From a virus, in IMG/VR virus record IMGVR_UViG_3300019360_000017, positions 1 through 50,298 of that record: 50,298 nucleotides of DNA; one strand, written 5' to 3'. Below, in pieces: positions 1 to 50,298 of this stretch. Within the stretch, counting starts at the first letter, position 1. Every line of letters begins with the position of its first letter. The notes under the pieces were generated by a model. That model worked only from the letters and a program-made list of their open reading frames with translations. It was not told the origin of the DNA and did no database searches. The translations under genes were made by a program, and so were the position numbers.

Positions 1-96
1 ATACGGGATGCCCTTGTGCTTGTAGATCCCCCACCACGCATGATCACACCGATCGCGTTCGCGGCCCCGATGCTCGCACCGTTTGTAGAGTCCCAT
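1..96 (-). CDS. int: Site-specific tyrosine integrase, N-terminal 32 residues only
   Basis: Reading leftward from ATG at 96 gives MGLYKRCEHRGRERDRCDHA and then WWGIYKHKGIPY. This Cys/His-rich opening, with CEHRGRERDRCDHAWW followed by a short beta-strand, is typical of the arm-binding N-terminus of phage tyrosine recombinases. An AAGGAG Shine-Dalgarno lies 11 nt upstream of the ATG. The gene runs out of the window, so the catalytic R-H-R-Y residues cannot be checked. It lies next to an excisionase-like gene and at the opposite end of the prophage from the tRNA-Lys attR fragment, which fits an int gene next to attL. Confidence 0.8.
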   Translation of the reverse strand, partial: MGLYKRCEHRGRERDRCDHAWWGIYKHKGIPY

Positions 97-149
97 AACG
101 AAGGTCGCTCCTTGTCACACGTCCGCCCCATTGCGGACGGCCGGGCATT

Positions 150-365
150 CTACACCTGATGTACTGTTTCGCCGCCATGCCTTGCGAGTGGTGCGACGGC
201 ATCCTGTTCGAGCCAGTGATCGATCCATTCCGGCCGCAGACGAATCACCTTGCGCCCGCCGATGCGCGTGTACTGGAGCTGCCGCAGGGCAATGGCGCGG
301 TAGATGGTGGCTTCGCTCACCTTGGCGTAGCTCGCTGCGTCCTCGACGGTCAACCACGTATCCAT
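150..365 (-). CDS. xis: Excisionase/HTH_17-like MerR-type DNA-binding protein, 71 aa
   Basis: The protein opens with MDTWLTVEDAASYAKVSEAT, continues through YRAI and GGRKVIRLRPEWIDHWL. This is the standard excisionase-family winged-helix pattern: a helix-turn-helix (LTVEDAASYAKVSEATIYRAI), a wing containing GGRKVIRL, and a closing W-I-D-W-L helix. I chose the internal ATG at 365 because AAGGAAA lies 5 nt upstream; the longer reading from 443 adds 26 unlike residues. The gene sits just upstream of int on the same strand, which suggests a recombination directionality factor. It could also be a small transcriptional regulator. Confidence 0.8.
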   Translation of the reverse strand: MDTWLTVEDAASYAKVSEATIYRAIALRQLQYTRIGGRKVIRLRPEWIDHWLEQDAVAPLARHGGETVHQV

Positions 366-382
366 CGGGTTTCCTTTCGGAT

Positions 383-652
383 TCAGTTGAGCGTCGCGTC
401 TTGTCGCGCCCGCTCGCGGACGGCATGTGCGCAGCGCATCCACGCACCGATGTCGCGGGCGAAGTCGTCGAGGCTGTACTCGTCATCGGCGAGGTGCGCG
501 TCGTACAGCTCCGTGAGGTACGCCGCGATGGCGAAGAGGGCCGCCTGGATCTCGGCGCCTTCGCACAGCGCGCGCAGCGCCGGCATGAGAATCGTGATCT
601 GCGCGTGCCTCGATCGGTCGCGCACCGGATCTGTGAGAGGAACGTCCGCCAT
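383..652 (-). CDS. Hypothetical phage protein, 89 aa
   Basis: No family recognised. The sequence is soluble and helix-rich: the middle (ALFAIAAYLTELYDAHLADD) is followed by acidic EYSLDDFARDIGAW and a basic tail. The start at 652 was chosen because GAGG lies 7 nt upstream and the previous gene ends 4 nt before it. Codons show the G/C third-position bias of its neighbours. It is probably co-transcribed with the 657-896 gene and the downstream xis gene. Its place between xis and the left-arm control region suggests an accessory lysogeny-module protein, with no functional evidence. Confidence 0.6.
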   Translation of the reverse strand: MADVPLTDPVRDRSRHAQITILMPALRALCEGAEIQAALFAIAAYLTELYDAHLADDEYSLDDFARDIGAWMRCAHAVRERARQDATLN

Positions 653-656
653 GTGC

Positions 657-896
657 CTACCTCGTCGAGCCGGGCTCATCGTCCTTCCACGTATGCGCGT
701 CAACAGTCGCCGCGATGAGCGCCGCGAGTCGTTCAAACTCTTCCAGGGTCGTCACACGGAAATGCGCGCCGCGCCGTCGTACGGCGACGTACTGCTGACG
801 CTGTCGATCGTAGAGGGAGTACTGCAGCCGGCCGCGTGTGGGCGCGACGCGGGCAACGATCTCACGCACTCGCGCATCATCATTCTCGTCATTCAT
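657..896 (-). CDS. Hypothetical phage protein, 79 aa
   Basis: Charged small protein starting MNDENDDARVREIVARVAPT, with an alternating basic stretch (LYDRQRQQYVAVRRRGAHF) and a C-terminal helix TLEEFERLAALIAATVDAH. The pattern of beta-strand pair then helix resembles many small phage adaptor or regulator proteins, but I do not recognise the family. AGGCGG precedes the ATG at 896. It is the first gene of the xis-side transcription unit; the 14-bp element at 968-981 lies 72 nt upstream. Confidence 0.55.
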   Translation of the reverse strand: MNDENDDARVREIVARVAPTRGRLQYSLYDRQRQQYVAVRRRGAHFRVTTLEEFERLAALIAATVDAHTWKDDEPGSTR

Positions 897-967
897 TAGA
901 ACACCGCCTGAAGTTCGATACTGCGTCAGTCACGACGACAGTGTCAACGATGATCAGCATGTTTACG

Positions 968-981
968 AAAGATTCCTGTCA
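968..981 (-). promoter_or_regulatory. 14-bp element shared with the primase promoter region
   Basis: On the minus strand this reads TGACAGGAATCTTT, identical to 8457-8470 on the plus strand. Each copy points toward the gene downstream on its own strand (ATG at 896 and at 8519). The left copy lies in GTTT-N16-AAAC, a weak inverted repeat. Likely an operator or part of a promoter; the binding protein is unknown. Confidence 0.5.
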
Positions 982-1020
982 AACTTTCCCAAGAATGACA
1001 TGGCTCGCATCGATCTATCT

Positions 1021-1092
1021 CACATCCCATCACACCACATCCCATCACATCGCCGCACATTGCCGCACCTAACATCACGTCGTCTCACGTCG
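1021..1092. repeat. Three adjacent pairs of short tandem repeats
   Basis: CACATCCCATCACAC and CACATCCCATCACAT are tandem at 1021-1050 (15-bp period). CGCCGCACAT and TGCCGCACCT are tandem at 1051-1070 (10-bp period). CACGTCG occurs at 1076 and 1086 (10-bp period). They fill the 897-1186 gap, which has no credible gene. Near-helical periods suggest protein-binding sites. Confidence 0.55.
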
Positions 1093-1186
1093 GTCGCCTC
1101 AGACGCACGCATGCGTCCACGACAGCCAGCACGCGCCGGCTGCCGCGGAGAGAAGTGGACGGGATCGAGGAGTGTGAGAGCCCCGT

Positions 1187-1582
1187 CTATGCCTGGGGGG
1201 CGTGACGCGCGCGGCGATGCGGACCGGACCGGCTCGCGCGAGCGGAGCGGCGTTCTGACGGTCCGCGTCGCGCGGGCCGGCGTCGGGTCTCGCCAAGCCA
1301 GCGCTCGGCCCCGCCCTTGCCGTAGGCGTCGATGACATGCAGGGCGACGTAGACGGTGAAGTCGCCGACGCCATCGATCGCGCGGAGGTCCGCGGGCGCC
1401 AGCCGTTCGAGTTGCCGGACGTCGGTGATCGCGTGATCGTGGAGCGCTCGGCTCAGGATGCTGGCCGCCCTGAAGAACGGGCAGCCCCATTCCGCGAGCT
1501 GGCGGCGCGTGATCTGGATGGACCCGAGTTGGAGCACCGGGGCCTCGTAGTACGTGCGGATACGACCAGAGCAGGGGAGCAT
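1187..1582 (-). CDS. Small helix-hairpin-helix protein, 131 aa
   Basis: Residues about 40-70 contain VRQLERLAPADLRAIDGVGD followed by FTVYVALHVIDAYG. This is a helix-hairpin-helix pattern (L-x-x-I-x-G-V-G) as in non-specific DNA-binding modules and the RNA polymerase alpha C-terminal domain. The last 35 residues are Arg-rich and probably disordered, also suited to nucleic-acid binding. Start at 1582 has GGAG 9 nt upstream; the 1717 start adds a Pro/Arg-rich segment typical of a wrong frame. It lies 16 nt after the 83-aa gene, so the two form an operon behind conserved element C (1900-1929). Confidence 0.6.
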   Translation of the reverse strand: MLPCSGRIRTYYEAPVLQLGSIQITRRQLAEWGCPFFRAASILSRALHDHAITDVRQLERLAPADLRAIDGVGDFTVYVALHVIDAYGKGGAERWLGETRRRPARRGPSERRSARASRSGPHRRARHAPQA

Positions 1583-1598
1583 GAGGGCGTTCTCCGGT

Positions 1599-1850
1599 CT
1601 ATCGGGCAGCGGTGGCGTTCGCGCGGGCTCGTCGCCGATAGGCGGCGCGCATGCGCTGGGAGTGGCGTTGCCGGTCTGCCGCGGTCCACGCGCGGCCGTT
1701 GCGCACCGGAACGGCATATGCAGCCGTGCGCAATTGTGGAAAGCGGGCTAGCAGCTCATTGATCTCGGCCTGTTTGGCCGCCAGTTCCAGCGCGGCTCCG
1801 GCCCGTGCCAATTTTCTGTCCGTGTTCGATGGTGTCTCAGTCTTGCCCAC
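1599..1850 (-). CDS. Hypothetical basic protein, 83 aa, GTG start
   Basis: Starts GTG with a strong GGAGG 6 nt upstream. An Ala/Glu-rich helix (ARAGAALELAAKQAEINELL) is followed by a strongly basic C-terminus (RQRHSQRMRAAYRRRARANA), which resembles small nucleic-acid-binding proteins. No family recognised. It is first in a two-gene unit with the helix-hairpin-helix protein. The unit lies 50 nt downstream of one of the three CCGAT-N18-CGTCTCT elements, so it may be expressed together with the late genes. Confidence 0.6.
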   Translation of the reverse strand: MGKTETPSNTDRKLARAGAALELAAKQAEINELLARFPQLRTAAYAVPVRNGRAWTAADRQRHSQRMRAAYRRRARANATAAR

Positions 1851-1899
1851 GCGTTGCCTCCGTACGAGACCGTGGCAGGCGCAGCAACGGCCCTATACC

Positions 1900-1929
1900 A
1901 GAGACGAATTAGCATCTATTTTTTATCGG
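1900..1929 (-). promoter_or_regulatory. Conserved element C (CCGAT-N18-CGTCTCT)
   Basis: On the minus strand CCGAT (1929-1925) is followed by AAAAAATAGATGCTAATT and CGTCTCT (1906-1900). The same two boxes with the same 18-nt spacing occur at 11675-11704 (+) and 37797-37768 (-). The GTG start of the 83-aa gene is 50 nt downstream. Upstream is an A/T-rich stretch at 1915-1950. Probable promoter, ECF-like by its CGTC box. Confidence 0.55.
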
Positions 1930-1930
1930 G

Positions 1931-2099
1931 TATCAGGAAAAAAATTATGATCCAATCATCGGCGATGCGGACGGACGCATGCTGTGATCTTGTGTTAGAC
2001 GATCGCCGGACGGCTGGAGTTTGGCACTGGCTCGCGAGCTGGCCGGCGGGGCGGAACCGCACGGTTCGTCGCTGGGGATTCCGAAGACGGGGACAGGTA
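1931..2099. other. Intergenic stretch, no gene
   Basis: Together with 1851-1930 and 2131-2225 this is a 375-bp gap between genes. It holds element C, an A/T-rich run upstream of it and, at its far end, the terminator at 2100-2130. No open frame here has a credible start or composition. Confidence 0.4.
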
Positions 2100-2130
2100 G
2101 AAAAATAAGGGGCCGCTGGAAGCGGCCCTT
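2100..2130 (-). terminator. Intrinsic terminator of the left-arm transcript
   Basis: A perfect 8-bp stem (2110-2117 with 2121-2128, GGGCCGCT/AGCGGCCC) has a 3-nt loop. On the minus strand it is followed by CTTATTTTTC. It lies about 100 nt beyond the stop of the methyltransferase gene at 2226. Confidence 0.75.
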
Positions 2131-2225
2131 TCACGTGCATGCCTAACCCCGCGTGTGCGGCCGTCCAGGCGCGGGTTCGTCTTGATCATCTGACTCCCTC
2201 ATGTCGTTGGGTCGCGTGAGACCGA

Positions 2226-4232
2226 TCATAGCATCGTCGATTCCAGGCAGATCAGCACCGCCCGCACGGACGTGCCCGACGCCGCGAAGGTATCCGCCGG
2301 CAGCTCTTCCCAGGTGCCGCCGCTCTGCTCTACGTAGGGACGTAGCGCGGTCTGCTGGCGCGGGCCGTTGGCGCACAGCGCGACCAGTCGGCCGCCCGGC
2401 TTTAGGAACCTTAGCGCGTGCTGAACATGCGCGATGTCCTGCGCCTTGGCGAATGGCGGATTCATCAAGACGACGTCAAACAGTCCGAGGTCGGCCGGCG
2501 TGCAGGCCAAGAAGTCGCGGCACTGAACAGTGACAGAGTCGGACCGATGCGTGTCACGCAACTGAGACGCCAGCGCGGCATTCATCTCGACCGCGACCAC
2601 GGTCCCGGACCATTCCTGAGCCGACAGCATCGCGTCGATCAGGCGGCCCGTCCCGGCGCTCGGTTCAAGGACACGCTGGCCGCGTGCGAGCTGCGCCAAA
2701 GCGACCATGCGCGCAGCCAGTTCCACAGGCGTCGGAAAGAGCTGCGGCGCGGAGACGATCTGCACGCCGGCCCGAAGCTGCGCGCGCATCCCCTCGAACA
2801 GCTCCCGCTGCTGGCTCGCGACACGCGCGACTGGAGCCGTCAAGGCGAAAGACGCCGGGGCGACTTCCGGCGTCGGCCGCTCGACGTCGCGCACGGCCCC
2901 GGCCTCGGGCAAGCGCGGCTGCGCCTCGCCCGTGTCCAGGTGATCGATCGGGGCCGGGTCGTCGTCGCGTGCAGGCGGTTCGGCTGCCTGTGGTGGTGCG
3001 GGCCGCGGCGGGTCTTTGCGCGGAAGGTCGGACACGAACACGCACTCCCGGCCCGCGAATCCCATGATGCGCGAGCGGACGCGATGTGTGCCTGCTGTCG
3101 CGGTCGCCTCGATCGTGTGGCTCCCCTTGAAATCGCGGTAGATGCGCTCCCACTCGGTCTTGGTCATGGTGACGAACCCGGTGCCGGGGTAGTTGCAGAG
3201 TGGTGGCTTTTTCATCGCGCGCGCTATCGTGGCCGCATCGTCAGCGGTCGGCGGCCGGTAGTCGCGCACTTCCTCGATCCCCGTCGTCCAGATCGGTTGC
3301 CAGCGCACCGTGCGCGGGGCGACGTGCGTCACGCTGCAGATCGCGCCGGCCGACCTGTTGACTCGTACGACGGGCAGCCATTCATCGCGGACGAGCACGC
3401 GCCCGCCCTTCTCGATCGTCCAGCGATCCGCCGCGATGCCGCCGTCCTCGTCCAGCATCGCGCGCTCGTAGAGGAGGCGCAGATCGAGGTGCGCGATCCA
3501 CCGCTCGGCATACTCGCGGATCGCGGGTAGCCGTGCCTCGTCCACCCACGAACCGCCGCGCCCACCACGCGGCCCCACCCACACCATGACCTTACCGTCC
3601 CAGGTCTGCGGGCGCGTCCGAGGATCGGGCGTGTAGCTGGCGACGCAGCGCCGCCGATCGGCCTCCAGCCCCTTGATCCGGCGGTGCCTGACTGCGGGCC
3701 GCTCTTTGTACTGCGCGTGTGCGATTGCGCCGGCTGCGCGCGCGCGCCAGTACTGGGCCGTGTCCCACATCTTCACGGCTCGCTGCATGCCGCTGCGGAT
3801 GCGCTCGGCATCCCGCCGGGCGTGACGTTCAGAGTGATGACCGACCAGGATCGGCTGACCGAGTGGAATGTGGTCGGCAATGGCGGCCACGGCGGCGCGT
3901 GCGGCCTCGGCGTCGTGCAGCCGGTTCGCTTGATACCCGTCGAAGCGCTCGGCGCGCGCCTCGGCCCGCTCCACCAAGCTCGTATCTTCGTCCCCGATCT
4001 CGCCTGCGAGCTCCACCAGCAGATCCTCGCGCTCCGGCGTCCAGGCCGGCGCGACGAAGAGGTCTTGTTTCGGCGCACGGCGGAAACCCGCCGCACGCAC
4101 GCGCGCGTATGTATCGTCGTCGAGGCGCGTCAGGCTGTAGAGACGCAGCTTGTCGTCATCCGGCGAATAGGTCGCGCTCATGGCATACGCGACAAGGTCC
4201 GGGGCCTCCGTGTCGAGCGTGACTGTACTCAT
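2226..4232 (-). CDS. DUF3560 domain fused to SAM-dependent N6-adenine-type methyltransferase, 668 aa
   Basis: The N-terminal ~180 residues match the DUF3560 pattern known from plasmid and phage accessory proteins (LRLYSLTRLDDDTYARVRAA, then AERFDGYQANRLHDAEAA). The C-terminus is a class I methyltransferase: SAM-binding EPSAGTGRLIDAM at about residues 523-535 and catalytic NPPF at about 591-594, the N6-adenine DNA methylase signature. Between them a Pro-rich linker contains HLDTGEAQPRLPEAGAVRD (about 428-446), also found in the 1522-residue virion protein. Start 4232 follows AAGGA. No target-recognition domain or nuclease is evident, so this fits an orphan, possibly anti-restriction, methyltransferase. 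Confidence 0.85.
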   Translation of the reverse strand: MSTVTLDTEAPDLVAYAMSATYSPDDDKLRLYSLTRLDDDTYARVRAAGFRRAPKQDLFVAPAWTPEREDLLVELAGEIGDEDTSLVERAEARAERFDGYQANRLHDAEAARAAVAAIADHIPLGQPILVGHHSERHARRDAERIRSGMQRAVKMWDTAQYWRARAAGAIAHAQYKERPAVRHRRIKGLEADRRRCVASYTPDPRTRPQTWDGKVMVWVGPRGGRGGSWVDEARLPAIREYAERWIAHLDLRLLYERAMLDEDGGIAADRWTIEKGGRVLVRDEWLPVVRVNRSAGAICSVTHVAPRTVRWQPIWTTGIEEVRDYRPPTADDAATIARAMKKPPLCNYPGTGFVTMTKTEWERIYRDFKGSHTIEATATAGTHRVRSRIMGFAGRECVFVSDLPRKDPPRPAPPQAAEPPARDDDPAPIDHLDTGEAQPRLPEAGAVRDVERPTPEVAPASFALTAPVARVASQQRELFEGMRAQLRAGVQIVSAPQLFPTPVELAARMVALAQLARGQRVLEPSAGTGRLIDAMLSAQEWSGTVVAVEMNAALASQLRDTHRSDSVTVQCRDFLACTPADLGLFDVVLMNPPFAKAQDIAHVQHALRFLKPGGRLVALCANGPRQQTALRPYVEQSGGTWEELPADTFAASGTSVRAVLICLESTML

Positions 4233-4309
4233 GAAGTCGTCATCCTTCCGTGGGTGGTTGCGCGGCGCTCGCATCGTCGCGAGCGCCGTTTCACGATCTC
4301 GATCGGGTC

Positions 4310-5059
4310 TCAGGACGCGAGCGCGCGACGTCCCTGCGGGAGTCCGCCGCGTGCGTTGTTGATGGCGATCGAGCGGCCGGCCCGCTGCCCGGCTGCGCGA
4401 GCGCCGTAATCACCTCGGGCACTCCACGCGCGGCCGGCGCGCAGCTTCAGGTGTGTCTTGGTCCAGGTCTCGACCGTCCGCCCGCGCTGTTCAACGCGGG
4501 CCAGTGCTTGATTCATCAGCACCAAGGCAGTGCTGTTGCCGGCCGCTTGCTCGCGCGCGTCGGCGGCGAACTGTTGCCGCATCGCCTGGAGTTTCAAGGT
4601 GATGGCGTCGACAACACCGAGTCGATAGTTGTTGCGCCATGTCCGCCCGCAACCTCGGCCCTCCAGATCACACAATCGTTCCACTTCGCGCGTCAGATAT
4701 TCGTAGAGATAGCGCACGCTGTCCGCGTCACTCGGCCGGCCGACTAGGGCGATGCTGCCGCTCGACAGGTAGATGCGGCAGGCATTCGCACGCGCCACGA
4801 CGTCCGCCAAGCACACGCGCCAGCGCTCCAGGCGCGCAGTGGCACGTTCGAGCGGGGCGCCCTTGCTAGCGAAATCGACGATTGGCTCGTCGGCGGCGGC
4901 GTCAGGTGCATGCGTCTCCAGCGCGAGAAGGGCTGTCTGTAGGTGGTGCTCATCGATCAACCGTTGGGCCTTGGCCGCCGCAAGCGCGGCCTCGTTGGCG
5001 TTCGGCGACTGCGCGAGACGGAGTAGCTTTCGGACCTTGTCGAGCACGTCAAAGGACAT
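4310..5059 (-). CDS. DUF2786 domain protein, 249 aa
   Basis: The N-terminus (MSFDVLDKVRKLLRLAQSPN then ANEAALAAAKAQRLIDEHHL) is the DUF2786 signature, a helical domain common in phages and mobile elements. The central part (ARLERWRVCLADVVARANAC, later WRNNYRLGVVDAI) matches the companion domain usually found with it in phage proteins. The last ~50 residues are Arg/Gly-rich and probably disordered. GAGGAG precedes the ATG at 5059. Function is unknown for the family. It is transcribed toward the methyltransferase gene, 77 nt away. Confidence 0.85.
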   Translation of the reverse strand: MSFDVLDKVRKLLRLAQSPNANEAALAAAKAQRLIDEHHLQTALLALETHAPDAAADEPIVDFASKGAPLERATARLERWRVCLADVVARANACRIYLSSGSIALVGRPSDADSVRYLYEYLTREVERLCDLEGRGCGRTWRNNYRLGVVDAITLKLQAMRQQFAADAREQAAGNSTALVLMNQALARVEQRGRTVETWTKTHLKLRAGRAWSARGDYGARAAGQRAGRSIAINNARGGLPQGRRALAS

Positions 5060-5150
5060 TCAAGACTCCTCGGTTAGTTGGTCACTGTTCCTGATGGCAC
5101 GCGCAGCGGCAGCGCGAAAGCGCGGCAGATTGTGCGCGTGCGATGTCGGG

Positions 5151-5522
5151 CTATTCGTGCGTGCGCTGGCGCTTGAGCGTCAACGTGCTTGTTTCCACGA
5201 ACTGGTGCGTCAGGAAGAACCGTCCATGTGCAGCGACAAACGGCCTCGGCGAATCGAGCTTGACGAGCACGCGCGCCCGTTCGCCCACGACGTAGTGGCT
5301 GATCTGGCCCTTGTCGCCCGTCCACAGTTCGACGCGGCTACCGAGTGGCCATTGGATCGCGCCCTCTCCGCGCGTGTTGAGCCACTCCAGCGCCGTGGCG
5401 CGCGCCTTCAGCACGAGGGGATCGCGGTCGGTGGCGTCGTTCAGTAGGGCGATCAGATCGATGAGTTCGCGTCGCCCGATGATGTACGGATCGGCGTCGG
5501 TGTTCCGTTCGGGTCTACCCAT
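5151..5522 (-). CDS. Hypothetical phage protein, 123 aa
   Basis: Soluble protein with a helical N-half (RRELIDLIALLNDATD, then LKARATALEWLN) and a beta-rich C-half (GSRVELWTGDKGQ, ERARVLVKLDSP). The start at 5522 has GAGGAAA about 6 nt upstream and lies inside the last codons of the preceding gene (8-nt overlap), so translation is probably coupled. The longer reading from 5630 contains CxxC and Met-rich sequence that overlaps that gene. No family recognised. Confidence 0.65.
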   Translation of the reverse strand: MGRPERNTDADPYIIGRRELIDLIALLNDATDRDPLVLKARATALEWLNTRGEGAIQWPLGSRVELWTGDKGQISHYVVGERARVLVKLDSPRPFVAAHGRFFLTHQFVETSTLTLKRQRTHE

Positions 5523-5748
5523 GTTCGCTTTCCTCATCTTCATCAAAATGGCGGACCGGCAGGCCGATCCATTGGGCGACGGCTTGCCGCACGTCAAACA
5601 GCGTGTTGTGTTCTGCGTCGTTGGAGCCACTCGACAGCGCGTCGTCCATCTCGACGATCAGGTCTCGGATCTCGGCCCGGCGGATGACGACGTCGTCCTC
5701 ACCCGCGCCGTTCAAGCCCTCCGGCGGCCATAGTTCCCGGTCAAGCAT
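5515..5748 (-). CDS. Hypothetical acidic protein, 77 aa
   Basis: Small acidic protein (LWPPEGLNGAGEDDVVIRRA, RDLIVEMDDALSSG, C-terminal HFDEDEESEHG). It starts at 5748 behind a perfect AGGAGG. It overlaps its upstream neighbour by 37 bp and its downstream neighbour by 8 bp, a dense phage-style arrangement. Both this protein and the 123-aa one contain an 'R-x-E-(I/L)-x-D-L-I' helix (RRAEIRDLIVEM; RRELIDLIALL), suggesting they are distant duplicates. Function unknown. Confidence 0.65.
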   Translation of the reverse strand: MLDRELWPPEGLNGAGEDDVVIRRAEIRDLIVEMDDALSSGSNDAEHNTLFDVRQAVAQWIGLPVRHFDEDEESEHG

Positions 5749-5978
5749 GAGTCCTCCTGGTCGTCCTTCCTGATACCGTCCGCCGCGAAGATCGTCCCGG
5801 CGTACGACAGGTCGTGACGTCGGCTGTCCAGGACGACGGAGACCGCATCCACCTCACGGAAGTCCGGCGGACGCAGGCGCACGTAAGCAACGCGCCCTGC
5901 GCCGAGAGGCGTGCGTACGCGCGCACCTTGCGGAAGGTCGGCCGCCGTGTATGTCCGGGCTGGTAGCTCGTTCTGCAT
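5712..5978 (-). CDS. Hypothetical small beta-rich protein, 88 aa
   Basis: Contains GARVRTPLGAGRVAYVRLRP followed by EVDAVSVVLDSRRHDLSYAG and TIFAADGI, a run of short strands like a KOW/SH3-type barrel. The start at 5978 lies 2 nt after the stop of the 43-aa gene, which supports this ATG despite a weak Shine-Dalgarno (coupled translation). The alternative GTG at 6020 has no ribosome site. Similar small proteins are common in phage left arms; no role is known to me. Confidence 0.6.
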   Translation of the reverse strand: MQNELPARTYTAADLPQGARVRTPLGAGRVAYVRLRPPDFREVDAVSVVLDSRRHDLSYAGTIFAADGIRKDDQEDSCLTGNYGRRRA

Positions 5979-5980
5979 GG

Positions 5981-6112
5981 CTATCGCCCGCACCGGAGCA
6001 TCCGCCCCAGGAGATCCCACACGGACGGGCGCGGTGTTTCACGCGTGCGCAGCCGTGCGGCGCGGGCTTCCTGCTCGATGCGGCGGAAAACGTGACGCGT
6101 GTCGTTGTGCAT
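5981..6112 (-). CDS. Small hypothetical protein, 43 aa
   Basis: Begins MHNDTRHVFRRIEQEARAAR and ends LLGRMLRCGR. A near-perfect AGGAGG lies 5-6 nt before the ATG at 6112, and its stop is 2 nt before the next start. These two facts are the main support. It is basic and helical. Function unknown. Confidence 0.5.
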   Translation of the reverse strand: MHNDTRHVFRRIEQEARAARLRTRETPRPSVWDLLGRMLRCGR

Positions 6113-6172
6113 CAATGCCTCCTATTGGTGTGAGGAAGGGCGCGCGTACGGTGCGTGCTTATGATGTCTGCG

Positions 6173-6601
6173 CTACTTCGCACCGCTCGTCGCGATGAAG
6201 TGGTCGATCCGGTCGGCCGTAATCTGCGCGCGGCCCGCCGGCCAACGGCGATAGCGGTCGGCGTAGGTTCTCGGCCAGCCGTCCAGCGGGAAAAGCCGCC
6301 CGGCCATCTCCTCGGTGATGCCGAGTACATCTCGGCACGCGCCCCACTCGTCTCTGACCCTCCCTCCATCCAGGGTCACAAGCCCGTACGGCCCTGGCCG
6401 ATACTGACCGCTGAGAATGGCGGCCCATGCGCCGATACACGCGCACCATCCGCCGCTCGCGCTACCCTCCCGTACCCATAGGGTCATGTCGATCCGGCGC
6501 CGATCGTCCGTGATGTGGCTCTTCACGTATCGGAGAAGTCCGACGTTCATTTGAGGCGGCGCGGCCGCAGGGATGGGCGTCGTTGTCTGTTCGTTCGTCA
6601 T
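6173..6601 (-). CDS. Conserved-type phage hypothetical protein, 142 aa
   Basis: After a disordered Thr/Pro N-terminus (TNEQTTTPIPAAAPPQ) comes a compact domain with GWCACIGAWAAILSG, EWGACRDVLGITEEMAGRLF and LDGWPRTYADRYRRWPAG. The W-C-x-C-I-x-x-W-A motif followed by L-F-x-x-x-x-W-P-x-x-Y recurs in uncharacterised phage and actinobacterial proteins. Start at 6601 is supported by GGGAG 8 nt upstream; the 736-end reading is a different, Arg-rich frame. A leader hairpin precedes the ribosome site, as for the 49-aa gene upstream. Confidence 0.7.
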   Translation of the reverse strand: MTNEQTTTPIPAAAPPQMNVGLLRYVKSHITDDRRRIDMTLWVREGSASGGWCACIGAWAAILSGQYRPGPYGLVTLDGGRVRDEWGACRDVLGITEEMAGRLFPLDGWPRTYADRYRRWPAGRAQITADRIDHFIATSGAK

Positions 6602-6656
6602 CGTCGTTTCTCCCTCGGTGATGAAGCGCGCAGCGCTGGCCGCGCACCTGTTCGTC

Positions 6657-6806
6657 CTACGCTTCGACGGACGCCGCGCGGACCGCACGCACGGCCCTGT
6701 CACGCGGCACATCGCAGACCGCGCTGAGGACATCAACGGCCGCGCGCGCGTCGGGCTCCTGGTCGAGAAGGTCTCGCGCGATGAAAACCAGATAGGCGTA
6801 GCTCAT
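6657..6806 (-). CDS. Small hypothetical protein, 49 aa
   Basis: Reads MSYAYLVFIARDLLDQEPDA and ends VRAVRAASVEA. GGAGG lies 10 nt before the ATG at 6806. Its leader shares a near-identical stretch (GCGCGG-CGCTGCGCGC-TCATCAC) with that of the next gene (ATG 6601). Helical, function unknown. Confidence 0.5.
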   Translation of the reverse strand: MSYAYLVFIARDLLDQEPDARAAVDVLSAVCDVPRDRAVRAVRAASVEA

Positions 6807-6865
6807 GACGGGGTGTCCTCCGGTGTGATGAGGCGCGCAGCGTCGACCGCGCGCCCCGGTTAGGT

Positions 6866-7063
6866 CTACGCCGCGAACAGACGGCGCGCATGCTGCCGCG
6901 CGCGCTGCGCCTGTTCCATGTAGAGGCTTCGCAACGTCTCCAGCCCTCGGGCGCGCATCGACTGTTCGCAGTGGTCGTAGGCGAGCGCCGCCGTACGAAG
7001 CATCTCCGCGATCTCGTCGCGCTCGTCAGTCGTGACCGCGATGAATGTGTAGTCGTTCGTCAT
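6866..7063 (-). CDS. Small hypothetical helical protein, 65 aa
   Basis: MTNDYTFIAVTTDERDEIAE is followed by a continuous amphipathic helix (MLRTAALAYDHCEQSMRARG, then LYMEQAQRARQHARRLFAA). GGAGG lies 9 nt before the ATG at 7063. Helical composition suggests a coiled-coil or small DNA-binding partner, but no family is recognised. It is second in the leftward early operon. Confidence 0.6.
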   Translation of the reverse strand: MTNDYTFIAVTTDERDEIAEMLRTAALAYDHCEQSMRARGLETLRSLYMEQAQRARQHARRLFAA

Positions 7064-7098
7064 GGCTGTCGTCCTCCGTCAGATGGGGCGGTGATTGC

Positions 7099-7251
7099 CT
7101 ACCACGAGCCTTCATCGCGGCCTTGCACGACACGCATCAAACGCACCGTGCATTCGTATGCGGCGTCTTCAAGGCCGCCGCGGATGTAGCGCTTGATGAG
7201 GCCGACGAGATTGGCTGCGCGATTGTCTTGAATCTGCTGAGCGGTCCACAT
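7099..7251 (-). CDS. Small hypothetical protein, 50 aa, first gene of the leftward operon
   Basis: Reads MWTAQQIQDNRAANLVGLIK with a C-terminal part YECTVRLMRVVQGRDEGSW. AGGAGAGG lies upstream of the ATG at 7251. The palindrome and direct repeats at 7277-7322 are directly upstream, so this is probably the first gene read from the leftward early promoter. Function unknown. Confidence 0.5.
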   Translation of the reverse strand: MWTAQQIQDNRAANLVGLIKRYIRGGLEDAAYECTVRLMRVVQGRDEGSW

Positions 7252-7276
7252 TGCGTTTCCTCTCCTGGCTTGGTGA

Positions 7277-7322
7277 ATGTCACTCGCGCATCTCAGTTAC
7301 GAGTAACTGTCCTATGTCACTC
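7277..7322. promoter_or_regulatory. Operator-like palindrome flanked by 9-bp direct repeats
   Basis: CAGTTAC-GA-GTAACTG (7294-7309) has perfect 7-bp arms. ATGTCACTC flanks it at 7277-7285 and 7314-7322. The complement of that 9-mer, GAGTGACAT, recurs at 8432-8440 before the rightward operon. This is the layout expected of a phage operator controlling both promoters. Confidence 0.6.
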
Positions 7323-7439
7323 AAACATATTGCCGATCTCATACCAATAGTTCATCGTCCATTTGGCCGACGCGATCCCGCATTCGGACGCCGTCCCGCC
7401 GGGCGACTTGTCCGCCAAACCGCGACTTTTCCTCTCGAA

Positions 7440-7550
7440 GTGGTTGACTAGTGGTTGACCGCCTACGCCTTAGTGGTCTGACCTATTGAGGTGGGGAATC
7501 TGTATCAGTACTAGTGTTCTAGTGTACTAATACATTAATACAATGCGATA
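7440..7550. other. Iteron-like repeats next to AT-rich DNA, possible origin
   Basis: GTGGTTGAC occurs at 7440 and 7451, and a degenerate GTGGTCTGAC at 7473. Right after lies unusually AT-rich DNA (7500-7550) with tandem 8-mers ACTAGTGT, TCTAGTGT, ACTAATAC and ATTAATAC. Iterons plus an AT-rich unwinding element are classic for origins; no function is shown here. Confidence 0.4.
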
Positions 7551-8010
7551 GAGCGGTCACCCTGCCACGGGGCGAAAGTGACGGTCCGCCAGCGCGCGCC
7601 GCCTCAAGGCAGGCGAAGGGTCTGTATGTGAGACTTTGTAATCGGTTGCAGTGCTGTATTTTCAGTAGTTTAGCGTCATTTGATGGGGTCGAGTCCGATA
7701 AGCGCCATTATGCTAACTCTCCTCACTTTCGCCTCTCGATCGTGCCTTCGCCCTGATACGCGCCGACGCAAGGCCAAGCCCCCAGGGCACCCCCTCGCCG
7801 GCCACCGGGCAGCGCCCGCGAGGAACGGTCCCCGCTCGCCAAAAAATTCTTACAGAACGCTAGAGGTCATACCACTTGTCAGGTCGCGAAGTGGTTGCGC
7901 GGTCAGGAGGTTGGCGCGGGAGGCCTCGACAGCGCGGCGTCCGCGAGCCAAGGCAAGCGGTTCGGCGGGATCACGGGCGCGCTGAAGCCCCTTCCAAGCC
8001 CCTTCCGGTG

Positions 8011-8262
8011 CGTGACGGAAGTGACGGAGGGCCTTTCTTGCGTCACGTTGACAGGATGCGATTTTCTTAATGTTTTGGCCGGTTCGTGGGGCAATGTGGT
8101 GAATGACGCAGTTTTCCCAAACTCTCGCGCGTGAGTCTCTCCTATAGGGACTTCTGGCGAATTGCGTCATTCACCACATTGCCCCACGAACCGGCCAAAA
8201 CATTAAGAAAATCGCATCCTGTCAGGATGACGCCCGAAAACCCCTCCGTCACTTGCGTCACG
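8011..8262. repeat. 100-bp inverted repeat, inner 62 bp perfect
   Basis: Arms 8011-8110 and 8163-8262 have equal length with no indels. 8049-8110 is the exact reverse complement of 8163-8224. The outer 38 bp are about two-thirds identical. The spacer 8111-8162 contains ACTC-N8-GAGT and CCTATAGG. Transcription would give a very stable hairpin, and the DNA could extrude a cruciform. Confidence 0.9.
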
Positions 8263-8431
8263 ATCGCATCGGCGTGCGGTCGAATGCGCCGCAGGCCTCT
8301 GTCCCGGATGCCGCGCAGAGGCCCCTGGACGCCGCCGTACGCGACGATCGACCGGCAGCCCGCGGTCTTCCTATGGCCCCGTCACTTTCTAAAGTTTACA
8401 GGCGCGTGGAACGCTTCATCACGCACGGCGC

Positions 8432-8475
8432 GAGTGACATAGAGCTTTATCAAACCTGACAGGAATCTTTGTCAG
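8432..8475 (+). promoter_or_regulatory. Operator/promoter region of the replication operon
   Basis: GAGTGACAT (8432-8440) repeats the 9-mer at the leftward promoter. CTGACA-N8-TGTCAG (8456-8475) is a perfect 6-bp inverted repeat and contains the 14-mer shared with 968-981. The ATG at 8519 is 43 nt downstream. Confidence 0.5.
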
Positions 8476-8518
8476 CCCATCTCACCGGTCGCGCTGGAAT
8501 ATGCGATGGTGAGATCCC

Positions 8519-8635
8519 ATGCGCGCACGCCTGAAAGCCGTGATCTGCTGGTGCCTCGCCGGCCTGCCGTGGGCGTGGTGGCCGTGGGCGTCACGGCTCG
8601 TGTGTCGCCTGTGGCCCGGATTCCGCGATGCCTGA
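8519..8635 (+). CDS. Trp-rich 38-aa hydrophobic peptide overlapping the primase start
   Basis: Reads MRARLKAVICWCLAGLPWAW and ends WPGFRDA, with six Trp in 38 residues and one hydrophobic helix. It overlaps the primase ATG by 8 nt (ATGCCTGA), as in translationally coupled pairs. GGTGAG precedes the start. It may be a leader peptide or a tiny membrane protein. Too short for a confident call. Confidence 0.4.
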   Translation: MRARLKAVICWCLAGLPWAWWPWASRLVCRLWPGFRDA

Positions 8636-10871
8636 CCTCCTGCGTGCCTTTCCCGACGCGACACGATCCGGCCACGGCTGGACGGCGCGCTGTCCCGCCC
8701 ACGACGATGCGCATGCCTCACTGAGCCTCGCGCGGAGCGACGCGGGCGGCTGGCTCCTGCATTGTCATGCCGGCTGCCCCGCCGAGGTCATCGTCCGCGT
8801 CGTGGGCTTGACGATGCGAGACCTGATGCCCTCACGACCTCCTGACGAGCCCTGCACACCGGGCCTGCTCGGCCCCGTCGTCACCACCTACACGTATCGC
8901 GACGCGGACGGCACCGTGTGCTTCCACGTCGATCGCTTCGCGCCGCCGGGCGGCGGGAAGACCTTCCGCCCGCGGCGCCCCGATGGTGCGCGGACGCTCG
9001 ACGGCGTCCGACGTGTCGTCTATCGCCTGAACGAACTGGTCAGCAGAGACGCCGTGCTCGTGTGCGAGGGCGAAAAAGATTGCGACACGGCGTGGGCCGT
9101 GGGCCTCCCGGCCACGACGAACGTGGGCGGCGCCGGCAAATGGACCGACGCCGACACCCAACAGCTCCTCGCCGCCCGTGTGCGACAGGTCGTGATCCTT
9201 CCCGATGCGGACGCGCCCGGTCGTCAGCACGCCGTGCGTGTCGCGGAGTCGTGCGCGGCCGCCGGCCTGCGCGTGCGCATCGTGGAGCTGCCGGGCTGCC
9301 CGGACAAGGAAGACCTGACGTGGTGGCTCGCGCACGGCCACACGGTCGCTGAGTTGCGTGCCCTGGCGCGGGAGGCACGCCACTACGCGGCGACCGGGCG
9401 GCGGCTCGCGGCGCCGGCGGCGCCACCGCGCGCGTCAGCCGGGCGCTGGTTGGCCGAGGTCGAGCGTGAGCGCGTGACGTGGTTGTGGCCGCTGCGCCTC
9501 GCGCGTGGGAAGTACATCCTGCTCGCGGGCGATCCCGGCACCGGCAAGACCTTTGTCAGCCTCGATGTGGCCGCACGGATCACCACCGGCCGTGCGTTTC
9601 CGGACGGCCATCCGGCGCCGCTCGGCACGGTCGTCATCATGACCGCGGAAGACGGCCTCGCGGACACCATTCGGCCGCGCATCGAAGACCTCGGCGGCGA
9701 TCCCCGACGCATCTTCGTGCTGGAGGGCGTGACGGACGCCAACGGCCGTCATCCCTTCCGACTCGCGCGGGACGTGGATCTGCTGGCACAGATCATGGAC
9801 GACGTGAAGCCGGCCCTGGTCATCATCGATCCCATTACGGCCTATCTCGGACCGGTGGATAGCTTCAAGGATGCCGAGGTGCGCGCCGTCCTCGAACCGG
9901 TCATGAAACTGCTGGAGGCCACGGGCGCGTGCCTCTTGGCGATCGCGCACCTGAGCAAGAGTACCCAGCGGATGGCGCTGCATCGGCCCGGCGGGTCCGT
10001 GGCGTTCGTCGCCGCGGCGCGGCTCGTGCACGCCGTCGCCCGCGATCCGCAGGACGTCGGCCGCAGCATCCTCGCGCCCTTGAAGACGAACCTGTGCGCC
10101 CCCGCACCGTTGCTGGCCTTTCGTCTCACCGAGGGCGTCCTGACCTGGGAGCCCGATCCGGTCGAAGGACTCGACGCGGAGACGCTCCTCGCGCCGCCGG
10201 ACCCGCACGAGCAGCAGGACCGCAAGGACGCGGAAGGCGTCATCCGCGAGTTGCTGGAGACGCAGGAGTGGCCCCTGGACGCCAAGATCGCGATCGAGGC
10301 CGCCAAGGCGCATGGCGTACCTGAGCGCACGATGCGCTGGACCGCCAAACGACTCGGCGTGCGCATCAGTCGCGTGGGCTTTGGGCGCGGCGGGCGATGG
10401 CTGTGGTTTCGTCCATCCACGCGTGCCGGCTCCGCACCACCGATCGACAGCGGGACACCCGATCGGCTGACGAGTACGGGTACTGAACGTACGTACAGAG
10501 AGTTAGATCCTGAGATTGCCCCTATGAAGACGATCCGCCAGATTCCCTCGGAAATAACCATAGAGGCCATAGCGGCAAGGACGCATGATCTTGCCCCGAT
10601 GATTACCCCTATGTCACATGTTGAGGACAATCCCAGGGCCTTTGAGTGTGGCCATAGCGGCAAGCATCAAGAGATCGCCGCTATGGCCGCTATGGAAAAT
10701 GCTGAGGATTTCTCACTCTCTCCTCCCATAGCGGCAATCACCACGATACATACAAGTACTGTACGTACGCCTACAAGCGTACGTCGGCTCGTGAGTACCC
10801 CACCCTACGCGATTGAGGGGACGGAGGGCGTGGACTTCGAGGAGTTCGACCTTGACGACCACGGTCTTTGA
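8628..10871 (+). CDS. Phage primase-helicase: zinc finger, TOPRIM and RepA/RecA-like ATPase, 747 aa
   Basis: An N-terminal zinc-finger candidate uses C22, H25, C46 and C50 (RCPAHDD, HCHAGC). A TOPRIM core follows (VLVCEGEKDCDTAW near 143, ILPDADAPGRQHA near 192). A RecA-like AAA_25 ATPase starts near 290 with Walker A GDPGTGKTF (~301-309), MTAEDG and Walker B LVIIDPITAYLG. A winged-helix-like segment (AAKAHGVPERTMRWTAKRLG) comes next. The last ~130 residues are low-complexity and carry repeated DNA (10558-10737). It probably primes and unwinds phage DNA. The start is fixed by overlap with the 38-aa ORF. Confidence 0.9.
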   Translation: MPDLLRAFPDATRSGHGWTARCPAHDDAHASLSLARSDAGGWLLHCHAGCPAEVIVRVVGLTMRDLMPSRPPDEPCTPGLLGPVVTTYTYRDADGTVCFHVDRFAPPGGGKTFRPRRPDGARTLDGVRRVVYRLNELVSRDAVLVCEGEKDCDTAWAVGLPATTNVGGAGKWTDADTQQLLAARVRQVVILPDADAPGRQHAVRVAESCAAAGLRVRIVELPGCPDKEDLTWWLAHGHTVAELRALAREARHYAATGRRLAAPAAPPRASAGRWLAEVERERVTWLWPLRLARGKYILLAGDPGTGKTFVSLDVAARITTGRAFPDGHPAPLGTVVIMTAEDGLADTIRPRIEDLGGDPRRIFVLEGVTDANGRHPFRLARDVDLLAQIMDDVKPALVIIDPITAYLGPVDSFKDAEVRAVLEPVMKLLEATGACLLAIAHLSKSTQRMALHRPGGSVAFVAAARLVHAVARDPQDVGRSILAPLKTNLCAPAPLLAFRLTEGVLTWEPDPVEGLDAETLLAPPDPHEQQDRKDAEGVIRELLETQEWPLDAKIAIEAAKAHGVPERTMRWTAKRLGVRISRVGFGRGGRWLWFRPSTRAGSAPPIDSGTPDRLTSTGTERTYRELDPEIAPMKTIRQIPSEITIEAIAARTHDLAPMITPMSHVEDNPRAFECGHSGKHQEIAAMAAMENAEDFSLSPPIAAITTIHTSTVRTPTSVRRLVSTPPYAIEGTEGVDFEEFDLDDHGL
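10558..10737. repeat. CCATAGCGGCAA repeats inside the primase gene
   Basis: Perfect CCATAGCGGCAA occurs at 10567, 10652 and 10726. Inverted GCCGCTATGG occurs at 10677 and 10686, and a degenerate CCATAGAGGC at 10558. They encode poorly structured, Ala/Ile/Met-rich protein. Iterons inside a replication gene recall the lambda origin within O. Confidence 0.6.
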
Positions 10872-11163
10872 TCCCCCGCTCACGCGGGACGACCTGTGGC
10901 AGTGCCGCGAGGCGGCCCTGGCGAGTCCGGCCTATCCCGTGCTCCTGGCGGCCTGGAAGCGAGGGGTCGAGATCAGCCTGACGCTGCAAGGCGGCCTCCT
11001 TGTCACGCCCCGTGGCGCCATGACGGCCGCGGAGCTGGCGATCCTGCGGCAGTGGCCGCACGCCACGCGCATGCTCGTCGCGTTCGCCACGGCGGATCGT
11101 GTCGCGGAACGTTGGCGGCGGGAGACGCTGACGCCGCGCCATCCGCTGCGGGTGGTCGGATGA
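10852..11163 (+). CDS. Hypothetical protein, TubC_N/docking-like, 103 aa, TTG start
   Basis: GAGGAG lies 7 nt before TTG at 10852, inside the end of the primase gene. The pattern AAWKRGVEISLTLQGGLLVT, PRGAMTAAELAILRQW and HATRMLVAF (helix, two strands, then two helices) resembles the small 'docking'-like domain found in front of phage and plasmid primase/polymerase proteins. That assignment is tentative. Its stop overlaps the next start (ATGA), so this is a tightly coupled replication-operon gene. Confidence 0.65.
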   Translation: MTTTVFDPPLTRDDLWQCREAALASPAYPVLLAAWKRGVEISLTLQGGLLVTPRGAMTAAELAILRQWPHATRMLVAFATADRVAERWRRETLTPRHPLRVVG

Positions 11164-11405
11164 TCCGCGCGGCTGGCCCTCGGCTGCGTCGCGTGTACGA
11201 CGACCACGAAGTCCGGCGGCGGCTGCGCGTGCTCTGTCAGCGCGCGGGGTCGCAGCGGGCCTGTGCGGCGTGGTACGGCATCCCGGCCACCGTCATCAGC
11301 ACGGTCCTGCGCGGGGCCGCGCCCTCCGCGCGCATCCTCGCGATCGTAGGGCTCGACCGTGTGACGCGCTATGTCGATCGCGAGCGTGGAGGCTGGCAGG
11401 AATGA
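11160..11405 (+). CDS. Small HTH (Cro/CI-like) DNA-binding protein, 81 aa
   Basis: Residues about 17-58 read VRRRLRVLCQRAGSQRACAA then WYGIPATVISTVLRGAAPSA and RILAIVGL. This is the common phage helix-turn-helix pattern in which G-S-Q-x-x-x-A-x-x-x-G-I-x-x-x-x-I-S-x-V-L-R-G forms the HTH. ATGA overlap with the preceding stop fixes the start. It is the best candidate in the window for a transcriptional regulator of the phage, although its location in the replication operon differs from a classic repressor locus. Confidence 0.7.
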   Translation: MIRAAGPRLRRVYDDHEVRRRLRVLCQRAGSQRACAAWYGIPATVISTVLRGAAPSARILAIVGLDRVTRYVDRERGGWQE

Positions 11406-11427
11406 CACGGGCTCGAAAGGAGTCATG

Positions 11428-11655
11428 ATGGAGAAACCCAAGCTCCGACGTGGATTCAACGCCATCTCGCCTGAGCGTCAGCGCGAGATCGCCAGCCTGG
11501 GCGGCCGCGCCGTTCACGAACAAGGCAAAGCGCCGGAGTGGCCGACGCGGGCGGACGCCATTCGGTACGGCCGGCAAGGCGGACTGGCGAGTGGACGGGC
11601 CAAGCGGCAGCGGCGGGCCGCCACCGCGACCGACGAGACAGCGGACCTCATCTGA
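11428..11655 (+). CDS. KGG-repeat (YciG/Con-10-like) small protein, 75 aa
   Basis: Contains RGFNAISPERQREIASLGGR and AVHEQGKAPEWPTRADA followed by GRQGGLASG. This is the stress-induced KGG repeat pattern (G-F-x-x-M/I-x-x-E-R-x-x-x-I-A-S-x-G-G-x-A-x-H), widespread in soil bacteria and phages, here with LGG in place of KGG in the first repeat. Two ATGs are adjacent (11425 and 11428); AAGGAG spaces best with the second. The basic C-terminus suggests nucleic-acid contact. Role unknown. Confidence 0.8.
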   Translation: MEKPKLRRGFNAISPERQREIASLGGRAVHEQGKAPEWPTRADAIRYGRQGGLASGRAKRQRRAATATDETADLI

Positions 11656-11670
11656 AAAATTCTTTGATCG

Positions 11671-11710
11671 GCGGCCGATGAAAATCGGCCGCTGAACCGT
11701 CTCTTAGGTA
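11671..11710 (+). promoter_or_regulatory. Conserved element A before the late operon (CCGAT-N18-CGTCTCT)
   Basis: CCGAT at 11675-11679 and CGTCTCT at 11698-11704 have the same 18-nt spacing as at 37797-37768 (-) and 1929-1900 (-). Here the first box also forms a perfect 9-bp hairpin with a GAAA loop (11671-11692). The other copies lack that full hairpin, so the sequence, not the fold, is conserved. It probably promotes the structural operon. Confidence 0.6.
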
Positions 11711-11935
11711 ATGACCCTTGAGACGTGGATCGGACACGATGACCTCCTGGCGTTCTGCGCGGTCTGGTTGGGATGCGGAGGCGTCGGTGCCTTGATGCTG
11801 CAAGAACCGGCCTGCGCCACAGGGCCGTTCGACGAACCCCGCCCCCGTGGGTGGTGGCGGATTCCGTGCGGCGCGCTGGGCGGCGTCCTCACGCTGTGCC
11901 TGGGCCTTGCACGGCTACGTTCGCAGCGACCGTAG
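11711..11935 (+). CDS. Small two-TM membrane protein, 74 aa
   Basis: Two hydrophobic segments (LLAFCAVWLGCGGVGALML and PCGALGGVLTLCLGLARL) flank a Pro/Arg-rich loop. It is the first gene after element A. No convincing Shine-Dalgarno is present, and the ATG lies only 7 nt after the CGTCTCT box. The transcript may therefore be leaderless, or translation may really begin further on. A holin-like lysis role is possible from size and topology, with no direct support. Confidence 0.5.
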   Translation: MTLETWIGHDDLLAFCAVWLGCGGVGALMLQEPACATGPFDEPRPRGWWRIPCGALGGVLTLCLGLARLRSQRP

Positions 11936-11937
11936 CG

Positions 11938-12468
11938 ATGCCTGCCGGTCCTGATGATCCGCACGTCGCCTGTTGGCTGTGTGGCGTCCTGTCCCGCGTG
12001 TACGATGACGACTACCGTGAGACGGTTCTGACATGGGATGACGTGGGCGTGCATCTCCGGGCCACCCACGGCCTGACACACATCTCGGCCACCGTCACCG
12101 ACGCCGATCGCCACACACTCGCCCTGCTGGTGACGCATCCGAGCGCCCACAACAGGACACCGCCACCATCCTTGCCTCTCCTGCTGAACATCAACAACGT
12201 CGTGACGCAGATTCATGGCCGCGGGCCGGACGGCACGCTGGCCCTCATTCAAATGCTGCTCCTCTTGGGTGGGGAGCGGTTGCACATCGTGCGCCTGTCC
12301 ATGCCGCAGCCGGAATTGTGCGTGATCGTGAGCGGTACTCCGACGTGGGAGGACGGGCCGAATCCACTCGCGACCCTGCTCACGGGCCAGAAGATCTTTG
12401 GAAAGGCCATCTACGGCCGCGAGGGCCGCGATTTCACCCTCACAGACGCGATCGTGTCGCGCGATTGA
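11938..12468 (+). CDS. Hypothetical protein with C2H2-like zinc-finger N-terminus, 176 aa
   Basis: The N-terminus contains VACWLCG followed about 26 residues later by HLRATHG, a CxxC...HxxxxH arrangement like a single zinc finger. The C-terminal 90 residues are beta/alpha (LPLLLNINNVVTQIHGRGPD, ALIQMLLLLGGERLHIVRLS, ELCVIVSGTPTWEDG). Start 11938 is 2 nt after the previous stop. Position at the head of the late operon suggests a packaging or late-regulatory accessory protein; I do not recognise the family. Confidence 0.6.
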   Translation: MPAGPDDPHVACWLCGVLSRVYDDDYRETVLTWDDVGVHLRATHGLTHISATVTDADRHTLALLVTHPSAHNRTPPPSLPLLLNINNVVTQIHGRGPDGTLALIQMLLLLGGERLHIVRLSMPQPELCVIVSGTPTWEDGPNPLATLLTGQKIFGKAIYGREGRDFTLTDAIVSRD

Positions 12469-12588
12469 TACCGCCGCGCTTCCATCCTCCCGTCGCTCCT
12501 CAGACAATCCCCCCAGCACCGACCCGTTCCGTTGACGGGCGGCTCCTCCCGATCGACGGAGGTGGCACGCGGGTCGGTGCGTGTTCCC

Positions 12589-13038
12589 ATGACCGCACTC
12601 ACGCAGGATGCCTCACTGACCGCGGACGAACGCGCCTGCGCGGACCTACGACGTCGCGGCTGGCGCCCGGACCAGATCGCCCGACATCTCGGCGTCGATC
12701 GCGAGATCGTGCGTGAGCACCTGTTCGCCGCTCGCAAGAAGGGCGCGTTGCAGGATACGGCGGCGCTCCTCGATCATCTCGCCGTGCCGCTGGCGATTGA
12801 CAACGTGATCGAACAGCTCATGGCCGGCGACGTGCCGACGTCGCTCGAAGTCCTGAAGGGCCGCGGGCACCTGCGGCAGCACACGCGGCAGGACGGGACG
12901 GCGGGCGGCCCGACGATGATGGCGTTGCAACTCAAGATCGAGATGCCGGCGGGCGCCTCCGTGGTCGAACCGGACGCCCTGATCGGTCAGGTTGTTGGCG
13001 TGCCGCGCGTCGTCGCCGCCGCCGCTGACACGGAGTAA
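12589..13038 (+). CDS. terS: Probable small terminase subunit (HTH protein), 149 aa
   Basis: Residues ~10-50 carry a helix-turn-helix (ADLRRRGWRPDQIARHLGVD followed by REIVREHLFAARKKG) resembling the DNA-recognition domain of small terminases. A helical middle segment (AVPLAIDNVIEQLMAGDVPT) could support ring assembly. It lies one gene before the large terminase. The start is uncertain: ATG 12589 lacks a clear Shine-Dalgarno, and an in-frame TTG at 12532 would add 19 residues. The assignment is by motif plus position. Confidence 0.6.
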   Translation: MTALTQDASLTADERACADLRRRGWRPDQIARHLGVDREIVREHLFAARKKGALQDTAALLDHLAVPLAIDNVIEQLMAGDVPTSLEVLKGRGHLRQHTRQDGTAGGPTMMALQLKIEMPAGASVVEPDALIGQVVGVPRVVAAAADTE

Positions 13039-13132
13039 GCCACGACACGCGGTCGGGTCTGAGCTGGCGGCTCGCCGATCGCACACATCCACCTGAACGG
13101 GGTCCAGCCGCCGGAGCGCGGCAGGCCCCGAC

Positions 13133-13744
13133 GTGCCCGTTCTCGCCCTTCAGCCCCCGCGTGCTCGCCCCACGGGCGTTCGTCTGATTGACGATCTCGT
13201 GGGGCCAGACCCGGACCGGCTTCCGCGTCCCCCCACACCGCGCCCGGCGGTGATGCGTGCCGCCACGCCGTACGAAACGAACGTCCAGCCGGCGGTGCTG
13301 GGGCTCCGACGTGCGCTCGCGCCGATCGCGAAGGCCATCGTTCCAGATCCCACCGATCCGACGATCTACGTCCATCCGCTGGGAATGGCGAGCGGCCCGG
13401 CGCGGCGTGGCGTGGGCGCGGCGGCACGCGGGATCGGGGATCTCCTGGATGACGCGCTCCGCGGTCTGCGCGCGACCGGCGACGACGCGATCGAGGTCGT
13501 CGATCCGCGCGCGGCCACAGCGGCCGTGAATGCGTCCGGCGAGAGCGCCGCGTCGTTGGAAGCGCTGGGGCGCCGTGCGTGGGAACAGCAGACCGGCCGT
13601 CGTCTGGTGCGCCTCGATCGTGGCGGCCGAGAGACACCGTGGATCGGCGAGCCGGGCGACGTGCGCGCCAACCCCGGTGAACGCATCGGCTATCGGCATC
13701 CGGACGGGCGCTTTGAAGAGATCACGCGCGGACGGAGTCGCTGA
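13133..13744 (+). CDS. Hypothetical late protein between terminase genes, 203 aa
   Basis: Pro-rich N-terminus, then a segment of repeated small residues (MASGPARRGVGAAARGIGDL) and a C-terminal Gly/Arg-rich region (RRLVRLDRGGRETPWIGEPG, GYRHPDGRFEEI). It starts at GTG 13133 with GGCAGG 7 nt upstream. The stop overlaps the large terminase ATG by one base (TGATG), so translation is coupled. The look, with a disordered N-half and a short C-terminal domain, resembles the other Pro/Ala-rich virion-associated proteins of this phage. Function unknown. Confidence 0.65.
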   Translation: MPVLALQPPRARPTGVRLIDDLVGPDPDRLPRPPTPRPAVMRAATPYETNVQPAVLGLRRALAPIAKAIVPDPTDPTIYVHPLGMASGPARRGVGAAARGIGDLLDDALRGLRATGDDAIEVVDPRAATAAVNASGESAASLEALGRRAWEQQTGRRLVRLDRGGRETPWIGEPGDVRANPGERIGYRHPDGRFEEITRGRSR

Positions 13745-15210
13745 TGCCGAAGCCGGTGCATGTGAACGAGTCGAACGAATTTCGGCTCTTGTATCACCCC
13801 TATCAGCAGGCGTTCTTGAAGGCGCGACGCCTGCGCCTTGCGGATGGCAGCCGCGCGTTCCATCGCTTCTGTTTCATCGCCGGGCGACGATCGGGGAAAA
13901 CGTTGGGCGGCGCGATCGCCGCCGTCGAAGAGGCGACCGTCCCGAAGACGCTGGGCTGGTGCATCGCCCCGACCTACGGTGATCTGCACGACTATGTGCT
14001 GCCGGCCGTGATGCAGGTCTTGCCGCAGGCGTGGCTCGCGCCAGGCAAAGACGGCTGGTCCGCCTTCCATCAGCGCCTCACCTTGAAAAACGGATCGCAG
14101 ATCGCCTTCCGATCCGCCGAAGATCCCGAACGCATGCGTGGACCGGGGCTGCACTGGCTCTGGATCGACGAGGCCAGAAAGACGAGCCCGGTGGTCTGGG
14201 ACACCGTCCGCCCGGCGCTGACCGAGCACCGCGGCGCCGCCATCCTCACCACCACGCCGAACGGTTACGACTGGGTCTACCGAGAGTTCTGGCAGCGCGC
14301 GGCTCACCCCGGCAGGCAGAGGCCGGGGTACTGGGCCGGCCGGTGCAAGACGATTGATAACCCCGCGATCCCCACCGAAGAAATCGAGGAAGCGCGCGCG
14401 ACGACGGATGCGTTGTGGTTCCGCCAGGAGTATGAAGCGGAGTTCGTGGTCTTCGAGGGGTCGATCTACGGCGAGCGCCTGGATGCGTGCGTCCTGCACA
14501 CCGACGAGGCGGTGCGCGCACGCTTCCTGCCGGAGTGGCCCACGATTCCGGCGGGCGTGCCGGTCCTGATCGGGCTCGATCCGGGCGCGGATCATCCCTT
14601 CGCCGCCGTCAAGATCATCGCGACGCCCGCCGGTCTGCTTGTCGTGGGCGAGTACCGGCGGCGCATGACCGCGTACGCCGACCACGCGGAGGGCCTTCGC
14701 ACGCTCGCCCGCAGCCACGACGACGTGTCGTGGGCGATCGACCGTACCGCGACCCAGGCGCAGATCGAACTGGCCGTACATGGCATTTCGTCGAGCGCGG
14801 CGGACAACAACGTCACGCTGGGCATTCAACGCGTGCAGAGCTGGCTGAAAACCCAGCGCATCGGCTTCGTGGCGTCGCGGTGTCCACTCTTGCTCGAAGA
14901 GCTACACGGCTATCGATGGAAGGATACGCAGACGAGCCGCGGCGAGAAGGGACGGGAGCAACCGTTCAAGCAGGATGACGACCTCTGTGACGCGCTCCGC
15001 TATGCGGTGATGCTGTGGCCCGAACTGCCGCAGGTGCCCGCGCCGGTCGTCGGCCGCGATCGACGCCAGATTCCGGAAGACCTCCGCTGGGCCTGGGAGC
15101 GCGAGCAGCGCTGTTCCCGCCCGCGCGCCGAAGGCGAGATTGATTGGTCTATCGACCTCGACCCGCACGCCGACGACTGGTCGCCGACCGGCGATCTGTG
15201 GATCTCCTAA
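13744..15210 (+). CDS. terL: Terminase large subunit, 488 aa
   Basis: DNA-packaging motor. Walker A is GRRSGKT (residues 47-53). Walker B is HWLWIDEA (~137-144), followed by the coupling segment AILTTTPNGYDWVY. The RNase H-like nuclease has LIGLDPGADHPF (~276-287), a middle acidic residue in WAIDRT, and the closing D-D-D-L-C-D-A-L-R-Y-A (~411-421). Length is normal for a phage terminase. ATG overlaps the previous stop. It packages concatemeric DNA through the portal encoded two genes downstream. Confidence 0.95.
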   Translation: MPKPVHVNESNEFRLLYHPYQQAFLKARRLRLADGSRAFHRFCFIAGRRSGKTLGGAIAAVEEATVPKTLGWCIAPTYGDLHDYVLPAVMQVLPQAWLAPGKDGWSAFHQRLTLKNGSQIAFRSAEDPERMRGPGLHWLWIDEARKTSPVVWDTVRPALTEHRGAAILTTTPNGYDWVYREFWQRAAHPGRQRPGYWAGRCKTIDNPAIPTEEIEEARATTDALWFRQEYEAEFVVFEGSIYGERLDACVLHTDEAVRARFLPEWPTIPAGVPVLIGLDPGADHPFAAVKIIATPAGLLVVGEYRRRMTAYADHAEGLRTLARSHDDVSWAIDRTATQAQIELAVHGISSSAADNNVTLGIQRVQSWLKTQRIGFVASRCPLLLEELHGYRWKDTQTSRGEKGREQPFKQDDDLCDALRYAVMLWPELPQVPAPVVGRDRRQIPEDLRWAWEREQRCSRPRAEGEIDWSIDLDPHADDWSPTGDLWIS

Positions 15211-15212
15211 CG

Positions 15213-15587
15213 ATGTGGATCAGTGCTGCTGTCTTGTCGCAACTGGACGCGCGCGCGGTGCAGGCCGAACAGCGCGTGACGGATCTCGCCCGCGAATTGG
15301 CCGTCGCTCGCGCGCAACTCGCCGCGGCGCAGCAACGCGCGGACCTCGCGCAGAACAACTTTGAATGGGCGCGGCTACGACTCAACCAACTCGAAGGGGA
15401 GCGGGCGGCGCTGTTGACGCATGTGCTGAAGTTCCCGATCGCCGCGATGACGATCGAACGGCAGGACGCCGCACCAGGATCGGGTGTGCCCAGCGTCGCG
15501 GGGCTCTCGTTCGACGACGTGGGTGACGCATCCGCCGCCGCGCTGGGCATCGCGCACGACGTGGATGGGCGCGTGCAGTACCGCTGA
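15213..15587 (+). CDS. Coiled-coil protein between terminase and portal, 124 aa
   Basis: Residues ~8-70 form one long heptad-rich helix (LDARAVQAEQRVTDLARELA, ARAQLAAAQQRADLAQ, LRLNQLEGERAALLTHVLKF). The remaining 50 residues are mixed and acidic. ATG 15213 is 2 nt after the terminase stop, so it is probably translated by reinitiation. Small coiled-coil proteins at this position could assist packaging or portal assembly. No family recognised. Confidence 0.65.
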   Translation: MWISAAVLSQLDARAVQAEQRVTDLARELAVARAQLAAAQQRADLAQNNFEWARLRLNQLEGERAALLTHVLKFPIAAMTIERQDAAPGSGVPSVAGLSFDDVGDASAAALGIAHDVDGRVQYR

Positions 15588-15596
15588 GGCCCGCCA

Positions 15597-17978
15597 ATGG
15601 ATCTCACGCCGCCACTCACGCCCGCACCGGAGACCGGCGGCCCTTCGCCGCCCGGTCTCGATGATGCGATCGGTCAGGCGTTCGGTCGCGCGCCAGCCCT
15701 GATCCGGAGCACGCCGAACTACGACGATGACAGGGCGCTCTTGGCACTCTTCGACACCTGGAAACGCCAATGTCTCGATAGTCGCTGGGTGTTTGAACGG
15801 AGCTGGTGGCAAAAGCTCCTGTACGTCCTGGGCCGGCAGTGGATCTACTACGACCGACGTCGCGGGCAATGGCTCGACAAGCGGCTGCAACGCTGGATGC
15901 CGAGACCCGTCACCAACAAATGTAGCGAAGCCGTCGAGGCACTGCTCGCGTTGTTCTCAGCCGTCAAGTTGGGGACGCTCGCGCGGCCGATCGGCGGCGC
16001 CGTGGCGAACGTCGCCGCTGCGGAGGTCGCCGACGAAGTGCAGCCCTTCATCCACGACGAACACGCGATGGATGGCGTGCTGCGCGATGCGGACTTCTGG
16101 CTGATTGTCACCGGCAACAGTTTTCTGCATCCGTGCTGGGACAAGGACGCGGAGAGCGGGACGATCGTCGTGCCGTACGAGCGCTGTGTGACCTGTCAAC
16201 GCGTCTGGCCGCCGAGTCAGCTTGTCGGGCCGACCGCGCAGTGCCCCGGATGTGGCGCGACCACGTTCGAGCCGGCGCAGGCCGAGACGGGCGGCCCGAT
16301 CGCGGACACGCTGCACACGGGCCGCGGGCGGACCGATGCGGTATCGCCGTGGGAAATCGCGGTTCCGCCGATCTACACCGATTTCGAGACCACCCCGGTC
16401 GTCTTGCGGATGTCCTGGCGGCCGAAGCACTACTACGAACAACACTATCCGGATCTCGCGTCCACGCTGGCGTTTGAGAAGACGCCAAGCGAACGGTCGC
16501 TGCAACTGCTCCGCACCCTCGCGACGCAAAGCGATCTGTCCGCGATGCCGCTGAGTTTTCTCGCGGGCGGTGGTCAGGACAGCGAGACCAGCGGGCTCGC
16601 CGAGTACGAACTGTGGCTCAAGCCCACCCGTGACTATCCCGAAGGGCTCTATCTCCGTGTCGTGGGCGACGGCAGCGGTGCGCGCGTCCTGCGCGACGCC
16701 AGCGGCACATCACCGGGACCACTGCCGTATCAGACGCGCGACAATCGGCCCATCTTTCCCTGGCTCCACATTCCCTATCAGCCCGTGGGCGGGCGTCTGT
16801 GGGCACGCGGTCCCCTCGATCTCGCGGTGCAGAAGCAAGATCAGATCAACCAGCTTGACGCGTTGATCCAGATGATCGTGCAGCGCATGGCCAATCCCAT
16901 CTGGCTCGAACCGAAGGGCGCCGAAGTACGCAGTTTCACCGGGGAGCCCGGCCTTGTCGTGAAGTACAACGCACTCGCCGCGAGCGGCGCGAAACCGGAA
17001 CGGATTCCCGGTGAAAACGTCCCGCCCTCGCTTTTCCAGTTGCGCCAGCAATATCTCACGGATTTTGAACAACTCGTTGGCACCTACGATGTCATTAAAG
17101 GGGCGAAGCCGACCGGCGTGGAAGCCTTTTCCGCCCTGCAACTCTTGGTGGAACGATCGCAGTCGCGATTCGCGACGGTGCTCGCCGCGCGCGGGGAGGC
17201 GTATCGTCAGTGGTATCAAATCGCCCTCGAATTGGAGCGGCAGTACGGACCGACCGAGCGGATCGTGTCGGTCCTCTCACCCAATCGGGGCTGGACGTTC
17301 CGCCATTTCGAGAACGCCCAACTACAAGGCGCGATCGAGATCCGCGTCGAAGATGGATCGCAGGCCCCCAAGACGAATCTTGGCCGGCGCGCCGCGATCG
17401 AACAGGCAAACCAACTGCGCTTGATCGCGCCCGACGATCCTGAGCAGCGCTACACCATCCTGACCAGTCTCGGCCTGTCTGATCTCGTGCAAACGCTCGA
17501 CTACGATGTCAAAAGTGCGTTGCAGGAACAGGATGCGTTCGAGCAGTGGGCCGCGGCACGGCAGTTCGACGTGGCGCAGCTCCAGCAGATGTGGGCGATG
17601 CACACGCAACAGGTCATGCGCGCGCAACTCGCCGCCCAGCAGGCGACGCTGGTCGGTACGATGCCGGCGCCGCCACCGCCGCCGCCCGAGATGACGCCCT
17701 TTGCCGTGAAGCTCTATCACGAGCCGGCCGTGCATTTCGCCGAACACCGGAAGTGGGCGAACAGCGACAGCGCGCGCGAGATTTTTCAGGAGTTTCCGAT
17801 CCTCGAAACGTTCTTCACCGCGCATCTCCAACAGCATCAACAGATGATGCCCTCTGCGATGATGCCCGGCCCGCCGACGCAAGGTGGGGCGATGGAACGC
17901 TCGCTCGCCGAGAGCGGCAACGCGCGCGACGTGCCACGCGGCCAAGGTGAGGGCTGGCAAGGGCGCGGCCCTGAGTAG
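15597..17978 (+). CDS. P22-like portal protein with inserted zinc ribbon, 793 aa
   Basis: The large size, position after terL, and segments such as SWRPKHYYEQHYPD, WLHIPYQPVGGRLWARGPLD and QKQDQINQLDALIQMIVQRM (the portal stem/clip region) indicate a P22-type dodecameric portal. The C-terminus is Gln/Pro-rich. Around residues 197-225, VPYERCVTCQRVWPPSQLVG followed by QCPGCGATTF forms a CxxC...CxxC zinc ribbon within the wing, which is unusual for portals. GAGG precedes the ATG. It serves as DNA channel and head-tail vertex. Confidence 0.85.
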   Translation: MDLTPPLTPAPETGGPSPPGLDDAIGQAFGRAPALIRSTPNYDDDRALLALFDTWKRQCLDSRWVFERSWWQKLLYVLGRQWIYYDRRRGQWLDKRLQRWMPRPVTNKCSEAVEALLALFSAVKLGTLARPIGGAVANVAAAEVADEVQPFIHDEHAMDGVLRDADFWLIVTGNSFLHPCWDKDAESGTIVVPYERCVTCQRVWPPSQLVGPTAQCPGCGATTFEPAQAETGGPIADTLHTGRGRTDAVSPWEIAVPPIYTDFETTPVVLRMSWRPKHYYEQHYPDLASTLAFEKTPSERSLQLLRTLATQSDLSAMPLSFLAGGGQDSETSGLAEYELWLKPTRDYPEGLYLRVVGDGSGARVLRDASGTSPGPLPYQTRDNRPIFPWLHIPYQPVGGRLWARGPLDLAVQKQDQINQLDALIQMIVQRMANPIWLEPKGAEVRSFTGEPGLVVKYNALAASGAKPERIPGENVPPSLFQLRQQYLTDFEQLVGTYDVIKGAKPTGVEAFSALQLLVERSQSRFATVLAARGEAYRQWYQIALELERQYGPTERIVSVLSPNRGWTFRHFENAQLQGAIEIRVEDGSQAPKTNLGRRAAIEQANQLRLIAPDDPEQRYTILTSLGLSDLVQTLDYDVKSALQEQDAFEQWAAARQFDVAQLQQMWAMHTQQVMRAQLAAQQATLVGTMPAPPPPPPEMTPFAVKLYHEPAVHFAEHRKWANSDSAREIFQEFPILETFFTAHLQQHQQMMPSAMMPGPPTQGGAMERSLAESGNARDVPRGQGEGWQGRGPE

Positions 17979-18052
17979 TCGTTGACAAGAATCGCGCACG
18001 TCTGAGAACCGCCGCGCTTCAGTGATCGTTTCGCGCCGCTTACCGTCGCAGT

Positions 18053-18808
18053 ATGCACGACGACGGCAACGGCGCCCCTCTCGCACCGGGCGCTCCCGAC
18101 ACGCCTCCGACTCCCGAGCAGACGCCTCCCGCCTCACCGCCCGCGTCGCCCCCGCCGGTCGATCAGGCCGCGCGTCCATCGGTGGACTACGTCCCACGGC
18201 AGCACTTCGACGCGCTGCTGTCGCATGTGCAGGCGCTTCGCGATGAGGTCGCGCGGTCCCGCACGCCGAAACCCGCGCCCCCGCCGCCGGACGCCGAAGC
18301 CGACGCGATCCGGCAACAGTTCTTCAAGCTCTTTCCCGCGGCCGAAAAGTTGTTCGGTCTGCCCGTCGATCGCGTCGCGGAGTTGCTTGACCAAGCCCCG
18401 CATCTCAACGCGCAGGCCGAGCACTACTGGAGCACGTTCGGCGCACACATGCTCCGCTCGCTCGATGAGCGCGTGCGGCAGGCGTACGGGGGCGCCCCGG
18501 ACGCGAAGGCCCGGCGTTGGATCGAAGTCGGTTTTATTGATTGGGTTGAAAACGATCCCACGGCGAGGCAGCGCTACCTTGCGCAAGACCCGAGTCTCGT
18601 CTCGGACTACTGGACCTTCATCGACGGGACGGTGCTCGCGCCCGCTCGTCGCTCCGCGCTCGCGACCGAGCAGCAGCGCGCCACCAAGCGCGCCGCGCTT
18701 CCGTCCGCGGGGCCGAGGACGCAGCCGGTCGGCACGCCGCCCCCCACACCCAAAGACGAAGACGAACTGCATGCCGCGGCATGGGCGGCGCTTCAGGCGC
18801 AGCGGTAA
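18053..18808 (+). CDS. Probable scaffolding protein, 251 aa
   Basis: Lies between portal and capsid genes, the usual scaffold position. The N-terminal 60 residues are Pro-rich and disordered (PGAPDTPPTPEQTPPASPPA). The core is helical (FDALLSHVQALRDEVARSRT, AIRQQFFKLFPAAEKLFGLP, RVAELLDQAPHLNAQAEHYW). The C-terminus is charged and ends AAAWAALQAQR. Disordered, helical and charged is typical of scaffolds, but no specific family motif is visible. The ribosome site is weak. It ends 9 nt before the capsid gene. Confidence 0.55.
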   Translation: MHDDGNGAPLAPGAPDTPPTPEQTPPASPPASPPPVDQAARPSVDYVPRQHFDALLSHVQALRDEVARSRTPKPAPPPPDAEADAIRQQFFKLFPAAEKLFGLPVDRVAELLDQAPHLNAQAEHYWSTFGAHMLRSLDERVRQAYGGAPDAKARRWIEVGFIDWVENDPTARQRYLAQDPSLVSDYWTFIDGTVLAPARRSALATEQQRATKRAALPSAGPRTQPVGTPPPTPKDEDELHAAAWAALQAQR

Positions 18809-18817
18809 GGAGACCCC

Positions 18818-20128
18818 ATGCCCAGCCAAGGCGCGGACACCCAAACGATCGACGGGCTGCTCACGGACTACTACGAGGATTTCGTCTCGGAGAACGTCCA
18901 GAACCGGAATCCGGTCAAAGACCTCTTTCGTTTTCAGACCGCCGAGTTCGCCGGCCGTGAGGTGGTCTACAGCGCGCATGTGAGCCGCAACGTGTCGCCG
19001 ATGTTCGTTGGCGAAGACAGCGCATTCGCGGATGCCGGCGTGCAGGGGCACGTCCAGTTGCGGATTGGGCAGCGGAAGCTGATGTCGCGGATTCGCCTCA
19101 CCAGTGAGGCCATTCATGACTCGATGTCGTCCGAGGGCGCCTTCAAGCAGGCGCGCAAGGACGAGATGACGGCCATCATCAACGATCTGGCGCGCAAGCA
19201 GGAGTACGCGTTGTGCGCCGATGGACGCGGCGTGCTCGCGTTGGTCGCGACCGCGACGCCCACCGCGTCCAACATCCTGCCGCTCGACTCGCCCGGTGGG
19301 ATCGCCCACCCCGCGTTCGGGAATCGGTTCGTCCAGATCGGCATGTACGTCGGCTTCGTCAATCCCGCGACCGGGCAACTGCGGAGCGGCATCCGCAAAG
19401 TCGTCGGCGTGGCGGCCAACGGCAGCTCCATCACGCTCGACGCAGCGCCGGCCGCGGGGGTGCAGGACAACGATTACCTCGTTCAGAGTGCGAACGCCCA
19501 GGTCTCCGATGTGCTCGATACGTCCTATGAGCACGCGTTCTGGGGGCTCATAGCGTTGGTCGATGATGGCACCTATCGCAACAACTATTTTGGGGTCGAT
19601 CGCAGCGTGTACGGCGCGTTTCAGTCGTTCGTGAAGGCCGCCACTGGCGCGCTGTCGGTCGATGTGATTCAGCAGATCAGCGACGTCCTCGATCAGAAGC
19701 TCGGGGGGCGGATCGATCGCGCGATCTGTCATCACTCGACGCGTCGGCTCTACATCAATCTGCTCGCGCAAGATCGCCGCTACATCAACGGGCATGTCCT
19801 ACGACCCGATGGCGGGACCGCGGCCATCAAGCAACAGGACTTGACGGTCGGCGAAGTCCCGATCACGCCGATCAGGGATTTCCCCCTCGATATGCTGATG
19901 TTGCTCGACAAGGCCAACGCCGGCTGGGTCTGCTACGAATCAGAACCGGGCAAATGGGTGGATGAAGACGGCAGCATTCTCGTGCGTGTCGGATCGGGTT
20001 CGAGCGGACGTGACAGTTTCGAGGGGTGGTATCGCATGCGCAAGCAGTATCACTGCCGGTATCCGGGCTACAACGCGCGGATGGATGGCATCACCGGCCA
20101 GACGTTGATCGTCGTGCGTGCGGAATGA
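18818..20128 (+). CDS. Major capsid protein, HK97-fold, 436 aa
   Basis: Strong AAGGAG before the ATG and a position after portal and scaffold point to the major capsid protein. The sequence fits the HK97 fold: N-arm (LLTDYYEDFVSENVQNRNPV), E-loop region (VQLRIGQRKLMSRIRLTSEA), a spine helix with KQARKDEMTAIINDLARKQE, and an A-domain with YINLLAQDRRYINGH and a hydrophobic C-terminal sheet. There is no N-terminal delta domain or protease-site motif, consistent with a separate scaffold gene. About 436 residues is typical of P22/podovirus capsids. Confidence 0.85.
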   Translation: MPSQGADTQTIDGLLTDYYEDFVSENVQNRNPVKDLFRFQTAEFAGREVVYSAHVSRNVSPMFVGEDSAFADAGVQGHVQLRIGQRKLMSRIRLTSEAIHDSMSSEGAFKQARKDEMTAIINDLARKQEYALCADGRGVLALVATATPTASNILPLDSPGGIAHPAFGNRFVQIGMYVGFVNPATGQLRSGIRKVVGVAANGSSITLDAAPAAGVQDNDYLVQSANAQVSDVLDTSYEHAFWGLIALVDDGTYRNNYFGVDRSVYGAFQSFVKAATGALSVDVIQQISDVLDQKLGGRIDRAICHHSTRRLYINLLAQDRRYINGHVLRPDGGTAAIKQQDLTVGEVPITPIRDFPLDMLMLLDKANAGWVCYESEPGKWVDEDGSILVRVGSGSSGRDSFEGWYRMRKQYHCRYPGYNARMDGITGQTLIVVRAE

Positions 20129-20138
20129 GGAGGACACG

Positions 20139-20525
20139 ATGAACGCCCTCGTCCCGCTCGACTTCGTCACGATCGGCAATCGCACCTCGAAGCCGCTGAC
20201 CGTCGTGTACGACGGCCGTCAGTGGATGCTGCCGCCACATCCCGTGACGGTGTCGCTCCCGCGGATCGTCGCGGACGCGGCGTGCCGGCAGCATCCAGTC
20301 ATGGGCACTGAAGATCCGTACGATCCCCGTTCGTACGACCTGCTGGTCTACGTCAAGGAATGGGATCAGCCGAGCACGCCGATTGAGCAGAGCACGGCCA
20401 AGGAACGGCTGAATCGTGCGCTGCTGCCGGCGGACGTGCAGAAGACGCAGCTCGTGGAGCATGGCACGTCGCGCGTGCAGGCGGTCCGCGACGGGGATCC
20501 CGCCGCGAGGTTCACGAAGTCATGA
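20139..20525 (+). CDS. Hypothetical head-region protein, 128 aa
   Basis: A beta-rich N-half (PLDFVTIGNRTSKPLTVVYD, QWMLPPHPVTVSLPRIVADA) precedes a charged helical C-half. GAGGA lies 6 nt before the ATG at 20139. It directly follows the capsid gene and overlaps the next start by ATGA, so it belongs to the head module. A decoration or completion protein is possible. No family recognised. Confidence 0.65.
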   Translation: MNALVPLDFVTIGNRTSKPLTVVYDGRQWMLPPHPVTVSLPRIVADAACRQHPVMGTEDPYDPRSYDLLVYVKEWDQPSTPIEQSTAKERLNRALLPADVQKTQLVEHGTSRVQAVRDGDPAARFTKS

Positions 20526-21013
20526 GTGCGCCGCTTCCCGTGAACTGGTTGGGGCAACACAACCCCTGGAACCTGATGCCGCCGCCGACGTGGTGGCTGC
20601 TCAAGCTCTGGCACCACGATCCGGAGCTGCGCATCCTGCCGGGACTGACGCAGCCGGTCTATCGCATCGCCCGGCGCACCGCGGCGATGCAGCGCGTTCG
20701 GCCGGTCCTGGGACACGACTCGGAAACCGGCCGCATGTGCCGCGAGGGATGCATGCCCATCGTCTCGCTGCGGCCGACCTGTGCATGGAACGACGACCTG
20801 TTTCACTGGCTGGATGCCAGCGACGTGTGGGCGCGCGGCGGCCCCGAACGATTCTGCGATCAGATCGAACGAGCCGAAGGGGCGCGCGACGCACAACGAG
20901 ACCGCGCGGCCGATGACGAGTTGGATCAGCGCGGCGTCTCCGGCTACGCCGCCTTGAAGCTCCGCACCGGTCAGACGACCTTCGTGCATCAGCTCTCGTC
21001 AGGAGATGTGTAG
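20522..21013 (+). CDS. Hypothetical head-region protein, 163 aa
   Basis: Trp-rich start (VNWLGQHNPWNLMPPPTWWL LKLW region), a central segment with Cys (TGRMCREGCMPIVSLRPTCA) and an acidic, Arg-rich helical C-terminus (FCDQIERAEGARDAQRDRAA). Start is fixed by ATGA overlap with the previous gene and the stop lies right before the next ATG. It is part of the head/connector block. Function unknown. Confidence 0.65.
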   Translation: MSAPLPVNWLGQHNPWNLMPPPTWWLLKLWHHDPELRILPGLTQPVYRIARRTAAMQRVRPVLGHDSETGRMCREGCMPIVSLRPTCAWNDDLFHWLDASDVWARGGPERFCDQIERAEGARDAQRDRAADDELDQRGVSGYAALKLRTGQTTFVHQLSSGDV

Positions 21014-21469
21014 ATGGCCCTCGTGCTCCAGCCCGCTAACGCGGTGAAACAACGGTGTTACGCCGACACGCGCCGGCCGAAGATTCAGGCAGTGCTGAAA
21101 GCGTTCTTCATGTATCACGCGCAGCACAAGGGAAACCCCGATCTGGCCTTTATCGCCTTCGCGGATCTGGCGGCGAGTGTCGTGCTCGCGGACGCACCGT
21201 GCCGGATGTTTGGCGTGTATCTGCTGAAGCCGCCGACCTCGACGATCGCCGCCTACGTCAAGGGCAGCGACAGCGCGACGGCCGCGTCCGCGACGGCGCC
21301 CGAACTCTCGATCCGCCTGCCGGGGAATGTCGAGGAGCTGATCGTCGCATTCGACGGCCTTCCCATGACCGCAGGGTTCGCGGTGCGCTCGGATACGACG
21401 GCGGCCGGTACGACAGGATCCGCCGCGGCCGATCAACCGGACGGTTTCGTCTTGCTCGGCGCTCCGTAG
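21014..21469 (+). CDS. Probable virion surface or decoration protein, 151 aa
   Basis: Small, largely beta protein (ASVVLADAPCRMFGVYLLKP, ELSIRLPGNVEELIVAFDGL, AGFAVRSDTTAAGTTG) with a Ser/Thr/Ala-rich region and no charged HTH or enzyme motif. ATG follows the preceding stop directly, with GGAG upstream. Similar in style to the next gene product; both may be decoration proteins, by context only. A strong stem-loop lies between them. Confidence 0.6.
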   Translation: MALVLQPANAVKQRCYADTRRPKIQAVLKAFFMYHAQHKGNPDLAFIAFADLAASVVLADAPCRMFGVYLLKPPTSTIAAYVKGSDSATAASATAPELSIRLPGNVEELIVAFDGLPMTAGFAVRSDTTAAGTTGSAAADQPDGFVLLGAP

Positions 21470-21498
21470 CTGCCGCCAGCGGCCACGGAGCACTGGAC

Positions 21499-21541
21499 GA
21501 GGGCGCGCGGCGTTCTTGGACCCCTTCCGTCGCGCACCCTC
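21499..21541 (+). other. Stem-loop between head genes
   Basis: GAGGGCGCGCGGCG (21499-21512) pairs with CGTCGCGCACCCTC (21528-21541): 12 Watson-Crick pairs, one G-T and one mismatch, with a 15-nt loop. No T-run follows, so it may be an attenuator or a processing/stability site in the late mRNA. Confidence 0.5.
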
Positions 21542-21566
21542 GTCACCTTCCCTCACGCATCCGACC

Positions 21567-21968
21567 ATGCAAGGCATCAGCAACCAGGAATATCGCACGA
21601 CGTATCAAGCGGCGTCCGCACGTCGCGTGCTGCTCGTCACTGATGCGCCAGCCGGCGAGGTGCTGATGCCCGGTCGGCCCGGTCACACGCTGTTTCTTTC
21701 GTATGCGTTCGTCTCCCTCACCGCCGCCGCGGCGGCCTCGATCCAGCTCGAAGACACCGCGGGCACGCCGGTCGTCCTCGCGGCGCTGCCGGCCAGTGCG
21801 CCGGTCGGCCCGCATGCGTGGACGTTCGGGGAAGAGGGCGTGGCGCTGACAGAAGGCGCGGGCCTCGCGCTCCGCGTGTCGGGCGCCGGGAACGCGGCCG
21901 TCATCGTCGCGCAGGGGTATTTCTTGCAGACGACCCCCTTGAGCATCGAGCAGTTCAGGACGGCGTAG
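21567..21968 (+). CDS. Hypothetical beta-rich virion protein, 133 aa
   Basis: After a short N-terminus (MQGISNQEYRTTYQAASARR) it is almost all alternating beta strands (FLSYAFVSLTAAAAASIQLE, TPVVLAALPASAPVGPHAWT, VALTEGAGLALRVSGAGNAA, VIVAQGYFLQT), like a jelly-roll decoration or adhesin domain. The start is uncertain: the TTG at 21516 lies in the loop of the stem-loop, while ATG 21567 lacks a clear ribosome site. It ends 2 nt before the connector gene. Confidence 0.6.
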   Translation: MQGISNQEYRTTYQAASARRVLLVTDAPAGEVLMPGRPGHTLFLSYAFVSLTAAAAASIQLEDTAGTPVVLAALPASAPVGPHAWTFGEEGVALTEGAGLALRVSGAGNAAVIVAQGYFLQTTPLSIEQFRTA

Positions 21969-21970
21969 CC

Positions 21971-22672
21971 ATGCCGACGCCCCTACTGACCATCGTCGCG
22001 CGCGCGCGTCGTCATCTCAACGAGACGGCCGCGTTCTTCTGGTCCGACGACGAGCTGATGGACCATGCGATCGAAGGCTGTCAGGATCTCTGGAAGGCGC
22101 TCATCGACACCTTCGCGGATCACTTCCTCACCATCGACGAGACCAATGTCCGTCAACCGGCGAACGCCCTCGCCCTGGCGGGCGTGCCGGCGACGTGCTT
22201 CCGCGTCAAAGCGATCGAGGCGCGGGCGTTGAACGGTGATCGACGCCTGCACTACGTACCGCTCGACTGCACGCACCCACGATTTACGTCTGCCCGGCTC
22301 CAGCCGCCGATGGACGCGAGCGGCAGCGTGATCTATTACGACCTCATTGCCGCCGGGGCGCCCATTGCCGCGCCGACGATTCTGGTCGCACCGCGCTCCA
22401 CCGCGGACGTGCCGCTTCGCCTCTTCTACATCACGACGTTGGACCTCACGAGCGTGAGCGACAATCCGATCCCCGGTCACAGCGACAACGCGATCAAGGC
22501 GTGGATCGTGGCCTACGCGCGCGCCAAGGAGCGCGAGGACCGGTCACCGGATCCCGAATGGCTGGCGATCTACGCGACCGACAAGAAGAACCTGTTGCCT
22601 GTCGTGACGCCACGACAGGACGACGAGGACGACTACGCCGACGCGATCTTTGAACCGTGGTGGGAGGACTGA
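21971..22672 (+). CDS. Probable head-tail connector (P22 gp4-like), 233 aa
   Basis: The N-terminal helix pair (LLTIVARARRHLNETAAFFW then SDDELMDHAIEGCQDLWKAL) is the usual opening of podovirus head-closure/adaptor proteins, in which a helical bundle docks on the portal. The C-terminus has NAIKAWIVAYARAKEREDRS and YATDKKNLLPVVTPRQDDED. ATG is 2 nt after the previous stop. Located between the head and tail genes, as expected. Assignment by pattern and position. Confidence 0.65.
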   Translation: MPTPLLTIVARARRHLNETAAFFWSDDELMDHAIEGCQDLWKALIDTFADHFLTIDETNVRQPANALALAGVPATCFRVKAIEARALNGDRRLHYVPLDCTHPRFTSARLQPPMDASGSVIYYDLIAAGAPIAAPTILVAPRSTADVPLRLFYITTLDLTSVSDNPIPGHSDNAIKAWIVAYARAKEREDRSPDPEWLAIYATDKKNLLPVVTPRQDDEDDYADAIFEPWWED

Positions 22673-22675
22673 CGC

Positions 22676-22990
22676 ATGGGCGGCAAGCTCAACGCGTTCA
22701 CTTTGGGTGATAAGGGCGTGAACCTGACGGCCAGTCCGATCCATGTCGAGGACGGCGCCTGGGTCCACGCACAGAACGCGGTCGTCCGGACGCACGCAGG
22801 CGAGCACGCGATTGCGAAGCGGCCGGGCCTGACGGCCCTGACGACGAGCGCGATGGCGGGGGCCGTCGTGGCGATCGTCAACATCCCGTTTCCGTCGCCG
22901 AGTGGCGGCGGCTACCTCCTCGGAGGCGCGACGTCGGGAGCGGACCTCGACGAGCTCTTGACCTCTTCGCTGTTCGAGGGCGCCGCATGA
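22676..22990 (+). CDS. Tail-stabilisation protein N-terminal-type peptide, 104 aa
   Basis: MGGKLNAFTLGDKGVNLTAS, DGAWVHAQNAVVRT and AIAKRPGL form the conserved opening of short-tail stabilisation proteins (G-K-x-N-x-F-x-L-G-x-x-G-V-N-L ... D-G-x-x-x-x-A-Q-N-A ... K-R-x-G-L). The protein ends soon after a Gly-rich turn (GGYLLGGATSGADLDELL). The expected propeller body is encoded separately at 23925, with a glycosyltransferase gene in between. GGAGG lies 8 nt upstream. It overlaps the glycosyltransferase start by ATGA. Confidence 0.6.
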   Translation: MGGKLNAFTLGDKGVNLTASPIHVEDGAWVHAQNAVVRTHAGEHAIAKRPGLTALTTSAMAGAVVAIVNIPFPSPSGGGYLLGGATSGADLDELLTSSLFEGAA

Positions 22991-23922
22991 TCTCCGCGGT
23001 CATGCCCGTCCGGAATGCGGTGCCGCACGTGCGCCGCGCCCTGGACAGTTTGCTGGCGCAAACGGATCCGCTGGACGAGATCCTCCTCGTCGATGATCAC
23101 AGCACGGATGCGACGCGAGCCACGGTCCACGCATGGGCGAGTGATCGCGTCCGCATCCTGCCGAACGTCGGCGCCGGCATTGCGGAGGCGATGAATACCG
23201 GCGTCACGGCCGCGAGGGGCACGTGGCTGCTGTGGCAGGACGCCGACGACTGGTCGCATCCGGATCGGGTCCGCCGCCTGCGCGCGCATGTGGCGCAGCA
23301 CGCCGAAGTGGATGTCGTCGCGTCCGCCGCCGTCTTTGTCGGCGCAGATAGTCAGCCCATCGACACGCCGTGGACGCGCTATTGGCGGCGTGCGCACGAC
23401 TCGGTGCAATCGTCGCGGGCCATTCGGCGCGTGCTGCCGCTCATGTGTTGCTTGCTCCCGCCAACCATGTTGTGTCGGCGTGAGACATGGCTCGCCGTCG
23501 GCGGCTGTGATCCCGCATTCACCACGCCCGCCTACGATCTGCTGTTGCGCCTGCTGACGCAGGGCTGTGTCTTTGCGCAACTCGGGGAGCGACTCTATAC
23601 CTATCGCCTCCATGCGGATCAAACGACCGCGCGCGATCCAAACGGCCATCTCGCGGATCTGATCCACGCGAAGACCCGCTATCTGCGGCGAGTAGCGCCC
23701 AACGCCCGCACGGTGCGGCTGGCCGGCGCCAGCGTCGAAGTCCCCCGGTACGAAGCGGCTTGCCGACGTGTGGGCTGGACCGTCCTGACACCGTCCATCG
23801 ATCCCGCCGTTCCTCACATCCCCGATGCGGATGTCGTGATCGTCGTGGATCTCCGGTGGCTGCCACGCTGGGAATCGGTCCTCACGGCGCACCACCAAGA
23901 AGGCAACGCCTTTCTTCGCTGA
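22987..23922 (+). CDS. Family 2 glycosyltransferase within the tail operon, 311 aa
   Basis: GT-A fold signature: N-terminal ISAVMPVRNAVPHVRRALDS, nucleotide-binding LLVDDHSTDATRATV (~33-47) and the metal-binding D-x-D in WLLWQDADDWSHPDRVRRL (~81-99), then RLHADQTT as the late catalytic region. The last ~80 residues differ from plain GT2 enzymes and may bind the acceptor. No membrane segment. It could decorate a virion protein or alter host surface glycans to block superinfection. Codon use matches neighbouring virion genes, and ATGA/TGACC junctions place it firmly in the operon. Confidence 0.85.
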   Translation: MISAVMPVRNAVPHVRRALDSLLAQTDPLDEILLVDDHSTDATRATVHAWASDRVRILPNVGAGIAEAMNTGVTAARGTWLLWQDADDWSHPDRVRRLRAHVAQHAEVDVVASAAVFVGADSQPIDTPWTRYWRRAHDSVQSSRAIRRVLPLMCCLLPPTMLCRRETWLAVGGCDPAFTTPAYDLLLRLLTQGCVFAQLGERLYTYRLHADQTTARDPNGHLADLIHAKTRYLRRVAPNARTVRLAGASVEVPRYEAACRRVGWTVLTPSIDPAVPHIPDADVVIVVDLRWLPRWESVLTAHHQEGNAFLR

Positions 23923-23924
23923 CC

Positions 23925-25517
23925 ATGCCGTACTCGTTGGTCCAAGCCGGCGATCGTCTGTATCGCATCAGCCCCGGAGGCGTGAAGACGGATGTGTCGC
24001 TCCCCGAGGGCGTGTTCGTCAATCCGTTGGTCCGCGCCCGATTCGCCGTGCTGGAACGTCAGATCGTCGGCGTCGGCGGCTTCACACGCAACATCGTCGT
24101 GGATGCGCAGGACGTGTCCGCACGCCCCCTGAGCATCGCCGGGCCGACCGCGGCTCCCACGCTCGCGGCGACGGGGACGGGCGATCTCCAGGGCACGTAT
24201 CGGTATCAGCTCTCGTTCGTCATCCTCGGCGTGGACGATCGCGTGTTGAGCGAGAGTCCGCTGTCACCCGTGGCCGGCCCGATCACCGTCGCCGGACGTC
24301 AGGTGTCACTCACGGCGTTGGAGACGTCACCCCTGGCCGGCGTCAACGCGCGGAGACTCTACCGCACCGCGGACGGGGGCACCGAGTATTTTCTCGCGGC
24401 CACCATTCCGGACAACACGAGCACGACGGTTGTCGATGGCGTGTCGGACTACGACCTGGCACTCCTCCCGGCCGCGGACGCGCTTGGCAACCCACCGGGC
24501 ACCGATGATCTAGACTCGTTCCGTCTCCTGATCGCCTGGAAGGATCGGCTGTGGGCCTCACCCGCCGTCGCGCCCGATGACGTGTGGTTCTCCGAGAATC
24601 GCCGCGTCTACGGCTGGTCCCCGGTCAATCGCCTGACGATCAAACCCGTGGGGCAAGATCAGATCGGCGTCACGGCGTTCATGGCCCGGCGCGACGACTT
24701 GCTAATCGGCAAGCGTCGATCGCTCTGGATGACGCGGGGATCCACACCGTCCACGATCCAAGTCATTCAGATCGCGGAGGCGCCCGGTCCCGTCTCGCAG
24801 GATGCGGCGCTGGTCGTCCACGACATCGCCTACTATCTCGCCGAGGACGGCGTCTACGAGGTGACCGGTGAAGGCATCCGCAGTCTGACCGACGACACGG
24901 TGCGGCCGTGGTTCACGACCGATGACTATTTTGAGCGGGCGTTCTTCCCGCTCGCATTCGCCACCTGGAATCCGGCGTACGACACCGTACAGTTCTATCT
25001 CGCGTCGGCCGGGAGCATGGGGATCGATCGCTGGATTGCGTATGACCGCCGCCGCCGTCATTGGCTCGGCCCCCACAAGACCGATCGGTTCGAGCCGACG
25101 TACGCCGGGGTGATGGACGATGCGGCCGAACGCCGGACCGTGGTCGTGGGTTCGTCTGAGGGCCATCTGTATCGCGAAGACGAGGCGAGCGCGCAGGACG
25201 ACGGCGTGCCCATCGATCTGGATCTCCTGACCGTCGCGCACCACGCGAACACGCCGGACATCGAGAAGTACTGGGGGGAACTCTCGGTGTTCACGCGGGA
25301 GGAAGCCCTCGGCTCGTTGGCGATCACGCCGCACGTGGGCGCCTTGCGGGCGCCGCCACAGCCAGCGATCGCGCACGACCTCACGCGGGGCCGTGTGCGT
25401 CATCGACGTTTGGGCACCGGCCGCGTCGCGCAACTCCGATTTCGCAACGCACAACTCGATGTGCCCACAGAACTCTACGGATACGAGATTCCCTATCACG
25501 AACTCGGAAGGCGCTGA
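23925..25517 (+). CDS. Tail protein, P22 gp10-like stabilisation/propeller, 530 aa
   Basis: The sequence has repeated beta-propeller-type segments (VQAGDRLYRISPGG, DSFRLLIAWKDRLWASPAVA, DDVWFSENRRVYGWSPVN, RRDDLLIGKRRSLWMTRGST, DRWIAYDRRRRHWLGPH, VVVGSSEGHLYREDEAS) and fibronectin-like strands at 90-170 (GTYRYQLSFVILGVDDRVLS). This is typical of podovirus tail 'stabilisation' proteins that plug the connector. It lacks the N-terminal motif, which lies on the 104-aa protein at 22676. Start 23925 is 2 nt after the previous stop. Confidence 0.7.
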   Translation: MPYSLVQAGDRLYRISPGGVKTDVSLPEGVFVNPLVRARFAVLERQIVGVGGFTRNIVVDAQDVSARPLSIAGPTAAPTLAATGTGDLQGTYRYQLSFVILGVDDRVLSESPLSPVAGPITVAGRQVSLTALETSPLAGVNARRLYRTADGGTEYFLAATIPDNTSTTVVDGVSDYDLALLPAADALGNPPGTDDLDSFRLLIAWKDRLWASPAVAPDDVWFSENRRVYGWSPVNRLTIKPVGQDQIGVTAFMARRDDLLIGKRRSLWMTRGSTPSTIQVIQIAEAPGPVSQDAALVVHDIAYYLAEDGVYEVTGEGIRSLTDDTVRPWFTTDDYFERAFFPLAFATWNPAYDTVQFYLASAGSMGIDRWIAYDRRRRHWLGPHKTDRFEPTYAGVMDDAAERRTVVVGSSEGHLYREDEASAQDDGVPIDLDLLTVAHHANTPDIEKYWGELSVFTREEALGSLAITPHVGALRAPPQPAIAHDLTRGRVRHRRLGTGRVAQLRFRNAQLDVPTELYGYEIPYHELGRR

Positions 25518-26672
25518 ATGGCTCGCGCAAAGCCGCACACGATCGTGTGGCCGTTTACGCCGAAAACGGCCGAAGATATCGACTACAACTTTGATCGCCT
25601 CTTCGGTGTGGAGAGCGACACGGCGGGCGCGCTGCCGGTGACGCAGGGCGGAACAGGACTGCGTCAGCATCGCGTCGGCGACGTCCTGTACGCGCAGACG
25701 CCAACACAGATCGCGGGACTCCATGACGTGGCCGAGGGGCACGTGTTGCGCTCAGGCGGGGTCCACACGCCTCCCGCGTACGGCAAGGTGGCGCTGGCGG
25801 GACCGACGCCGCACGTCGAGGGGGTCTTGCCCATCGCGCATGGGGGGACCGGCGAGACGGCGCCAGCCGCCGCCTTCGACGCGCTCGCGCCGACCGCGGC
25901 GAAAGGCGATCTGATCGCGCACGATGGCGCGGGAAACCGCCGCGTCCCGATCGGTGCGGACGGTCAAGCCCTGGTCGCCGACGCGACGGCGACGGCCGGC
26001 GTGCAGTGGCGCGCGGTGACGAGCACGCTGCTCCAGGCCGACGCGCACACGGACACGCTGACGCAGCCCGCCGTCCGCGGGGATCTCGTCGTCGCACGCG
26101 ACACCGGCAGCGGAACCCGCTGGCAACGTCTGCCCGTAGGCGCAGGCAGCCTCTTCCTCAAGAGCAACGGCGTGGAGCCGATCTGGACCGCCGCGGGTGA
26201 CATCGGACACCTGACGGCGTCCGCGCAGCCGCACGCGCGTGTCCGCCTGAGCACGGCGCAGCCGATCGCGAGCGGCGCGAATCCGGGCGACGTCCACGGC
26301 GGCTGGCCGGTCCCGTTCGATGTCGTCGAGGCGGATCCGGAGGGGTTCTTCTCCGGTTTCGCGCCGACGCGGCTGACCGTGCCGGTCGGCCGGGCGGGCA
26401 CGTATGTCGTGATCGGACACGTCGCCTGGGCGACGATGGCCGCGTGGCGCGCGGTGTGGATCTACAAGAACGGCCTGCGGGTCGCGCGCATGGAGCTCCC
26501 CGGCGATGATGCGGGCCTGGGGCTGGCGTTTCGCGTGTCCGCTGTCCTGGCGCTCGCCGTGACGGACTACGTGGAAGTGTTCGTGCGTCACGAAGCGGGC
26601 ACGGTCAAAGACCTCCTCGGATCCATCAGTGATCACTCTCTCACGTCGCTGCATCTCCTCAAGCTCTCGTAA
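25518..26672 (+). CDS. Tail fibre / receptor-binding protein, 384 aa
   Basis: The N-terminus (PFTPKTAEDIDYNFDRLFGV) is followed by two fibre-type turns ending in GGTG (ALPVTQGGTG, VLPIAHGGTGET), a triple-stranded fibre hallmark. Repetitive strands follow (GDLIAHDGAGNRRVPIGADG, GDLVVARDTGSGTRWQRLPV). The last ~110 residues resemble a C1q/TNF-type jelly roll (GTYVVIGHVAWATMAAWRAV, WIYKNGLRVARMELPGDD, DYVEVFVRHEAGT), probably the receptor-binding head. ATG directly follows the tail gene stop. Confidence 0.8.
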   Translation: MARAKPHTIVWPFTPKTAEDIDYNFDRLFGVESDTAGALPVTQGGTGLRQHRVGDVLYAQTPTQIAGLHDVAEGHVLRSGGVHTPPAYGKVALAGPTPHVEGVLPIAHGGTGETAPAAAFDALAPTAAKGDLIAHDGAGNRRVPIGADGQALVADATATAGVQWRAVTSTLLQADAHTDTLTQPAVRGDLVVARDTGSGTRWQRLPVGAGSLFLKSNGVEPIWTAAGDIGHLTASAQPHARVRLSTAQPIASGANPGDVHGGWPVPFDVVEADPEGFFSGFAPTRLTVPVGRAGTYVVIGHVAWATMAAWRAVWIYKNGLRVARMELPGDDAGLGLAFRVSAVLALAVTDYVEVFVRHEAGTVKDLLGSISDHSLTSLHLLKLS

Positions 26673-26813
26673 ACGGCCGCGGTTCCTGGCTGGGTCCATC
26701 TGCGGTATCCGATGAGAGAGCATGGCCGGCCTCTCTCTTCAGCCCTCCGCGACGCGTCCACGACGCCCGATGCACCCTCGGTGTCGCCGACCCAGGCGTA
26801 CGGCGGGGCATCG

Positions 26814-27641
26814 ATGCCCAAGCCGACCTACGGTGGACCGGCGACGCCGATGTCGCAGCGGTCCTCGCCCGGCCCCTCCTCCAGCTACGAGGCGACGCCG
26901 TACGGCACCGTCCGCGAGTACAGCCCCGGCGTGACCGGCACGCAGATCGGCGTAGGCGCCGATGGACGGCCCACACTCACGCAAGGCATGGGCGGCGGAT
27001 CCATCGTCGAACACGATCCGGACCTCACGCGCCGCACGCGTGATCGCATGGACGCGCAATCGCGGCCGGGGATGGGCGGCGGCGCGGGAGGCAACGGCGG
27101 CGGTGGAGGCGGAACGGCTGGATCCACGGCGCCGCCGCTCTCGGCGGATGACATCTTCAGCGTGCTCGATCGCCTGAAGGGAGAGACGCCCGCGCGCGAA
27201 CCCACGCCGGCCGCACCGCCACGCATCGAGGCGCCAACGCCGTCCGCCGACGCGCCGAGTCGGTCATTGGCGTTCGCGCGCAGCAAAGATCGCGCAGGAC
27301 GCATCGGTGCGCAAGCGCTGAAGGCGCTCAAAGATCAGATGAGCGAACGCGGGATCAGCGGCAGCGGCATCGAAGGCCAGCTCACCGCCGACATCCTCGG
27401 GCAAACGGCCACCGGTTTGGCGGATGCGGAGTTTACGCAGCAGCGCGCCAGTGAGGACCAAGCCTGGGACGCCGCGAAGATGGGCTATCAGGGCGCGATT
27501 GGGCAACGCGCGAACGACATGGGGTTGATCGGCGCCGGCTTCTCGGGCGGGATTCAGCAGCGCGGGCAGGACATCGGCGCGAACAATCTCCTCGGGCTCG
27601 CGCCGACGATCCTCTCGCTGCTCGCGCGCGGGAGGTACTGA
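26814..27641 (+). CDS. Probable virion-associated protein, 275 aa, Gly/Pro-rich
   Basis: The N-half is disordered (Pro, Ser, Thr, Gly; a Gly-rich run at ~95-110). The C-half is helical (LAFARSKDRAGRIGAQALKA, LKDQMSERGISGSGIEGQLT, ADAEFTQQRASEDQAWDAAK) and ends with a hydrophobic tail (LLGLAPTILSLLARGRY). This resembles podovirus internal proteins that are ejected with DNA. The start is uncertain: an in-frame ATG at 26712 would add 34 disordered residues, and neither has a strong ribosome site. Confidence 0.65.
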   Translation: MPKPTYGGPATPMSQRSSPGPSSSYEATPYGTVREYSPGVTGTQIGVGADGRPTLTQGMGGGSIVEHDPDLTRRTRDRMDAQSRPGMGGGAGGNGGGGGGTAGSTAPPLSADDIFSVLDRLKGETPAREPTPAAPPRIEAPTPSADAPSRSLAFARSKDRAGRIGAQALKALKDQMSERGISGSGIEGQLTADILGQTATGLADAEFTQQRASEDQAWDAAKMGYQGAIGQRANDMGLIGAGFSGGIQQRGQDIGANNLLGLAPTILSLLARGRY

Positions 27642-27644
27642 CGC

Positions 27645-28091
27645 ATGACCGCCGCGCAGCTCCCGGCGGCGAACACGTCGCCGCTCGTGCGGCGGGCCAG
27701 CGTCGGGCAGTACGCACGCCGGGCCGATCACCCCGGCGTGGACTTTGACGCGCTGGCGTCAGGCGCCGCCGTCGCGGGCGAGCCCGGCAAGGTGTGGCGT
27801 CACGAATTGGTCGAAGGTGGCGGGGGTGGCTGGTTTCAGGCGGACGCCGCCGCGGCACCACTCACCGCCACCTCGAGTACGCCCGTCGCGGGTCCAAGCG
27901 GTGGCAGCGGCGCGGGCGGCAGCGCGCTCGCGGACCTGGCACTCGGCGGGCTGCGCGGCGCCCAGGCCCCGGCTGGTCCGGTCCCCGGCATGCAACAGAC
28001 CCCAGCCCTCGGTTCGGCCAAGCCGATGCTTGGGCACCGCATCTTGCCGATCGCGATGAGAACGTTGTCCCTCCTGCCGCGTGCCTACTGA
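27645..28091 (+). CDS. Hypothetical Ala/Gly-rich virion-region protein, 148 aa
   Basis: Mostly low-complexity Ala/Gly/Pro sequence with one folded-looking stretch (DHPGVDFDALASGAAVAGEP, KVWRHELVEGGGGGWFQADA) and a hydrophobic basic C-terminus (GHRILPIAMRTLSLLPRAY). GGGAGG precedes the ATG. It lies between two probable ejection-type proteins, so it may be part of the same internal virion set. No family recognised. Confidence 0.6.
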   Translation: MTAAQLPAANTSPLVRRASVGQYARRADHPGVDFDALASGAAVAGEPGKVWRHELVEGGGGGWFQADAAAAPLTATSSTPVAGPSGGSGAGGSALADLALGGLRGAQAPAGPVPGMQQTPALGSAKPMLGHRILPIAMRTLSLLPRAY

Positions 28092-28096
28092 CGACG

Positions 28097-28534
28097 ATGG
28101 TCACCGATCGCGCCCCGCTCACACCGCAACAGCACGCCATGCTCGATGGCCTGCGTCGCGCCGCGCAGCGGTCCCCGTCGGCCATCGGCGCGGACTGGAA
28201 TGTGGATCAGATGGCCGAGAACATGGCGACCGAGAACGATCAAGCCGTCCGCAATCAGGCGACGATCGCCGGCACGCCTGCGCATCGTCGCGGGCAGCTC
28301 GCGATGTCGCCCGATGGGGATGTCTACTATCCCTCGCGCCTCTCGATGGGACGAATCGGCCATGAACGGGTCTACGGCGGCCTGCGCACGGGACATCAGC
28401 CGCAGCCCGGCATCGCGGCGCTCACCGATCCGTCGTGGGCCGCCTTCTCGGGTCATTTCGCCGACAAAGATCGGTTCTTTCGGGCGTACGCCGGCAAGGG
28501 ATTGCGCATCGCGGGCGGCCCGTACGGAGAGTAA
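28097..28534 (+). CDS. Hypothetical virion-region protein, 145 aa
   Basis: Charged helical N-half (LTPQQHAMLDGLRRAAQRSP, VDQMAENMATENDQAVRNQA) and a C-half with Gly/Tyr (SPDGDVYYPSRLSMGRIGHE, FADKDRFFRAYAGKGLRIAG). Start 28097 is 5 nt after the previous stop; the longer reading from 27794 is Arg/Gly-rich and out of phase with its neighbours. Function unknown. Confidence 0.55.
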   Translation: MVTDRAPLTPQQHAMLDGLRRAAQRSPSAIGADWNVDQMAENMATENDQAVRNQATIAGTPAHRRGQLAMSPDGDVYYPSRLSMGRIGHERVYGGLRTGHQPQPGIAALTDPSWAAFSGHFADKDRFFRAYAGKGLRIAGGPYGE

Positions 28535-28539
28535 ACAGG

Positions 28540-29388
28540 ATGGCATCCCCCAGCGACCCCTTTGGTCCGCTCGCGCGCGCCCCTCGACGCCCGTACCTCG
28601 TGCCGCATCCCCCCCTTGAGGGCGATCCGAACCTCGTACCGCCGCCGCTGGGGCCACCACCACCGAGACCGCCGGGCCTTCAGATCGCGAATCCGTGGCA
28701 GCCAGACCAGAGCATCGACGATCGGCTCTCGCGATCGTCGGCTCCACCATCGACGCCGGCTCGTCGGCAAGGGATCTGGTACGAGGGCAGTCCCGATTGG
28801 GGGAGCGAACGCGCGGGCTTCCTCGCCCGCGGCAGCTCGCCGGAGATCGCGCCGATGGCCCACGCGCTGGAAGCCCGCGACGCGATCGAGGAGAACGCCA
28901 CGTCAGGCCGCCGGCCGGATCTGCTCGCGCAGATGCAGACGCAGCTCGCGCTACGCGCGCTCCGCAACGCGAGCGCCCGCGACGAGCAGCAAATGCAACT
29001 CGCCGACCCCGCGTATCAGCGCGCGCAGATCGTGCCGGACGCAGAAGCCGAGGCCGCCGCGTCTCTGGCGCCTATCGGACGGCAGGCGCGGGCGCTTCAG
29101 GATGATGAAACGCTTGCGCAGGCCCGCGCGACGGCCGAACAGTCACAAGACCTGCGCGTCGCGCCGCGGGAGCTGTCGCGCCTGCTCTTTGACTTCCAGC
29201 TCAGACGTCAGCTCGCCGAGATCGACGCCGCTGGGCGCAATCCGCTCGCGGGTCTCCTGAGCGGCGGCGCCAGCGCACCGCCCCCACCCACCAGCCCCGC
29301 GGGGACGCCGCGCGTCGGCCACCAGCGTCAGACGCGCGATGGCCGCGTCGTCGTATGGGACGGGCAGGGCTGGGCCTACCAGGAGTAA
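28540..29388 (+). CDS. Hypothetical virion-associated protein, 282 aa
   Basis: The N-terminal 75 residues are Pro-rich and disordered. The middle is a long charged helix (MAHALEARDAIEENATSGRR, LLAQMQTQLALRALRNASAR, ALQDDETLAQARATAEQSQD, LSRLLFDFQLRRQLAEIDAA), suggesting coiled-coil assembly. The C-terminus has a small beta turn motif (QTRDGRVVVWDGQGWAYQE). ATG 28540 follows a short AACAGG. It may be an internal or tail-tube component ejected with the downstream 1522-residue protein. Confidence 0.6.
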   Translation: MASPSDPFGPLARAPRRPYLVPHPPLEGDPNLVPPPLGPPPPRPPGLQIANPWQPDQSIDDRLSRSSAPPSTPARRQGIWYEGSPDWGSERAGFLARGSSPEIAPMAHALEARDAIEENATSGRRPDLLAQMQTQLALRALRNASARDEQQMQLADPAYQRAQIVPDAEAEAAASLAPIGRQARALQDDETLAQARATAEQSQDLRVAPRELSRLLFDFQLRRQLAEIDAAGRNPLAGLLSGGASAPPPPTSPAGTPRVGHQRQTRDGRVVVWDGQGWAYQE

Positions 29389-29393
29389 CCGTC

Positions 29394-32300
29394 GTGCCGC
29401 GCTATGCCGATCCCGCAGATGTGCTGCCGGAGCGCTATGCCGACCCGGCGGATCTGCTGCCGGAAGAAGACGAACCGGAGTACGGCCTGCTCGATCGCGT
29501 GCTGACGACCGGGCTCCGCGTCGTGCCCTCGATCGCGGGCGCGGCCGGCGGCGCGGCGCTCGGGGCTGGTGCGGCCGGCGTGGGCGCGGCACCGGGTCTG
29601 ATGATGGGCGGCGCCGCGGGCGGCGCCGCGGGCGAATGGCTCGCGCAAGCGTACGAACGCGCGCGGGGCTTGCGGGCCGACTACTCGCCGGGCGCGATTG
29701 CCGTCGAAGGCGCGCTTGGGGCGATCCCCATCGGAAAAGCCGCGACCGTCGCCCGCGCCGCGGCGAAGGGCGCGGGCATGAGCACGGCCGGCACCGCGTT
29801 GCACGCGGTCGTCGAAGAAGGCGAACTGCCCGACGCCTTCAGCCTGACGTTGAGTGCGGGGCTCGGCGCGCTCCTGGGCGGCGGCGCTGACGTCGTCAGC
29901 CGACGATTGGCCGCACGGCGCACGCCGCTCGACCCGCCGCGCACGACGTTCCACGAGTTTGTGGCCGAAGACGTGCCAGGCACGACGCCGCGCACGTCCG
30001 CCGACGATCTGATGGATGAAGCGGCGGCGGCGCGCGACCTGGATGAATGGCTACAGTCGCAGCAGCCGAGTGGCATTCGGGTGCAGCCGGCGACCGCGCC
30101 GTATGACGCGGACGCCGACGTCGTCGAGCGGCTAGCGCGCGAGCGCGCGGTTGATCGCGCGATCCGTCAACGCGTCGCGCGCGAACGCGCACGCGCCGGA
30201 TCAGAGTTTGCCGCCTACGCCGCTCGCGATGCGGAGATGCGCGCGGACCCCCACGCGGCGTTCGAGGCCGTCATTCCCGATCGGCTGAAAGGCCCGCCGC
30301 CGCGCCGGTACGCCCGCTGGGAGGATCTGGACCCGCGCACCGCGCCGCCCGCCGAACGCGCCCTGCGTTGGCTGATTCCCGAACGCGTGCTGAAGGGCGG
30401 GGGCTTCGCCGAAGCCGCCGAGCGCGCGCGCCGCGGCGCGGCCGACTATACGCCGCTGCAACGCCTGTTCGAGCCGCGCCGCCGGCCACGCGCGAGGCCG
30501 ACCGAGTCCGCCCCGCACGTACCGCCCAGCGACGCACCGCCGGCCATGCCGCCCGTCGTGGATAGGCTCGATACCGGCGAGACGCAGCCGCGTCTGCCGG
30601 AGGCGGGCGTCGTCCGCGACCGCGATGTTCCAACGCCGACGTTTGAGGCGCCATTCGCGTTGACGTCTGAAGCATCACGCCCATCGTCGACGCAATTCGA
30701 TCTCCTCGGGTCGCTGCTCACCCCCGCCGACACGCCGTCCGTGCCGTGGCTCCAGCGCGTGGTGGACGACGCCGTCGCGCGCGGCTATCCGGGCACGGCG
30801 GCGGACGTCGAACAGGACATCGTGCAACGGGCACGAGCGCTCTACGACGCGGAACGCGGCGCAGGGGCAACCGAGCGCACACCGACAGCGTTGTTGGAAG
30901 CCATTCGGCGGGCCGGAGGGATTCGCACGACCGACGCGGATCTGTCAGGCGAACTCCGGCGACTCCGCGAGTTCAAAGACCCGCGGCGGGTGAATTCGAT
31001 CGCGGGCGTGCAAGGCGTCTTTCGGCGGCAGGGGCACACACTCGATGACATGGCCGTCCGACTCAGTCGCGAACACGGCTGGACGGATCTGACCGATCCG
31101 GCAGTACTGCTCGATGCGATCGAGGACGCGGCCGTCGCCGCGCGCGCCGGCCGCGCCGACCTCCCAGCGTTCAATGCGGAACGCTACGCGGAGGGAGCCG
31201 GCGTGCGCCTCGGTGAACCGTGGTGGGACGACGCACCGCCGTTCGTCCGCGAGCTCGCGCCCGAGCTCGTGGACGAGCCCGGCGCGGCGGGCCGCATCAG
31301 CGCGGAGCTGGCGGCCACCCTCGGCAGCTCAGTCGCCGGGGGGCTCGCGGGCACGACGCAGGGGGAGACGCCAGAAGAGCGCATCGCGTTCGGCCTGGGC
31401 GGCGCGGTCGCGGGCGGCGCGGGAGCGCACGCGCTCGCGCGATTCCTCAGCGGACGATCGCCGCGCACCGCGGCGCCGACGCCGAAAACGGCGACCACCG
31501 CGGCGCGAACCATCCGCACGCCGACCGGCCCGCTGCGCGACGAGCCGGGTGATGTCCCGATCCTGGAGACCGCGCACGTCCCTGCCCCGCCGGCCGTGCG
31601 ACAGCCGAAGGCGCAGCGCGAAGGCCTCGGCCTTGAGGCCTTCCCGGAAGAGCAGCGCGCGCCCCTACAAGCGTTGATCAACGACCTCGGCTACGACCCG
31701 CTCGACACGCAGCGGCGGCATCGTCAGCCCGTCGAGCGCACGATGGCGCTGGCGCAGCACATGCGGATCAACACCACAAAGAAACTCGCACCGGGTGCGA
31801 ACATGAATGCAGCGGGACATGCCGCCTACGGCAACATGGTGGCGACGGTGCAAGACAAACTGCGCCGCCTCAGCGTACGCATTCAGGAAACCGGCGGTGC
31901 CGATCCGGATCTGCTCGAACTCGGACAGCTCAACGCGGCGCGTGAAGCGTTGTTTTACAGCTACGCAGGCCTGCGCACCGAGGCCGGCCGCGCGCTGCAA
32001 ATCTACTCGGCGATGAAACGCATCATGCCGAGTGAACTGCGGCTCGTGCGCGAGATGTTGGATCGCGGCCGACTGCGAAAGGACATGGCCGAACTCGCGG
32101 AGGTGTTCGCGAAACTGCCGGACGATTCGGTGCAGCAGTGGGAGATCCTACGCCGTCACGATGTCCGAACGCTCAGTCAGCGCGTGAGCGACTACTACAT
32201 GAGCAACATCCTGTCCGGCGTTCAGACGCAATTGCGCAACGTGTTCGGCAACGCATCGCGCACGCTCGTGCGCATGGGCACGAAGGCCACCGCCGGCTCG

Positions 32301-33962
32301 TTTGATGCTCTCCGCACGCTCGTCACGGGCCGCGAGCGCCAGGTCTTTACGCGTGAGGCGTTCGAGGAGGCGAAGGGCATCGTCGCCGGCTTCGATCAGG
32401 CGTGGCGTGATACGTGGGAGACCGCGACACTCGGATTCTCGCCGCGCGCGCTCAACGAAGGACTGGAGGATGTGACGGATCTGTACGTGCCTCATCGGGA
32501 GTTTGCCGGCCGCGGTCGGAACCCGCTGAATTGGCCGCATCGTGGGATGGAGGCCGCCGATCGCTTCTTCCGAAACTTGAACGCCTCAATGGAGTGGCAC
32601 GCGCTCACGTACGCCCAGGCGCGGCGTGAGGTGGGCGCGGGCGCGACCGATGACGCGCTTGCGAAACGCGTCGCCGAACTGCGGCTGAACCCCAGCAAGG
32701 AGCTGCGCCGGCAAATGGCGCGCAGCGCTGAGCGCGCGGTCTATCAAGAAGATCCGGGGCCGGCCATCAACCATCTGGCGGCGATCAAGAAGCATGTCCC
32801 CGCCTTGCAGTTCGTCTTTCCCTTCGTTCAGACCGCCCACAACATTCTGAGGCAGGGGGCCGAGCACAGTCCGTTGGGGTTCTTCATGGCGCGCGCGCGC
32901 GCGGGCGATCTTCGCGAGCGCACCATCGCGCAGGCAGAGGCCGCGGTGGGATCGCTGGCCTTGATGCCCATCGCGTACCTCGCCGCCACCGATCGCCTGA
33001 GCGGCTCTGGTCCCCGCGATCCGGCGGAGCGCGCAGCGCTGTACGAGCGCGGCTGGCGGCCAAACGCCGTGAACATGCCGCTGCCCGACGCACTCGCCCA
33101 GGCGTTCGGCGCGTCGAAGTCAGACGACGGCACGTACTGGGTCTCGTACCAGCTCGCGCAGCCGTTCGCCTTCCCCGCGAGCATCCTGGCGAATGCGTTC
33201 GAGGCATTTCACGAGGTCACACGCGACGCGCAGCATCGCAACGTCGAAGAGAGCGCGCAGCAGATCACCGCGCAGGCCATCGCGCGCATCGGGCGGTCCG
33301 CGCTCGATCAGTCCTATCTCTCAGGTGTGTCAAATCTCGTGAAGGCGGTCAACGACCCCGACCGGTCGGCCAGTAGTTTTCTCGCGCAGCTTGCGGGCGG
33401 CTTCGTGCCGCTGTCCGGCGCGATGCGCAACGCGGCGCGGGTCGTGGATCCGGTCGTGCGCGATCCAGAAACCATCAGCGAGACGATTCAGACCGGGATA
33501 CCGGTCGCCAGCCGTGGCGTGCAGCCTCGTCTCGATCGCTGGGGAGAGGAGATCACGCGGGAAGGCAGTTCGCCGCTGGTCGTTCCCGAAGTCGAACCCG
33601 TCGAGCGCGACTGGATTGCCGAGGAACTGGCGCGGCTGGGGATATCGGTGGGGCTTCCGTCTGATCGGTTGTCGCTGCGGGACGTGGCCGGCACCGCGCG
33701 TCAGCTTGCGCCAGAAGAGGCCCAGCAGATCCGACAGATGCGCGGGCGGACGACGCGCGCGACGCTGGGGGCCGTCATGGGCTCGCCCGGATACGCGGCG
33801 CTCCCTGACGCCGCCAAAGCGGTCCTGGTGCAGCGCGCGATGCGAGCGGGCGCGGACGACGTCAACGACATCGCCCGCGCCGCGTTGAACGCTCAGCGTC
33901 CCGATCTCCTGCGGTTCCTGACAGAGTCCACCCGCGAGCGGGCCGCAGACACCTATCGATAG
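29394..33962 (+). CDS. Large polyvalent/ejection-type virion protein with LPD38-like domain, 1522 aa
   Basis: Starts GTG with AGGAG 8 nt upstream. The N-terminus repeats RYADPAD(V/L)LPE twice. Two Gly/Ala-rich membrane-active stretches follow (~40-85 and ~610-660). A linker at ~387-415 (RLDTGETQPRLPEAGVVRDR) is shared with the DUF3560-methyltransferase. Residue ~540 has SIAGVQGVFRRQGHTLDDMA. The C-terminal ~600 residues resemble phage large-polyvalent-protein domain 38 (FVFPFVQTAHNILRQGAEHS). Such proteins are thought to enter the host with DNA. A lytic enzyme domain was not seen. Confidence 0.8.
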   Translation: MPRYADPADVLPERYADPADLLPEEDEPEYGLLDRVLTTGLRVVPSIAGAAGGAALGAGAAGVGAAPGLMMGGAAGGAAGEWLAQAYERARGLRADYSPGAIAVEGALGAIPIGKAATVARAAAKGAGMSTAGTALHAVVEEGELPDAFSLTLSAGLGALLGGGADVVSRRLAARRTPLDPPRTTFHEFVAEDVPGTTPRTSADDLMDEAAAARDLDEWLQSQQPSGIRVQPATAPYDADADVVERLARERAVDRAIRQRVARERARAGSEFAAYAARDAEMRADPHAAFEAVIPDRLKGPPPRRYARWEDLDPRTAPPAERALRWLIPERVLKGGGFAEAAERARRGAADYTPLQRLFEPRRRPRARPTESAPHVPPSDAPPAMPPVVDRLDTGETQPRLPEAGVVRDRDVPTPTFEAPFALTSEASRPSSTQFDLLGSLLTPADTPSVPWLQRVVDDAVARGYPGTAADVEQDIVQRARALYDAERGAGATERTPTALLEAIRRAGGIRTTDADLSGELRRLREFKDPRRVNSIAGVQGVFRRQGHTLDDMAVRLSREHGWTDLTDPAVLLDAIEDAAVAARAGRADLPAFNAERYAEGAGVRLGEPWWDDAPPFVRELAPELVDEPGAAGRISAELAATLGSSVAGGLAGTTQGETPEERIAFGLGGAVAGGAGAHALARFLSGRSPRTAAPTPKTATTAARTIRTPTGPLRDEPGDVPILETAHVPAPPAVRQPKAQREGLGLEAFPEEQRAPLQALINDLGYDPLDTQRRHRQPVERTMALAQHMRINTTKKLAPGANMNAAGHAAYGNMVATVQDKLRRLSVRIQETGGADPDLLELGQLNAAREALFYSYAGLRTEAGRALQIYSAMKRIMPSELRLVREMLDRGRLRKDMAELAEVFAKLPDDSVQQWEILRRHDVRTLSQRVSDYYMSNILSGVQTQLRNVFGNASRTLVRMGTKATAGSFDALRTLVTGRERQVFTREAFEEAKGIVAGFDQAWRDTWETATLGFSPRALNEGLEDVTDLYVPHREFAGRGRNPLNWPHRGMEAADRFFRNLNASMEWHALTYAQARREVGAGATDDALAKRVAELRLNPSKELRRQMARSAERAVYQEDPGPAINHLAAIKKHVPALQFVFPFVQTAHNILRQGAEHSPLGFFMARARAGDLRERTIAQAEAAVGSLALMPIAYLAATDRLSGSGPRDPAERAALYERGWRPNAVNMPLPDALAQAFGASKSDDGTYWVSYQLAQPFAFPASILANAFEAFHEVTRDAQHRNVEESAQQITAQAIARIGRSALDQSYLSGVSNLVKAVNDPDRSASSFLAQLAGGFVPLSGAMRNAARVVDPVVRDPETISETIQTGIPVASRGVQPRLDRWGEEITREGSSPLVVPEVEPVERDWIAEELARLGISVGLPSDRLSLRDVAGTARQLAPEEAQQIRQMRGRTTRATLGAVMGSPGYAALPDAAKAVLVQRAMRAGADDVNDIARAALNAQRPDLLRFLTESTRERAADTYR

Positions 33963-33970
33963 CGAATCGA

Positions 33971-34309
33971 TCAACTCACAGTCGCGCGTGGACGACGAGC
34001 TATCCACACATGCAGGCCACTCATGACTGCCCACGCCGCGAGGAACGAATACGCGAGCGCGTCAAACGAGTGATGCATGACGTACGCATAGGCAAATGTG
34101 CCTGCGATGCCGGTGGGAATCGCGGTGCGTGCCCAGCGCCAAGGACCGAAGCCGACGCAAGCAAAGGTCCAACCACTGGAAAGTGCCGTCGCGCCAAGCC
34201 ACCATCGATGTGTCTGGTCGGCTCCAAACCACAGCAACAAGTAAGACCCAACGAAACAGGCCGCAAACACTGCGCCAAGGTAAAGCATGACGTTGGTTCT
34301 CGTCACCAT
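33971..34309 (-). CDS. Small membrane protein, about four TM segments, 112 aa
   Basis: Hydrophobic segments near residues 7-28 (VMLYLGAVFAACFVGSYLLL), 36-52, 65-80 and 85-103 (LAYSFLAAWAVMSGLHVWIA). AAGGAG lies 8 nt before the ATG at 34309. It is 12 nt downstream of the secreted Gly-rich protein on the same strand, so the two form an operon. Composition is visibly less G+C-rich than the virion genes, suggesting acquisition. An immunity function for its partner is possible, unproven. Confidence 0.65.
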   Translation of the reverse strand: MVTRTNVMLYLGAVFAACFVGSYLLLWFGADQTHRWWLGATALSSGWTFACVGFGPWRWARTAIPTGIAGTFAYAYVMHHSFDALAYSFLAAWAVMSGLHVWIARRPRATVS

Positions 34310-34321
34310 ACGAACATCTCC

Positions 34322-35161
34322 TTACGAAGGAGTCGGCAGAAATTCAGGGGGGGACCGCCGCCACCCTCCGCTGCCGCAGGTCGTTCCAGCATCGTACGCC
34401 TCAACAATTATACCGAAGACGAAGCCCCCCGTTGCGGCCCCCGACACGCAGACTCCCCAGGCGACAGTCGAGGTTAGGCAACCGAATGCTGCGCCCGCGA
34501 ACGCACCTCCTCCCCACATTGCTGCACGGCCAAGGACGCCCCGGAATAGCGCTCCTGCATTCCCGCAGCTTCGCCCCTGCCACGTGCCCGCTTGCGCGGC
34601 AACCACTGGAGACAGCATTCCACACATCTTGCCGAACCAGCTCCCGTTCTGCGCTACGTTATTCACGTGGATGCCGATGTCCCACTCCGACGTGCTCTGT
34701 GTCGAGAGGTCCATCTGCTGAATGCCCCACAATTCGTAGTTGTTGATGGTGTCATATATATGGACGTGATACTCCACCGTGTTGTAATCCCCATCATCCA
34801 ACACGGTGAAGACCACAACGCCTTGATCGAACTGATGCGTATCCGCATGAAGGCTTAGGAACCGGTCCAGAAACGAAGCCGACTGCTTCTTTATACCGAT
34901 AAACACCGTGGTCTCCAGTGGTGTCAAGCCTTGCGCTCGTGCGTTCTCAAGCTGTGTCCGCACGCGCTCGTTCACATACTTTTGAGCTTCCGCGCCGCGA
35001 AGTTGTCTGACAGACATATCGGCTGTCTCGCGCGTCCGCATGACCTGCGGCGACCACGAGGGCATAAGGGCGCTGAAGAGTATCAGCACAATGGCCACCA
35101 CAAGACTACGAAGCGGACCAGCGAATGTTGCGACGCTCTTCGGGCGGGCACTGAGACGCAT
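34322..35161 (-). CDS. Secreted/membrane protein with Cys- and Gly-rich C-terminus, 279 aa
   Basis: The N-terminus has a basic start and a hydrophobic segment (GPLRSLVVAIVLILFSALMP), a signal or anchor. The middle is soluble (VRTQLENARAQGLTPLETTV, VVFTVLDDGDYNTVEYHVHI). The last ~80 residues are hydrophobic and Gly/Ala/Cys-rich (GGGAFAGAAFGCLTSTVAWG, VCVSGAATGGFVFGIIVEAY), like pore-forming bacteriocin tails. GGAGGAG precedes ATG 35161. No family recognised. It lies in cargo with a small membrane protein. Toxin plus immunity is one reading. Confidence 0.55.
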   Translation of the reverse strand: MRLSARPKSVATFAGPLRSLVVAIVLILFSALMPSWSPQVMRTRETADMSVRQLRGAEAQKYVNERVRTQLENARAQGLTPLETTVFIGIKKQSASFLDRFLSLHADTHQFDQGVVVFTVLDDGDYNTVEYHVHIYDTINNYELWGIQQMDLSTQSTSEWDIGIHVNNVAQNGSWFGKMCGMLSPVVAAQAGTWQGRSCGNAGALFRGVLGRAAMWGGGAFAGAAFGCLTSTVAWGVCVSGAATGGFVFGIIVEAYDAGTTCGSGGWRRSPPEFLPTPS

Positions 35162-35270
35162 ACACTCCTCCTTCGTCGTGCCAACGGCTGACGAACAGAA
35201 CTGGAAACTTGATCTCCGGTCGGGCATACACTGTACGAATAAATGGCACTGATTGCCACACAAAACGTCG

Positions 35271-35741
35271 TTACTGAAGGCGTCGGAGTTGCGCGAGAAA
35301 GTCCACGCCGACGATAGAGGGTTCATCCGTGACGCGAAACGCGCCCGGCCGCTGGAGTCGATAGTCGTCAGCGCCGAGTTGCTCTAAAAAGAGGACGTAG
35401 CGAACATCGGACAGGAGCGTCGTCGCGACGTTCTGAGGCCGCCCCGCTGCTCGCGCGTCGGTGTGGCGACTGGACGACAACGTCTCGGTCTGGCGGACCC
35501 GGATCACGTCGCCGGGAGCGAATGTGCCTCTGAAGGATTCGGCCACATGCACCGTGTACGTCGTGGTGACGATCGCGGAGCCGTCCGACTGCATCATCGT
35601 CGCCCCGACGTCGTGACGGAGAACGGTCCCGAGCACAACGGCTTGACGCTGGTCGGCCACATCGGCGCGGCGCGGCGCGTCCGCCGACGCCGGCAGAACG
35701 GCACAACACAGAACAGCAAACACGGAGGCGATACGGGTCAT
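35271..35741 (-). CDS. Secreted hypothetical protein, 156 aa
   Basis: A clear signal peptide (TRIASVFAVLCCAVLPASAD) is followed by a compact beta protein (AVVLGTVLRHDVGATMMQSD, TTYTVHVAESFRGTFAPGDV, LLSDVRYVLFLEQLGADDYR, PGAFRVTDEPSIVGVDFL). The pattern of OB-like strands is common in uncharacterised secreted proteins of soil bacteria. Start 35741 has AAAGGA 6 nt upstream. An in-frame ATG at 35777 (GGAG upstream) would lengthen it by 12 residues. It lies after the anti-sigma fragments on the same strand and may belong to that operon. Confidence 0.65.
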   Translation of the reverse strand: MTRIASVFAVLCCAVLPASADAPRRADVADQRQAVVLGTVLRHDVGATMMQSDGSAIVTTTYTVHVAESFRGTFAPGDVIRVRQTETLSSSRHTDARAAGRPQNVATTLLSDVRYVLFLEQLGADDYRLQRPGAFRVTDEPSIVGVDFLAQLRRLQ

Positions 35742-35824
35742 CGATGTTCCTTTCGGTGTGGTCGGTTGTGTGTTCATCTCTTCTCCATCGGTCGTGTCAG
35801 ACACACGGCATCGCGGGGTCGTGC

Positions 35825-36394
35825 TCACGGACACATCGCCTCCCAGGTCCGGACATACAGAGTGGTGATGGTCCGCACGGTGGATGCGGGGATGGTCGTG
35901 GGATCCTGCGGCGAGGGCAGGGCGCGGATCTGCGCGTCCAGCGCGGTCGCCTGGACCAGTGCCTGCTCGATCTGCGCGGGCCACGCCCGCGGTGGCCGCG
36001 CACTCGGCGCGCAGGCACTCGTAGCGGCGGCGTGGGGGATCTCGAGCGCCCGTCCCAGGGCTCTCACTTCGCGCAGGACGCCGGCATACTGCGCATCGAC
36101 CACGCGGTCCCACGCGTGACGGGTCGACGGTGCACGCCCCGCAGCGGCACGGTGATGGCCCAGCGCCGCCAGGGCCGCGAGGCGCGCACGCAGCACCGTT
36201 GCGCGCCGCAAATCCGTGGGGGCGGGACGAACGTGGAGGGAGAGATCAACACTCGACAGCGGGCCGACGCCCGCGTAGGCCGCGCGTTGTTGGGCCACGG
36301 AGGCGGCGATCCCGTCGATGTGGAGGCGCCCGGCGACGTCGGCCACGCGCACGTCATACACGTCAGCGACCGCGAGGGCGAGCCGCGCGTCCAT
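35825..36394 (-). CDS. Apparent C-terminal part of the anti-sigma gene, out of frame, 189 aa
   Basis: The frame reads MDARLALAVADVYDVRVADV, AGRLHIDGIAASVAQQRAAY, VLRARLAALAALGHHRAAAG and ends YVRTWEAMCP, a normal protein-like composition. Upstream, the frame stays sensible for a few codons (ATLRLE) until a stop at 36421, while the anti-sigma frame becomes Arg/Cys/Trp/Pro-rich beyond about 36400. One missing base around 36400-36420 would join them. There is no ribosome site before ATG 36394, so it is probably the broken 3' part of one gene. Confidence 0.5.
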   Translation of the reverse strand: MDARLALAVADVYDVRVADVAGRLHIDGIAASVAQQRAAYAGVGPLSSVDLSLHVRPAPTDLRRATVLRARLAALAALGHHRAAAGRAPSTRHAWDRVVDAQYAGVLREVRALGRALEIPHAAATSACAPSARPPRAWPAQIEQALVQATALDAQIRALPSPQDPTTIPASTVRTITTLYVRTWEAMCP

Positions 36395-36825
36395 CTCCAG
36401 GCGCAGCGTCGCTCGCCGTCACCGGGCGTGGCGACCACCGCGGATGAGGGGGTGTGAGCCGTCCTCGGTGGCCGCGAGGCGACGGGGGCGGCTGGCGCGG
36501 CGCCGGTCCACCGTCGTACCGTCGCCGCCAGCCACTCGACGGCGCTGGCGAGCACGGCGGGCTGCGCGTACGAGAGACCGCCCACCAGGAGGGCGGCCAC
36601 CGCCGCACGACCGATCCAACTGCGCGTCGGCCAGCGCAGGAGGCGGCGCCGCTGTTGCTGGCGCTCCCACGCGTCGATCTTGGCGAAGATCACGGCCCGT
36701 TGCTCCTCCACGGTGCGCGGGGCTCTCGTGGAGGGTGGCAGCAAGCTATCCTGCCAACGCACAAACGCGCGGGCTTTCTCCACCCATTCGCGGTCATCGG
36801 GGTCGCGCTGGTCGTGGTCAGTCAT
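36064..36825 (-). CDS. Membrane-anchored anti-sigma factor, probably frameshifted after ~140 residues
   Basis: The N-terminal ~70 residues are charged and cytosolic (REWVEKARAFVRWQDSLLPP, TVEEQRAVIFAKIDAWERQQ), followed by one membrane segment (SWIGRAAVAALLVGGLSYAQ). This is the layout of membrane anti-sigma factors and it lies right after the sigma gene (8-nt overlap). After about residue 140 the frame looks like non-coding shadow, while the protein-like frame continues in 35825-36420. Start 36825 has AAGAAGG upstream. A lost C-terminus may leave the sigma factor constitutively active or change its release. Confidence 0.6.
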   Translation of the reverse strand: MTDHDQRDPDDREWVEKARAFVRWQDSLLPPSTRAPRTVEEQRAVIFAKIDAWERQQQRRRLLRWPTRSWIGRAAVAALLVGGLSYAQPAVLASAVEWLAATVRRWTGAAPAAPVASRPPRTAHTPSSAVVATPGDGERRCAWRWTRGSPSRSLTCMTCAWPTSPGASTSTGSPPPWPNNARPTRASARCRVLISPSTFVPPPRICGAQRCCVRASRPWRRWAITVPLRGVHRRPVTRGTAWSMRSMPASCAK

Positions 36826-37387
36826 GACTGGCATCCTTCTTTTCCGTCAGAGTCGTGAACGTGCCGTCGAGGATCGTCCGAGCGCTGTCGAGCGCGCGCT
36901 GAACTTGCTGGCGGCTCAACCCCGTCTGCTCCGCAATCTCCCATTGGCGGCACCCTTGGCCGAACAGGACCACGCAGGCATATTGCCGCTCGGTCAATCG
37001 CGCGAGCGCTTCGGCCATCGCCGCGGCTTCCTCCGCGGTCCGACCGGGGCTGGGCACCTGCGCCGCCGCGGTCAGGTCCGCCCGTCGGCTCTGATACGCG
37101 GCCACCATGCGATCACGATGGACGCGTGACGCCACGACCACGAGCCAGGCGAACGGGTCTTCCAGACGCTCGTCGCTCCTCAACGCCTGATATAGCCGCA
37201 ACCACGCCTCTTGACAGGCATCCTCGGCGCGGTCGACGCGCCCACGGCATTCCGCCGTCATCACGGCCAGGAGCTTGGCGCCGTGTTCGCCGTACAGCCG
37301 GTGGCACACGGCACGGATGGCGTCCTTCGACGTGGTCGTGTTGGCGGCCACAGGTAACCAGCGCAGAAAGATGTGATCGTCGGCCAT
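36818..37387 (-). CDS. ECF-type sigma-70 family factor, 189 aa
   Basis: Region 2 is present (RAEDACQEAWLRLYQALRSD, PFAWLVVVASRVHRDRMVAA) and binds core and -10 DNA. Region 4 has a helix-turn-helix (EALARLTERQYACVVLFGQG, WEIAEQTGLSRQQVQRALDS) for -35 DNA. The length is usual for ECF factors and no region 1.1 or 3 is seen. ATG 37387 overlaps the stop of the membrane-protein gene (TAATG). Together with the downstream anti-sigma gene, a classic autoregulated unit. The upstream CCGAT-N18-CGTCTCT element is the prime candidate for its own promoter. Confidence 0.85.
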   Translation of the reverse strand: MADDHIFLRWLPVAANTTTSKDAIRAVCHRLYGEHGAKLLAVMTAECRGRVDRAEDACQEAWLRLYQALRSDERLEDPFAWLVVVASRVHRDRMVAAYQSRRADLTAAAQVPSPGRTAEEAAAMAEALARLTERQYACVVLFGQGCRQWEIAEQTGLSRQQVQRALDSARTILDGTFTTLTEKKDASHD

Positions 37388-37662
37388 TACCTCATACCGA
37401 TCAGGACGATGAACAGGAGCAGGCCCACGCACTGCCAGCACCCGCGCCACATGCGAAGTGTCGCCGGTCCCAGCAGTGGACGGACCCGATGAACGGTGCG
37501 CGTGTGCCACACCCAGGCCGACAGGAAGACCACGATCCACCAGCCGCGCCGCGGACCAAAACAGACGCCGTCCAGAGCCAGCAGGAGTACGATCATCGCC
37601 AACGCCAATTCCACACCGACGCTGCATAGATGACGATCGCGGATCCCTTCCAGATACAACAC
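37387..37662 (-). CDS. Small membrane protein, three TM segments, 91 aa, first in the sigma operon
   Basis: Hydrophobic segments VELALAMIVLLLALDGVCFG, WWIVVFLSAWVW and CVGLLLFIVLIGM. GTG at 37662 was chosen because AGGAGGT lies 6 nt upstream; the longer frame from 37734 (TTG) adds a soluble N-terminus with no ribosome site. Its stop shares a base with the sigma factor start (TAATG). It may sense or transmit a membrane signal to the anti-sigma factor. No family recognised. Confidence 0.6.
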   Translation of the reverse strand: MLYLEGIRDRHLCSVGVELALAMIVLLLALDGVCFGPRRGWWIVVFLSAWVWHTRTVHRVRPLLGPATLRMWRGCWQCVGLLLFIVLIGMR

Positions 37663-37767
37663 GCGCGGACCTCCTGCGAGAGTGAGGACGCGCCACAGAA
37701 TCCTTGGTGCGGTGTGGCGGCCGCACCAGCCCAAAGGGGGTGGGGCAACACTGGGCGCGTCTATCCT

Positions 37768-37797
37768 AGAGACGAAACAGCGCCCGATTTTTATCGG
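37768..37797 (-). promoter_or_regulatory. Conserved element B before the sigma operon (CCGAT-N18-CGTCTCT)
   Basis: On the minus strand CCGAT (37797-37793) is followed by 18 nt and CGTCTCT (37774-37768). It is about 105 nt upstream of the first gene of the sigma operon. Sequence match to element A extends further (TCGG-GCTG and A/T-rich upstream TTTGA). It is the expected site of sigma autoregulation. The rest of the 37663-37933 gap has no gene. Confidence 0.6.
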
Positions 37798-37933
37798 CCG
37801 GCGTCAAATATTTCTGAGGCATGGTTGGTCGACGAACAGACTTTGTGTACACAGCCTTCCACATCGCCTCTGCGTCGATCTATAGTGACCGCCGCGATCA
37901 GACAAACGCCGACCGTCGCTGGGGGGCGCGCGT

Positions 37934-40900
37934 ATGAGGAGAGTGCAGTGGTGCCTCGTGTGGGCTATGCTCGGGCTGTGCGGATTCGCACACGCGGGCG
38001 TGGTCGCGCAAGAGGCGCGGGTGAGTGGTGCCGTGTTCGATCCGCACGGACATCCGATGAGCGGGGTGTCCGTCGTCGTCGAGGCGACGCGGGTCACCGA
38101 ACACCGACAGATCATCACGGACACCTCCGGGCATTGGGAGGTCTCGCTGCCGGCCGGGCGCTATGTCATGGTGGTCACCGCCGAAGGCTTCGAGCCGCAG
38201 AGGATCGAGGTCGTCGTCCCACCGGCCGGATTTGTCCTGCAGACCATCCAACTCCGGGTGGCGGTCATCGTCGAACCCCCGGTTGAGGTGATCCCACCTC
38301 GTACGCCGGGGAATCCGGACGGCTCCGAAGGCCGCACCTTCACGGTGAACGGCGACGGGCCAAACAGTCTCGACGACCTGATGCTGCCGACCGGGCGCAC
38401 GACGCAGTCCGCGGAATGCCTCACGCCGACCGTCGTGTGTGGCGAGCAGACCGGGACCGGCGCAGAAGCCTCTGGCGCCGGGCAGCGTCGCGATGCGAAT
38501 GACATTCGGGTCGATGGCGTTCCAGCGAATCTCCAGCCTGACGCCACCGGCCACATGACCGGCCCCGGTCAAAATGGCGTGTTCGCCGCGCGCGGTGTGG
38601 ACGGGAGTACGAAACCCGCCGTGCCGTTGGCGGCGACTGAGGAGATCACGGTTCGCACGGCGGGGATCAAGCCCGCGCACCGCCATTCGTCCGGCATACA
38701 GACGGACGTGAGCACGCGATCGGGAGCGGACCGGCTGTCCGGCTCGTGGCTGATCGACCGCCGGCTGGACGGCGCCAGCGACTATTTTGATCGGCGGGCC
38801 GCTCGCCCTAAGCGTGAGATCGACCTGACCGAGACCAGCGCGGCGGTTGGCGGGCCGATCATACAACGGCGACTGTGGCATTGGACGGTGGTCGACGCAC
38901 ACGCCCTCAGTCGCCCCGTGGAGGTGACGACCCTCGTCCCGTCAAACGCGACGCGCGAGCACGCCTCGCCGTTCCTGGCGCAGCTCTATGACGTGTACGC
39001 TCCACCGAACGGTGATGATCTCGGCAAGGGGATGGCGCAGCGCACGGATCGCTATCCGGCCGACTCGCGGTTGTGGGTCGGCAGTTCGCGGCTTGACTGG
39101 CAGATCACGCCCAATCAACGTCTCTTCAGTCGCGTGACGTTGTCCGGTTCGCGCGGTGACGAAGTGGACCCGGTGTTTCTGCGACCGGGGCTGTCGTACT
39201 CGCTGGTCGGCGCGACATCCACCAGCGCCGTCACATTCGGTCTGCGATCGACCCACGGCGCGAACACGGTGCATCAGGTGCGTGTCCATGTCGGCCGCCA
39301 CGCGACGACGCTGGATGCACGCCCAGCCCACGAAGGGAGCGCGCTCGCGCTTGACGGGTGGCTGCCGCCGGACGTGTCGGCGGAGGATTGGTGGATCGGC
39401 ATCTCCTTGCCGGGCGCCGATCCCGCGTTCTTCGCGTGGGGCCGACAGGGCAACAGCCGCCAATCACAGCTCTTTCTCAGTGACGCGTGGTCGTTCGTGC
39501 GTCGGCACCACACCATCAACCTGAGCGTGGAGACACGTTCGTCGATCACGTCGTCTGAGCCGGCCCGTCATCGGCTGTCGTACAAGCTGCCGAGCGTGTT
39601 GGCGCCGGCCGGCACTCCGGCGATCATCTCGATCGAGGACGTGGAGCACACCCGTGTCGGGTATCGCGAGGTCTCCGCACATCTCCAAGATGACTGGCAA
39701 GTGTCATTGCGCGTCGCGTTGTTCGGCGGCGTGCGGTGGTCCGTGAAGCCGGCCCCGGACAGTTTGACCGAACGCGAGCCCGCCGTACTCGACCTGAACG
39801 GTCAGTCACGCGCCGCGGGGCTGCCGCTCTGGCGCACGTCGTACGCAGACGTGTCACCGATGTTCGGAACCAAGCTCAAGCTCGGGCTCACGCCGCACTG
39901 GGAAACGACGCTCCATGCTACCGCGGGCCGAGTCTACGATGACATCAGTGCACCCGCGGCGGTTGCGTTCCGAGGCCCGCCGTTTTCGACGTCTCGATTC
40001 ATCAAAAGCACCTTGCCGGTTCCGCCCGCACAACTGGTGATCGGTCCCGCGACACCGGGCGTACCGACCGAGTACGTCGCCCTCGGTGAGAACCTGACGC
40101 GTCCCCACACTGACGAGGCGTACGTGCGCGTCGATCAGGAGCTCGGCGCGCACCAGTCGATCTCGGCGGCGTATATCTATGCGCGAGGTCAGAATCAGCT
40201 CTACGCAGCGAGGCACTATTGGGGAGAGTTGGGAGAGCGGCGCGGCACAGGATTCACGAATGACGCGTGGTCGCGCTATCACGCCCTTGCTGTGCAATGG
40301 CGCTGGCAATCGAGTCAGTTGTGGGCAAGTGTGCACTACACGCGGAACCGCGCGAGAGACAATCATTCCGGAGAAAGCGCTGGGGGATGGTTCGGCCCAA
40401 GTTTGCCACCGCCGCCGAGCCTCATCCCCGCTGACTCGTATGCTGGTCCATCTGACTACTCGCGCCCTCATGCACTCGACGGCACAGTGTCTTTTCGACC
40501 GTCAGCGGCCCGAGGGCCGCGGATCGTTCGGTTACTCTTTTCCGACATGCAATACGATCTCTCCTGCCGGACACAATCGGCCGCTCCGGTCACAGTCCAA
40601 GTGGGACACGAGATGGGTGCTGTTGTATTTGACTTTCGACCGGATGTCGTCCCTGGGATTCCCCTTTGGATTTCGGATCCAGTCACCCCAGGTGAGCGAC
40701 GCCTCAATCCACACGCATTTCGGCCAACGAACGAAGCGCAACACGGAACGCACGAGCGCAACAGTATCCGCGGGCGGAGCTTGTCCCAAGTAGATGCCGC
40801 GGTGACACGGTCGTTGAGAATAGGAGGCGCGGCTCTCCGGCTTCGTATCGAAGCACATAACATCTTTAATCTGCGAAACTTCGCACCTCCCTACACTCAC

Positions 40901-41056
40901 AACCTACGCCAGCCGGACGGGTTCCCCCGCTTTGGTGAACCCTTCATGTCGTTTGCTCAAGGGCTCGGATCGGGAACACTTCTTGGCGGCCCTAATCCAG
41001 CAAGACAAAGAGGCGCTCCCCGCACGATTCTCATGAGTATCCGCTTTGACTTCTAG
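37934..41056 (+). CDS. TonB-dependent outer-membrane receptor, Oar-like, 1040 aa
   Basis: Signal peptide (MRRVQWCLVWAMLGLCGFAH), then a carboxypeptidase-type regulatory beta domain (~27-110: VSGAVFDPHGHPMSGVSVVV, GHWEVSLPAGRYVMVVTAEG), a plug-like region (GQRRDANDIRVDGVPANLQP) and a 22-strand-type barrel ending in the outer-membrane signal ...SIRFDF. This layout is typical of Acidobacteriota and Myxococcus Oar proteins. The ligand is unknown. It lies 271 bp from the divergent sigma operon. A phage carrying a full TonB receptor is unusual. The last third is less G+C-rich than the first, visible in the codons. Confidence 0.85.
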   Translation: MRRVQWCLVWAMLGLCGFAHAGVVAQEARVSGAVFDPHGHPMSGVSVVVEATRVTEHRQIITDTSGHWEVSLPAGRYVMVVTAEGFEPQRIEVVVPPAGFVLQTIQLRVAVIVEPPVEVIPPRTPGNPDGSEGRTFTVNGDGPNSLDDLMLPTGRTTQSAECLTPTVVCGEQTGTGAEASGAGQRRDANDIRVDGVPANLQPDATGHMTGPGQNGVFAARGVDGSTKPAVPLAATEEITVRTAGIKPAHRHSSGIQTDVSTRSGADRLSGSWLIDRRLDGASDYFDRRAARPKREIDLTETSAAVGGPIIQRRLWHWTVVDAHALSRPVEVTTLVPSNATREHASPFLAQLYDVYAPPNGDDLGKGMAQRTDRYPADSRLWVGSSRLDWQITPNQRLFSRVTLSGSRGDEVDPVFLRPGLSYSLVGATSTSAVTFGLRSTHGANTVHQVRVHVGRHATTLDARPAHEGSALALDGWLPPDVSAEDWWIGISLPGADPAFFAWGRQGNSRQSQLFLSDAWSFVRRHHTINLSVETRSSITSSEPARHRLSYKLPSVLAPAGTPAIISIEDVEHTRVGYREVSAHLQDDWQVSLRVALFGGVRWSVKPAPDSLTEREPAVLDLNGQSRAAGLPLWRTSYADVSPMFGTKLKLGLTPHWETTLHATAGRVYDDISAPAAVAFRGPPFSTSRFIKSTLPVPPAQLVIGPATPGVPTEYVALGENLTRPHTDEAYVRVDQELGAHQSISAAYIYARGQNQLYAARHYWGELGERRGTGFTNDAWSRYHALAVQWRWQSSQLWASVHYTRNRARDNHSGESAGGWFGPSLPPPPSLIPADSYAGPSDYSRPHALDGTVSFRPSAARGPRIVRLLFSDMQYDLSCRTQSAAPVTVQVGHEMGAVVFDFRPDVVPGIPLWISDPVTPGERRLNPHAFRPTNEAQHGTHERNSIRGRSLSQVDAAVTRSLRIGGAALRLRIEAHNIFNLRNFAPPYTHNLRQPDGFPRFGEPFMSFAQGLGSGTLLGGPNPARQRGAPRTILMSIRFDF

Positions 41057-41682
41057 TGGCACATGCCGTTGCAGGCGAACATTCCCATATGACCGCAACC
41101 CCCAACGAGGTTGCAGGCGATAGTATCTGTGCAGATGCCCCACGGGCAGTCCTGCCATCCTCTATTGCATTCGCATGGTGAGAACTGTGCGTTGGCTGTG
41201 AACCGACTAGCGAGCCGATCCCGCATTGACGACCTCTGTCTGGCCGCCGTTGGTCCGAAGTTGAACCACGCACGTTCTTGCTCGCCCGTGAACGCGGCAT
41301 CGATGCGCGGCCATAGCTGCTCAAACGCCTGCACTGCGGCGGGCTGCCGCTCGTAGAGAGCGGGCGTCGCCATGCCCACAGCTTCGGCAATCAGCGCGCG
41401 CTGCGCGTCCGACAGGTCCGCGCGCCGCGCGAAGCGCCGCAAGTGTTCCTGCCACAGCGCGGCACGCGCATCCGGGGCAATCGTGTTGAATATGGCGATC
41501 TGACGCGCGCGATCGAAGCGAATCACGTCATCAAGGGTCGGTGAGGTGCCGCGATAGGGTTCTGCCCAACGCGCGAGGGCTTCGCAGGGGCTTTCAGACG
41601 TAACGGACGACGTGACGAGGGCCGGGGCGCTCACAAGCACGCCGATCACAAGCGCTCGCAAGGCCAACTGCGAGAGAGTCAT
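41053..41682 (-). CDS. Fulvocin-C-related bacteriocin precursor, 209 aa
   Basis: N-terminal signal segment (LALRALVIGVLVSAPALVTS), a helical middle (DRARQIAIFNTIAPDARAAL, ADLSDAQRALIAEAVGMATP) and a C-terminal domain with exactly eight Cys (CEC...C...C...C...GCG...C...C; it ends FACNGMCH). This matches the arrangement known for fulvocin C-related proteins, where the Cys-rich tail is the antimicrobial peptide. Start 41682 has AAGGA 8 nt upstream. Its stop overlaps the receptor gene stop at CTAG (41053-41056). Confidence 0.7.
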   Translation of the reverse strand: MTLSQLALRALVIGVLVSAPALVTSSVTSESPCEALARWAEPYRGTSPTLDDVIRFDRARQIAIFNTIAPDARAALWQEHLRRFARRADLSDAQRALIAEAVGMATPALYERQPAAVQAFEQLWPRIDAAFTGEQERAWFNFGPTAARQRSSMRDRLASRFTANAQFSPCECNRGWQDCPWGICTDTIACNLVGGCGHMGMFACNGMCH

Positions 41683-41720
41683 GGGGGGCATCCTTCCTCA
41701 AAAGGTACGGCTCCGCCGTC

Positions 41721-41777
41721 AAAGGGGGTCGAATGCGCCAATTCTACCGATGCGGCGGGGGCCTGTCATCCCCCTTT
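41721..41777 (-). other. Long-range stem in the bacteriocin leader region
   Basis: AAAGGGGG (41721-41728) pairs with CCCCCTTT (41770-41777), an 8-bp stem with a 41-nt loop. It lies 39 nt upstream of the fulvocin-like start. The 41683-41902 gap has no gene. Possible leader structure. Confidence 0.35.
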
Positions 41778-41902
41778 CGGGCACGCAAAGGTTTCCTCTC
41801 TATATCCATCAAAACTCCTAAGATTTTTGGGCTATGACAGACCAGCGACGTGATTGTGCGTCGTCGCGGTTGTTCGCGGAGGTGAGGGGTACCCACACAG
41901 GA

Positions 41903-42178
41903 CTAGGTGGGCGGGCGAATGCGGAAGCGAATCTCTTCGAGCGCCGCCGCAAGTCGGTCGATGGCGACGGCGTGCTTTTCGTAGGCGATGGCCTGGGCCG
42001 CCAGCGCCTTGGTCGTTTCGCCAATCAGTTCGGTGCGCTGTTTCGTCTCGGCCTGCCAAAAATCGGCAAGTCGCATCCAGTCGCGTCGGTAGAAATATCC
42101 GATCACGAGGACGAGCAGGACGAATCCGCCCTGCTCGACCCCCCATTTGAGCAACGCGGTCAGCGACGGTTCGCCCAC
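41903..42178 (-). CDS. Holin-like protein, one TM plus coiled coil, 91 aa
   Basis: N-terminal hydrophobic segment (GGFVLLVLVIGYFYRRDW) followed by a long amphipathic helix (ETKQRTELIGETTKALAAQA, EKHAVAIDRLAAALEEIRFR). One TM then a coiled coil is a frequent holin plan. GTG at 42178 is 2 nt after the stop of the previous gene. It is the last gene of the leftward operon. No endolysin gene was recognised nearby, so the holin call rests on topology. Confidence 0.55.
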   Translation of the reverse strand: MGEPSLTALLKWGVEQGGFVLLVLVIGYFYRRDWMRLADFWQAETKQRTELIGETTKALAAQAIAYEKHAVAIDRLAAALEEIRFRIRPPT

Positions 42179-42180
42179 GG

Positions 42181-43602
42181 CTACAACCCGAAGCGAGCGG
42201 CGGCGCGGCGCAGCAGATCGCGGATGTCGAGGACGGCATCGCGGATCTGGCTCGCGATCGTATCAGTGGGCGGCGAGGGCGGCGGTGGGGGCGGCGGCTC
42301 ACCGGGGCCGGCGACGACGTCAGCAGCGTCCGGTTGCACCCACGGCTGGCCGGCCGTGTCGGTCGCATTCCAGGCGAGCTGAGGCACGACGTTCGGATCC
42401 GTGCTGCCCATCGACACGCAGATGTCAAAGGCTTCGCCGGACGATCGGTATTTGATCACGTCCGAGCTGATCAGGCCGGAGGGGTTCCGCTTCAGGCCCC
42501 AATTGACATCGCCGACGATGCCGAGCGAGAGCGATCCATAGTGCAGCGTCGCCGCGACGCGGCGGGTAAAGAGCGAGCCGGCCGCGCTGTCGCGCAAACT
42601 GGGTTGCAGCACACGCGCAAGCTGTTCAACGACGTCGAATCGATTCGGAGCCATCTGGTGTTCTCCTGGCGGTGGTGGTGGAGGAGGCGACGTCGGGGCG
42701 CCCGGGTCGCGGACAAGTACGCGCAGCGCGTCCGCCTGCACACGGTGAACGCTGAGGATGCCGGTTGGACCGCAGCCAGCAACGACGAACTCGCGCCCGG
42801 TCCAGACGGCATCCAGCGAGATCGCTGGGAAGGCGTCGAGTACGACGCAGGGGGTCTCTGGCGTCATCGCGCCATCGGTCAGCGGTCGGCCGAGAACGAG
42901 GGAGCGCTCATCGGAGGGCCGTTCGGTGTGCGTCCAGATCCAGGTGTCACCGTTGGGGAGATGAACCAGACGCGGCACGCCCTCGCGCCGCCACGGCGTG
43001 ACGGTCACGTCGCGATCGCGACCGGACGGCGTCAGGATGCGGGCGTCCCAAAAGTACCCGTAACCAATCCAGCCAAGATCGGAGATCGTCCAACTGTTGG
43101 CGCGGGGCGGCAGCGACAGGCGCGCAATCTCGGTGACACCGTGGAAGACCACGAACTCGCGATCCTCCGAGACCGTCAGCAGGTAATGACCGCGCATCTC
43201 CACACCACGCGCGGCCGTGAGCAACGGGCGACCGTCATGCACGAGCCGATCGCCGGCCACATGCAGCCAGCTCGCCCAATGGCCGTTCGCGGCATCGAAG
43301 TCGTTCGCGGCCACGATCGCGGGGTCGTCAGCGGTCCGCACGGGCGCTGCGCCGATCGTGCATTCCCAGCGTTCATCGCGATCCCGGCCGACCTCGCGGA
43401 TGAATGTCACGCGATCGGGGCCGATCCATGCAATCGCGCGGCCGGTGCCGAGCGTGTGGAGCTGCCGCGCGTGGAGGTCGTAGACCCGTACGGTGGGCGG
43501 AATCCCCTCGCGCGGGATCCCGCCGCCGCCGAACGCCACGTAGCGGCCATCGGGTGAGAGGCGCGGCCACCATCCATCTCCGTCGTACGAGTACAAGAGC
43601 AT
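42181..43602 (-). CDS. Phage beta-propeller protein with Pro-rich hinge, 473 aa
   Basis: TolB/WD-like repeats occupy residues ~1-310 (WWPRLSPDGRYVAFGGGGIP, GHYLLTVSEDREFVVFHGVT, ISLDAVWTGREFVVAGCGPT). A run of prolines at ~325 leads to a second domain (FDVVEQLARVLQPSLRDSAA, SSGEAFDICVSMGSTDPNVV). Another Pro run precedes a C-terminal helix (IRDAVLDIRDLLRRAAARFG). Such propellers with a hinge could be tail spikes or surface-binding proteins, though the gene lies in the replication-side operon. Start 43602 is preferred; 43680 overlaps the upstream gene. Confidence 0.65.
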   Translation of the reverse strand: MLLYSYDGDGWWPRLSPDGRYVAFGGGGIPREGIPPTVRVYDLHARQLHTLGTGRAIAWIGPDRVTFIREVGRDRDERWECTIGAAPVRTADDPAIVAANDFDAANGHWASWLHVAGDRLVHDGRPLLTAARGVEMRGHYLLTVSEDREFVVFHGVTEIARLSLPPRANSWTISDLGWIGYGYFWDARILTPSGRDRDVTVTPWRREGVPRLVHLPNGDTWIWTHTERPSDERSLVLGRPLTDGAMTPETPCVVLDAFPAISLDAVWTGREFVVAGCGPTGILSVHRVQADALRVLVRDPGAPTSPPPPPPPGEHQMAPNRFDVVEQLARVLQPSLRDSAAGSLFTRRVAATLHYGSLSLGIVGDVNWGLKRNPSGLISSDVIKYRSSGEAFDICVSMGSTDPNVVPQLAWNATDTAGQPWVQPDAADVVAGPGEPPPPPPPSPPTDTIASQIRDAVLDIRDLLRRAAARFGL

Positions 43603-43657
43603 GACCGCCACTCTGGCGCGTGCGCGGCCGGCCAGGAAGCGCGGCGGTTGGAAGCTG

Positions 43658-44494
43658 TCACAAGAACCAGCGGCGTTCATCCAGCCAGCGCGCGGGCGTC
43701 ATGCGCGTACATGGGCCGTTGCCGCGGATCTGTCGCTCGACTGCCGCCATCACATACGAAAGAAACTGCTCGTTCGCTGGCGGTCGGATGCGTCGCCATG
43801 CCTCGTACGCGCGGTCCCGCTCAACCTGACGCCACGCGCCCCGCGCGTGCGGTGGATAGCGCGCCAGCCACCGATCGCAGAGCAGGCGTGACGCCACCTC
43901 CGAGGTCGAGGGTACGACCTCGAACTCTTCGATCACGGCGAGGTGCGTCATCACGTCGGGAGCGGTGAGGTCCGCCGCATCCGCGGGAGATGGCGCCGCC
44001 CACGGGCGCTCCCCTTCACGGCGCGTCGGCAGATGCAGGCGGCGGTGATAGTGGTCCCAGTACGCCCCTAAGAATGGATTCGATGGGCAGCGCGCGTACC
44101 AGCGCTGCGCACCGCGCGCGCGGTGGTCGCGACGCGACAGCGGACCGTGCGGCGCGATCTGCCAGCGCGCCATTTCCCGCACCCACACCCAGGCACTGTC
44201 AGGGTCGTAGAGGGCATACCGCTGCCCGCTGAAGCGGGCCAACATGCGTTGGAGGAGTGGCCGGTTGGCAAGGCCCGTGTCCTCCATGATCGTGACGATC
44301 GGGAGGCGGTAGAGCCCGTACGGAGATGCGGCCGGGGCGACGATCAGATAGAGGGCGAGCACCTGGCACTCGCGGCCCCACGCACGCCACTCGCGGCCCG
44401 TGGTGCCCGTGAAGAAGGTCGAGGCGATGACGGCCGAGGGCACGGCCGCCCCGTCAGCCTTCTTCGCCGGGCTGCCGATCGCGCCGGGGTTCAT
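43658..44494 (-). CDS. Replication organiser-like protein (phage O-type N-terminus), 278 aa
   Basis: TFFTGTTGREWRAWGRECQV, LALYLIVAPAASPYGLYRLP and IVTIMEDTGL match the N-terminal domain common to phage replication organiser proteins (F/W-x-...-Y-L-I-x-x-P-x-x-x-x-G-L-Y-R-L-P). The middle is basic; the C-terminus is helical (NEQFLSYVMAAVERQIRGNG). Start 44494 overlaps the RecT stop region by 41 bp and has AGGCG upstream; GTG 44527 is an alternative. With RecT and the exonuclease it forms the replication/recombination operon of the right arm. Confidence 0.7.
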   Translation of the reverse strand: MNPGAIGSPAKKADGAAVPSAVIASTFFTGTTGREWRAWGRECQVLALYLIVAPAASPYGLYRLPIVTIMEDTGLANRPLLQRMLARFSGQRYALYDPDSAWVWVREMARWQIAPHGPLSRRDHRARGAQRWYARCPSNPFLGAYWDHYHRRLHLPTRREGERPWAAPSPADAADLTAPDVMTHLAVIEEFEVVPSTSEVASRLLCDRWLARYPPHARGAWRQVERDRAYEAWRRIRPPANEQFLSYVMAAVERQIRGNGPCTRMTPARWLDERRWFL

Positions 44495-45461
44495 GACGCG
44501 ACGCCTGCGCGGTGCGCGCGTGCGCACGCGACGTGTCGGCCGCAGACAGGCCGGGCGTGTGCGGTGCTGCCGTTGGCACCTCGATAGGCGCGGCCGTGGC
44601 CTCGACGGCCGATGGCGAGGGGACGTCGGCCGTCGCTGCGAGCTGCGCCGTCAGCGTGTCCAGCGTGGCAGGCGCCGGCCCTGCGGCCGGGGCGCCCGGA
44701 AGATCGATCGCGACCTCCCCGAAATCCTGGTCCTCGCCCTGGTCGGCTTGCTCGTCCTGACGGAGCGCGTGCGCGAGTTCGATCGATTTCGGCAGGTACT
44801 TGCAGAGCCGACGAATCACCGTTTTCTTGCACATCGCCTCGTAGTCGGTGATCCACGGGCCGCTGTCCCGTGACGCCGAGCGCTTCCGGATCGCCTCGAC
44901 TTCCGCAATCGACATGACGTCGAACGGCTTCAGATCGGGCTGGCGGTCCCACACGCCCGCGGCGTCCTTCTGCATCGGCATCACGGCCGGCTCGCGCACG
45001 TGCGCGACCGCATACACCCACTGCAACGCACCGGGCCGGTCCTCGCCGACTGGAATGTGCTCCAGGCGCTCGTCGAGTCCATACGCATACCGGAAATGAT
45101 CGTGCTCGCGGACAGCGCGCGGCATGATCGTACGGACGAATCCACTGCGCCGCGCCAGTTCCACAAGGCCCTGGTAGCCGACGATCAGTTGACACCGCTG
45201 CTTATACGGCACGAGATACGCGAAGCCCAGGCCCGGATCGAGGTCCAGGCCCCACGCGCCCGCCTGCATCATGCAACTCACCAGCGTGATCGGGTCGCAC
45301 TCCAGGAGCTTCGGCGTCGTACGGATAGTGCTCAGCGTGATACGCGCAAAGCGTTGGTGGTCGATCCCGCGCGGGACCGCGCGTTGCAAGCCGGGCATCT
45401 GGCGTTGAATCAGCTCTCGAACGGTCTTGAGCCGGGTGTCGGTCGTGACGATCTGTCCCAC
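44454..45461 (-). CDS. recT: RecT-family single-strand annealing protein, 335 aa
   Basis: RecT core is clear: ITLSTIRTTPKLLECDPITL, SCMMQAGAWGLDLDPGLGFA and YLVPYKQRCQLIVGYQGLVE are the family's most conserved stretch. The C-terminal ~80 residues are Ala/Pro-rich and disordered. GTG 45461 was chosen because GGGAGGG lies 7 nt upstream; the 45506 reading adds 15 basic residues without a ribosome site. It anneals single strands during phage recombination, working with the exonuclease encoded upstream. Confidence 0.9.
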   Translation of the reverse strand: MGQIVTTDTRLKTVRELIQRQMPGLQRAVPRGIDHQRFARITLSTIRTTPKLLECDPITLVSCMMQAGAWGLDLDPGLGFAYLVPYKQRCQLIVGYQGLVELARRSGFVRTIMPRAVREHDHFRYAYGLDERLEHIPVGEDRPGALQWVYAVAHVREPAVMPMQKDAAGVWDRQPDLKPFDVMSIAEVEAIRKRSASRDSGPWITDYEAMCKKTVIRRLCKYLPKSIELAHALRQDEQADQGEDQDFGEVAIDLPGAPAAGPAPATLDTLTAQLAATADVPSPSAVEATAAPIEVPTAAPHTPGLSAADTSRAHARTAQASRHEPRRDRQPGEEG

Positions 45462-45616
45462 TCGCGTACCCTCCCGACGCGATCCGTGAGATCGCCGTCT
45501 TGCCATTCATCGTCGAGCTGCGACAGGGCATGATCCGCGCCGATGTCGGCGAGACGGCTTGCCTTCGCGCGCGCCCAAGCCGGCGGGATCCGTGGCAGCC
45601 GGGCGGACCGCGTCAC
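45410..45616 (-). CDS. Small hypothetical protein, 68 aa, GTG start
   Basis: GTG 45616 overlaps the stop of the 54-aa gene (GTGA) and has GGAG 7 nt upstream. The core (RAKASRLADIGADHALSQLD, WQDGDLTDRVGRVREWD) is protein-like and acidic. The 3' end overlaps the recT start by 52 bp. No family recognised. Confidence 0.5.
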   Translation of the reverse strand: MTRSARLPRIPPAWARAKASRLADIGADHALSQLDDEWQDGDLTDRVGRVREWDRSSRPTPGSRPFES

Positions 45617-45777
45617 CGATCCACTCCGTCCTGGCGCCGCGTGTGCCACTGCCGCCAGGACTCCGGCAGCCGGCGGCGGATCGCCTGCTCGATCCGCCAT
45701 GCGCGCACCAAGCCGACGACCGCCCACAGCACGCCCGCCACACCGCAGGCCAGCACCACGCCGAGCGCGAGACACAT
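45613..45777 (-). CDS. Small single-TM protein, 54 aa
   Basis: Reads MCLALGVVLACGVAGVLWAV then basic VRAWRIEQAIRRRLPESWRQ. GGAGG lies 5 nt before ATG 45777, whose A is shared with the previous stop (TGATG). One membrane helix with a basic tail. A small phage membrane protein, function unknown. Confidence 0.55.
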   Translation of the reverse strand: MCLALGVVLACGVAGVLWAVVGLVRAWRIEQAIRRRLPESWRQWHTRRQDGVDR

Positions 45778-46100
45778 CACGGCCTCCCGTCGTCGGCGCG
45801 CGCCACCGGAGCCTTGCCGCGCGCGCGCCGTGGACGCGTCTCGCGGCGCTCTTCGGCCCAGGCGTACAGCATCTTGCCGTCACGCTTCGTGCGAATGGTG
45901 AACGGCGTGTCGGCACGCCTGCCGATCGCATTCAACCCCGACGCAAGCGTGCGTGCGTGCCGCTCGTCCGCGGCGTCGTAGACGATGCTCCCACCCTGCG
46001 TCAGCGTCTCCGTGAGGGCTTTCATCAACCCCTGGGGAGGCGGCGGGAGCGTCCGCACGGGTCGCTGCGTCGTGTACGCGAACATGTCCAACTGATGCAT
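45777..46100 (-). CDS. Hypothetical protein, 107 aa
   Basis: Contains PPPPQGLMKALTETLTQGGS, IVYDAADERHARTLASGLNA and a beta segment PFTIRTKRDGKMLYAWAEER; the tail is basic. GAGGA precedes ATG 46100. It lies between the exonuclease and recT in the recombination operon and may bind DNA, but no family is recognised. Confidence 0.65.
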   Translation of the reverse strand: MHQLDMFAYTTQRPVRTLPPPPQGLMKALTETLTQGGSIVYDAADERHARTLASGLNAIGRRADTPFTIRTKRDGKMLYAWAEERRETRPRRARGKAPVARADDGRP

Positions 46101-46143
46101 CGTGTCCTCGTGTGAAGTCGATGAGTGATCGGTCGTTCCAGAA

Positions 46144-47061
46144 TCAGCGATCGATGCGCCGTAGGATGCGCGTGGCACCGACGTTCGCGGTGTATGCCTT
46201 CCGCGTCTTCCAGGTGTATCGCACGCCGGTCGGCAGCACGCCTACCGCGGCGGTTCCGAGTGCGGCGCGCAGTCGGTTTTCGCACTCGTGTTTGATGTCT
46301 TCATGCGTCGCGATGATCTCCATCGAGAGCCGGCGCTCGCGGTCCCATTCGACGGCGTCCACGGGCAACGCGATCGTCTCCTCCGTCTCCTGCGGATAGA
46401 GCTGCTGAAGAATGTCGCTTGACGCTTTCGAGGCGTCAGGCGGTGGCGGGTCGCGCTGCTGGACGCGCTGCCAGAAGCGCTCTTCCGCAAGCATCAGTTC
46501 TGCGATGAACGCGTCGTTGCGGGCGACGTCTTGCCAGACGAACGTGTGTCCACCAATCAAGCAGGCGATCGAACCCCACTGATGGCCGCTCACCGCGAGC
46601 TGATGCTGAAGCTGCACCTGATAGGCGAGCGGCGGTTCCTCGCGCCACACCTCGCGCTTGAACGCGTCCGCGGTCTTCAGTTCGAGCACGCCGATCTGTT
46701 CGAGAGGGGGAGGATGCGGAGCATCGGTCCACTCGACCACGAGGCGGTCGAGCGTGGCGATCATCCACGGCGCCGAGCCGTGGCGTTCGAGGGTGAAGTC
46801 GCCAGGATCGTACGTGCGCCGACCAGTGTCCTCTTCGTACGCCTGGGTGATGGCGGGTTCGAGGCGATGGCCCCAGCGTAACCGGTCCGTGTCGTCCTCG
46901 GGCAACGGGACGAGGCCGGCCTTTTCAGCGTAGAGCGCAAGGGGACTCTTCCACGTGGTCAGGCCGAGGATAACCGGGGCGTCACTGGAGCCGATTCCCT
47001 GCCGGCGAGCTTCCAACCATTCCGCCCGTGCGGCAGCGCGGGCATCGCGAGACATCAACAT
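46144..47061 (-). CDS. YqaJ-type viral recombinase / exonuclease, 305 aa
   Basis: PD-(D/E)xK fold: GIGSSDAPVILGLTTWKSPL then YAEKAG (family N-terminal motif), RWGHRLEPAIT, catalytic residues in LELKTAD, and Q-L-Q-H-Q-L-A-V-S-G as the fourth motif. It makes 3' overhangs for RecT. Start 47061 has GGAGG 5 nt upstream, but this ribosome site lies in the arm of a 7-bp hairpin (47062-47068 with 47080-47086), so initiation may be controlled. It is the first gene of the right leftward operon. Confidence 0.9.
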   Translation of the reverse strand: MLMSRDARAAARAEWLEARRQGIGSSDAPVILGLTTWKSPLALYAEKAGLVPLPEDDTDRLRWGHRLEPAITQAYEEDTGRRTYDPGDFTLERHGSAPWMIATLDRLVVEWTDAPHPPPLEQIGVLELKTADAFKREVWREEPPLAYQVQLQHQLAVSGHQWGSIACLIGGHTFVWQDVARNDAFIAELMLAEERFWQRVQQRDPPPPDASKASSDILQQLYPQETEETIALPVDAVEWDRERRLSMEIIATHEDIKHECENRLRAALGTAAVGVLPTGVRYTWKTRKAYTANVGATRILRRIDR

Positions 47062-47100
47062 GCGGTCCTCCGTTGGGGTGGACCGCTTGGTTGAGGGACC

Positions 47101-47175
47101 GGGCGCAGTGTGATCCTTTTGTGATCCACTGCGCCCCACATGTGCCGTTTTCAGTCGAGGTCTGAGACTGACGGC
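47101..47175. repeat. Two inverted repeats beside attR
   Basis: GGGCGCAGTG (47101-47110) pairs perfectly with CACTGCGCCC (47127-47136), with TGATCC twice in the loop. GCCGT...CAGTC (from 47144) pairs with GACTG...ACGGC (to 47175). Candidate leader structures of the exonuclease operon or integrase/excisionase arm sites. Confidence 0.5.
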
Positions 47176-47241
47176 GATGCGAGATGCGCTGAAAATGGCC
47201 TGATTCTACGTGGGGCTACGTCTGAGAGAGCCGGCGCCCTA

Positions 47242-47286
47242 CTTTTAAGCGGTTGGTCCCGAGTTCGATCCTCGGGCGGCCCACCA
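47242..47286 (+). tRNA. 3' fragment of tRNA-Lys(TTT), prophage attR
   Basis: The anticodon loop CTTTTAA (anticodon TTT, 47244-47246) is followed by a T-arm (CCGAG-TTCGATC-CTCGG), an acceptor 3' strand GCGGCCC, A and CCA. The 5' half is absent: the preceding bases do not pair with the anticodon stem or acceptor. This is the duplicated attachment core left by integration into tRNA-Lys. It is not a functional tRNA. Confidence 0.9.
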
Positions 47287-47628
47287 ATCCAACCCATCAC
47301 GCAACTGACGTTTGACGATCGTGACGTGCGGTCCGGGCGCAGCCCTGTGTCGTTGGGGCACGTCCATTCGTGCGCAGACAGCACAGCACCGGTTTCGTGC
47401 GCCGCCGCTGCTACGACGAGTTCGTCAATCACCCGTCGCTGCTTGCGCGACGCGTGGATCAGCTCACTCTGGCACGCCTCCTGCTTGAGAGCATGACGCT
47501 GTTCTGACGCGTCGCACCCTGCTCTCCCGCTCGTATCGTCCCGCGCCCTTTGTCTGATCGTGGAGGCCCCCTTTTTCGCGGCACGCCGTCCCCCATCGTA
47601 GTCCGTCCGGCAAACGAAGGAGAGACTG
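47287..47628. other. Chromosomal intergenic region after attR
   Basis: No gene supported. A minus-strand open stretch (GTG near 47432) reads DELVVAAAAHETGAVLSAHE, faintly like the end of a PIN-type protein, but it runs across the tRNA fragment and has no clear ribosome site. A promoter for the propeller gene is probably here. Confidence 0.4.
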
Positions 47629-50049
47629 ATGACTGTTTCACGCTCGTCTCGTGTCGTCGTGTGTCTGCTGAGCGTCGCCGCATTCCTGGTCGTATCGCCG
47701 CGTCCGTCGACCGCGCTTCCGTGTTGCGGACCGCCTCCGCTGACGCTGGTTGCCGGGCCGGATGGTCATCTGTGGTTTGCCGACTATGCGAACAATCAGA
47801 TCGGCCGTGCCACGACCGCAGGCGTCGTCACCGTTTTTCCGCTGCCGACGGCCGGCGCGCGGCCGAGCAAGATCGTGGTGGGTAGCGACGGGGCGCTGTG
47901 GTTCACGGAGCTGGCGGTCGGCAAGATTGGACGCATCACGACGGCGGGCGCGATCACCGAGTTCGCCATTCCGACCTTTGGGTCGCTCCCGGTGCAGATC
48001 GCGGCGGGATCGGACGGCGCGCTGTGGTTTACCGAGCTCGGCGCGAACAAGATCGGCCGCATCACGACGCTGGGCGTCATCACGGAGTTCTCACTCGCAC
48101 CCGGCGCACGGCCCTTCGGCATTACCGCCGGTCCTGACGGAGCGCTTTGGTTTACACAGCAGTCGCTCGGACGCATCGGACGGATTACGACGGCTGGCTC
48201 GATCTCCGAGTTTCAGATTCCCACGCGTGGGGCGATTCCCGTCGAGATCGTCACGGGCGCCGATGGCCGCCTCTGGTTTGCCGAAACCGGCGGCAACGCG
48301 ATCGGGGCCGTGACGACATCGGGCGTGTTTACGGAATTTGTCCTTCCGACGAGCAATTCACTTCCCGAACGCGTGACGCGCGGGCCGGACGGCAATGTGT
48401 GGTTTGCCGCGGTGGGGAGCAATCGCGTCGGACGCATTACGCCCTCCGGCGTGGTGACGCAGTTCGCGGTGCCGACATCGAGCGCGCTGCCGGGTGGGAT
48501 CGCCACGGGACCAGATGGCCATCTGTGGTTCACGCAATACGCCACGCGCAAGCTTGCGCGGATGACGACGGCGGGCGCCATTACCGAGTTCGCGCTGCCG
48601 GGCGCCACGCTGGGGACGCCGTTCGTCGGCGCGATGCCGCTGGCGTACCTGAGTGCGACGGGGCCGGACGGTCTGGTCTGGTTCACGCAGAACGCTGCGA
48701 ACCGCATTGCGCGGGTCGACGGCGACGGCGCGTTTCTCGACTTCAAGATTCCAACACCCAACGCGTGGCCACAAGGGATCGTCGCCGGTCCAGATGATGC
48801 GCTCTGGTTCACGGAGCTGGCGGGAAACAAGATCGGACGGGTGACGGTCACGGGCGCGTTCACGGAATTTCCGCTGCCGACGCCAGGCGCGCGGCCGCAT
48901 CACATCACCGTTGGCCCAGACGGCCACCTCTGGTTCACCGAAGTCGGACCGGCGGCGATCGGTCGTCTCACCCTCGCGGGCGTCCTCACGGAGTTTCCGG
49001 TTCCATTCCCCAATGCGCTCCCAACCAAGATTACGGCTGGACCCGACGGCCACCTCTGGTTCACGGACGAGAGCCGTAGCTCGGTCGTTCGCCTGACAAC
49101 GGCCGGCGTCATGACGGAGTTCCCGACGCCGACGCCGGGCGCGTTGCCGCTCACGATCGTGGCAGGACCGGACGGCAATCTCTGGTTCACCGAAGAAGCG
49201 GCCAATAAGATCGGACGCATCACGCCCGCGGGAGCGATCACGGAATTCCCACTGCCGACGCCACTTGCGGGACCGTCCTTCATCACCGTCGGCCCCGATG
49301 GGAATCTCTGGTTCACGGAGCGTGACGCGAGCGCTATCGGCAAGATCACGCCCGCGGGGGCGATCACGGAAATGCCGCTGCCGACGTCCGGCGCCTATCC
49401 GCAAAGCATCGTTCAGGCTGCGGACGGGACGTTGGGTCTGGCCGCGTACGCCGCCAGCAAGATCGGCCAGAGCACGACGGCTGGCAGCATCACCGAGTTT
49501 GCGATTCCGCAAGACTTCGACATACGGGCCGTCGGCGCGCGTCTCAATCTTGCGGCGCCGGTGGGATCGGCGGCCATCTCCTGCACGCCGACGGGCGGCG
49601 TCGCAGACGATGCGGCGTCGGGGTTGACGTTGCCGGGCCTGGGCACACTCGGCATTCTGACGGCGCACGCGGACGCCGCGACGCAACCGACGCTCGGCAC
49701 GCAGGGCGGCTCCTCGTCTGCCGGCACCGCACGCATCAGCCTGCTCGGCGGTCTCATCACGGCGGACGAGATCCGGGCCTCGGCCAGCGTGTCAGGACCG
49801 CCGGGCCGCGGGACGGGCAATGTGGTCTTCTCCAATCTGCGCGTCCTCGGCCTGCCGATTGGCATCACGGTCGTGCCGAACACGGAGATTCCGCTGCTGT
49901 TGGGATTCGTCCGCCTGAATGAGCAGCGGGTGACGGCGACTGGCATCACGGTCACGGCGCTGCACCTCAATCTGCTCGGCGTCGATCTGGTGCTGTCACA
50001 GGCGGCCGCGCATGTGGTGGACTCGGCTACGGTCTGTCCGATCCGCTAG
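47629..50049 (+). CDS. Secreted Vgb-like 14-repeat beta-propeller with choice-of-anchor-type C-terminus, 806 aa
   Basis: Signal peptide (SRVVVCLLSVAAFLVVSPRP), then 14 blades of about 42 residues with the motif GPDGxLWFTE...KIGRIT...GxITEFxLPT; two seven-bladed propellers are expected. Blade 14 is degenerate (AADGTLGLAA). The last ~180 residues (RISLLGGLITADEIRASASV, NTEIPLLLGFVRLNEQRVTA) resemble the choice-of-anchor P family. Virginiamycin B lyase uses one such propeller, but catalytic His/Glu residues cannot be verified, so no lyase function is claimed. GAAGGAG precedes the ATG. The stop codon lies in an IS481 target. Confidence 0.85.
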   Translation: MTVSRSSRVVVCLLSVAAFLVVSPRPSTALPCCGPPPLTLVAGPDGHLWFADYANNQIGRATTAGVVTVFPLPTAGARPSKIVVGSDGALWFTELAVGKIGRITTAGAITEFAIPTFGSLPVQIAAGSDGALWFTELGANKIGRITTLGVITEFSLAPGARPFGITAGPDGALWFTQQSLGRIGRITTAGSISEFQIPTRGAIPVEIVTGADGRLWFAETGGNAIGAVTTSGVFTEFVLPTSNSLPERVTRGPDGNVWFAAVGSNRVGRITPSGVVTQFAVPTSSALPGGIATGPDGHLWFTQYATRKLARMTTAGAITEFALPGATLGTPFVGAMPLAYLSATGPDGLVWFTQNAANRIARVDGDGAFLDFKIPTPNAWPQGIVAGPDDALWFTELAGNKIGRVTVTGAFTEFPLPTPGARPHHITVGPDGHLWFTEVGPAAIGRLTLAGVLTEFPVPFPNALPTKITAGPDGHLWFTDESRSSVVRLTTAGVMTEFPTPTPGALPLTIVAGPDGNLWFTEEAANKIGRITPAGAITEFPLPTPLAGPSFITVGPDGNLWFTERDASAIGKITPAGAITEMPLPTSGAYPQSIVQAADGTLGLAAYAASKIGQSTTAGSITEFAIPQDFDIRAVGARLNLAAPVGSAAISCTPTGGVADDAASGLTLPGLGTLGILTAHADAATQPTLGTQGGSSSAGTARISLLGGLITADEIRASASVSGPPGRGTGNVVFSNLRVLGLPIGITVVPNTEIPLLLGFVRLNEQRVTATGITVTALHLNLLGVDLVLSQAAAHVVDSATVCPIR

Positions 50050-50298
50050 CTGTGATCTCTAATGAGGGTGTTCACTCGGAGCTCCTTGGAAAGAATGGGC
50101 GTTACCACACGTTCCGTTCGATCCGAGAGGAGACCCCGAGTGAAGCGCCATCCTAACGCGAAGACCACGCCCCATATGCGCGCCTTGCTCGTCGACCGGA
50201 TCCACGCCCAGCAGTGGCGGCCGTCTGTGGCCGCTCACGCGGCTGGCGTCCGCGTCCGCACGGCGTACAAATGGTTGGCGCGGTATCGCGCGGGCGGC
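50045..50298 (+). mobile_element. IS481-family element, left end, truncated by the window
   Basis: A transposase start lies 90 bp after a left end beginning TGTGATCTCT at 50051. Directly before it is GCTAGC (50045-50050), which fits the NCTAGN target known for IS481. The TAG stop of the propeller gene is part of this target copy. The right end and second target copy are outside the window. Confidence 0.7.
50140..50298 (+). CDS. IS481-family transposase, N-terminal 53 residues
   Basis: From GTG 50140 (GAGAGGAG upstream) it reads KRHPNAKTTPHMRALLVDRI, then RPSVAAHAAGVRVRTAYKWL and ARYRAGG. This is the standard IS481 opening: N-A-x-x-T-P-x-x-R-x-x-L-V, followed by a helix-turn-helix (AAHAAGVRVRTAYKWLARYR). 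The DDE catalytic core lies beyond the window edge. Confidence 0.9.
   Translation, partial: MKRHPNAKTTPHMRALLVDRIHAQQWRPSVAAHAAGVRVRTAYKWLARYRAGG

Follow-up and report, generated by a model that had tools for sequence, protein, structure and literature searches.

A threefold promoter-like element that may connect a prophage ECF sigma factor with the structural operon

The window analysed here, a stretch of DNA of 50,298 nt that is identical to one IMG/VR virus record, contains three copies of the bipartite element CCGAT-N18-CGTCTCT, which head the operon of a phage-borne ECF sigma factor, the structural operon and a small gene pair (83-aa and HhH-like proteins), and no other operon in the window (Table 1). 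From the geometry and positions of the copies we consider it reasonably probable that this sigma factor reads all three of them, including that in front of the structural operon, whose late expression is assumed from its gene content.

Results

The record is treated as a prophage without its left end, because its first 96 bases look by eye like the start of an integrase gene, an excisionase-like gene is present at 150-443 and an attachment-site-like region is followed by host-like genes. The latter region, a tRNA-like 3' end (GGTCCCGAGTTCGATCCTCGGGCGGCCCACCA) at 47225-47290 also recognized by eye, lies on the border between phage and host-like genes and is probably the right attachment site; no complete tRNA was called by ARAGORN near 47.25 kb. 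A leftward block encodes DnaD-like, RecT and RecE proteins. These recombination genes are separated from the structural genes by a block at 34-42 kb, which comprises the sigma operon and the gene of a large outer-membrane protein. The structural operon also includes a glycosyltransferase-like gene with a GtrB-like match (22987-23922). An exact 14-mer, TGACAGGAATCTTT, occurs twice (968-981 on the minus and 8457-8470 on the plus strand; 0.01 expected), upstream of the leftward genes toward xis/int and of the rightward primase-helicase gene, respectively, and may be a second regulatory element, for early genes. An inverted repeat at 8011-8262 with 114-nt arms, 88% complementary and 24 nt apart, is situated between the primase-helicase gene and the leftward early genes and perhaps constitutes a replication origin.

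Table 1. Positions of the promoter-like copies and of the genes discussed in the text
Feature	Position	Strand	Remarks
Copy 1	1900..1929	-	predicted +1 = 1893 (G), 43 nt before GTG at 1850
Copy 2	11675..11704	+	predicted +1 = 11711, A of an ATG
Copy 3	37768..37797	-	predicted +1 = 37761 (G), 99 nt before GTG at 37662
131-aa gene	1187..1582	-	after 83-aa gene; HhH-like stretch by eye only
83-aa gene	1599..1850	-	first after copy 1; no family match
81-aa protein	11160-11405		weak Xre/MbcA/ParS-type (HTH) match; just upstream of KGG gene and copy 2
Structural (late) operon	11711..33962	+	first gene = 74-aa ORF
TerS-like gene	12532	+	structural block
TerL (large terminase)	13744	+	structural block
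Portal	15597	+	structural block
Major head protein	18818	+	structural block
Internal virion proteins	23760 and 29355	+	structural block
Further gene	34322-35326	-	sigma-operon direction; no confident family
Gene with signal-like start	35271-35780	-	sigma-operon direction; no confident family
Likely C-terminal continuation of candidate anti-sigma	35825..36394	-	other frame; GC3 pattern
Candidate anti-sigma	36064..36834	-	ca. 70 polar residues, then one hydrophobic stretch
ECF sigma factor, 189 aa	36818..37387	-	regions 2 and 4 only
Small hydrophobic (membrane) protein, 91 aa from GTG at 37662	37387..37662	-	first gene of sigma operon
Oar/TonB-receptor-like outer-membrane protein, 1040 aa	37934..41056	+	divergent neighbour; no motif copy ahead

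The three sites named in the initial annotation proved to be exactly the matches to CCGAT-N18-CGTCTCT in the window. Shuffled sequence contained 0.01 matches on average, and no shuffle contained three. Since the pattern had been picked after being seen, a leave-one-out test was added, in which a model built from two copies ranked the held-out copy next best, with 31.5, 31.0 and 41.5 bits, compared to 12-19 bits for the best unrelated site among the ca. 100,000 positions of the window. No degenerate or weaker fourth copy was detected in the window. The copies, all from one record, are intergenic and, as annotated, aimed at the next gene on their strand. Copy 1 lies past a terminator-like hairpin at 2128-2110 and is followed by the expected gene pair, but the HhH assignment was made by eye and found no Pfam match. 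Copy 2 starts 19 nt past the stop codon of the KGG gene in front of it, and 6 nt separate the end of its CGTCTCT box from the ATG at 11711; the location of this copy where the structural block begins agrees with the previously suggested link of the motif to the structural operon and provides a promoter element ahead of structural genes as in phages of the phiEco32/7-11 type.

For numbering, the last C of CGTC was set at -10, the place it occupies in promoters of E. coli sigmaE. CCGAT then extends from -36 to -32, and the predicted +1 is a purine in all copies (G, A and G). Of the 36 columns between -36 and -1, 22 are invariant, compared to 4 among the 34 columns upstream of this segment and 1 among the 40 downstream. 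The sequence GG(T/A)A, previously listed as a shared flank behind the second box, is shifted from copy to copy; the in-register invariant is TA at -2/-1. The predicted +1 of copy 2 coincides with the A of the ATG at 11711, and the first message of the structural operon would therefore be leaderless. We regard the three copies as very likely promoters.

The annotated ECF-type -10 is well founded, as CGTCTCT is present in all three copies and conforms to the CGT of the original ECF promoter rule, which combines AAC at -35 with CGT at -10 (PMC8103513). Moreover, the 23 nt between the start of the -35 element and CGTC equal the distance in two experimentally defined ECF promoters; the ECF41 promoter reads TGTCACA-n16-CGTC (PMC3426412), and the sigmaE sites of S. 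coelicolor include GGGAAC-n17-CGTCTC (PMC6767563). The -35 element itself, CCGAT[AG]AAAA in all three copies, does not contain the AAC of the rule; an A-tract in the -35 is common among ECF promoters (PMC8103513). The copies can be assigned to the ECF promoter type with good confidence.

The sigma gene is the only one of the record with a Sigma70_r2 domain. Its product matches the Pfam models Sigma70_r2 (8e-7, residues 31-93) and r4_2 (9e-6, residues 123-170), scores 52.6 bits against the general ECF model TIGR02937 (cut-off 42.9) and has the group IV architecture of regions 2 and 4 only, connected by a linker of <50 residues. The best relative in the PDB is SigJ (5e-6, across region 2), which we take to belong to the ECF41 class and which has the stretches AEDxxQEAWLR and DPxAWLxxVxSRxxxD in common with the phage protein. 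Judged by its sequence, the latter appears to be a divergent ECF factor with a region 2 nearest to SigJ (ECF41 type). In ECF factors, a loop of region 2 reads the -10 (PMC8103513), and according to the alignment the SigJ-like stretch would include this loop. Region 4 barely reaches the cut-off of its Pfam model, and such a marginal match might go with an unusual -35. A single-sequence structure prediction was too poor for use (mean pLDDT 46.5).

Copy 3 is placed directly before the sigma factor's own operon, a layout that fits the proposed autoregulation; this is usual for ECF factors, with FecI-type sigmas given as exceptions (PMC8103513). The operon encodes, in this order, the small hydrophobic protein, which has no family in Pfam, PHROGs or NCBIfam, the sigma factor and a protein with a single hydrophobic stretch, a candidate anti-sigma solely by virtue of its position and this stretch. 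The reading frame of the candidate breaks near 36430 and a coding frame resumes at 36394; the break at 36394-36450 may be due to faulty assembly, to a frameshift or to decay into a pseudogene. No anti-sigma domain was matched in Pfam, PHROGs or NCBIfam, a weak test given the broken frame. As no anti-sigma family was matched, the membrane-signal control put forward in the initial annotation is a guess from the layout, backed by no tested feature, and we consider it doubtful. The divergently encoded outer-membrane protein matches the Pfam families OMP_b-brl_4 (6.6e-51) and CarboxypepD_reg (6.5e-14), and no close relative of it was found in viral contigs, phages or plasmids at the sensitivity used.

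Searches with the terminase and the head protein identified many related phage loci. Among 49 related records, of which 19 measure 40 kb or more, no Sigma70_r2 gene was found; the related loci examined yielded no motif copy, and the remaining genes of the block at 34-42 kb were found in no relative examined. Those Sigma70_r4_2 matches in related phages that were placed, by their coordinates, adjoin TerL and look like the HTH of TerS; they were rejected. In the closest large record (71% identity in TerL, 73% in the head protein, recombination genes in common), a sigma-70-like promoter, TTGAAA-18-TAAACT, precedes the rightward operon. Due to the absence of sigma gene and motif from the relatives and to this sigma-70-like promoter, the sigma module seems to have been added in the present lineage, where copy 2 would have rewired the late operon. 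An intergenic pair search across the relatives revealed no recognisable comparable element, a result of little weight, as the crude gene calls also masked copy 2. One strict and two relaxed scans of all viral contigs for CCGAT-N18-CGTCTCT gave nothing real, two matches being located inside coding sequence. Relatives of the sigma factor were absent from viral contigs and limited to one weak match (E 0.02) in phage records and to distant ECFs in plasmids. The genome contig search yielded a short contig of a Burkholderiales MAG as single match, and in the phylum of that MAG distant ECFs occurred in 6 of 399 genomes; CCGAT-spacer-CGTC was not seen upstream of the four of these six that could be re-aligned. 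The present record is the only genome found with both sigma gene and motif, neither of which was seen in a related phage, and the evidence for their link accordingly comes from a single genome.

Discussion

Consistent with these data we propose a scenario in which the three elements would form one promoter class, read by host RNA polymerase equipped with the prophage ECF sigma. Copy 3 would render the sigma operon autoregulated, copy 2 would start the structural operon at 11711 and copy 1 the small gene pair. A rise in sigma activity, for example through release from the co-transcribed candidate anti-sigma, might then be amplified by positive feedback and switch the virion genes on en bloc. 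In comparison to the initial annotation, which had envisaged a late switch controlled by a membrane signal, the promoter geometry, the ECF-type -10 and spacing, the autoregulated layout and the link to the structural operon have held, and the membrane signal is supported by none of the features tested. The full version, in which a membrane anti-sigma holds an autoregulated ECF sigma above the virion operon of a temperate phage and an envelope signal decides on late expression alongside or instead of DNA damage, is a tentative idea that we would not expect to apply.

The element geometry is generic for ECF promoters and might also be read by an ECF sigma of the host; the prophage would then have tapped a host regulon, and its own sigma would have its targets elsewhere. 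We consider this unlikely, as the sigma operon of the phage is itself immediately preceded by one of the only three copies and autoregulation is common in ECFs (PMC8103513).

Alternatively, CCGAT...ATCGG could be bound by an activator or repressor of the phage, and the promoters so controlled would be of the ordinary sigma-70 kind. CCGAT[GA]AAAATCGG indeed forms an inverted repeat in copies 2 and 3, and the 81-aa HTH/Xre-like protein encoded just upstream of copy 2 is a candidate regulator. However, copy 1 has no such repeat, yet retains CCGAT, the spacing and CGTCTCT. Two of the three copies are devoid of a TAnnnT hexamer near the start, which argues against sigma-70 combined with an activator, and a sigma-70 promoter scan scored none of the three sites. 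The alternative already raised in the initial annotation, an activator site with a sigma-70 -10 after CGTCTCT, is accordingly weak, and we regard this type of explanation as quite unlikely.

The sigma module might also be cargo with its own regulon, the late operon being transcribed mainly from an upstream promoter and copy 2 being of minor importance. The genes of the 34-42 kb block were found in no relative examined, the relatives manage late transcription without a sigma, and no terminator-like site was found on the plus strand just before copy 2. On the other hand, copy 2 is the copy closest to copy 3 (28 of 36 positions) and is situated exactly at the start of the structural block, which makes a minor role improbable. 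A repeated RNA hairpin or another non-promoter element can practically be dismissed: copy 2 folds strongly (z -4.6), but copies 1 and 3 show no clear excess over shuffles (z -1.8 and -0.7), so a shared RNA structure is unlikely, and no Rfam match was found in the window.

Recognition of the three copies by the prophage sigma factor therefore remains our preferred reading. Late transcription of temperate phages is usually credited to antiterminators or to activators acting with sigma-70. If the virion operon were started by an ECF sigma that reinforces its own expression, this would represent another kind of late switch, on which cell-surface signals might possibly act; with three start sites predicted, the idea lends itself to a direct test. 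Searches of the open-access literature, which mostly leaves out subscription papers, yielded no ECF sigma with a demonstrated role in switching the late operon of a prophage.

Among known systems, the FecIRA type likewise has an ECF gene together with genes that encode a single-helix protein and, nearby, a receptor-like protein of the outer membrane. In contrast to FecIRA, no FecR or STN domain was found here in Pfam or NCBIfam, the receptor-like gene is divergent, and FecI-type sigmas are exceptions to autoregulation (PMC8103513). The ECF41 system (SigJ-like; PMC3426412) resembles the present one in region 2, in CGTC at -10 and in the 23 nt from the -35 start to the -10; it differs by its C-terminal extension and its TGTCACA -35, compared to 189 aa without extension and a CCGAT -35. 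Autoregulated ECF/anti-sigma operons of bacteria (PMC6767563, PMC8103513) share the CGTCTC -10, the spacing, the promoter before the own operon and an adjacent gene whose product has a single hydrophobic stretch, whereas here the -35 contains no AAC, the anti-sigma is a candidate and the targets include a virion operon.

Late genes driven by a phage-encoded sigma have precedents: phiEco32 (gp36) and 7-11 (SaPh711_gp47) encode sigma factors that redirect host RNA polymerase to late genes, that of 7-11 reading the bipartite promoter GTAAtg-(16)-aCTA (PMC8948821). An earlier in silico prediction for 7-11 had named another element (PMC4331800), which is a warning for the present case. The likeness consists in the route from a phage sigma to late genes. 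These phages were studied during infection, and no anti-sigma is described in the relevant passages; their sigma and promoter sequences differ from those reported here. The present gene resides in a prophage, in an operon that bears its own copy of the promoter. If the proposed scenario is true, its novelty lies in an autoregulated ECF sigma with a possible membrane anti-sigma in a prophage.
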